Of a stretch of 25,222 bases of DNA, positions 1-25,222 are shown one piece after another (within the stretch, counting starts at the first letter, position 1; each line of letters starts with the position of its first letter). The DNA is taken from positions 1 to 25,222 of IMG/VR virus record IMGVR_UViG_3300008113_000463; one strand, given 5' to 3'. The position numbers and the translations under genes were made by a program. The notes beneath the pieces were generated by a model. The model ran no database searches. It worked only from the letters and a program-made list of their open reading frames with translations, and was not told where the DNA came from. Source of the DNA: a virus.

Positions 1-75
1 GGTATTCACTACCAAGATGACCTAGAAGAAGATGACTGGTCAACTGTTGAAAGTGGTCTCTTTGGAGATTGCTAA
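1..75 (+). CDS. C-terminal end of an acidic hypothetical protein (5' partial)
   Basis: The window opens inside a reading frame that ends with TAA at 73-75. The 24 visible residues are very acidic and end FGDC. A hairpin follows 2 bases after the stop, so this is the last gene of its transcription unit. The upstream part is outside the window and no family can be assigned. Its acidic composition matches the other small left-arm proteins. Confidence 0.7.
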   Translation, partial: GIHYQDDLEEDDWSTVESGLFGDC

Positions 76-77
76 CA

Positions 78-93
78 GCACCCTTCGGGGTGC
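78..93 (+). terminator. TTCG-tetraloop hairpin after the partial gene
   Basis: A perfect 6-bp stem (GCACCC/GGGTGC) is closed by a TTCG tetraloop directly after the stop codon. No T-run follows, so termination may be weak or the hairpin may act as a 3' stabiliser. Similar CCC-TTCG-GGG hairpins recur at 747-766 and 2061-2076. The 3' arm runs into a GCCGACC box (92-98). Confidence 0.55.
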
Positions 94-118
94 CGACCCA
101 CGACACGCCCGAAATGAT

Positions 119-190
119 TTACGATAAGAAAAATATTCTCCCAAAAAAGGTGTGTCGCTATTGACCAATGTCAGTGGTAGGCTGTATAAT
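119..190 (+). promoter_or_regulatory. Regulatory cassette: 28-bp element plus TGTCAGTGGT promoter (copy 1)
   Basis: The 28-bp element occupies 119-146 (TTACGA at 119, CCC at 140-142). The promoter has TGTCAGTGGT at 169-178, a 6-bp gap and TATAAT at 185-190. A TTGACC at 161-166 could be a -35 box with an 18-bp spacer. Element start to -10 start is 66 bp. A GCCGACC box lies upstream at 92-98. The promoter should drive 223-736. Confidence 0.75.
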
Positions 191-222
191 AATAACATCA
201 AGAAAAGAATAGGAAAATAAAA

Positions 223-414
223 ATGGAAAAAAGATACTCATTTGGTGGTTTTAGTTTTGGCTCTAACGGACTATTCCAACTAACAATCAGCACAATCAAC
301 CCAACAAAAGAGTTTGGCTCAACTCACACAATGGAGTTAGGCGTAGAACTAACACCAGCAGAACGCCAAGAACTAATCACAATTCTACTACTAGCAGAGA
401 AAGAAGATAACTAA
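223..414 (+). CDS. Hypothetical protein, 63 aa
   Basis: First gene of a three-gene operon (223-414, 414-605, 605-736) behind the promoter at 169-190. The start ATG follows an A-rich leader with a GGA at 212-214 as a weak ribosome-binding site. The N-terminal half is glycine- and serine-rich with short beta-prone stretches. The C-terminal half, from about residue 40, looks like one amphipathic helix (LTPAERQELITILLLAEKE). The LTPAERQEL pattern is common at domain edges of small phage proteins but identifies no family. The stop overlaps the next start as TAATG, so translation is probably coupled. Confidence 0.8.
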   Translation: MEKRYSFGGFSFGSNGLFQLTISTINPTKEFGSTHTMELGVELTPAERQELITILLLAEKEDN

Positions 415-605
415 TGATGACACGCAAGGACTATGTTGCTACCGCTGAAATTCTAGCAGAGAGTAGAGATGGTTTGCTCTCTATGGGATTAGATGGCGAA
501 AGAATTTTTGAGAGCCTAGTAAGTGATTTTATTTCTATGTTCCAAGAAGACAACGACAGATTTATTGTTAGCAAGTTTGCTGACGCTTGCTGGGAAGGAA
601 ACTAA
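414..605 (+). CDS. Hypothetical phage protein, 63 aa (MTRKDYVATAEIL type)
   Basis: Starts at the first of two consecutive ATG codons, overlapping the previous stop; starting at 417 would lose one residue. The sequence is a small all-helical protein with an MTRKDYVATAEIL start and a FISMFQEDNDRF segment. I recognise this as a pattern seen in many phage hypothetical proteins, where a conserved aromatic/acidic helix precedes an F..F..AC ending. No function is established for such proteins. It is the middle gene of its operon. Confidence 0.85.
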   Translation: MMTRKDYVATAEILAESRDGLLSMGLDGERIFESLVSDFISMFQEDNDRFIVSKFADACWEGN

Positions 606-736
606 TGGAAATTATTTTATTGCTAGGCTATGTGCCAGTTGTTGTTTATTTATTTTGGCAAAGTTATTTGCTCAACCAATTACAGCAGTTAGCAAACAAA
701 CAGCACGAAGAAATAAAAAGACTAAAGCCATTTTAG
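605..736 (+). CDS. Small single-pass membrane protein, 43 aa
   Basis: The ATG overlaps the upstream TAA (TAATG) and the frame runs to TAG at 734-736. Residues 2-18 form one hydrophobic segment (EIILLLGYVPVVVYLFW), followed by a charged helix rich in Q, K and E that could form a coiled coil. This gives a membrane anchor with a short soluble tail. The function is unknown. A longer frame over the same DNA (523-798) is a shadow, because this frame is coupled to its neighbour and ends just before the hairpin at 747. Confidence 0.75.
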   Translation: MEIILLLGYVPVVVYLFWQSYLLNQLQQLANKQHEEIKRLKPF

Positions 737-746
737 TTTTAGCAAT

Positions 747-766
747 CGCTACCCTTCGGGGTGGCG
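747..766 (+). terminator. Hairpin with TTCG loop ending the first operon
   Basis: An 8-bp stem with one G-T pair (747-754 with 759-766) is closed by TTCG at 755-758. No clear T-run follows. It lies 10 bases after the stop of the 43-aa gene and 5 bases before a reverse-oriented GCCGACC box (772-778). Confidence 0.6.
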
Positions 767-798
767 GTTGTGGTCGGCAGCCAAAGATAACGATTTAA

Positions 799-857
799 TT
801 AAGAACATTAAAAAAGGTTCCCGAAATCCCCACAATGTCAGTGGTGTAATGTATAAT
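799..857 (+). promoter_or_regulatory. Regulatory cassette: 28-bp element plus TGTCAGTGGT promoter (copy 2)
   Basis: The element at 799-826 begins TTAAGAA instead of TTACGAA but keeps CCC at 820-822. TGTCAGTGGT at 836-845, a 6-bp gap and TATAAT at 852-857 form the promoter. Element start to -10 start is 53 bp. Only 6 bases separate the -10 box from the ATG at 864, so the transcript should begin at the start codon. Confidence 0.8.
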
Positions 858-863
858 AGGACT

Positions 864-1034
864 ATGAAGAAAAGAAAGCCACCACTAAATAAAGTTGCTC
901 AGGCAACACGCAACGCACACTCAGCAGAACTTTTTAGAAGTCTGTTGCTAAACAAGCACATTGTCGCTACACCTGCCACTCGCAAGGGTAGTCGCAAAGC
1001 CAACATCACTAACGCTATCAAGGAGTATAACTAA
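864..1034 (+). CDS. Small basic hypothetical protein, 56 aa (leaderless)
   Basis: The frame could be extended upstream to a TTG at 768, but that would run back through the promoter, so ATG 864 is chosen. With TATAAT ending at 857 the mRNA should start at or next to the A of ATG, a leaderless gene as is common in Actinobacteria. The protein is strongly basic (MKKRKPPLNK start, later TRKGSRK), which suggests nucleic-acid or ribosome contact, though that is only inference. The stop overlaps the next ATG (TAATG). Confidence 0.75.
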   Translation: MKKRKPPLNKVAQATRNAHSAELFRSLLLNKHIVATPATRKGSRKANITNAIKEYN

Positions 1035-1333
1035 TGGCTAAGAAAACAACTATTCACTTACAGGACATAACAGACCTGCCACTTGAACACCAGATACATC
1101 AAATCTTTATTGGTAAGGGTTTGCGTTCTACTTATGGCAACAGACTAAATCTAATAGAGTTAGCAGAAGAAATGGTATTTGCTCTTGACTTTGTAAATGA
1201 CGGAAATCCTGAACAACTTATCGCATTGAATACCCTGCCAGACCTAACAGGTGAAGACGGAGTTCCAGCGTTAGACCTAGTAAAGTATTTTGGATTAGAA
1301 GACTATGTTATGGAGAGTGTGCTAAATGGATAA
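1034..1333 (+). CDS. Hypothetical protein, 99 aa
   Basis: Translation is coupled to the preceding gene by TAATG, with an AAGGAG ribosome-binding site at 1019-1024 inside that gene. The protein begins MAKKTTIHLQD, then has mixed alpha/beta character and an acidic C-terminal half. No catalytic motif, metal-binding pattern or membrane segment is visible. It overlaps the next gene by 8 bp. I do not recognise the family. Confidence 0.8.
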   Translation: MAKKTTIHLQDITDLPLEHQIHQIFIGKGLRSTYGNRLNLIELAEEMVFALDFVNDGNPEQLIALNTLPDLTGEDGVPALDLVKYFGLEDYVMESVLNG

Positions 1334-1685
1334 GAAAACTATTATTGAGAAATACAGTATTGACCCTAATCAAACCTTAGATGTGTTTTATGAAAATGGT
1401 GAGGTGTGGTGTAGTGAAGATGGTGAGTGGTCAGTAATGCATTGTGGTGAAATGAGAGTTGATTACAATGGAGAGAGACTATACACAAACACAGACTTTA
1501 TCAAAGCAGGTCTAGACACAGATGACAAAGTTGGTGAAGCAGAGGGTAACGAAGAACTCTATTGGCACATGAACCCATGGTTTATTGTTGCTAAAAAAGA
1601 TGACCTAGATAATGAGTATGGCATTACAGGCAACATCGTTGATGCAATAGAGCAAGCCCTAGTTTTAGCCAATGTCAGTGGTTAG
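1326..1685 (+). CDS. Hypothetical acidic protein, 119 aa
   Basis: Third gene of the 864-1685 operon. It is acidic and rich in aromatic residues (WCSEDGEWSV, YWHMNPWF), with a beta-rich central part that may be a small single-domain fold. Its last codons (Asn-Val-Ser-Gly-stop) are also the TGTCAGTGGT box of the promoter for the next gene, so coding and control sequence are the same DNA. The function is unknown. Confidence 0.8.
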   Translation: MDKKTIIEKYSIDPNQTLDVFYENGEVWCSEDGEWSVMHCGEMRVDYNGERLYTNTDFIKAGLDTDDKVGEAEGNEELYWHMNPWFIVAKKDDLDNEYGITGNIVDAIEQALVLANVSG

Positions 1686-1694
1686 TAGTATAAT
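1673..1694 (+). promoter_or_regulatory. TGTCAGTGGT promoter embedded in a gene end (copy 3)
   Basis: TGTCAGTGGT at 1673-1682, a 6-bp gap and TATAAT at 1689-1694. No 28-bp element or TTGACA-like -35 box lies upstream. It should drive the 50-aa gene at 1719. Confidence 0.8.
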
Positions 1695-1718
1695 AAATCT
1701 ATCAAACAAAGGAATGGT

Positions 1719-1871
1719 ATGAAAGAAACAATAGTATTTGTAATTACCCATCGTGATGGCTCAGAGGTGAAACACGCCTATGACCTAGAACACAAAGATA
1801 AGGCTCGTGAGTTTTATAAAAAGTTGCTCAAAGATAACCTCATCATTGGCTGGGGTATTGAGGGTAAATAG
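1719..1871 (+). CDS. Hypothetical protein, 50 aa
   Basis: ATG 1719 is used because an ATG at 1714 is closed by a stop after two codons; AAAGGAA at 1708-1714 is the ribosome-binding site. The first third is a beta-prone stretch (TIVFVITHRDGSEV), followed by a basic helix (KDKAREFYKKLL) and a glycine-rich end. It stands alone between two TGTCAGTGGT promoters, so it is probably expressed separately. The family is not recognised. Confidence 0.75.
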   Translation: MKETIVFVITHRDGSEVKHAYDLEHKDKAREFYKKLLKDNLIIGWGIEGK

Positions 1872-1877
1872 TTTCAA

Positions 1878-1899
1878 TGTCAGTGGTCAGTAGTATAAT
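1878..1899 (+). promoter_or_regulatory. TGTCAGTGGT promoter (copy 4)
   Basis: TGTCAGTGGT at 1878-1887, a 6-bp gap and TATAAT at 1894-1899, starting 6 bases after the previous stop. No 28-bp element lies upstream. It drives the 43-aa gene at 1925. Confidence 0.8.
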
Positions 1900-1924
1900 A
1901 GTATTACTAAACAAGGAGAGATAA

Positions 1925-2056
1925 ATGGATAACGAAGATAAAGAATACATCACAGAAATCTTTGACCAGTTTCACAAAGGTGAGATAGATGTCTTAGACC
2001 TAATGGAAGAACTTGAGACTGCCAGATTTGATGGCGACATAATTGACTTCCTGTAA
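1925..2056 (+). CDS. Small acidic hypothetical protein, 43 aa
   Basis: An AAGGAGAG ribosome-binding site (1913-1920) sits 4 bases before the ATG. The protein is highly acidic and predicted helical (MDNEDKEYITEIF, then DLMEELETARFDGDIIDFL). Such short acidic phage proteins can act as nucleic-acid mimics or inhibitors of host enzymes, but nothing here proves it. It is a single-gene unit between its own promoter and the hairpin at 2061. Confidence 0.75.
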   Translation: MDNEDKEYITEIFDQFHKGEIDVLDLMEELETARFDGDIIDFL

Positions 2057-2060
2057 AGGT

Positions 2061-2076
2061 TAGCCCTTCGGGGTTG
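2061..2076 (+). terminator. TTCG-loop hairpin after the 43-aa gene
   Basis: A CCC-TTCG-GGG core (2064-2073) is extended by weaker A-T and G-T pairs. A GCCGACC box follows immediately at 2076-2082. There is no T-run. Confidence 0.45.
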
Positions 2077-2100
2077 CCGACCGCCAAGGTAACGTTTCAG

Positions 2101-2159
2101 TTACGATACATTAAAAACGCTCCCTAAATATTGCTAATGTCAGAGGTATCAAGTATAAT
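2101..2159 (+). promoter_or_regulatory. Regulatory cassette: 28-bp element plus promoter (copy 5)
   Basis: The element lies at 2101-2128 (TTACGAT, CCC at 2122-2124). The promoter box at 2138-2147 reads TGTCAGAGGT (one change), then a 6-bp gap and TATAAT at 2154-2159. Element start to -10 start is 53 bp, as in copy 2. Confidence 0.8.
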
Positions 2160-2186
2160 TATACTATCAAAAGAAAAGGAAACCCT

Positions 2187-2708
2187 ATGCAGATAAACAG
2201 CGAACTAATAATTGCAGAACTATCTTCAGACTGCACTTGCCTAAACTACAATGAAGAAACTGGCGAAGACGAGCCAATGGAATACTGCTATGGTGATTGC
2301 TGGGAGATGCAAAAAGAAGATACCGCTTATGTTATTGGTGAGTGGCAGAAACTAAACGAGATAGAAGAAGATGACTTTATCATAATCAATGGTAGGGGAA
2401 TGACTTGGCAAAACTTAGAAGGCTCTGCCAAAACTACACTAGATAATCTTTCTAACATTTTGACTATCAACGGAGACTTCCGTATCACTTGGACACTTCA
2501 CGAAGAGACTAAGAAACTTACTGCTAGGCGTTCATCTCACGATGAGCCAATGGGTGCTAATTTTGAGATTGACTTTATCAAAACGCTACCCTGCAACGAA
2601 TGTGGAGAACTAATCAACGCAGAGATACACGCAGAAGAACTTGGTATGTGTCTTGACTGCTCTAACGCATACTTTACACACGAAGACGAAGAACCTGTTG
2701 ACTTGTAA
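2187..2708 (+). CDS. Zinc-ribbon hypothetical protein, 173 aa
   Basis: An AAAAGGAAA ribosome-binding site precedes the ATG. The N-terminal part has a cysteine-rich acidic patch (CTC, then CYGDC). The middle part alternates strands and loops. The C-terminal 40 residues hold two CxxC pairs (CNEC and CLDC) about 20 residues apart, a typical zinc ribbon. The protein is strongly acidic overall. Zinc ribbons of this sort mediate protein or nucleic-acid contacts in many small phage proteins, but the exact role is unknown. The end of the gene carries the -35 box of the next promoter. Confidence 0.85.
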   Translation: MQINSELIIAELSSDCTCLNYNEETGEDEPMEYCYGDCWEMQKEDTAYVIGEWQKLNEIEEDDFIIINGRGMTWQNLEGSAKTTLDNLSNILTINGDFRITWTLHEETKKLTARRSSHDEPMGANFEIDFIKTLPCNECGELINAEIHAEELGMCLDCSNAYFTHEDEEPVDL

Positions 2709-2726
2709 GGAGTAGTGTGGGACAAT
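2698..2726 (+). promoter_or_regulatory. Sigma-A-type promoter overlapping the end of a gene
   Basis: TTGACT (2698-2703), a 17-bp spacer and GACAAT (2721-2726). Five bases after the -10 box comes the ATG of a 19-codon frame, so the transcript would be essentially leaderless. The same GACAAT-type -10 is used at 5381. Confidence 0.55.
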
Positions 2727-2731
2727 AGAGT

Positions 2732-2791
2732 ATGGAAACTATAATACTAATAATTGGACTAGCCTTGTTGCTATTTTTTCTAAATCAATAA
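2732..2791 (+). CDS. Candidate 19-aa hydrophobic micropeptide
   Basis: A frame of 19 codons runs from ATG 2732 to TAA 2789-2791. The peptide is almost entirely hydrophobic (METIILIIGLALLLFFLNQ) and would span a membrane once. A promoter with good spacing ends 5 bases upstream and a strong hairpin follows 2 bases downstream, so it forms its own small unit. There is no ribosome-binding site close to the ATG, which fits leaderless translation. It could instead be the start of a non-coding leader; confidence is moderate. Confidence 0.45.
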   Translation: METIILIIGLALLLFFLNQ

Positions 2792-2793
2792 TT

Positions 2794-2818
2794 CTGCTAC
2801 CCCCGAAAGGGGGTGCAG
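2794..2818 (+). terminator. GAAA-loop hairpin
   Basis: CTGC, a bulged T, then ACCCCC, loop GAAA, GGGGGT, GCAG: ten base pairs with one bulge. It is followed by a GCCGACC box (2823-2829) rather than a T-run. Confidence 0.6.
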
Positions 2819-2853
2819 GACTGCCGACCAAAAATAACGAAACGATAACAAGT

Positions 2854-2903
2854 TTAAGAAACACCGCAAATGTCCCCTAAATGTCAGTGGTAGCCCTTAT
2901 ACT
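2854..2903 (+). promoter_or_regulatory. Regulatory cassette: 28-bp element plus TGTCAGTGGT promoter (copy 6)
   Basis: The element at 2854-2881 starts TTAAGAA and has CCCC at 2874-2877. It abuts TGTCAGTGGT (2882-2891), then a 6-bp gap and TATACT (2898-2903). Element start to -10 start is 44 bp, one helical turn shorter than copies 2 and 5. It drives the gene at 2935. Confidence 0.8.
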
Positions 2904-2934
2904 AGTATTACATCAAAAGAAAGAAGAAAAACAA

Positions 2935-3360
2935 ATGGAAGAAAACACTAACCCTACAAGCAACCACCCTGTTCTGTTCGCATTGAACAACAAGATTACA
3001 GAACTAACAGCCCTAAATGTTCAGCACGAAGAAACTATCAAGAACCTATTTGAAGCACTTGGTATGATGACTAAAAATGTTGAAGCACTTGAAGACTGGT
3101 TGAAAGAAGCACTTACCATTACAGGTGAGATTGAGTTTGATACAGCACAAGAGATAGCAGAGATTTTTGGTTTCTCGCTAACAGAAGAAGTTGAAATGGA
3201 ATTGACTTTCAAGGTATCAGCAACTTTCACTGTTCCTATTGGGTTTGACCACGACAGCCTCGCTAGTGATTTTGGTATCACAGAGAACCCACTAGGCGTA
3301 GCAGAAGAATACCTAGATAATTCATCTTGGGAATTAGATGACTGGAACATCACATCTTAG
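2935..3360 (+). CDS. Hypothetical protein with coiled coil, 141 aa
   Basis: The frame is open back to an ATG at 2881, but that ATG is part of the promoter box, so the start is placed at ATG 2935 behind AAAGAAGAAAAA. Residues about 15-60 are a long polar helix with heptad character (ALNNKITELTALNVQHEETI), suggesting a coiled coil and oligomerisation. Residues about 60-80 are acidic and helical. The C-terminal half has a beta segment (VEMELTFKVSATFTVPIG) and an acidic end. The function is unknown. It is the only gene between its promoter and the structured region at 3361-3548. Confidence 0.8.
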   Translation: MEENTNPTSNHPVLFALNNKITELTALNVQHEETIKNLFEALGMMTKNVEALEDWLKEALTITGEIEFDTAQEIAEIFGFSLTEEVEMELTFKVSATFTVPIGFDHDSLASDFGITENPLGVAEEYLDNSSWELDDWNITS

Positions 3361-3548
3361 GCAGTTCCCTTTCTTTTCTGCCTAACACACCTGAGCAAGT
3401 GTAAAAACTGCTCATAGAACTCTAACTAGATACCTAGGCTCTATGCTAGTTAGCGGAATGGCTGGTTCGTCAATTCAGCAAGTCGTGGCATGTTCGCAAG
3501 AAGTCATGGCGATACCTGAGCAAGTATAAAAACTGCTCATCTTTTTGC
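3361..3548 (+). ncRNA. Candidate structured RNA or 3' UTR with repeated hairpins
   Basis: This gene-free stretch is rich in pairing. There is a TTAGGCAG/CTGCCTAA hairpin around 3358-3386, a TGAGC-A-AGT hairpin at 3392-3414, a perfect CTAACTAG/CTAGTTAG stem near 3421-3454, and a second copy of the TGAGC hairpin at 3517-3539 followed by TCTTTTT. The two TGAGC hairpins bracket the region and differ by one loop base. A variant with compensatory changes occurs at 5183-5203. No reading frame fits. It may be a 3' UTR or a separately acting RNA; no known family is recognised. Confidence 0.5.
3517..3547 (+). terminator. Intrinsic terminator
   Basis: Stem TGAGC (3517-3521) with GCTCA (3535-3539), a bulged A, inner AGT/ACT pairs and a six-base loop, followed by T-rich 3540-3546. 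It closes the unit beginning at 2898. A GTCGGC box follows at 3549-3554. Confidence 0.75.
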
Positions 3549-3577
3549 GTCGGCACAGATAACAAACGCATAACCAT

Positions 3578-3629
3578 TTACGAAACACCTTACGAAACCC
3601 TTGACATTTCTCCTGAATAATGGGATAAT
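3578..3629 (+). promoter_or_regulatory. 28-bp element overlapping a sigma-A promoter
   Basis: A TTACGAA half-copy lies at 3578-3584. The full element is at 3590-3617 (TTACGAA, CTCC at 3610-3613). TTGACA (3601-3606), a 17-bp spacer and GATAAT (3624-3629) form the promoter, so the -35 box is embedded in the element. Element start to -10 start is 34 bp, the same as at 5347-5381. It drives 3657-4129. Confidence 0.8.
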
Positions 3630-3656
3630 TTAGTATCAACTAAAAAAAGGATACCT

Positions 3657-3905
3657 ATGATAAACCCTGACCTTATTCTACCTTTCTATGTTTCACCTAA
3701 CGGAGATTATGGGGACGCTACTGGTTTAGTAGTGATTGATGTTCAAGACTTTGATGACCATTTCTTTGGATACCTTGACGAGTGTAGCGATTGGCTAAGA
3801 CCTAGTTATGCTGAATGGTTTGAAGACAACCCACACGACCTAGAGACAAGCATTGAAGATGGCTGTGATGTCTGTAAGGACTGGATAGATTGGGCAAAGG
3901 CATAA
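3657..3905 (+). CDS. Acidic hypothetical protein, 82 aa
   Basis: An AAAAAAGGATACC ribosome-binding site precedes the ATG. The protein is acidic and rich in aspartate and tryptophan. A DATGLVVIDVQDFDDHFFGYLDE segment is followed by a helical half ending CDVCKDWIDWAKA, whose CxxC pair might bind metal together with a partner. It overlaps the next gene as TAATG. No family is recognised. Confidence 0.8.
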   Translation: MINPDLILPFYVSPNGDYGDATGLVVIDVQDFDDHFFGYLDECSDWLRPSYAEWFEDNPHDLETSIEDGCDVCKDWIDWAKA

Positions 3906-4129
3906 TGGCAGATAACGAATGGGTACAATGCAACATGTGTGCAAAGGTTTATGATGACATGGAGATAAAGGAATGCGAAGAGTGTAAGACAGACGCTTAC
4001 CTGTATGAGCAAAGAGAACTGAATGAGCCTTGGGGTCTAAAGGCTTCAAGAGGATACTCAATCTACGGACAGGAAACAGGGCTACACGATAGCGACTTTG
4101 TTCATATAGATAATGATTTCCGTGTCTAA
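3905..4129 (+). CDS. Small zinc-ribbon protein, 74 aa
   Basis: ATG 3905 overlaps the upstream stop; an in-frame TTG at 3890 would add five residues but is less likely. Two CxxC pairs (CNMC at residues 9-12 and CEEC about 17 residues later) form a classic small zinc ribbon. The remaining 45 residues are polar with a DNDFRV end. Its role is unknown, but its coupling to the 82-aa protein suggests the two act together. A TGTCAGTGGT promoter begins immediately after its stop. Confidence 0.8.
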   Translation: MADNEWVQCNMCAKVYDDMEIKECEECKTDAYLYEQRELNEPWGLKASRGYSIYGQETGLHDSDFVHIDNDFRV

Positions 4130-4151
4130 TGTCAGTGGTATCAAGTATAAT
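4130..4151 (+). promoter_or_regulatory. TGTCAGTGGT promoter (copy 7)
   Basis: TGTCAGTGGT at 4130-4139, a 6-bp gap and TATAAT at 4146-4151. It begins directly after the TAA of the preceding gene and has no 28-bp element upstream. It drives the 59-aa gene at 4174. Confidence 0.8.
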
Positions 4152-4173
4152 AGTAATCTAACAAAGGAAGATA

Positions 4174-4353
4174 ATGGAATTAGATAAAGCATACGAAATA
4201 GTATTAGCAGACTTAGAAGAAAGAAACTCACACACAATAGGAAGACTATTGCGTTGGGACATAACAGGTCAGGAAGACGAGATAATGTATCGTGCTTGGT
4301 TGGTTGCTAAAACTTTTATTGAGCAGTATGAATGGGAAAAGGCTAGGGCTTAG
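4174..4353 (+). CDS. Helical hypothetical protein, 59 aa
   Basis: AAAGGAAG at 4163-4170 is a good ribosome-binding site. The protein looks all-helical: an acidic N-terminal helix (MELDKAYEIVLADLEERN), a middle segment (GRLLRWDITGQEDEIMYRAWL) and a C-terminal helix ending EWEKARA. The function is unknown. Its last codons form the 5' arm of the terminator at 4343-4366, so stop codon and terminator loop coincide. Confidence 0.75.
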   Translation: MELDKAYEIVLADLEERNSHTIGRLLRWDITGQEDEIMYRAWLVAKTFIEQYEWEKARA

Positions 4354-4366
4354 GCTCTAGTTTTTT
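4343..4366 (+). terminator. Intrinsic terminator overlapping a stop codon
   Basis: CTAGGGC (4343-4349) pairs with GCTCTAG (4354-4360) around a TTAG loop, with one G-T pair, followed by six T (4361-4366). The TAG stop lies in the loop. A GCCGACC box starts at 4367. Confidence 0.85.
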
Positions 4367-4399
4367 GCCGACCCCAAAAATAACAGAATGATAACGCTT

Positions 4400-4438
4400 T
4401 ACGAAATGCTTTACGAAACCCTTGACTTTTCCCCCATG
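4400..4438 (+). promoter_or_regulatory. Two tandem TTACGAA copies, the second a full 28-bp element
   Basis: TTTACGAAA occurs near 4399-4407. The full element at 4411-4438 has TTACGAA and CCCCC at 4431-4435. TTGACT at 4422-4427 sits where -35 boxes lie in the copies at 3590 and 5347, but no -10 box is visible 17 bp downstream, where the ATG of the next gene already begins. How this gene is transcribed is therefore unclear. Confidence 0.65.
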
Positions 4439-4443
4439 CAAAA

Positions 4444-4602
4444 ATGGAAACCACATTTTCCGTTCCAACTGTTGGCTCACAGTTCATTACTCAGCGAGCA
4501 GGTATCACTGGTATCGTTCAGGAAGTCATCAAAAACGCAACAGGTTCATACCGAATTCGTCTAGATGTAAATGGCGAAACTAGATGGACAACTGCCAAGT
4601 AG
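4444..4602 (+). CDS. Small beta-rich protein, 52 aa
   Basis: ATG 4444 opens a frame of 52 codons. The pattern (FSVPTVGSQFITQRAGITGIVQEV, then GSYRIRLDVNGETRWTTAK) has alternating strands and glycine turns of a small SH3-like or KOW-like barrel. Similar short proteins occur in actinobacterial phages as unnamed genes, as far as I recall. No ribosome-binding site is visible upstream, where the sequence is CCCCC ATG CAAAA, so the initiation signal is odd. A frame from ATG 4436 ends earlier and lacks such regular structure. Confidence 0.7.
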   Translation: METTFSVPTVGSQFITQRAGITGIVQEVIKNATGSYRIRLDVNGETRWTTAK

Positions 4603-4647
4603 TTCATAACAGAACTATAACATCTGGGTAAATGTCTAAACTGCCTA

Positions 4648-4676
4648 TTTACAATTCCCCCCTTATCCTGTATAAT
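4648..4676 (+). promoter_or_regulatory. Sigma-A-type promoter
   Basis: TTTACA (4648-4653), a 17-bp spacer and TATAAT (4671-4676). It is followed by the 145-aa gene at 4720. The CC(T)TATCCTGTAT stretch around the -10 box also occurs at the 8236 promoter. Confidence 0.75.
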
Positions 4677-4719
4677 TATCTTATACACAAAACCCACAAA
4701 TAGAAAGTAGTAAAACATT

Positions 4720-5157
4720 ATGGCTCGTTCAGTATCCGTAAAACTCCCAACATCAGTAGTAGTAGAGATGATTGAGAACAAGTTAGCAGAAATTGCTAAG
4801 GCAGAAACAGATTACCCTAAGTTGCTATCAGCATACAAGAAAGACATTATTTCTTTCACAGAAAACCTACTTGACTTGGCTAACAAGAACAAGAAGAATG
4901 TTGTTGATTATGGCGAGTATGAGTTTGAGGGTGGCAAAATTGCTATCAACAGCGATTGGCGTGGCTCTGTGTCTATTGCTCTTGGCAAGGACTTGGTTGC
5001 TAAACTTGGCACAAAGCCAGAGAAGCCTAGCGACCCTGACACTTGGCAGAACAAGGAAAAAAAGGAAAAGTTGGAGAAGACCCTAAAACTTCTCAAACTG
5101 ACTGACCAAGAAACAATCACATCAAGCACATACAACTCTGTTCTTGACCTGCTATAA
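4720..5157 (+). CDS. Hypothetical protein, 145 aa, lysine-rich coiled-coil type
   Basis: Single gene behind the promoter at 4648-4676. After MARSVSVKLPTSVVVEMIE comes a long helical region to about residue 60 rich in K and E. A short beta-prone centre follows (YGEYEFEGGKIAINSDWRGSVSIAL). The C-terminal part is a second lysine-rich helix (KEKKEKLEKTLKLLKL). It resembles phage proteins of unknown function; the VSVKLPTSVVVEMIE start is strand-then-helix, as in small DNA-binding proteins, but this is weak evidence. It ends before a complex terminator region. Confidence 0.8.
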   Translation: MARSVSVKLPTSVVVEMIENKLAEIAKAETDYPKLLSAYKKDIISFTENLLDLANKNKKNVVDYGEYEFEGGKIAINSDWRGSVSIALGKDLVAKLGTKPEKPSDPDTWQNKEKKEKLEKTLKLLKLTDQETITSSTYNSVLDLL

Positions 5158-5182
5158 ACCATAGGCTAACGCCTAAACACCT

Positions 5183-5203
5183 AAGCAAGTGTCTAAACTG
5201 CTT
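5183..5203 (+). repeat. Variant copy of the TGAGC-A-AGT hairpin
   Basis: AAGC, a bulged A, AGT, six-base loop, ACT, GCTT. Relative to the copies at 3392-3414 and 3517-3539, one G-C pair is replaced by A-T on both arms, a compensatory change. An AGGC/GCCT hairpin lies just upstream at about 5163-5174, as at 3361. Confidence 0.55.
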
Positions 5204-5211
5204 CCTGAATT

Positions 5212-5300
5212 GGGGTAGCGACTAGACAGGTAAAATAATTTCGCTAATCCCCCTGTGAAGTCTGGAGTAAAATCCCGAAAGTAGCAGGGGGATTTATTTT
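5212..5300 (+). terminator. Terminator with a competing alternative hairpin
   Basis: A 10-bp stem, AATCCCCCTG (5246-5255) with CAGGGGGATT (5285-5294), is followed by TATTTT, forming a terminator with a 29-base loop. An alternative helix pairs TAGCGA (5216-5221) with TCGCTA (5241-5246) and GGGG (5212-5215) with CCCC (5249-5252), using the same C-run. The two forms exclude each other. A GCCGACC box follows at 5303. Confidence 0.65.
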
Positions 5301-5346
5301 GTGCCGACCCCAAACATAACGAAATGGTAAACAATGTAAAATTAGT

Positions 5347-5386
5347 TTACGAAACACTTGACATTTTCCCGAAATCGTGAGACAAT
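5347..5386 (+). promoter_or_regulatory. 28-bp element overlapping a sigma-A promoter
   Basis: The element at 5347-5374 (TTACGAA, CCC at 5368-5370) contains TTGACA at 5358-5363; after a 17-bp spacer comes GACAAT (5381-5386). Element start to -10 start is 34 bp, as at 3590. It drives the DUF932 gene. Confidence 0.8.
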
Positions 5387-5425
5387 TGAGTATCAAATAA
5401 ATCCAACAATGAAAGGTGTGTCCCT

Positions 5426-6439
5426 ATGGCTCACGAACTAGAAATAAATGAAGCAACTGGTCAGGCAAGTTTCGCTTCACTAAGACAACCTGCTTGGCAC
5501 AATCTTGGAACTGTGTTTCAGGAAGAAGTATCTACCGCAGAAATGCTATCTCTCGCAAGTCTAGACAACTGGAATGTTAGACTAGAAGATGTTGCTGTCC
5601 CTGCTGGTTTCACTAGCGACAGAAACTACTCTTTTGTTTCTCGCACAAATCCATTCAACGCAGAACAAACAGACATCTTGGGTGTCGTTGGCGAACGCTA
5701 TGTTCCATTACAGAACGAAGACCTATTCTCATTTGGCGATAACTTGCTAGATGGTGGTGGGCGTTGGGAAACTGCTGGTTCAATCAAGGGTGGCAGACAA
5801 GTTTTCGGTTCAATCGCATTGGAAAGAGAAACTGTCCTAGACCCTAATGGCGTGTCTGATGTTGTCAAGTCATACCTGCTACTAAACACATCTCACGACG
5901 GAAGCATTGCTATTCAGGCTTCTATCACTCCTGTTCGTGTTGTATGTGCTAACACTCTAAACCTTGCTCTATCTTCTCTAAAAGGTAAAAAGGGTTTGAA
6001 GCAATCATTCAAGATTAGACACACTCAGACAGCAGAGGGTAAGATTGCTGTTGCTCGTGAAGCGTTAGGTCTTGCCAATCACTACCTAGACGAGTTTGAT
6101 TTACTTGCTAAAGAAATGATTAGCAAAGAAATTACTCAGGCTAAGTTTGATGAGATTGTTCTCAAAGCGTATCCAATGCCAACTAAGGACAGCAAAGGTT
6201 CTATGAAAAAGTGGGCAGACAAGATTGACCTAATTCAATCTATCTATGTTGGCGATTACAACAACACTATTTCTGGAACTGCTTGGGGTGCTTTGAATGC
6301 TCTAACAGAACGCCTAGACTGGTATCGTAATGCTCGTGGCACAAACAACGAAAGCATTTACGCTTCTGCTTCTGGCTTTGACCCTGTAATCAACGCTGAG
6401 AAGAACAGGCTGATGAACTTGGTCTTGGCTTCCGTATAG
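5426..6439 (+). CDS. DUF932 / TIGR03299 phage-plasmid protein, 337 aa
   Basis: Recognised from the MAHELEI start, the RQPAWHNLGTVF segment near residue 25, the GRQVFGSIALE segment, and RVVCANTLNLAL in the middle, all typical of the DUF932 (TIGR03299) family found widely in phages and plasmids. Its length of about 340 residues is normal for the family. No biochemical role is firmly established; members often sit near replication or anti-restriction genes. An AAAGGTGTG ribosome-binding site precedes the ATG. It is monocistronic, with its own promoter and a hairpin at 6476. It is the largest and most codon-regular gene of the left arm. Confidence 0.92.
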   Translation: MAHELEINEATGQASFASLRQPAWHNLGTVFQEEVSTAEMLSLASLDNWNVRLEDVAVPAGFTSDRNYSFVSRTNPFNAEQTDILGVVGERYVPLQNEDLFSFGDNLLDGGGRWETAGSIKGGRQVFGSIALERETVLDPNGVSDVVKSYLLLNTSHDGSIAIQASITPVRVVCANTLNLALSSLKGKKGLKQSFKIRHTQTAEGKIAVAREALGLANHYLDEFDLLAKEMISKEITQAKFDEIVLKAYPMPTKDSKGSMKKWADKIDLIQSIYVGDYNNTISGTAWGALNALTERLDWYRNARGTNNESIYASASGFDPVINAEKNRLMNLVLASV

Positions 6440-6475
6440 CAAAACAATCCTGAGTATGATTTCAAACTGCTCACC

Positions 6476-6501
6476 ATTTCCTACTTGACAAAGTGGGAAA
6501 T
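6476..6501 (+). terminator. Terminator-like hairpin after DUF932
   Basis: An 11-bp stem with one G-T pair (6476-6486 with 6491-6501) and a GACA loop. Only a short TTT follows. A reverse-oriented GCCGACC box is at 6505-6511. Confidence 0.6.
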
Positions 6502-6541
6502 TTGGGTCGGCAATTTCTAACTAGTTAATCATTTAGTTCGA

Positions 6542-6601
6542 TTACGAAGAGATAACGCTTTCCCCAAATCTATTGACTATGTCAGTGGTAGTCTGTATAC
6601 T
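6542..6601 (+). promoter_or_regulatory. Regulatory cassette: 28-bp element plus TGTCAGTGGT promoter (copy 8)
   Basis: The element at 6542-6569 has TTACGAA and CCCC at 6562-6565. TGTCAGTGGT at 6580-6589, a 6-bp gap and TATACT at 6596-6601 follow, with TTGACT at 6573-6578 as a -35 box (17-bp spacer). Element start to -10 start is 54 bp. The ATG at 6608 is 6 bases past the -10 box, predicting a leaderless mRNA. Confidence 0.82.
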
Positions 6602-6607
6602 TGACTT

Positions 6608-6916
6608 ATGAATGAAAACGAAACTATTATCCTTACCCCTGTTTATGATGAAGACAATGCTCCTTACATCTACCCTGACGGAAACGACCTAGAGATTTAC
6701 CAGCGTAGGCAGTTTTTCGTGTGGGGTATGGAAGCATTAGAGAGACAACTATGGGATAGTGCTGAACGAGGTTGGCACGATACCAGTGGTCCAGAGTTCC
6801 AGTCATACCTGAGAATGCTTAGAAGTATAAAGAGCAATCTTGAAGACAAACTAGCCTATGACAATTCTAAGGTGCTTTATGACGAGATGCTTGAAAAAGC
6901 GTCTATGATGTCCTAG
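6608..6916 (+). CDS. Hypothetical protein, 102 aa (leaderless)
   Basis: The ATG coincides with the predicted transcription start; there is no room for a ribosome-binding site. The protein begins with an acidic beta-prone stretch (ETIILTPVYDEDNAPYIYPDG) followed by mostly helical sequence with several Trp and Tyr residues (FFVWGMEALERQLWDSAERGW) and a lysine/glutamate-rich end. No family is recognised. The next promoter starts 1 base after its stop. Confidence 0.8.
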   Translation: MNENETIILTPVYDEDNAPYIYPDGNDLEIYQRRQFFVWGMEALERQLWDSAERGWHDTSGPEFQSYLRMLRSIKSNLEDKLAYDNSKVLYDEMLEKASMMS

Positions 6917-6917
6917 A

Positions 6918-6939
6918 TGTCAGTGGTATCCCCTATAAT
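6918..6939 (+). promoter_or_regulatory. TGTCAGTGGT promoter (copy 9)
   Basis: TGTCAGTGGT at 6918-6927, a 6-bp gap and TATAAT at 6934-6939. No 28-bp element lies upstream. It drives the five-gene operon 6974-8028. Confidence 0.8.
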
Positions 6940-6973
6940 AGAAACACAACACCCCCTAACAGAAAGATAACAA

Positions 6974-7168
6974 ATGCCAACTTATTATGTAAAAGTCCAA
7001 GTAAATTATGACGGAGAGATTGTCGCAGATAGCGAAGAGCAAGCAGAAGAAATGGCTTGGTCTGCCTACTATGGTGATGACGCTGTCTTAGAGTATTCCA
7101 GCGTTGAGAGCATTGAAGTAGAAGAGCAAGAAGAAGATGACGAAGATGAAGATGGAGATGATGACTAA
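6974..7168 (+). CDS. Small protein with poly-acidic tail, 64 aa
   Basis: An AGAAAGATAACA leader precedes the ATG. Residues 1-45 form a compact alpha/beta unit (PTYYVKVQVNYDGEIVADSEEQAEEMAW), a pattern seen in many short phage proteins with a strand-strand-helix fold. The last 16 residues are almost all Asp and Glu. Such tails can bind basic proteins or mimic DNA. The role is unknown. It is coupled to the next gene by TAATG. Confidence 0.8.
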   Translation: MPTYYVKVQVNYDGEIVADSEEQAEEMAWSAYYGDDAVLEYSSVESIEVEEQEEDDEDEDGDDD

Positions 7169-7443
7169 TGATGATTGATAACTTACTTTCACATCTCAAC
7201 TACGAATACTATGGAAGTGGTGATGAGATTGTTGCTACTTGGTTTGACAAGAACCACACTGCCCAATTCCTAGATGTTCAACCTGACCCTGATGTCCTGA
7301 CGGAAGCGTGGGCTAGAATTGCTGATGAAGTTCAAGAAGACCTAAATCACATCTTAGAGTTTTACAACTTTGTTCAAGATGCGTCAGAGAAATTAGCAGA
7401 AGCAATCGCAGAAGTAGAAAAGGAATTGAGTGAAGATGCTTGA
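7168..7443 (+). CDS. Acidic hypothetical protein, 91 aa
   Basis: The ATG overlaps the previous stop; a second ATG follows at once, so the exact start may be one residue later. The first third has NYEYYGSGDEIVATWFDKNHTAQFLDVQ. The rest is a long acidic helix (DEVQEDLNHILEFYNFVQDASEKLAEAIAEV pattern) likely to form a helical bundle. No motif of known function. It overlaps the next gene by 8 bp. Confidence 0.8.
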   Translation: MMIDNLLSHLNYEYYGSGDEIVATWFDKNHTAQFLDVQPDPDVLTEAWARIADEVQEDLNHILEFYNFVQDASEKLAEAIAEVEKELSEDA

Positions 7444-7600
7444 AGAACACAGAGAAGAACTAGCAATGCTAGAACTTGAATTACAAACTAAATCACTAAG
7501 CAAATGGGCTGTTGCATGTCTGGAAGGTCGCATTAGCGATTTGGATAGCATGATTGCACAGGACGAATACTGGGAGAAGCAGGAGAAGAAGTATGCTTGA
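7436..7600 (+). CDS. Coiled-coil hypothetical protein, 54 aa
   Basis: ATG 7436 lies inside the end of the previous gene. The protein is one or two amphipathic helices rich in Leu and Glu (MLEEHREELAMLELELQ, later GRISDLDSMIAQDEYWEKQEKK). A dimeric coiled coil is likely. It overlaps the next gene by 8 bp, and its last codons hold the AGGAG ribosome-binding site for it. Confidence 0.75.
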   Translation: MLEEHREELAMLELELQTKSLSKWAVACLEGRISDLDSMIAQDEYWEKQEKKYA

Positions 7601-7856
7601 ACTAACTGATGAACACTACGAACCTAAGAAGATGGTCGTAGCAAAAATTACATACATGGTTGATGTAAACAAGGACAATGTGTTTCTAGGTCAGGTAGAA
7701 GACTTTGATGGTGAGCAAGATGACTACGAAGATTTCAAGATGACTGACGAAGAACTAATTGGAACAGTTGCTCGTGATTTGGAAGAAATGATTTATAATG
7801 CTGTCAAGTATAATGATGTCTACAACATGATTGATGTGGAGATACTAGATGCGTGA
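7593..7856 (+). CDS. Hypothetical protein, 87 aa
   Basis: ATG 7593 is preceded by AGGAGAAGAAGT, an excellent ribosome-binding site; an upstream extension to 7554 would have no such signal. The sequence has a beta hairpin-like half (KKMVVAKITYMVDVNKDNVFLGQVED), an acidic loop and a helical segment, ending IDVEILDA. It resembles small phage proteins of the strand-helix-strand type but I cannot assign a family. It overlaps the next gene by 8 bp. Confidence 0.8.
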   Translation: MLELTDEHYEPKKMVVAKITYMVDVNKDNVFLGQVEDFDGEQDDYEDFKMTDEELIGTVARDLEEMIYNAVKYNDVYNMIDVEILDA

Positions 7857-8028
7857 GATGACAGATAAAGAAATCGTCCTGTCTATGATTGATGGCTTCA
7901 AGAAAGTCAAGGGTATAAATCAAATGCCTACTCTAGAAGTATTGAAACTAATAGAGATGAGACTAAAGCGTGAAGACGAATTCAATGAGTTTGTTGAGAC
8001 TGCTAGAAATGTTTTGGCTGACATATAG
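7849..8028 (+). CDS. Helical hypothetical protein, 59 aa
   Basis: Last gene of the 6974-8028 operon. ATG 7849 is favoured by GGAG at 7838-7841; ATG 7858 is an alternative that removes three residues. The protein is helical (KEIVLSMIDGFKKV, then PTLEVLKLIEMRLKREDEFNEF). A terminator follows after 11 bases. The function is unknown. Confidence 0.75.
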   Translation: MREMTDKEIVLSMIDGFKKVKGINQMPTLEVLKLIEMRLKREDEFNEFVETARNVLADI

Positions 8029-8039
8029 GGATATAGGGG

Positions 8040-8078
8040 ACCAGGGTGGTTGGATTAATTTCTGACTACCCTGGTTTT
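8040..8078 (+). terminator. Intrinsic terminator of the 6974-8028 operon
   Basis: ACCAGGGT (8040-8047) pairs with ACCCTGGT (8068-8075) around a 20-base loop, followed by TTT. A GCCGACC box begins at 8081. Confidence 0.8.
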
Positions 8079-8089
8079 GTGCCGACCAC

Positions 8090-8161
8090 TTTACATAATA
8101 ATATTATTAGTCATTATAAGTGATTACGAAGCAGATATTTTTTTCCCAATTATTATGTAAA
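8090..8161. repeat. 13-bp inverted repeat bracketing a 28-bp element
   Basis: TTTACATAATAAT (8090-8102) and its exact reverse complement (8149-8161) enclose 46 bp that contain a 28-bp element at 8124-8151 (TTACGAA, CCC at 8145-8147). The arms are AT-only apart from one C or G each. This could form a cruciform or bind a dimeric protein. No gene fits here. Confidence 0.65.
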
Positions 8162-8181
8162 CTAATTAACATCCTGTTAGA

Positions 8182-8241
8182 TTACGAAGTGGTAACATTT
8201 TTCCCCAAAGTCTTGTGTTTAGGAACCCTATCCTGTATCAT
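8182..8241 (+). promoter_or_regulatory. 28-bp element plus promoter for 8273
   Basis: The element at 8182-8209 is the closest to consensus (TTACGAAG, TTTTTCCCCAAA). The promoter is TTGTGT (8213-8218), a 17-bp spacer and TATCAT (8236-8241). Element start to -10 start is 54 bp. Two element copies (with 8124-8151) precede this operon. The 8029-8272 gap holds no gene. Confidence 0.75.
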
Positions 8242-8272
8242 AGATATATAACCTAGAGAAAGAGATAACCCC

Positions 8273-8827
8273 ATGCATACCATGCAATACCTAGCAACAG
8301 AGTTACAACTTGATTTGAATGAAGAATACACGGACGAAGAACTTACAGCCTTAGCACAGGAAGAAGTAGGTGGCTGGCTTGACATGGAAGCAAATGGAGA
8401 TGGCTTCATTGGTGGTTGGTCAGACTGGTATTCTGTTGGTGGTAGGTGGTCAGATGTTCCTGTCCTTATCTACAACGATGAGAATGCTTGTTCATTCTTA
8501 GAAGCATTAGACTTGATTGACCAGAGACAGTTGGGTCAGTTCAACGAATACTTCTCTGAGTTTGACTTCCCCACTATCAATGCTGTTATGACTAAGTTTG
8601 GTAATGGACAAGATGTAAACTATGGTGAGATGATTGAAGCCAATGTATCTAGTTTGTCATCTGCCCTGAAAATTATGCGTGGCTACTGGAACTACGACAG
8701 TGGTTTCTTTGACACTAGCGACTGCACAGTAAAGACTTCCTACCTAAGAAAAAAGTTGCTAAATGCTATTGACAAACCACAGTATCGTAGTGTATACTGT
8801 TTAGTGCCAGTAGATTTCCACTTCTAA
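8273..8827 (+). CDS. Hypothetical phage protein with VGGRWSD motif, 184 aa
   Basis: First gene of the operon 8273-9892. The ATG at 8273 follows an AGAGAAAGAGATAA leader; ATG 8282 is a possible alternative. The N-terminal 40 residues are acidic and helical. A glycine/tryptophan-rich segment, DWYSVGGRWSD, near residue 50 recurs in many uncharacterised phage proteins. The C-terminal half mixes helices and strands. I know of no established function. Confidence 0.85.
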   Translation: MHTMQYLATELQLDLNEEYTDEELTALAQEEVGGWLDMEANGDGFIGGWSDWYSVGGRWSDVPVLIYNDENACSFLEALDLIDQRQLGQFNEYFSEFDFPTINAVMTKFGNGQDVNYGEMIEANVSSLSSALKIMRGYWNYDSGFFDTSDCTVKTSYLRKKLLNAIDKPQYRSVYCLVPVDFHF

Positions 8828-8840
8828 CAGAGAGACCCCA

Positions 8841-8990
8841 ATGATAAAAATACTAGCAAAACCTGAAACGCTTGTAGACGAACTCTATAACATTATGGAT
8901 ATGATAGACAACATTCCAAACCTAGAACTTGGAGACATCTATCATTATATAAACCAACTTCTATTAGGAGTGGTAGTAGATGATGAATGA
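8841..8990 (+). CDS. Helical hypothetical protein, 49 aa
   Basis: AGAGAG at 8829-8834 precedes the ATG at 8841. The protein has two helical stretches (KPETLVDELYNIMDMIDNI and GDIYHYINQLLLG) and an acidic end. Its 3' end contains the AGGAG ribosome-binding site and start codon of the next gene, with an 11-bp overlap. The family is unknown. Confidence 0.75.
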   Translation: MIKILAKPETLVDELYNIMDMIDNIPNLELGDIYHYINQLLLGVVVDDE

Positions 8991-9345
8991 GATAACTGAA
9001 AGCGAATGGGCTAAGAAGTATCAACCTAAGCCTAACTGTTTTACTAATGATGGCTATTCCTACGAGACCTATGGTCACGAACTAGAATATGTTTGTCTAC
9101 AGCCACACTCTACCGTATGGACTGAGATGGACGGAGACGAAGGTGTTTACATTGTGGCTGGATATCATCTGGCTAATCGTATTCAATACTACATCACTGA
9201 GATACCGTGGACAGATGACGAAGAGCCTTTCGTAACCATCTGCAAGTATGTAGAGTGCGAATGCGTAGATGCAGATGGCGAAGGTAAACAAGATTGTGAA
9301 ACATGTGATGGCGATGGTATGTATACAGAATGGAGTATGGACTAA
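8980..9345 (+). CDS. Hypothetical protein with DnaJ-like zinc motif, 121 aa
   Basis: It starts at the first of two adjacent ATG codons, with AGGAG at 8966-8970. Most of the protein is acidic and beta-prone with many aromatic residues. The C-terminal 30 residues carry CEC and CETCDGDG, a half of the CxxCxGxG zinc-finger pattern of DnaJ-type proteins. One such half-motif plus the CEC pair could hold a single zinc ion. The role is unknown. The stop overlaps the next ATG as TAATG. Confidence 0.82.
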   Translation: MMNEITESEWAKKYQPKPNCFTNDGYSYETYGHELEYVCLQPHSTVWTEMDGDEGVYIVAGYHLANRIQYYITEIPWTDDEEPFVTICKYVECECVDADGEGKQDCETCDGDGMYTEWSMD

Positions 9346-9518
9346 TGGAAGATAAAATTAATAAGTATAACAACAACCCTGACTACGATGCAGGGTATGA
9401 AGAAGGATGGCAGAATGCAATTGCCAATGTGCTTGACATTTCACAGCAGATGCGGTATAATGATAACCTTAGTTGGCACAACGCAACCCTAGAAGAACTG
9501 GAGCAACGAATCGTATGA
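9345..9518 (+). CDS. YDAGYEEGW-type hypothetical protein, 57 aa
   Basis: ATG 9345 is coupled to the upstream stop and preceded by GGAG; an in-frame upstream start at 9330 is less likely. The motif YDAGYEEGWQNAIANVL near residue 14 is shared in outline with the minus-strand proteins at 11850-12089 (YDAGWKHGYEAG) and 19258-19509 (YDLGYEKGHADGW), so these may be one family. A perfect sigma-A promoter lies within its coding sequence. It overlaps the next gene by 4 bp (ATGA). Confidence 0.8.
   Translation: MEDKINKYNNNPDYDAGYEEGWQNAIANVLDISQQMRYNDNLSWHNATLEELEQRIV
9433..9461 (+). promoter_or_regulatory. Perfect sigma-A promoter inside a coding gene
   Basis: TTGACA (9433-9438), a 17-bp spacer and TATAAT (9456-9461), fully consensus, within the 57-aa gene. 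A transcript from here would have a leader of about 47 bases before the gene at 9515. Confidence 0.65.
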
Positions 9519-9892
9519 CAAAGTATTGGGATATAAATGTTTGGTTTAGAGATTTAGGACATGACGAGCATGGTGTCAACCAGTGGTCAGACACAATCAC
9601 TCTTAATCCTGCTATCTATGTGTTAGATGCAGACAATGTAGTCAAGGTGTACACAGGCATCTTGTATGAGTGCGGTGTAGTAGAGACTGCAAGGATTCGA
9701 GAACTCCGCAGTGAGATGGAATACGGTTTAGATTGGTGGGACTTTAGGGACGAACTTAGGGACCTAGATATTAGTCAGGGTATCAATGACTTCCTTGATG
9801 ACCTTCCTGACCCATATAGCATAGACATCGAATCACAAGATAGTCTCTACAGTGTTAAGACTATTAGTGATTTACACAACTTAGTGGGTTGA
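9515..9892 (+). CDS. Hypothetical acidic protein, 125 aa
   Basis: ATG 9515 overlaps the previous stop (ATGA); upstream extension to 9473 lacks a signal. The protein has a beta-rich half with aromatic residues (KYWDINVWFRDLG) and a helical acidic centre (RIRELRSEMEYGLDWWDFRDELRDLD). It may be a small globular protein. The family is not recognised. It could be transcribed both from the 8236 promoter and from the internal one at 9433. Confidence 0.8.
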   Translation: MTKYWDINVWFRDLGHDEHGVNQWSDTITLNPAIYVLDADNVVKVYTGILYECGVVETARIRELRSEMEYGLDWWDFRDELRDLDISQGINDFLDDLPDPYSIDIESQDSLYSVKTISDLHNLVG

Positions 9893-9908
9893 GAACACTC
9901 CCTACTAA

Positions 9909-9943
9909 TGACTAGAGCAGTTAGGGGTTTCTGTGTCTAGTCA
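9909..9943 (+). terminator. 8-bp hairpin after the 8273-9892 operon
   Basis: TGACTAGA (9909-9916) and TCTAGTCA (9936-9943) form a perfect stem with a 19-base loop. No T-run follows. It precedes a second, stronger hairpin. Confidence 0.4.
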
Positions 9944-9947
9944 ACCA

Positions 9948-9995
9948 GGGGAAGCATGAGCGGTATTTTGCTACTTGTGCTTCCCCAACATTTTT
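9948..9995 (+). terminator. Intrinsic terminator overlapping the next promoter
   Basis: GGGGAAGCA (9948-9956) pairs with TGCTTCCCC (9978-9986), followed by AACA and TTTTT (9991-9995). The downstream arm and T-run form the spacer of the following promoter. Confidence 0.75.
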
Positions 9996-10003
9996 GGTAT
10001 AAT
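9975..10003 (+). promoter_or_regulatory. Promoter for 10027 overlapping a terminator
   Basis: TTGTGC (9975-9980), a 17-bp spacer and TATAAT (9998-10003) with a TGG immediately before it (extended -10). There is no 28-bp element. Confidence 0.65.
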
Positions 10004-10026
10004 GAGAACAAGAGAATAGAGAAATA

Positions 10027-10224
10027 ATGCGTAAGCGAATAATCACGAAAGAAGAAAAGTTAGCAAAGATAATCTTAGATAGACTAGCAGACATCACACT
10101 AGATTTAGAAATGGTGGGGTATTACATAGCCTACAATGTCAGGGGTGTCCTGTATAATAGATTTACAATCATCAGTGAAACAGCAGAAGAAGAAAGAGAA
10201 AAACTAAATGACAGAAAATACTAA
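10027..10224 (+). CDS. Hypothetical protein, 65 aa, with a promoter inside
   Basis: AGAGAATAGAGAAAT precedes the ATG. The N-terminus is basic and helical (MRKRIITKEEKLAKIILDRLADITLDLE). The codons for YNVRGVLYN also spell a TGTCAGGGGT-N6-TATAAT promoter, so the protein sequence there may be constrained by transcription control. It overlaps the next gene by 17 bp. The function is unknown. Confidence 0.75.
   Translation: MRKRIITKEEKLAKIILDRLADITLDLEMVGYYIAYNVRGVLYNRFTIISETAEEEREKLNDRKY
10137..10158 (+). promoter_or_regulatory. TGTCAGGGGT promoter within a coding gene (copy 10)
   Basis: TGTCAGGGGT (10137-10146, one change), a 6-bp gap and TATAAT (10153-10158). It would drive the gene at 10208 with a leader of about 43 bases. 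Confidence 0.7.
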
Positions 10225-10498
10225 CACTCCACTAGAGAAGCGTTGCGAAATCCTTGCTGACTTGTGGATACAATATCAGGGAGACCCTGAGTTCAAAGAC
10301 TTCATAGAATACAACGACTTAGCCTTGCCACTTGCTTATTCAATCGCCAACAACATCATCAAGATTGACTATGACAATGAAAGACTAAATGGTTTTATTG
10401 ACGAAGCATTTGATTTGCTTGTTGAAGGACTTAGGCTAAAAGATACTGGCTTTGAAAGTATAACTGATTTGTTTGATAACTCGCCACCACAGGAATAA
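10208..10498 (+). CDS. Hypothetical helical acidic protein, 96 aa
   Basis: Last + strand gene of the left arm. The ATG lies in the end of the previous gene. The protein is all-helical and acidic, with segments such as KRCEILADLWIQYQGDPEFKDFIEY and FIDEAFDLLVEGLRLKDTGF. No motif of known function. A terminator follows 6 bases after the stop. Confidence 0.82.
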   Translation: MTENTNTPLEKRCEILADLWIQYQGDPEFKDFIEYNDLALPLAYSIANNIIKIDYDNERLNGFIDEAFDLLVEGLRLKDTGFESITDLFDNSPPQE

Positions 10499-10504
10499 CA
10501 GGAT

Positions 10505-10530
10505 GCCCCTATTGACATGGGGGCTATTCT
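10505..10530 (+). terminator. Terminator of the left-arm genes
   Basis: GCCCC (10505-10509) with GGGGC (10520-10524) around a 10-base loop, followed by TATTCT. A GCCGACC box at 10533-10539 ends the left arm. Confidence 0.7.
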
Positions 10531-10568
10531 GTGCCGACCAACGTTACCAAACTGTTATAATACAACTA

Positions 10569-10610
10569 TTGACAAATAGGGATTACGATGGTATAATTAT
10601 TTTCCCCAAT
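10569..10610 (+). promoter_or_regulatory. Consensus promoter overlapped by a 28-bp element, no gene downstream
   Basis: TTGACA (10569-10574), a 17-bp spacer and TATAAT (10592-10597). The element (10583-10610) starts in the spacer and ends past the -10 box, so a bound protein would block RNA polymerase. No reading frame follows, so the product would be a non-coding RNA or a replication primer. Confidence 0.6.
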
Positions 10611-10659
10611 ATCGGCATATCTGCATATGGATGTATATCTTAAACAAATCTATTTGACA

Positions 10660-10687
10660 TTACGAAGGATGAATATTTTTCCCCAAA
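10660..10687 (+). repeat. 28-bp element, near-consensus copy
   Basis: TTACGAAGG with CCCC at 10681-10684, preceded by TTTGACA. No -10 box lies at the usual distances. Confidence 0.7.
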
Positions 10688-10759
10688 ATCCCTTATCACA
10701 TATATCTCTATTTGTCAAGAGGTATTGTTACTATAGGTAATATTGTCTATTCTTTTTAT

Positions 10760-10791
10760 ATACCCCGAAGGGGCTGGCAGAGCCAGGGTAT
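10760..10791. repeat. Compound hairpin in the origin region
   Basis: An ATACCC/GGGTAT outer stem (10760-10765 with 10786-10791) and an inner CTGGC/GCCAG stem; CCCC-GAA-GGGG is an alternative inner pairing. It directly abuts the element copy at 10791. Confidence 0.5.
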
Positions 10792-10865
10792 TACGAAGAG
10801 TGTCTTGAATCCCTAGTATAATATATAACACAGGACATTACGAAGGGCTATTTATTTTCCCCAAA
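10791..10865 (+). promoter_or_regulatory. Two 28-bp elements around a TATAAT box
   Basis: A weaker element at 10791-10818 (TTACGAAG, CCC at 10811-10813) runs into TATAAT (10817-10822). TGTC at 10801-10804 sits at the same distance from this -10 box as in the TGTCAGTGGT promoters, but the rest of the box differs. A strong element follows at 10838-10865 (CCCC at 10859-10862). No gene is downstream. Confidence 0.5.
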
Positions 10866-10957
10866 ATATGATATTTTTATATCTATTTGTTTAGTTTTAT
10901 ATACATTTTTTATAACAATTTGGATAAAATGCTTGACAAATTGGCATAAATATGATA

Positions 10958-10994
10958 GGGGTATTTGGGGCTATGGATGTTTGGGGATAGGGGG
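10958..10994 (+). other. Putative four-tract G-quadruplex motif
   Basis: Runs of four or five G occur at 10958-10961, 10967-10970, 10983-10986 and 10990-10994, separated by loops of 5, 12 and 3 bases. In a region otherwise very poor in G and C this stands out. It lies about 110 bp before the DnaA boxes. Confidence 0.5.
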
Positions 10995-11102
10995 ATTTGG
11001 CAAAAATGATTACGAGGCTTATTATACATTGGGTCCATTACACATATCTTTTTACTCCATTTCCCTCCACTATGCTATCAAAGATATACAGTAAGATTTA
11101 TC

Positions 11103-11211
11103 TGTGGATAACTATGTGTATAACCCTGTGGATAACTTATCAAAAGGTGTGGATAACTCTGTGTATAAGCATCTATTTTGTATAAAAAATCAGGGTATAT
11201 CCTGTGGACAA
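11103..11211 (+). other. Cluster of six DnaA-box-like sites, candidate replication origin
   Basis: TGTGGATAA (reverse of the consensus TTATCCACA) occurs exactly at 11103-11111, 11127-11135 and 11148-11156. TGTGTATAA, one mismatch, occurs at 11115-11123 and 11160-11168. TGTGGACAA, the reverse of the actinobacterial form TTGTCCACA, is at 11203-11211. All have the same orientation, and several are spaced 12 bp apart. Such density does not arise by chance. A titration site for host DnaA is the main alternative to an origin. Confidence 0.8.
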
Positions 11212-11382
11212 CTACTTCTTTTTGATGTCTCTTAGGTCTCTACCATTTACGGTAAATCCACCTAAAGACTTCTTTGTTTCATAGGACATACCAAAACCCC
11301 ATAGCCATGCTTTGACGGTTATGAGTTTATGTTTGCGTGTGCCATTAATCAGTTTCTTGTATTTCCAACTATGTAATTTCAT
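11212..11382 (-). CDS. Small basic hypothetical protein, 56 aa
   Basis: ATG at 11382, reading leftwards, to TAG at 11212-11214, ending directly against the last DnaA box. The protein is basic with several Trp and Lys residues (MKLHSWKYKKLINGTRKHKLITVKAWLWGFGM, in parts) and ends RDLRDIKKK. It may bind nucleic acid, which would fit its place beside the candidate origin, but that is inference. Upstream are two direct repeats of TAGGTGTATT and a TATAAA box. It is the last gene of the 12585-11212 operon or has its own promoter. Confidence 0.7.
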   Translation of the reverse strand: MKLHSWKYKKLINGTRKHKLITVKAWLWGFGMSYETKKSLGGFTVNGRDLRDIKKK

Positions 11383-11415
11383 TAGGTGTATTCTTTCTAC
11401 TAGGTGTATTTTATA
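11383..11415 (-). promoter_or_regulatory. Possible promoter with direct repeats before the 56-aa gene
   Basis: TATAAA on the minus strand (11410-11415) lies 27 bases before the ATG. Between them TAGGTGTATT occurs twice (11383-11392 and 11401-11410), spaced 18 bp, as an operator might be. No clear -35 box is seen. Confidence 0.4.
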
Positions 11416-11450
11416 CTAGGGATTATGAAGGCTTCTTTTGTTCCCCCGAA
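11411..11450 (+). repeat. Outermost 28-bp element and one arm of a 14-bp inverted repeat
   Basis: TTATGAAG with CCCCC at 11443-11447 (11423-11450) is the rightmost element copy; it overlaps the 3' end of the gene at 11423-11677. Next to it, 11411-11424 is the exact reverse complement of AATCCCTAGTATAA at 10808-10821. Confidence 0.5.
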
Positions 11451-11677
11451 TTTTGGATAAGTCTAATGACATCTAGGATTTCTTCATATCTACCATGAGT
11501 CCAACCATCATCACAACTGACTTCTTTTTCTAACTTTAAACCACGTTCCTGAAGCATAAGTATGATACGCTTACGCTCTTTATCTACATTAATCTTAACA
11601 AACTCATCAATAGCCTGGACATCATCCTTAGTAAAAGTGTTGTCTAGGACAAGCATGTCGTTCTCTACCTTAATCAT
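11423..11677 (-). CDS. Helical hypothetical protein, 84 aa (tandem family member 3)
   Basis: The ATG overlaps the stop of the gene before it (ATGA) and has AAGGATG as ribosome-binding site. Residues 1-35 have a strand then a helix (TFTKDDVQAIDEFVKINVDKERKRIILMLQERG, in part). The ERKRIILML helix resembles GIQAERERIITLL in the preceding protein, suggesting a duplicated family. A C-terminal RYEEILDVIRLIQ helix follows. The function is unknown. The end of the gene overlaps a 28-bp element. Confidence 0.8.
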   Translation of the reverse strand: MIKVENDMLVLDNTFTKDDVQAIDEFVKINVDKERKRIILMLQERGLKLEKEVSCDDGWTHGRYEEILDVIRLIQNSGEQKKPS

Positions 11678-11862
11678 TTGCCATCCTTAATAAAAGCAAT
11701 AGCGTTATGAATGATTGCTGATTCAAGCAACAGTTTGTCTGCTAAGTACTCATCTGCTACTGTGTTTAACAGTGTAATAATACGTTCTCTCTCTGCTTGA
11801 ATACCCTTCTCAAAATCAGGTAACTCATGCATCTCTGCATCTATATCTGCTAGTCTGCCCAT
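11674..11862 (-). CDS. Helical hypothetical protein, 62 aa (tandem family member 2)
   Basis: Starts inside the end of the preceding gene (13-bp overlap). The body is an FEKGIQAERERIITLL helix followed by a second helix ending AIIHNAIAFIKDGK. The layout (G-x-x-A-E-R, then II..L, then a C-terminal AI..I helix) is shared with both neighbours. Related outlines are common in actinobacterial phages, always as unnamed proteins. A coiled-coil dimer is plausible. Confidence 0.78.
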   Translation of the reverse strand: MGRLADIDAEMHELPDFEKGIQAERERIITLLNTVADEYLADKLLLESAIIHNAIAFIKDGK

Positions 11863-12089
11863 CCTACTAACTCCTTCTCTGGCTCATGGTTCTTAATCGC
11901 TTCAACAATATCTTTACGAGTATAAGGGTCTTCTTTAAGCCAATCAACTTCTTTGATAAACTTATCAACCTTATCTATAATCTGGTTCTTCTGCTCAACC
12001 ATACCTGCTTCATATCCGTGCTTCCATCCAGCATCATATCCTTGCTGAACTAGCCTAACTCGCCATTGCATAAACTTTGGTAATTTCAT
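11850..12089 (-). CDS. YDAGWKHGYEAG-type hypothetical protein, 79 aa (tandem family member 1)
   Basis: ATG 12089 is set by a perfect AAGGAGG ribosome-binding site 4 bases upstream; a longer form from 12119 is unlikely. Residues 1-15 are basic. The motif YDAGWKHGYEAGMVEQKNQII (residues about 18-38) has glycines spaced 4-5 apart and matches in outline the proteins at 9345-9518 and 19258-19509. A lysine/glutamate-rich helical part follows. It overlaps the upstream gene by 35 bp. The function is unknown. Confidence 0.82.
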   Translation of the reverse strand: MKLPKFMQWRVRLVQQGYDAGWKHGYEAGMVEQKNQIIDKVDKFIKEVDWLKEDPYTRKDIVEAIKNHEPEKELVGWAD

Positions 12090-12585
12090 GGTCCTCCTTA
12101 AATAGTGGGTCATGTGCAACCCAATAATACTTACAAGGTTCTCTACGCTCAGGGCAACAAGGGTTGCTATCTTCTAGCGAACTAAAGAACTCGAAGTAAT
12201 ATATAGGGTCCTTAGTATATAGGTTAGCCTTATGGCTAGTAGTTAATCTTTCTAGTGCAAATGGATTCTTATACCAACGAGGAACTGAATACCCCCAGTT
12301 ATCCCCAGCCACAGCCTTAAGGTTAGTAAGATTCTCCATGTTCTTATCAGTCTTAATGCCACGGATATCCGCTTCCTTAACCATAGCCATAGTATACAAC
12401 CATAGTTGACCCTCGTGGTTACGCCACATCTTAGCAGCAGGATGATTACGCCAAGCAGCCTTCGGGTCATCATTAGACAACACCTTAAGAATCTGATAAG
12501 ACTCTAATACTTGTTTATTTAATCTCTTGCTATCTAGGGCTTGTGCAGACTTATCGAACTGCTTAAAAGGTAAAAAGGTTTGCAT
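12055..12585 (-). CDS. MSMEG_6728-type protein, pyrimidine-dimer glycosylase-like, 176 aa
   Basis: Recognised from its ordered motifs: MQTFLPF start, SAQALDSKRLNKQVLESYQIL (residues 13-33), WRNHPAAKMW (about 45-54), the LWLYTM segment and the later SHKANLYTKDP. These are hallmarks of the MSMEG_6728 family, which is related to phage T4 endonuclease V-like Pyr_excise proteins. It may therefore repair or process DNA, acting in the cytoplasm; no catalytic test is known to me for this subgroup. It is the first gene of the 12585-11212 operon with a strong promoter and AGGA ribosome-binding site. Confidence 0.8.
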   Translation of the reverse strand: MQTFLPFKQFDKSAQALDSKRLNKQVLESYQILKVLSNDDPKAAWRNHPAAKMWRNHEGQLWLYTMAMVKEADIRGIKTDKNMENLTNLKAVAGDNWGYSVPRWYKNPFALERLTTSHKANLYTKDPIYYFEFFSSLEDSNPCCPERREPCKYYWVAHDPLFKEDHEITKVYAMAS

Positions 12586-12618
12586 ACGTTCCTATCGTTT
12601 AATGGACCTTATATATCA

Positions 12619-12647
12619 ATTGTACAGGAAACTCGCTTGCTTGTCAA
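12619..12647 (-). promoter_or_regulatory. Sigma-A promoter for the 12585-11212 operon
   Basis: On the minus strand TTGACA (12647-12642), a 17-bp spacer and TACAAT (12624-12619). It is divergent from the + strand promoter at 12685-12713; the intergenic region is about 135 bp. Confidence 0.8.
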
Positions 12648-12684
12648 GCGTTTAGACCTCATATTTCCGACCGATTTTTACCGC

Positions 12685-12713
12685 TTTACAAACCGAACTT
12701 TTAGTGGTATAAT
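12685..12713 (+). promoter_or_regulatory. Promoter of the + strand island, leaderless
   Basis: TTTACA (12685-12690), a 17-bp spacer and TATAAT (12708-12713). The ATG at 12720 starts 6 bases after the -10 box, so the mRNA should begin at the start codon. Confidence 0.75.
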
Positions 12714-12719
12714 GGGGAT

Positions 12720-12902
12720 ATGCCTAATAAAACACGCTTTGTAATTGACCCTGACCGCACCTATGTGGTTAAGTTAGACAATGGCGATGAAGTAGAAGTC
12801 ACTGGTCTTGACATTATCCAGATGGGATATCAGATACGGAAGACTGATAAGTTACTTAAGGCATTGCAAGAATTAGACGAAGAAGGAAAAGGTTGGTTCT
12901 AA
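12720..12902 (+). CDS. Hypothetical protein, 60 aa (leaderless)
   Basis: First gene of the + strand island 12720-13820. The protein has a beta hairpin (TRFVIDPDRTYVVKLDNGDEVEV pattern) followed by a helix (LDIIQMGYQIRKTDKLLKALQELDEEG). This strand-strand-helix layout is typical of small DNA-binding or adaptor proteins, but no family is certain. It is coupled to the next gene by TAATG. Confidence 0.78.
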   Translation: MPNKTRFVIDPDRTYVVKLDNGDEVEVTGLDIIQMGYQIRKTDKLLKALQELDEEGKGWF

Positions 12903-13087
12903 TGGCTAGACAAAGACTAACATTCATTATTACATGGGGGCTACTATGGATTGCTTCCCAACTACCGCTGCTTATTTTATTTAGTGCAATAGGTTTTGAC
13001 CCAAAGGTTGTGGCTATTAGTGAAACCATTGCAGCAATCATTACTGCTACTATTACAAGTATGTTAATGATTAAGGAGGAAATATAA
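12902..13087 (+). CDS. Two-pass membrane protein, 61 aa
   Basis: ATG 12902 overlaps the previous stop; GAAGGAAAAGG lies upstream. Hydrophobic segments span residues about 6-26 (TFIITWGLLWIASQLPLLIL) and about 35-55 (VAISETIAAIITATITSMLMI), giving two membrane helices with a short loop. Small two-pass proteins in phages include holins and superinfection-exclusion proteins; neither is shown here. It is coupled to the basic 35-aa peptide. Confidence 0.8.
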   Translation: MARQRLTFIITWGLLWIASQLPLLILFSAIGFDPKVVAISETIAAIITATITSMLMIKEEI

Positions 13088-13194
13088 TGGCTAAAGCAAA
13101 AGGTGCAACAAACAGCAACAGACAGAATGGTAAGGCTTCTAAGAAGCATCCACTAAAGTTTGACCCAATCAAACGTAAACTAGTTAGGGCTTAA
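13087..13194 (+). CDS. Basic 35-aa peptide
   Basis: ATG 13087 overlaps the upstream TAA and has AAGGAGGAAAT as ribosome-binding site. The peptide is very basic (MAKAKGATNSNRQNGKASKK, then KFDPIKRKLVRA) with no hydrophobic core, so it is likely disordered until it binds nucleic acid or another acidic partner. Too short for a family call. Confidence 0.7.
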   Translation: MAKAKGATNSNRQNGKASKKHPLKFDPIKRKLVRA

Positions 13195-13320
13195 ATGCTT
13201 GAAACACTAATTAATTTATCTGTTGTAATTGTAGGAGTTTCCCTACTGGCTTTTTTTGCAAAACTAGTAGATGAGAGAGACGAAGAAGATTTAGGATACC
13301 GTGACGATGAAGAACTCTGA
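13195..13320 (+). CDS. Single-pass membrane protein with acidic tail, 41 aa
   Basis: The ATG follows the previous stop without a gap. Residues about 5-22 are hydrophobic (LINLSVVIVGVSLLAFFA) and the last 17 are acidic (DERDEEDLGYRDDEEL). With the two-pass protein at 12902 this puts two membrane proteins in one small operon. No ribosome-binding site is obvious, so coupling is likely. It overlaps the nuclease-like gene by 14 bp. Confidence 0.7.
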   Translation: MLETLINLSVVIVGVSLLAFFAKLVDERDEEDLGYRDDEEL

Positions 13321-13675
13321 TTTTGATATTGATTTAAAGTATGGTAAGCAAGGCGAAGAGACTGTTGCCAACATCCTGTCCATTGAGACAGTAGAAGTAA
13401 AGCGTGATAAGCGTTGGAAAGAGACAGGCAATCTATTTATTGAGACTGACTGTTGGTACAATGCTTCGCAGTCCTGGGAGAAGTCTGGTCTTAGTGTATC
13501 TAAGGCTACTCATTATGCGTTTGTTCTTGAGAACATGGTTGTCGTAACTACCACCGAAGATTTGAAGGCTGTTGTAGAAAAGAATGGCAGACCAATTGAA
13601 TGTAAGATTGAACCTAACCCATCTAAGGGATATCTGATTAAACTTTCACACATTGTAGAGCATCAACTTGCGTAA
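13307..13675 (+). CDS. PD-(D/E)XK nuclease-like protein, 122 aa
   Basis: ATG 13307 (AGGA at 13292-13295) is preferred over GTG 13301. The layout fits a small PD-(D/E)XK fold: DIDLKYGKQGEETVANIL (helix with conserved Glu, residues 5-22), TVEVKRD (residues about 26-32, with the E-x-K catalytic pair), then TGNLFIE. Such proteins are found in phages as resolvase-like or recombination nucleases. The first catalytic Asp would be in the region before EVK and I cannot fix it by eye, so the call is moderate. If active it would cleave DNA in the cytoplasm. Confidence 0.65.
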   Translation: MKNSDFDIDLKYGKQGEETVANILSIETVEVKRDKRWKETGNLFIETDCWYNASQSWEKSGLSVSKATHYAFVLENMVVVTTTEDLKAVVEKNGRPIECKIEPNPSKGYLIKLSHIVEHQLA

Positions 13676-13820
13676 GTGTGGTTTCTGTATGACAGGACAT
13701 CACTGGAACTGTAAAAAGATTATCAATTATTATGAGAAAACTTGGGTGTGTGAATGTCCCCATCCAGACGATACTCTTCCTGACAAGGAATACAAAAGTG
13801 AGTTGGAGCAAGAGGTCTAG
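13668..13820 (+). CDS. Zinc-ribbon protein, 50 aa, TTG start
   Basis: Starting from TTG 13668 the protein reads MRKCGFCMTGHHWNC, a cysteine/histidine cluster lost if the ATG at 13689 is used, so the TTG is chosen. A second Cys group, CEC, follows about 20 residues later. Similar KCGFCMTG-type proteins are known to me in phages as small zinc fingers of unknown role. The 3' part overlaps the minus-strand gene 13723-13929 by 98 bp, tail to tail. Confidence 0.65.
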   Translation: MRKCGFCMTGHHWNCKKIINYYEKTWVCECPHPDDTLPDKEYKSELEQEV

Positions 13821-13929
13821 GCAATCCACCTAAAACAACCTTGTCTTCTTTAGCAGTCATTATCTGCTCGTAAGTTGGGAATCCGTAAACAATTGGAACT
13901 AAAAGTTCCTGACACAATGAACAGTTCAT
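13723..13929 (-). CDS. Zinc-ribbon protein, 68 aa
   Basis: The start at ATG 13929 gives an immediate CSLC; an AAAGGGAG ribosome-binding site lies 13 bases upstream. A start at 13956 overlaps the preceding stop (ATGAATAA) and is an alternative. The protein has CxxC (CSLC), then PIVYGFPTYEQIMTAKEDKVVLGG, then CIPC: a four-cysteine zinc ribbon of a kind seen in actinobacterial phages. The final 20 residues are antisense to the 13668-13820 gene. It is the last gene of the glycosylation operon. Confidence 0.75.
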   Translation of the reverse strand: MNCSLCQELLVPIVYGFPTYEQIMTAKEDKVVLGGLPRPLAPTHFCIPCQEEYRLDGDIHTPKFSHNN

Positions 13930-13948
13930 AATATAAGTATAACTCCCT

Positions 13949-14635
13949 TTATTCATAAATGTTTTTTGTGTTGACTATCCATTTGATTCTTCCTGGTGTG
14001 TTTGCAGTAAGATACAAACTATATAGTTCCATATTAAATTTATGGCTTGGATTAAATCCTTCATCATGTATTTGTGGGACATGACCAAGACAATAGATGT
14101 ATCCTTCATGTGGGACTAAGGGAACTCCCTTAATTATTCTATGAGAGATATCAAAAACAGCATCTTCTGGTCCCCACTGCTGAAACTTTTCATCCATTCC
14201 ATACAAACTCCACCATGTTTCTGGTGTGCAAACCCATATACCACCTGTTGCTGGTGTAAATAATGTATGTTTAAGTAGTTTAATATCTCTGCCAGAATAA
14301 TAGAGTTCACTCATTTCGATATCTATATACTTACATTTGTCATAGGGGCTATGAACAAGTCCATCAATTTTGCATTGTTCTATTGCTTCTAATAAAGGTT
14401 CAATTTCGGGTAGTGTATCTGCGTCATTAAGTATTACAACGTCACAGTGAGCCTCCTGTGCCATTTTTACACCATCATTACGACTGGCTGCAGCATTCCA
14501 TCTATCTCCTGGTCTGTCGCTATAGAATATCTCAATGTCTGGTAAATTAGTTTGATACCAATCAAGCACTGCCTGTAATGGTTTTAATCTACTTGGAGTT
14601 GGTCTCCAGGGTATTACCAGTCCTATCTTAGACAA
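13949..14635 (-). CDS. Glycosyltransferase (GT-A, galactosyltransferase-like), 228 aa
   Basis: The TTG at 14635 gives MSKIGLVIPWRPTPSR, the usual nucleotide-sugar-binding start. DADT in VVILNDADTLPE (about residue 70) is the DxD-type metal site. The segment GGIWVCTPETW and then GMDEKFQQWGPEDAVFD matches the C-terminal galactosyltransferase pattern (G-x-DE-x-F-x-x-W-G-x-ED). It should transfer a sugar from an NDP-sugar to an unknown acceptor in the cytoplasm. The acceptor may be a phage structural protein or DNA. It overlaps the upstream gene by 8 bp. Confidence 0.85.
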   Translation of the reverse strand: MSKIGLVIPWRPTPSRLKPLQAVLDWYQTNLPDIEIFYSDRPGDRWNAAASRNDGVKMAQEAHCDVVILNDADTLPEIEPLLEAIEQCKIDGLVHSPYDKCKYIDIEMSELYYSGRDIKLLKHTLFTPATGGIWVCTPETWWSLYGMDEKFQQWGPEDAVFDISHRIIKGVPLVPHEGYIYCLGHVPQIHDEGFNPSHKFNMELYSLYLTANTPGRIKWIVNTKNIYE

Positions 14636-15494
14636 TTCCCTTTAGTGCCCTTTCGATACCTTCTTCCAAAGTAATCTTTGGTGTATAGAATGATAGCATC
14701 TTGGTTGGATTGGCTATACGGTTTAGAACTCCTACTGGGGCTGCTGGTAGATGTTTGAATTCTGGTGAGTACCCTTCGATTTCAGTAACTATCTTGGCTA
14801 ACTCATTGAACGTAGTCCTACGACCCCAACCCAGATTTACTGGTCCTTGGATGTCCTGCCTAATTGCTTCGTCAACTGCATCAACGACATCAGACATGTG
14901 GATAAAGTCTCTGGTCTGTTCTCCATCTCCCCAGATTTCAAATGGGTCCATGCGGTCTACAGCCCTCTTAATATAACTAGGGAATGGATAGTCTAGCGAC
15001 TGGTCTGTGCCATAGCCAGAGAACGGTCTAAAGATGTGAACAGGTATGCCAGCCTCTTGAACAAACTTAGCAAGATACTCTCCAGTTAGTTTGCTCCAGC
15101 CATAGGTTAGGTCTGGGTTGCTAATGTTATCTAAATCAATCATTGATTCTTCTAGCCTCACCCAGTCTTCGTTACCTTGGAACTTTGTAGGATAGGCAGC
15201 ACTAGAACTAAAGTACACAATGCGTCCTGGTCTTGTTATCAATGCCCAATTAAAGAAGTCTGAGTCTATCGCTAGGTCTGTTGCTACTGATAGAGGATTG
15301 CCTTCAATTGTTGCTCTACCGCCAACGATAGCAGCAAGATGAATAACTAAATCATAACTCTCTCTATTAGTCTTAAAGAAGTCACGAACATCTATTCCAT
15401 TAGCGATGTCTACGCCTGTTATGTCGTGGTCTTTATATTTCTCTACGAAATACTTACCAACGAAGCCACGGTGTCCTGTAATTAAAATTTTCAT
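14628..15494 (-). CDS. NAD-dependent nucleotide-sugar epimerase/dehydratase, 288 aa
   Basis: ATG 15494 overlaps the upstream stop (ATGA). MKILITGHRGFVGKYF is the Rossmann GxxGxxG dinucleotide site. DLVIHLAAIVGG (about 55-70), SSSAAYP (about 103-109) with the active-site Ser region, and YGWSK (about 140, catalytic Tyr and Lys) are canonical for extended SDR enzymes. FRPFSGYG and RDFIHMSDVVDA follow as expected. Substrate is an NDP-hexose; epimerase versus dehydratase or reductase cannot be decided by eye. Length is slightly below the usual 310-330. Its place among glycosyltransferases suggests it makes their sugar donor. Confidence 0.9.
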   Translation of the reverse strand: MKILITGHRGFVGKYFVEKYKDHDITGVDIANGIDVRDFFKTNRESYDLVIHLAAIVGGRATIEGNPLSVATDLAIDSDFFNWALITRPGRIVYFSSSAAYPTKFQGNEDWVRLEESMIDLDNISNPDLTYGWSKLTGEYLAKFVQEAGIPVHIFRPFSGYGTDQSLDYPFPSYIKRAVDRMDPFEIWGDGEQTRDFIHMSDVVDAVDEAIRQDIQGPVNLGWGRRTTFNELAKIVTEIEGYSPEFKHLPAAPVGVLNRIANPTKMLSFYTPKITLEEGIERALKGIV

Positions 15495-16036
15495 TTGCAA
15501 ATCCAATACTGATGAGTATACCATATTTTTTGAGACATAAATGCCAATGGCTCAAAGCCAGCGTCTTTCAACAACTGCTCTACGCCATCTTTATCCCATG
15601 CCCAATAGTGTTCTTCATTATCATCGCCCCAGTTATTCTCTGGTGTTGACAATAAAAGATACCTAGTCTTTTTTCTAATCTGTTTCAAAACCTCTCCAGG
15701 ATTATCTAGATGCTCCAAAGTCTCGGAAAGAATAAAGGCATCCACAGAAGGTATCTGTTCAATAGTATCCTCAATTTTACCACAATACTCAAAGCCAGGA
15801 TAATAATCTCCCAAGATTTTATTTTCATATGGCAAGGCATTTATGATTGCACCATCTCCAGCGGAAAGGTCTGCAATTGTTTTAATAGAGTTATCCTTTG
15901 GCATCTTTAGTATTGCAAACACTATTGTTTGCTTTATACGAGCAACATGGTCTTGCCATAGTTCGTGATTATATTGATGGTCATATACTTTTGCCAACTC
16001 TTCGTCTGACCACACTGGTCTTAGTCTCTTAATCAT
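15491..16036 (-). CDS. SAM-dependent methyltransferase, class I, 181 aa
   Basis: IADLSAGDGAI (about 53-63) is motif I binding S-adenosylmethionine, and FILSETLEHLDNPGEVL (about 100-115) is the post-motif typical of small-molecule and sugar methyltransferases. LLLSTPENNW and a C-terminal LKDAGFE follow the usual order. It probably methylates a sugar or a glycan, given the neighbours on both sides; DNA is less likely because no target-recognition part is present. It overlaps both neighbours by 4 bp (ATGA). Confidence 0.87.
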   Translation of the reverse strand: MIKRLRPVWSDEELAKVYDHQYNHELWQDHVARIKQTIVFAILKMPKDNSIKTIADLSAGDGAIINALPYENKILGDYYPGFEYCGKIEDTIEQIPSVDAFILSETLEHLDNPGEVLKQIRKKTRYLLLSTPENNWGDDNEEHYWAWDKDGVEQLLKDAGFEPLAFMSQKIWYTHQYWICK

Positions 16037-16785
16037 CTACCGCTCTTTTCCAATAAGTCAAAATCATATTCATACTTATTTATTCCATTATTTGCAATTG
16101 CTGCATTTATGTCTACTGCATAAACATAGTTATCTTCTTCGTCTACGGCAGCACCAACATAGTTTAGTGGATACCTGTTCTCTGTAGGAAAGTCCTTCTG
16201 AACACTACTGCCAGTTGGATTACATTCAAAGTATGGTGTGTGATAAAAGCAATCATCCTTTATTAGTGGATAGATGTCTTCTGCTAAGAATACTTGGTCT
16301 ACCCCATAAATATAATATGGATTTTCTTGAAAAAACTTTATAAGTAATTCTTTTGTGTCTCTAACTTTTTCAGCCCTAGCACCAAACATGCCGCCTGGAA
16401 TTAAACAATTATGTCCAACGCTATGGTCTTTCATAATATGAAAAGACAAACCAGAGTCTAGCCATTCTTCAACCGCTAAGATGTCTCTGGCACTAATTCT
16501 AGAATCTAAGTCTCTTACAATTGCTACATCTACTTCTGGGTCAGAGAAGACTAAAAATCTATGTGCTATTTCAAAGATTCTATGTTCTTCAAATGTCATG
16601 TAAATTAAATTAGTATTATCAAACAAGTTAAGTGTGTGTGTTATTATTTTAGGAACATCTTTCCCAATATAAAATCTACATTCCCAGTCTGGCATATATT
16701 TTTGTGCCAAGAGAACATTCTTAATGGCACCAATCAAATATTTTGGGTTGTCTCCATACAAAGAATAGGAAATTACTTTTTTCAA
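16033..16785 (-). CDS. Glycosyltransferase-like protein, 250 aa, TTG start
   Basis: TTG 16785 overlaps the upstream TGA and has AAGG as ribosome-binding site. The start, MKKVISYSLYGDNPKYLIGAI, and then PDWECRFYIG and VAIVRDLDSRISARD (DxD region, about residue 90) fit a GT-A glycosyltransferase fold. HNCLIPGGMFGAR and a GVDQVFL segment support it. The family is less sharply defined than its neighbours; a general sugar-transfer role is inferred from motifs and operon context. Confidence 0.75.
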   Translation of the reverse strand: MKKVISYSLYGDNPKYLIGAIKNVLLAQKYMPDWECRFYIGKDVPKIITHTLNLFDNTNLIYMTFEEHRIFEIAHRFLVFSDPEVDVAIVRDLDSRISARDILAVEEWLDSGLSFHIMKDHSVGHNCLIPGGMFGARAEKVRDTKELLIKFFQENPYYIYGVDQVFLAEDIYPLIKDDCFYHTPYFECNPTGSSVQKDFPTENRYPLNYVGAAVDEEDNYVYAVDINAAIANNGINKYEYDFDLLEKSGR

Positions 16786-17438
16786 TTTAACCTTAGTCTG
16801 TCCAAATCTTCTGACATCTCTGTCTCAGAATAAATCTGGAACGCCTTCTGGTCATGCTTATACAGTTCAGAACTGTTCACTTCAACATACCCCTCATCCG
16901 ATTCTGACTTACCAGCAAATGGATGCATATGCTCGATGATAACATCATCTCTATAGACTAGACTACCCAGTTCGTTGCCAATATCTTTCCAAAAGTTATC
17001 TAAATAAAGATGTTTCATTGCAGGTGGAGCCATAAAGCCAAGTGTTTTAACAATGCTAGACTTAAGTAAGACTGCTGTTGGCAAATTTCTTCCTTGTAAC
17101 AGGTCGTTACCATACGCAATACCATGCTTAATATCTTTAATAGAATTAACTAACTCTGCATCCCATCCATAAGTTCTGGTTCTGTGGTCATCTCCAAGGA
17201 ATGCAATGTATTCATACTGGTCTGCATACTTGTTAGCAATAAGGTTAAGTGTTCCATTCATCATTGCCCTTGGATTAACTTCATATAATACCCCATCAAT
17301 TCTTGGATATTCTATATCATCGTCATCCAGACCAAACACAAGGTCAGTGATAGTTGAATTCTTCTTAAACTCTTCATAGAACTCGACTGACTTGTCTGGT
17401 CTGCCCCTTGTTGGAACAATTAGCAATACTTTATTCAT
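16782..17438 (-). CDS. Glycosyltransferase family 2-like protein, 218 aa
   Basis: ATG 17438 is chosen because AGGAG lies 6 bases upstream; the ATG at 17444 directly touches that AGGAG. The N-terminal MNKVLLIVPTRGRPDKS is characteristic of GT-2 proteins. FGLDDDDIEYPR and AFLGDDHRTRTYGWD (about residue 85) carry the acidic metal-binding motif. A later IEHMHPFAGKSESDEGY probably lies near the acceptor site. It is the first of the glycosylation genes, after the Cpn10 gene. Confidence 0.82.
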   Translation of the reverse strand: MNKVLLIVPTRGRPDKSVEFYEEFKKNSTITDLVFGLDDDDIEYPRIDGVLYEVNPRAMMNGTLNLIANKYADQYEYIAFLGDDHRTRTYGWDAELVNSIKDIKHGIAYGNDLLQGRNLPTAVLLKSSIVKTLGFMAPPAMKHLYLDNFWKDIGNELGSLVYRDDVIIEHMHPFAGKSESDEGYVEVNSSELYKHDQKAFQIYSETEMSEDLDRLRLN

Positions 17439-17739
17439 CTTCATCTCCTAGGATTGCCAAAACAGTTGCACTAAACAATGAGATGTAGTCTTCGCCATCA
17501 TGCTTAAACTTAATAACATTGTTAGGATTGAACATGATTTTGTCTCCTACCTTTACATCCATTGGTACACGGACACCACTCTTTAGTTGTCTACCCTCAC
17601 CTACAGCAAAGGCAACACCAATGTTCTTAGGCTGGTCCATTTCATTTTGAATAATCAGCAGACCGCTGGCGTTCTTCTCTGGCTCCGAACTTTTCTTTTC
17701 TACTTTGATAATAATAATATCTTCTGGTGCTTTAATCAT
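17431..17739 (-). CDS. groES: Co-chaperonin Cpn10/GroES, 102 aa
   Basis: The full-length pattern is present: strand MIKAPEDIIIIKVEKKS, mobile-loop region with SGLLI (about residue 25-30), GVAFAVGEGR, the VKVGDKIMF segment, and EDYISLFSATVLAIL at the end. The length matches the family (about 95-105). GroES caps the GroEL chamber; phage versions such as T4 gp31 let large capsid proteins fold. No GroEL is seen, so it should work with the host chaperonin. AAGGAG precedes the ATG. It is followed with an 8-bp overlap by a glycosyltransferase. Confidence 0.9.
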   Translation of the reverse strand: MIKAPEDIIIIKVEKKSSEPEKNASGLLIIQNEMDQPKNIGVAFAVGEGRQLKSGVRVPMDVKVGDKIMFNPNNVIKFKHDGEDYISLFSATVLAILGDEDE

Positions 17740-17742
17740 TTG

Positions 17743-18279
17743 CTACTCCTTGTCAAATGCTAGTCTAGTAATTTCTTCCGATGCCAATAGAACAGCAATC
17801 GGAGCAAGTGCAGTAATGGCTACACCAATCCATGCACGATAATCAATAAGAGAACCTTCCCAGAAACTGAGTGTGTGTGCTACGTTAGCAACAACTGACA
17901 TAGCAGCAAAGCCTGTTAGTCCTGCTAATGTTCTCCATGTACTTTCTCCACGAGCCTTAAAGACTACAAGTGAAATAGTATAGGCAAGGATAGCAGCATC
18001 TATAAATAGTGCTGGCAACCATTGCAAGAATACTGGTAGCCCTGTCCATGCAGAGACTTCATAGATACCACTAAAAGAAACGGTAAACGATGTAATCATA
18101 AGCAATGACACTAGGGCTATTGCAGTATATAGAACTGGTAAAGAGTCTGGATTAATCCTGTTAGACTTTTTAACTTTGACTACTACTTGTGTAGGTGGCT
18201 CATCTGTAATTGTTTCAGGGAACTCAACACGCTTGTTGAAATTACCGCCCTGAATGTCCCATTCTGTTGGATTGCTCAT
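17743..18279 (-). CDS. DUF2637 membrane protein, 178 aa (leaderless)
   Basis: First gene of the operon 18279-13723. A soluble, proline-rich N-terminus of about 45 residues precedes four membrane segments. The order FSGIYEVSAW, LPALFIDAAILAYTI, ARGESTWRTLAGL, VVANVAHTL is the DUF2637 signature, a family confined to Actinobacteria, their plasmids and phages. Its function is unknown. The -10 box TATAAT (18291-18286) ends 6 bases before the ATG, so the transcript should be leaderless. Confidence 0.87.
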   Translation of the reverse strand: MSNPTEWDIQGGNFNKRVEFPETITDEPPTQVVVKVKKSNRINPDSLPVLYTAIALVSLLMITSFTVSFSGIYEVSAWTGLPVFLQWLPALFIDAAILAYTISLVVFKARGESTWRTLAGLTGFAAMSVVANVAHTLSFWEGSLIDYRAWIGVAITALAPIAVLLASEEITRLAFDKE

Positions 18280-18285
18280 ACTTCT

Positions 18286-18314
18286 ATTATACCTTATTTA
18301 TCCCATTTGTCATC
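18286..18314 (-). promoter_or_regulatory. Promoter of the DUF2637-GroES-glycosylation operon
   Basis: On the minus strand TATAAT (18291-18286), preceded at 16 bp by an ATGACA-like -35 box (about 18313-18308). ATG is 6 bases beyond the -10 box. It lies in the 3' end of the DUF1599 gene. Confidence 0.65.
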
Positions 18315-18581
18315 TAGAACGAGTAGTGCGATAATTGCGTAATTTGCCATATCGATAAAAGAATCCCTAAGACTTTCATTTTCGGGGGTACTACCAGTGT
18401 CATATAGATGGTTAATGCGAGCCAACTTGTCATGTATGCGTACTCTAAGTCCATTTAATGCTCCTCCTGGACTGCCAGAAATATTCTTTGGTCCGTAATC
18501 TTTGTGCTTTTTAAGAAGCAGTTTCTCCGCTTCATCAAATGTAATGCCTACTGCTTTAATAAATTCTGCATCTAAACTCAT
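18294..18581 (-). CDS. DUF1599 / Nmad1-type protein, 95 aa
   Basis: KHKDYGPKNI (residues 25-34), then GLRVRIHDKLARINHL (about 44-59) and ESLRDSFIDMANYAIIALLVL (about 70-90) match the phage DUF1599 family, described as nucleotide-modification-associated domain 1 because of its genome context in phages with modified DNA. Its His/Asp/Glu residues suggest a metal-dependent, MazG-like all-helical fold (inference). GGAG lies just upstream of the ATG. It is the last gene of the 19509-18294 operon. Confidence 0.83.
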   Translation of the reverse strand: MSLDAEFIKAVGITFDEAEKLLLKKHKDYGPKNISGSPGGALNGLRVRIHDKLARINHLYDTGSTPENESLRDSFIDMANYAIIALLVLDDKWDK

Positions 18582-18582
18582 T

Positions 18583-18780
18583 TTAATACTCCTCGTGTTC
18601 TACTCCATGCTTGCTGTCCACATACTTGTGAATCTTGCGAAGCGTTCTAGCCTTTGCAAATGCATATACTCCAAGTGCAAATATAGCATTCCAAAAGAAT
18701 TCAGCAAACATATGCTCAACTCCAAAAGTTATTTCTATGATTGTATCAAAAAGGGATTCACCCTCGTGTGCGTGTTCCAT
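18583..18780 (-). CDS. Small membrane-associated protein, 65 aa
   Basis: The ATG overlaps the preceding stop (TAATG). The middle holds a hydrophobic helix (about residues 24-42, FAEFFWNAIFALGVYAFA), flanked by an acidic, His-containing N-terminus and a basic helix (RTLRKIHKYVDSKHG). A single-pass membrane protein is likely. Its 3' end carries the GAGGAG ribosome-binding site of the next gene. The function is unknown. Confidence 0.78.
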   Translation of the reverse strand: MEHAHEGESLFDTIIEITFGVEHMFAEFFWNAIFALGVYAFAKARTLRKIHKYVDSKHGVEHEEY

Positions 18781-18929
18781 TATTTTTTTCCTTCACAGTT
18801 CAGGATTGCCTGAACTTCATTATTAGAATATTTATCCCAACAGTTAGTTGGGCTTTGTATCATTGTAAATACAATTATACCAACAAGACCAATGATTGTC
18901 AATATGGTCAACTTAATATTAGTGGTCAC
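18780..18929 (-). CDS. Small membrane protein with two cysteines, 49 aa, GTG start
   Basis: GTG 18929 overlaps the upstream TGA; TAA 18780-18782 overlaps the next ATG. Residues 6-24 are hydrophobic (KLTILTIIGLVGIIVFTMI), followed by NCWDKYSNNEVQAILNCEGK with two cysteines that might pair outside the membrane. The C-x15-C ending with the E-A-I-x-x-C pattern is recurrent in small phage membrane proteins I have seen, without known role. It fills the gap between its two coupled neighbours exactly, which supports it as real. Confidence 0.75.
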   Translation of the reverse strand: MTTNIKLTILTIIGLVGIIVFTMIQSPTNCWDKYSNNEVQAILNCEGKK

Positions 18930-19258
18930 TTAGTTAGCCATTCGACTAACTTTGGATTGTCTTTCAATACCGCCAGTAGTCCAGTCTCATACATAGCAAT
19001 AAAGTAATGCTCCCAAGTTTCAAAGTCATCTTCTTTATTTGGTCTTGGCATACCATCATTATTCATTCTGATAGCATGTAGAACTTCGTGAAGCAATGTA
19101 ATTTGTTGCTTGCCATTACCCAGACCCTCTGCAATCACAATAAGATTCTTATTATCTAGGGTATATCCATAAGCCCCATCATTCAACATACCATCCACAT
19201 TTGGGTCACGTTCAAGAACGTCAAACTTCTGTGGTCCAACCTTAACAATTTTAATCAT
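18926..19258 (-). CDS. Zincin-like metalloprotease protein, 110 aa
   Basis: TLLHEVLHAIR (about residues 55-65) is an HExxH zinc-binding motif, and the later Glu residues in EDDFETWEHYF could give the third ligand. The N-terminal part forms strands (IKIVKVGPQKFDVLE). Small phage HExxH proteins of this size are known; some resemble ImmA/IrrE-type peptidases, but substrate and activity are unknown here. The ATG is coupled to the upstream stop by TAATG. Confidence 0.82.
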   Translation of the reverse strand: MIKIVKVGPQKFDVLERDPNVDGMLNDGAYGYTLDNKNLIVIAEGLGNGKQQITLLHEVLHAIRMNNDGMPRPNKEDDFETWEHYFIAMYETGLLAVLKDNPKLVEWLTK

Positions 19259-19509
19259 TATCTTATCTTTCTAATTAGGCTAATAGCCGCTTGTAGTCCT
19301 GCTAGTGTGCCTGGACTATAGTGTTGTTTGTTCTTATCAATATCTTTTTGAATACCAGCAATCATAACTTTACGTTGCTCTGCAAGTGCTTTCTTGCTGC
19401 CCACGGTAAATCCTTCCGTCCAGCCATCTGCATGACCTTTCTCATATCCTAAGTCATACTTGCGTTTAAATGTGCGTTGTAGGCGTGTAGCCCAATCAGG
19501 TTTACTCAT
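19258..19509 (-). CDS. YDLGYEKGHADGW-type hypothetical protein, 83 aa (leaderless)
   Basis: The ATG is exactly 6 bases beyond a TAAAAT -10 box, with a perfect TTGACA -35 box, so it is leaderless. The N-terminus is basic (LQRTFKRK). The motif YDLGYEKGHADGWTEGF, with glycines every 4 residues, resembles the proteins at 9345-9518 and 11850-12089. A basic helical half follows, ending LAGLQAAISLIRKIR. It leads the operon 19509-18294. The function is unknown. Confidence 0.82.
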   Translation of the reverse strand: MSKPDWATRLQRTFKRKYDLGYEKGHADGWTEGFTVGSKKALAEQRKVMIAGIQKDIDKNKQHYSPGTLAGLQAAISLIRKIR

Positions 19510-19515
19510 ATATAT

Positions 19516-19544
19516 ATTTTACCTTATCTCTTTGATTTTGTCAA
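19516..19544 (-). promoter_or_regulatory. Sigma-A promoter of the 19509-18294 operon
   Basis: On the minus strand TTGACA (19544-19539), a 17-bp spacer, TAAAAT (19521-19516), then ATATAT and ATG. It lies 3 bases past the tRNA-Ser gene, so that gene and this operon are separate units. Confidence 0.85.
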
Positions 19545-19547
19545 TAG

Positions 19548-19632
19548 CGGAAGTAGTAGGATTCGAACCTACGGTACTTTTCAGTACGCCACGTTAGCAA
19601 TGTGGTGCCTTAGACCTCTCAGCCATACTTCC
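19548..19632 (-). tRNA. tRNA-Ser (anticodon GCT)
   Basis: Acceptor stem GGAAGTA (19632-19626) with TACTTCC (19555-19549) and discriminator G (19548), as expected for serine. The anticodon stem-loop is CCACA-TTGCTAA-CGTGG with anticodon GCT. A long variable arm (TACT/AGTA) and T-arm GTAGG-TTCGAAT-CCTAC follow. Length 85; CCA is not encoded. It reads AGC and AGT serine codons. Confidence 0.95.
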
Positions 19633-19638
19633 ATATTA

Positions 19639-19887
19639 TTAATTAAATAAACTAGAAAGTCTGGCTTCTGTGGCTGTTCCTTTGTGGAAGATTTCTTTGC
19701 CATCCGCCTTGCCAATAAAAGCAGGAACTCCACGAACCTCATGTTGCTGGAATACGCTTACATCTTCGTCAGCATCATACTTAGTATAAACAATGTCAGG
19801 ATTATCTTTAAGAAACTTATCTAACACTGGCTGCATCTGCTTGCATGGCTGACACCATGTAGCACTAAAATGAATCAGTTCTCTCAC
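19639..19887 (-). CDS. Thioredoxin-like protein, 82 aa
   Basis: ATWCQPCKQM (residues about 9-18) is the redox-active WCxxC site; EVRGVPAFIG (about 50-59) holds the cis-Pro opposite it. At 82 residues it is short for thioredoxin (about 105) and closer to glutaredoxin-like or T4-type phage thioredoxins. It probably reduces disulfides in the cytoplasm, for example with ribonucleotide reductase, though none is in view. It starts with GTG 19887, with AGGAG upstream, and overlaps the preceding stop by one base. Confidence 0.9.
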   Translation of the reverse strand: MRELIHFSATWCQPCKQMQPVLDKFLKDNPDIVYTKYDADEDVSVFQQHEVRGVPAFIGKADGKEIFHKGTATEARLSSLFN

Positions 19888-21140
19888 TACTTACTCCTAA
19901 GAGTCTTAAGTTTATGTCCAACTAATGTGTCTGTTGGCTTACCGTCACGATAAAGTCTAATAACTGCAGCAGGGTCTTCTGGTGTTCCAGTTATTACAAA
20001 GTCTGAGTTAGGAACATTGTACTTACCATTTCTAATAATTCTAACAATCTTTCCTGTTGCTGTACCCCCAGAAGAATTCCAGGAAACCATACTGCCAACA
20101 CTGCCAGCCTTGGATAGTTGTCCTTGGTCTGAATAATCTTTACCAAAATCAGCGAACAAAGCCTTGTCTGCTTCTCTAGTTGCAATAGCACGAGACCAAC
20201 TGTAGCCAGCGTCACCGCCCCAAGCGTCCCACATAATTCTTCCGTTGCTTGGGTTGCTTGTGTTGTTAAAGTCTTTGCCCTTCTTGTCTACTTCGTGGCG
20301 TGAGAAGAATGAATACATTCTTTTTACTACGCTAAGTGACATTGAACGTCCTGCTACGATATCTCTGGCTCTACCCCAACCAACTGGAGTACCTGCACCT
20401 GTAGCCTTGCCTTCTTCTTTCCAACGGATAGCACGAGCAGCAGCAGATTTCATTCCAGCAGTAGGAGTATACCCCTCTGCCTTTTCTACACCCTCATATT
20501 CCATCTCGTCTTCGTCTTCTCCATCCATTGTGTGACCATCCAGAGTCTCTAGGTATATCGCATCCTTGTACATCATGCCAATGCTGTATGCAGTTGGCTC
20601 CCAAGTTCCTGGTTCATCTTCGTCTTCTTCATAAATTCTAACAGCCATTGCTGGATTCTCTGGTGGCATTGATTGAATAGCATACTCTGTTCCAGGAACA
20701 CCATACACGCCACCCTCAGTCATAATGTGCTCTACCATTCCGTGAACCATTCCCTCTGTGGTCATGCCCATTACATAGCAACCCTCCATGATTTCTCCGC
20801 CTTGCTTATACATAGCACTGATTGATGTGCCACCGCTAGAGAAAGCACCAGATGCATCTGCACCATTGCCACCTTGTAGTCTTGGCTTACGAAGTTTAAC
20901 TTTCTTTCCACCACGCATAGATGTTGGTGTCTTTACTCCAACGTTTGGATACTTAGGATTTGCTGTGGATGATGGGTTTACGCCTGTGTCTGCCTTGTCT
21001 GCTTCAGCAGCATATAGAGCCTGAACCTGATTAACTGCGGCTTCCTGTGTCATGTGGCAACCCATAACTTCTCCGCCTTCTTTTACTACTGGATACCCTG
21101 AGCACCCATTTGAACCTTTAGAACCTACTGCATATGGCAT
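19887..21140 (-). CDS. Multidomain phage protein with C-terminal Hva1/TUDOR-like domain, 417 aa
   Basis: ATG 21140 has AAGGAG upstream. The N-terminal 50 residues (MPYAVGSKGSNGCSGYPVVKE, CHMTQEAAVNQVQAL) resemble a motif at the start of many phage structural-region proteins. A beta-rich part with repeated EG and GG turns follows (about 110-200). Residues about 225-315 carry the conserved AARAIRWKEEG, GWGRARDIVAGR, RMYSFFSRHEVDK and GRIMWDAWGGDAGYSW series, also seen in phage head-region and portal-linked proteins. The last 70 (VGSMVSWNSSGGTATGKI) fit an Hva1/TUDOR-like barrel. The role is unknown, perhaps structural or a maturation-linked protein. Confidence 0.85.
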   Translation of the reverse strand: MPYAVGSKGSNGCSGYPVVKEGGEVMGCHMTQEAAVNQVQALYAAEADKADTGVNPSSTANPKYPNVGVKTPTSMRGGKKVKLRKPRLQGGNGADASGAFSSGGTSISAMYKQGGEIMEGCYVMGMTTEGMVHGMVEHIMTEGGVYGVPGTEYAIQSMPPENPAMAVRIYEEDEDEPGTWEPTAYSIGMMYKDAIYLETLDGHTMDGEDEDEMEYEGVEKAEGYTPTAGMKSAAARAIRWKEEGKATGAGTPVGWGRARDIVAGRSMSLSVVKRMYSFFSRHEVDKKGKDFNNTSNPSNGRIMWDAWGGDAGYSWSRAIATREADKALFADFGKDYSDQGQLSKAGSVGSMVSWNSSGGTATGKIVRIIRNGKYNVPNSDFVITGTPEDPAAVIRLYRDGKPTDTLVGHKLKTLRSK

Positions 21141-21184
21141 TAGCGATTCATCTCCTTTTGATTTGTAAAGTATTTCATCTAAAC

Positions 21185-21190
21185 ATTATA
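21185..21190 (-). promoter_or_regulatory. Extended -10 promoter of the 417-aa gene
   Basis: On the minus strand TATAAT (21190-21185), immediately preceded by TGG, an extended -10 pattern. No good -35 box is seen 16-18 bp upstream. It lies about 45 bp upstream of the ATG at 21140. Confidence 0.5.
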
Positions 21191-21237
21191 CCACATGTAT
21201 TAGGTAGGCAGTTTTAGTCATACCCAGGACTTCCGAC

Positions 21238-21642
21238 TTACTTAATAGTAATAGTCTTAGGTTTCTTTTCCTCTGGAACATTGATAACTAAATCAATAGT
21301 CAGAATACCGTGCTTCAGTTCAGCCTTAGCGACTTCAGCATATTCTGGTAGAGTAAAAGAACGAGTGAATTTACGACCAGCAATACCCTTGTAAACATAG
21401 CGGATATCTTCTGGTAGTTCTTTGTCTTCTTTCGTTTCACCAGCAACAGTTAGAATGTTCTTGTCTGTTGTGATGGTTACGTCATCCTTCTCAAATCCTG
21501 CTAGAGCGAATTCAAGATACCATTCGTTCTTTTCCTTTGAGTGGATTACGTTGTAGGGTGGGTATGTAGCCCTGTTTGGTTGTGCAAACATCTTATCAAA
21601 TTCCTGACTAAGTGTTGCGAATGGGTCTGTATAGATTACCAT
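21238..21642 (-). CDS. Small heat-shock protein, Hsp20/alpha-crystallin family, 134 aa
   Basis: ATG 21642 is set by AGGAG 9 bases upstream; the ATG at 21651 touches that site. FALAGFEKDDVTITTDKNILTVAGE (about 42-66) and FTRSFTLPEYAEVAKAELKHGILTI (about 88-112) are diagnostic of the alpha-crystallin domain. A VPEEKKPKTITI tail holds the usual IxI-like motif. It is an ATP-independent chaperone holding unfolded proteins; such genes are frequent in cyanophages and other large phages. It is a separate unit. Confidence 0.93.
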   Translation of the reverse strand: MVIYTDPFATLSQEFDKMFAQPNRATYPPYNVIHSKEKNEWYLEFALAGFEKDDVTITTDKNILTVAGETKEDKELPEDIRYVYKGIAGRKFTRSFTLPEYAEVAKAELKHGILTIDLVINVPEEKKPKTITIK

Positions 21643-21701
21643 TTGTATCATCTCCTTTTAAGCGAGTTATTTTTGTACCCCCAATTGGCAGGTACATATT
21701 T

Positions 21702-21730
21702 ATTATAGCAAAAAAGGATAGGCTTTGCAA
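21702..21730 (-). promoter_or_regulatory. Promoter of the Hsp20 gene
   Basis: On the minus strand TTGCAA (21730-21725), a 17-bp spacer and TATAAT (21707-21702). The -35 box lies inside the loop of the terminator of the upstream operon. Confidence 0.65.
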
Positions 21731-21739
21731 CCTATCCTT
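21710..21739 (-). terminator. Intrinsic terminator of the 25.2-21.7 kb operon
   Basis: Minus-strand stem AAGGATAGG/CCTATCCTT (21739-21731 with 21722-21714) with an 8-base loop, followed by a T-run (21713-21710). Confidence 0.9.
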
Positions 21740-21754
21740 CAATGCTTGTTAAGA

Positions 21755-22036
21755 TTACTTCTTTGTAACGGTCTTCTTAACTGTTACAGTCTTCTTAACT
21801 GGTGCCTTCTTTGGTGTTGCCTTTGCAAGTGCTTCCTTGATATCTGCTTCCTTTGGAACAATGCCAAAAGCAGGGTCCTTCGGGTTGATGTATCTTAGAG
21901 CAACTGGCAATACTGCAGCAACCAATGACCACGCTAGGTCTAGTGGGTCAGTTACCCCTGCTAGATAGAGTGCAGAAGCCGCACCAAGTACGCTTCTTCC
22001 ATATGAGGCAGCAAGTGCCTTTAGTTTTGCATCCAT
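21755..22036 (-). CDS. Holin-like two-segment membrane protein with lysine tail, 93 aa
   Basis: AAGGAG precedes the ATG. Residues about 10-28 (SYGRSVLGAASALYLAGV) and about 33-48 (LAWSLVAAVLPVALRYI) form two hydrophobic stretches joined by TDPLD, then NPKDPAFG. This order is seen in actinobacterial phage proteins annotated as holin or membrane proteins. The last 25 residues are repeated Lys-Thr-Val and Lys-Pro units. Location downstream of the M23 peptidase in the same operon supports a lysis role, but this is inference. Confidence 0.72.
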   Translation of the reverse strand: MDAKLKALAASYGRSVLGAASALYLAGVTDPLDLAWSLVAAVLPVALRYINPKDPAFGIVPKEADIKEALAKATPKKAPVKKTVTVKKTVTKK

Positions 22037-22058
22037 TTTATTTCTCCTTGTTTAGTGC

Positions 22059-22493
22059 CTAGTTATTAGGCGTTTCTGTATTCTCTGGCAAGACAGATTT
22101 TAGTTTGTCATATGCCTCGGAAATTTCTGATAATATTTTGGTGTGAGCAGTTTCGCCATTCAATATGCCAAACCTCATAGCCCACTTCAATAGAGGGTCT
22201 ACAGTCTTGTCAAATTCAGATAGGGCTGTCTGCACTTCTTCAATATACTGGAACGCCCAGTCACGAGATTGTGAGATAAACCTAACAAATCCATCTGTTT
22301 CAGAAAGTTCTTTTGTAGAAAGTTCTTTTTGCAACTCTTCTATCTTCTGTCCAAGCATGTGCTTGTGCATCTCTGACTGAATATATAAAGATAAAATCTT
22401 TTTCTTCTGAATGTTTGATTTAACAATCACATACAGCAAAATAAAGATTATAGAGATTGCAGTGCCAAACAATGCTAAGTTTAATAAATCCAT
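22059..22493 (-). CDS. Membrane-anchored coiled-coil protein, 144 aa
   Basis: One N-terminal membrane helix (residues about 5-24, LALFGTAISIIFILLYVIV) is followed by a lysine-rich segment and a long helix to about residue 60 with coiled-coil character (EELQKELSTKELSE). The rest is helical and polar (DWAFQYIEEVQTALSEFDKTV) with a PENTETPNN end. Similar layouts are found in phage spanin-like and anchoring proteins, but no motif decides this. GGAAGAG lies upstream of the ATG. Confidence 0.78.
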   Translation of the reverse strand: MDLLNLALFGTAISIIFILLYVIVKSNIQKKKILSLYIQSEMHKHMLGQKIEELQKELSTKELSETDGFVRFISQSRDWAFQYIEEVQTALSEFDKTVDPLLKWAMRFGILNGETAHTKILSEISEAYDKLKSVLPENTETPNN

Positions 22494-22494
22494 T

Positions 22495-22728
22495 TTACTC
22501 TTCCAGTGCTTCTCTTAGAATCATTACGATTGCTCCCAAGTTTTCTAGCGTAGATTTTACATCATTAATGTATTTAACTGCGGCTTCTAGGTCTTCTTCT
22601 GGAACTGCTAACAGTTCTTTTGGGTCAATCTGAATTGTAATAAAGTCCTCGTTCTCTAAAAGAACAACACCAAAATTCTTTGGTGGAACTATTGCTTTAA
22701 ATGCTGTAGCCATTTCTGCTGTATACAT
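22495..22728 (-). CDS. Hypothetical protein, 77 aa
   Basis: AAGGAG lies just upstream of the ATG, at the end of the WhiB gene. The protein has a beta-prone centre (FGVVLLENEDFITIQIDPKELLAV) and a helical C-terminus (VKYINDVKSTLENLGAIVMILREALEE). It is acidic; no family is recognised. It follows the WhiB gene closely, so the two are probably co-expressed. Confidence 0.8.
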   Translation of the reverse strand: MYTAEMATAFKAIVPPKNFGVVLLENEDFITIQIDPKELLAVPEEDLEAAVKYINDVKSTLENLGAIVMILREALEE

Positions 22729-23019
22729 TTAATACTCCTTATCTATTGTTAAGTTTTGCCAGGTGTCTCCCCAGTCTTGTTTTGTTTTGTGTTTGTTGAA
22801 CTCTCTAGATATCTTACCTCTATCTAAGTATACACCACCCCAGACACCTACTGCTTTTTGAGATACCCCAACAGCAAAACAAGTTCTAGCAACTGGACAG
22901 ATAGAGCAAAGAGAATCTATTTCTTTCCTTACTTCAACATCTTCTTCATATGTGTCAAAGAATAAATTAACATCGTCTCCGCTACATATTGCTTCGTCTT
23001 TCCATTTATCATTTGACAT
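22729..23019 (-). CDS. whiB: WhiB-like [4Fe-4S] transcription regulator, 96 aa
   Basis: Four conserved cysteines: Cys in EAIC (about 12), then CSICPVARTC (about 38-47, with CxxC and a third Cys). GVWGGVYL (about 58-65) is the invariant G-[VI]-W-G-G turn that contacts DNA or sigma. Such proteins hold an iron-sulphur cluster, bind region 4 of sigma-A and change promoter choice; they occur only in Actinobacteria and their phages. It could therefore act on the unusual promoters of the left arm, an inference only. It overlaps the next upstream gene by 11 bp. Confidence 0.93.
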   Translation of the reverse strand: MSNDKWKDEAICSGDDVNLFFDTYEEDVEVRKEIDSLCSICPVARTCFAVGVSQKAVGVWGGVYLDRGKISREFNKHKTKQDWGDTWQNLTIDKEY

Positions 23020-23230
23020 TCTTCTTTACCAAACCAGCAGGTATATTCCAGCCATCAGTATTCGCATCAAAACGATTAGCGATATACCATTCGTTATTGA
23101 TAAACTTGGCATTTGGTTTCATCCATGCCATAGCAGACTTTTTCAGTTCTACAACTGTCCAGCCATCCCACGATAGAAACTTATTGTTTTCTACAATTGT
23201 TTCCATTTTCTCTAGTGATTGAATTAACAT
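23009..23230 (-). CDS. Hypothetical protein, 73 aa
   Basis: ATG 23230 has AAAGGAG 5 bases upstream; a GTG at 23236 lies inside that signal. Residues about 22-40 (DGWTVVELKKSAMAWMKPN) and the later WYIANRFDANTDGWNIP give a small, tryptophan-rich alpha/beta protein. No motif of known function. It is coupled to the WhiB gene by overlap. Confidence 0.78.
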   Translation of the reverse strand: MLIQSLEKMETIVENNKFLSWDGWTVVELKKSAMAWMKPNAKFINNEWYIANRFDANTDGWNIPAGLVKKNVK

Positions 23231-23243
23231 AATCACTCCTTTA

Positions 23244-23594
23244 CTAGTAACGATATACTCCGACTTCGATATCTTTTGCTTCTGCCAGGTCTACCAAGTC
23301 AGACACTGGTTCTTTTGGTTTGCTAAAATAAGCAAGGTATCCAATACTATGGATATTATCTTTAATCCAACTTGGTGGAATCTTAATTAGTTTAATCCTA
23401 ATACCACGAGCCTTTAGGCTACGCTCAGATATGTTCACAAACTCCATAGCCATATTATTGATATTGATTGGTCCAGCAGACGCAACAAGTATCTCTGTAT
23501 CCTCTGCATCTAGGCTAGATAATGCTACGCCCATTGCTCTCAAGAATACATTGTAGTCACTGAAAGTCTTACTTCCCTGAATTCCCACTATCAT
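23244..23594 (-). CDS. Rossmann-like SLOG/YspA-type protein, 116 aa (tentative)
   Basis: AAGGAAAT lies upstream of the ATG. The start, MIVGIQGSKTFSDYNVFLRAM, then DTEILVASAG (about 42-51), and then GIRIKLIKIPPSWI follow the beta-alpha-beta rhythm and the G-S-K/R-T-F-x-D pattern of YspA/DUF2493-like SLOG proteins, which bind nucleotide ligands. The match is only partial. It overlaps the preceding gene by 26 bp. Confidence 0.6.
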   Translation of the reverse strand: MIVGIQGSKTFSDYNVFLRAMGVALSSLDAEDTEILVASAGPININNMAMEFVNISERSLKARGIRIKLIKIPPSWIKDNIHSIGYLAYFSKPKEPVSDLVDLAEAKDIEVGVYRY

Positions 23595-23991
23595 CTTTAT
23601 TTCCTTCTGTTAGTTTGTCAACGATAAAAATCATCTTATCTAATTCTACCTTATCAAGGCTATGTGTGTCAACCTTTTTCTTAGTAGTTTCATCAATCTG
23701 ATTATCAAATATTTTTGCTGTCTGCAAGAATCCATCTTCAATCCAGTAAACATCTTTACCTATAAAAAATGCCTTCTTAGAATTTTTCTTCATGTCCTCT
23801 GTGGATTGAGTTTTCTTTTGAGGCTTTGAAACAATTGGCTGTTCTAAATATTTTCTAATCAAATCAACCTTACTGCTTTGAGAAAATCTTGGAATTGGAA
23901 TATCTGATTGTGTAAGTTTGTTAGTAAACTTATTAAACATAATGATAGATATTAGGGTTACTAGAGAACCCAAAAAATATTCTATAATCAT
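23569..23991 (-). CDS. Membrane-anchored hypothetical protein, 140 aa
   Basis: The ATG overlaps the preceding stop (TAATG) with GGAGG upstream. The first 20 residues (IIEYFLGSLVTLISIIMF) form a membrane helix. The rest is polar, lysine- and serine-rich, with a predicted small domain FFIGKDVYWIEDGFLQTAKIF (about 74-94) and an acidic end. No signal-peptidase site is clear, so a membrane anchor is likely. The function is unknown. Confidence 0.78.
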   Translation of the reverse strand: MIIEYFLGSLVTLISIIMFNKFTNKLTQSDIPIPRFSQSSKVDLIRKYLEQPIVSKPQKKTQSTEDMKKNSKKAFFIGKDVYWIEDGFLQTAKIFDNQIDETTKKKVDTHSLDKVELDKMIFIVDKLTEGNKDDSGNSGK

Positions 23992-24218
23992 TATTCCTCC
24001 AACTGCCTACGCTCATCAATAATTTGGTAGGCGAACTGGGTCATTGCTTCCTGTGCTTTTTCATTACCAAGAATACCCTGATAGTGATGGGCACAGAAAA
24101 GCAAATCCCCTGATGTTCCAATAGTTTGAACATAAGCCTGTGAACCACAAACATCGCAACGATGCGATGCGTCTAGTGTCCACTTTTTATCTATTTGTTC
24201 TATTAGACTATTTGTCAT
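23991..24218 (-). CDS. DUF7455-type zinc protein, 75 aa
   Basis: ATG 24218, with GGAGG about 11 bases upstream, is preferred to GTG 24236. CDVCGSQAYV (about 21-30) and LLFCAHHY (about 45-52) are the metal-binding pairs (CxxC and CxHH) of the DUF7455-type domain found in Actinobacteria and their phages. A helical C-terminus follows. No function is established. It overlaps the FmdB-like gene by 11 bp. Confidence 0.78.
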   Translation of the reverse strand: MTNSLIEQIDKKWTLDASHRCDVCGSQAYVQTIGTSGDLLFCAHHYQGILGNEKAQEAMTQFAYQIIDERRQLEE

Positions 24219-24384
24219 TTGAGTAAAATCCTCCACCGTTAAATTTAATTGCTCCTACTGAGTATACCTTGTGCATTGCTATATTACAATCATCACAAAG
24301 TAATTCTTTATCAGCATCGTCAAAAGTCCTCACCTCTTGTGCTGTTTTTTCACAGCCTGGGCATTTAAAATTATATGTTGGCAT
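24208..24384 (-). CDS. FmdB-type zinc-ribbon protein, 58 aa
   Basis: MPTYNFKCPGCEK is the FmdB start (MPxYxFxCxxC), followed by a second CxxC pair (CDDC, about 30-33) and KVYSVGAIKFNGGGFYSNDK, which matches the G-x-GFY-x-x-D ending of the family. FmdB proteins are putative regulators with one zinc ribbon. AAGGAG precedes ATG 24384. It lies between the M23 peptidase and the DUF7455-type gene. Confidence 0.88.
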   Translation of the reverse strand: MPTYNFKCPGCEKTAQEVRTFDDADKELLCDDCNIAMHKVYSVGAIKFNGGGFYSNDK

Positions 24385-24401
24385 AATCTACTCCTTGTTG
24401 C

Positions 24402-24899
24402 CTACGCTTTTTTGGTAGGAACAACTTTCTTTACTGCTGTAACAACCTTGGCTGCAACAGACTTCTTAGGTGCTGCATCAAGAACTGCAAACAAGTCACG
24501 CAGGTCAGGAATACCAGCAGTGATAAGATTTTGCTTAACACCGTATGTGACGTGGAGGTGATTTCCAGTACTTGCGGTACCAGTTGTTCCCACTAAGCCA
24601 ACTACTGTCTTTCCAGCCTCAACCTTGTCACCCTTGGCGAGTGTTGATGGAACCTGGAAGTGTGCGTAAAGGATGAAGTGACCGTCATATGTTGACTGAA
24701 CTAGATAGTGTCCTAGCACCTTTGTCTCTCCTACTTCCATTACTGTTCCTCCTGTGATAGCCTTAATCTTGCTACCGCCAGCAACGGACCAGTCTACGCC
24801 ACGGTGTGGGTTAGTTCTGTATGATGCCATGTTCTTAAATCCATCTCCACGCTTATTCTTTGGGAATGGTTCTACATAAATTGCAACTTTTTCTGTCAT
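24402..24899 (-). CDS. M23-family peptidase (endolysin-like), 165 aa
   Basis: ATG 24899 has AAAGGAAG upstream; an in-frame ATG at 24941 would add 14 residues containing that site. RTNPHRGVDWSVAGGSKI (about 27-44) gives the first His/Asp pair; FILYAHF (about 81-87) and GNHLHV (about 116-121) give the other metal and catalytic His, the complete LytM/M23 site. It should cut peptidoglycan peptides. No signal peptide is present, so release would need a holin. A 25-residue Lys/Val/Ala tail follows the domain. It leads the operon after three tRNAs. Confidence 0.9.
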   Translation of the reverse strand: MTEKVAIYVEPFPKNKRGDGFKNMASYRTNPHRGVDWSVAGGSKIKAITGGTVMEVGETKVLGHYLVQSTYDGHFILYAHFQVPSTLAKGDKVEAGKTVVGLVGTTGTASTGNHLHVTYGVKQNLITAGIPDLRDLFAVLDAAPKKSVAAKVVTAVKKVVPTKKA

Positions 24900-24950
24900 A
24901 TTAATACTTCCTTTCAAGATGTATTCTATGATTTGGGTCATAGTATTTCT

Positions 24951-24956
24951 ATTATA
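24951..24956 (-). promoter_or_regulatory. Extended -10 box before the M23 gene
   Basis: On the minus strand TATAAT (24956-24951), preceded directly by TGG. No good -35 is present since that position lies in tRNA-Thr. A hairpin CTATGA/TCATAG (24943-24938 with 24931-24926) is in the leader. Confidence 0.55.
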
Positions 24957-24966
24957 CCATTGACTT

Positions 24967-25041
24967 TGGAGCCACCTAACAGATTCGAACTGTTGACCTC
25001 CATATTACAAGTATGGCACTCTACCGCTGAGTTAAGGTGGC
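24967..25041 (-). tRNA. tRNA-Thr (anticodon TGT)
   Basis: Acceptor GCCACCT (25041-25035) with AGGTGGC (24977-24971), discriminator T and an encoded CCA (24969-24967). Anticodon arm CCATA-CTTGTAA-TATGG with TGT, T-arm AACAG-TTCGAAT-CTGTT. It reads ACA and other ACN codons. Confidence 0.95.
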
Positions 25042-25045
25042 GTTG

Positions 25046-25119
25046 CGACTCTGACCAGACTTGAACTGGCGACTTCCACCGTGACAGGGTGGCACTCTAA
25101 CCAACTGAGTTACAGAATC
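25046..25119 (-). tRNA. tRNA-Asp (anticodon GTC)
   Basis: Acceptor GATTCTG (25119-25113) with CAGAGTC (25053-25047), one G-T pair, discriminator G. Anticodon arm CCACC-CTGTCAC-GGTGG with GTC. The T-loop reads TTCAAGT. CCA is not encoded. It lies 4 bases upstream of tRNA-Thr in the direction of transcription. Confidence 0.94.
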
Positions 25120-25123
25120 TTTG

Positions 25124-25196
25124 CTGGGCATCCTGGGTTCGAACCAGGGACATTTCGATTAACAGTCGAACACTCTGCCAACTGAGTTAATGCCCA
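25124..25196 (-). tRNA. tRNA-Asn (anticodon GTT)
   Basis: Acceptor TGGGCAT (25196-25190) with ATGCCCA (25131-25125), discriminator G. Anticodon arm TTCGA-CTGTTAA-TCGAA with GTT, T-arm CCTGG-TTCGAAC-CCAGG type. CCA is not encoded. First gene of the tRNA Asn-Asp-Thr series. Confidence 0.95.
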
Positions 25197-25206
25197 TCAC
25201 TATTTA

Positions 25207-25212
25207 ATTATA
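25207..25212 (-). promoter_or_regulatory. -10 box of the tRNA operon
   Basis: On the minus strand TATAAT (25212-25207), 10 bases before tRNA-Asn. The -35 region lies at or past the window edge. Confidence 0.6.
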
Positions 25213-25222
25213 CAGTGTAACC

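Follow-up and report, generated by a model that had tools for sequence, protein, structure and literature searches.

A conserved two-part DNA element linked to predicted early promoters in relatives of Stanwilliamsviridae phages

A two-part, asymmetric element of about 28 bp, present in 15 copies in a 25,222-bp IMG/VR virus record (the whole stretch analysed, hereafter the window), is a conserved regulatory element linked to predicted promoters. Sequence comparison provides strong evidence that it is subject to a face-of-helix constraint. The element is probably a double-stranded DNA site of an upstream regulator that is helix-phased to early promoters, most likely activates them, and perhaps also acts at a cluster of copies.

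The window and its element copies

A near-identity search yielded no match to the window among named phages. The left 10.5 kb consist of a run of small plus-strand genes and the right part is mainly on the minus strand, with the two blocks converging head-on at ~10.5-11.2 kb; the corresponding junction in the phage Angela is head-on as well. The DUF932 gene of the early region, which served as the bait to fetch relatives, shows 72-100% identity to genes in 80 virus contigs and 53-54% identity to a gene that Streptomyces BE1 phages of the Stanwilliamsviridae carry in their ~11-kb terminal repeat (a repeat size also given in PMC5764925). Given this homology, the left part of the window is likely to be a terminal repeat. 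The relevant features are as follows.

119..146, plus strand: element 1 (TTACGATAAGAAAAATATTCTCCCAAAA), score 25.9; TGTCAGTGG at 169-177; -10 box TATAAT at 185-190, offset 66
799..826, plus strand: element 2 (TTAAGAA...TTCCCGAAA); -10 box TATAAT at 852-857, offset 53
2101..2128, plus strand: element 3; -10 box TATAAT at 2154-2159, offset 53
2854..2881, plus strand: element 4 (TTAAGAA...TCCCCTAAA); -10 box TATACT at 2898-2903, offset 44
3590..3617, plus strand: element 5, with an extra TTACGAA at 3578; internal -35 box TTGACA at 3601-3606; -10 box GATAAT at 3624-3629, offset 34
4411..4438, plus strand: element 6, with an extra TTACGAA at 4399; internal -35-like TTGACT at 4422-4427; no clear -10 box found
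5347..5374, plus strand: element 7, upstream of the DUF932 gene, score 30.6; internal -35 box TTGACA at 5358-5363; -10-like GACAAT at 5381-5386, offset 34
5426..6439, plus strand: DUF932 gene
6542..6569, plus strand: element 8; TGTCAGTGG at 6580-6588; -10 box TATACT at 6596-6601, offset 54
8124..8151, plus strand: element 9, in tandem with element 10, 58 bp apart
8182..8209, plus strand: element 10; -10-like TATCAT at 8236-8241, offset 54
10583..10610, plus strand: element 11, first of the non-coding cluster; internal TATAAT at 10592, preceded, on reading the sequence, by TTGACA with a 17-bp spacer
10660..10687, plus strand: element 12, cluster
10791..10818, plus strand: element 13, cluster, weakest match (score 14.1)
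10838..10865, plus strand: element 14, cluster, strongest match (score 31.3)
11103..11211, minus strand: six DnaA boxes (TTATCCACA or one mismatch) at 11103, 11115, 11127, 11148, 11160 and 11203, between elements 14 and 15
11423..11450, plus strand: element 15, a TTATGAA variant beyond the DnaA boxes, overlapping the end of the minus-strand ORF 11423-11677
22729..23019, minus strand: WhiB-family regulator gene (PF02467, E 1.7e-11)

All 15 positions listed in the first-pass annotation hold, as does the single orientation: a matrix trained solely on relatives' sites dissimilar to those of the window recovers 15 copies on the plus strand and none on the minus strand. Where nearly all copies had been placed between genes, all 15 were called intergenic, and the reported lack of copies right of 11.45 kb is borne out by the core pattern, which has no forward or reverse match there. 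Shuffling likewise upheld the element, given that TTAMGA-N12-16-YCCC occurs 13 times in forward and never in reverse orientation in positions 1-11450, against a mean of 0.13 and a maximum of 2 in 300 dinucleotide shuffles.

The consensus can be somewhat refined. Positions 1-3, 5 and 6 (TTA, G, A) are invariant in 15/15 copies; at position 4, 12 copies have C, the two already noted as TTAAGAA (799 and 2854) have A, and one (11423) has T; three copies (119, 2101 and 10583) have T at position 7. The C-run originally placed at about positions 21-25 is present but has a narrower core, 22-24, with C at position 23 in every copy and at positions 22 and 24 in 14 of the 15 each (the copy at 3590 reads TCTCC); positions 26-28 are A-rich. 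The extra TTACGAA motifs of elements 5 and 6 lie 12 bp upstream of the respective copies, and 12 bp is the most frequent short repeat pitch among the relatives.

Conservation and phasing with predicted promoters

The element is retained in dozens of related contigs: nearly every one of 80 related loci contains several forward matches and almost no reverse ones, and the iterated matrix, applied to the 80 relatives together with the window, identifies ~1,015 forward versus 13 reverse sites. The information in this matrix peaks at TTACGA (positions 1-6), CCC (22-24) and RAA (26-28); a preference for A is also seen, less strongly, at -6/-5 and at about positions 15-19. Because the iterated matrix has a fixed spacing, the distance between the two parts was measured separately, by direct counting; the gap from TTACGA to TCCC in the relatives is 13, 14 or 15 bases (59, 168 and 66 distinct sites, respectively) and almost never any other length, so that the spacing, first described as fixed, is better regarded as near-fixed. 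Of 22 longer records, most have their matches in a single region and on a single strand, and in three contigs scanned in full, the majority are found around the early region.

Most of the window copies left of 10.5 kb are located upstream of a recognisable predicted promoter. Among 543 non-redundant elements, the offsets of downstream -10-like boxes peak at ~33-35, 45, 54, 66-69 and 78, with a Rayleigh z of 17.5 (N 396) at a period of 11.2 bp. Many of these promoters also contain the TGTCAGTGG box, with offsets peaking near 28, 38, 50 and 62 (z 33.3, N 150, period 11.1). The controls gave z 1.5 for upstream and z 5.0 for antisense boxes, and a null model with per-site jitter gave a mean z of 2.6 and a highest value of 11.7 in 2,000 trials. 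Since common descent could produce offset peaks, the promoters were grouped by the following gene; phasing persists when each of the 62 gene families contributes just its modal offset (z 23.8) and when each contributes its distinct offsets (z 48.2). The DUF932 family, in which promoters are phased to the element in 63 sites, is a case in point, with offsets of ~34, 54-56, 64-69, 74-80 and 90 in different relatives. Thus, the offset in front of a given gene varies among relatives by whole turns, and the element apparently has been shifted in whole-turn steps in the course of evolution.

Several observations delimit this relationship. The period of 11.1 bp exceeds the 10.5 bp of B-DNA, and in Jay2Jay, a single promoter-side copy, counted by eye, has its -10 box at offset 61, that is, out of phase. 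Under one stated definition, a clear promoter follows 198 of the 543 elements, and the TTGACA/TATAAT class so defined is only about twofold above shifted controls. Promoters of the TGTCAGTGG type without an element occur in the window near 1674, 1875 and 4127, so the element is not essential for such a promoter. The TGTCAGTGG box was also considered as a host-wide promoter class and rejected: 25 scattered stretches in 257 Gb of bacterial genomes is about the number expected by chance (30 by our own estimate).

The two parts of the element had been proposed, on account of their distance of about two helical turns, to form a protein-binding site. The near-fixed spacing supports this proposal and the promoter phasing supports it strongly, because neither RNA-level nor repeat-only explanations predict such phasing. 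Whole-turn phasing would follow from the need for a protein bound to the element to face RNA polymerase, and it speaks against a role at the RNA level as well as against a self-contained promoter. In the mechanism that we favour, a sequence-specific regulatory protein, perhaps a dimer or a two-domain monomer, would bind the duplex element and read its two parts, TTACGA and CCC-RAA, which are separated by about two helical turns; within the clade, the element would be positioned upstream of early promoters, on the same helix face as the promoter, and the bound protein would most likely touch RNA polymerase and activate transcription, similarly to upstream activators of host sigma-70-type promoters. 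The same protein might also act at the tandem cluster by the DnaA boxes. The site itself, its orientation, spacing and conservation, the helical phasing and the DnaA boxes nearby are observed, whereas contact with the polymerase, activation rather than repression and any role in replication are inferred. Class I upstream activator sites, such as those of CRP, precede the -10 box by any of several whole-turn distances. The element resembles these sites in keeping to a single face of the helix with respect to the promoter but differs from those of CRP in that its sequence is different and asymmetric and that it is found here in phages only. By analogy, the element can be described as laid out like an upstream activator site; membership in a named system is not claimed.

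The near-fixed two-part layout and strict orientation could also be expected of a promoter in its own right, one recognised by a phage RNA polymerase or through an alternative sigma factor. This reading is highly improbable: a separate -10 box at several whole-turn distances would be needless, and the annotation of the relative Angela includes neither a sigma factor gene nor one for an RNA polymerase. A promoter for a different polymerase was rejected on account of the separate -10 box phased at several distances.

A repressor that touches the polymerase would be phased, too. Such a repressor, contacting polymerase from upstream and silencing early genes after takeover, would have a role similar to that of the stoperators of cluster A mycobacteriophages (L5, TipsytheTRex), which are asymmetric 13-bp sites of temperate-phage immunity that halt transcription and are bound by one protein with two DNA-binding domains (PMC9283540). 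The element shares with stoperators the many short asymmetric copies per phage genome oriented with transcription (~1,015 forward versus 13 reverse here) and the location of the copies, stoperators being found in promoters and short intergenic gaps (PMC9283540) and the element being intergenic. Unlike the 13-bp stoperators, the element has a two-part consensus of ~28 bp, is positioned upstream of promoters in helical phase, and is clustered by DnaA boxes. Apart from the single orientation and the many intergenic copies, repression would be compatible with element 11, which covers a promoter-like -10 box, and with the candidate MerR-like gene (see below), which belongs to the replication module outside the early region, so that its product could be made after the first genes. 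Nevertheless, most of the promoter-linked copies precede the core promoter by distances that change in whole turns, as is typical of activators. A repressor site is an unlikely alternative to activation.

The cluster beside the DnaA boxes

Elements 11-14 are located within 300 bp of non-coding DNA and are followed by the six DnaA boxes and then by element 15. The first-pass annotation overlooked this cluster beside the DnaA boxes as well as the link to promoters. An origin-like trait is apparent in the window, where the DnaA-box cluster is adjoined by elements on both sides. Among the 51 loci that have a group of three or more DnaA boxes, such a group (3-7 boxes) is found ~300-720 bp beyond the tandem cluster in 38 and elsewhere in 13. 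Clusters of the element are also present in the Streptomyces phages Jay2Jay, Angela, Annadreamy, Bmoc, Tomas, Coruscant and MindFlayer. These clusters lie towards the left end of the terminal repeat and, wherever the flank was read, have DnaA boxes nearby. Outside that terminal cluster, the element is scarce in the Streptomyces phages that were examined, so that promoter copies may be particular to the window's own clade. The parts read of Rhodococcus phage Peregrin, which encodes a distant MerR-like homologue, contain no element cluster.

The cumulative GC skew reaches an extreme at this junction in two related contigs (G001 and G016) and in Angela; convergent transcription could produce such an extreme. 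The junction marks where the early region ends and resembles a control region, whether for replication or terminal. One explanation is that the element is mainly an iteron-like site of a replication origin or terminal region and that the promoter copies are secondary recruits in the freshwater clade. The presence of the cluster with DnaA boxes in most of the relatives checked and in the Streptomyces relatives, the position of the skew extreme, and the proximity of the candidate binder gene to the DnaB helicase gene are all compatible with this scenario. The promoter phasing, however, is not explained by an origin role alone. Furthermore, regularly spaced iterons are not observed, the cluster copies being unevenly spaced (77, 131 and 47 bp), and the phase between elements is weak (z ~10 at 10.8 bp, for sites that are not independent). 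The satellites MiniFlayer and MulchRoom, which depend on helpers of this phage family, lack the cluster, and in MiniFlayer the element is absent, so an obligatory origin is not favoured. Altogether, a primary function at a replication origin or terminal region seems quite improbable.

A DNA packaging signal for terminase cutting was considered as well. Angela, MulchMansion, MindFlayer and the satellite MulchRoom have a TTACGA at 26-27 bp from their genome ends, but the ends of Jay2Jay, Bmoc and Tomas lack it, and a different end motif, with ATACCCC near the cut and ATTACACAC beyond, is more widely shared. A packaging signal, which cannot account for the promoter phasing, is thus a very remote prospect; having held in four records and failed in three others, it was rejected.

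The upstream-regulator reading can be extended to the cluster. It is tentatively conceivable that a new phage regulator reads one asymmetric two-part site both at phased early promoters, where it would activate, and at an origin with DnaA boxes where the terminal repeat ends, thereby directly coupling early transcription to the start of replication.

Candidate binder, related systems and implications

The leading, weakly supported candidate for the binder is a 176-aa MerR-like protein that is among the core proteins common to three long contigs and Angela. A few small genes separate its gene from that of the DnaB helicase downstream, and the protein is annotated as MerR-like or helix-turn-helix in relatives and is present in 127 Streptomyces phage records. 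This conservation is not evidence of binding because all core genes are so distributed. The predicted structure has low confidence (mean pLDDT 66), and the best PDB matches of this model, which include RacA, HiNmlR and BldC, are not significant (E 0.3-0.6). The WhiB-family protein encoded in the window is another possible binder, or possibly a co-regulator acting with the element, and a host factor is possible as well.

The initial statement that no phage operator of this form has been described agrees with the open PubMed Central papers searched, in which none was found. The closest comparisons, besides stoperators, are the SAS and ESAS of cluster K mycobacteriophages, that is, 13-bp sequences near start codons with a proposed role in translation and 17-bp inverted repeats, respectively (PMC3203893). 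Like these, the element is repeated, mostly in one orientation, and is conserved with genes across related phages. Unlike SAS, it is found upstream of promoters, to which it is tied by helical phase, and not at start codons; unlike ESAS, it contains no evident inverted repeat. The MerR-like regulator BldC recognizes 9-bp repeats with the consensus AATTXXXXC, in asymmetric sites with directional binding (PMC5859096), and the candidate phage protein also looks MerR-like. The element differs from BldC sites in its TTACGA motif, the 12-bp tandem pitch of some sites and the CCC-RAA located 21 bp on.

Early gene control in this large group of phages, relatives of Stanwilliamsviridae that are common in metagenomes, appears to be undescribed in the open PubMed Central papers searched. 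The element offers a map of the probable early regulon that can be read from sequence, as well as a bait for finding the regulator, and the whole-turn spacing is a precise, testable prediction. These phages also provide a natural data set in which an upstream site has apparently been moved by whole helical turns at many promoters during evolution.

Promoter core and other features of the window

A promoter core of the form ATGTCAGTGGT-N6-TATAAT is repeated in the window, and TGTCAGTGG is present in its spacer region. The core may be the site for a second factor; it showed no enrichment in bacterial genomes in a scan of 257 Gb. Many of the 28-bp elements are directly preceded by terminator-like hairpins and then GCCGACC, which in the relatives lie at an offset of about -25 to -50 from the element.

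Features of the window
169-177, ATGTCAGTGGT promoter core
836-844, ATGTCAGTGGT promoter core
2138-2146, ATGTCAGTGGT promoter core
2882-2890, ATGTCAGTGGT promoter core
6580-6588, ATGTCAGTGGT promoter core
near 1674, 1875, 4127, 6912 and 10136, ATGTCAGTGGT promoter core without the 28-bp element
intergenic regions before elements, terminator-like hairpin and GCCGACC
13949-17444, minus strand, glycosyltransferase, epimerase and methyltransferase genes
19547-19632 and 24967-25196, minus strand, four tRNA genes: Ser(gct), Thr(tgt), Asp(gtc), Asn(gtt)

Non-coding features in Streptomyces phages

Conserved features are found downstream of the last early gene in two of the compared loci (L086 and L087, about 700-900), namely a promoter-like TTGACA-N17-TAGACT (the form in Angela) and a hairpin, GTCCCTGGGG...CCCCAGGGAC; this is possibly a small RNA. 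A non-coding gap in Annadreamy (118.4-119.9 kb; L107 33437-34920) contains repeated GTTGAACGTTCAAC-like palindromes adjoining DnaA boxes.

Genome ends of MulchRoom and its helper group

The ends of the genome of the satellite MulchRoom (L229, 1-26 and the right end) are similar to those of its helper group (L087, L230 and L231). In both, TTACGA lies about 26-27 bp in from the left end, the cut has ATACCCCAY, and CATGTAT is present at the right end. The satellite and the helper group could possibly share packaging specificity.
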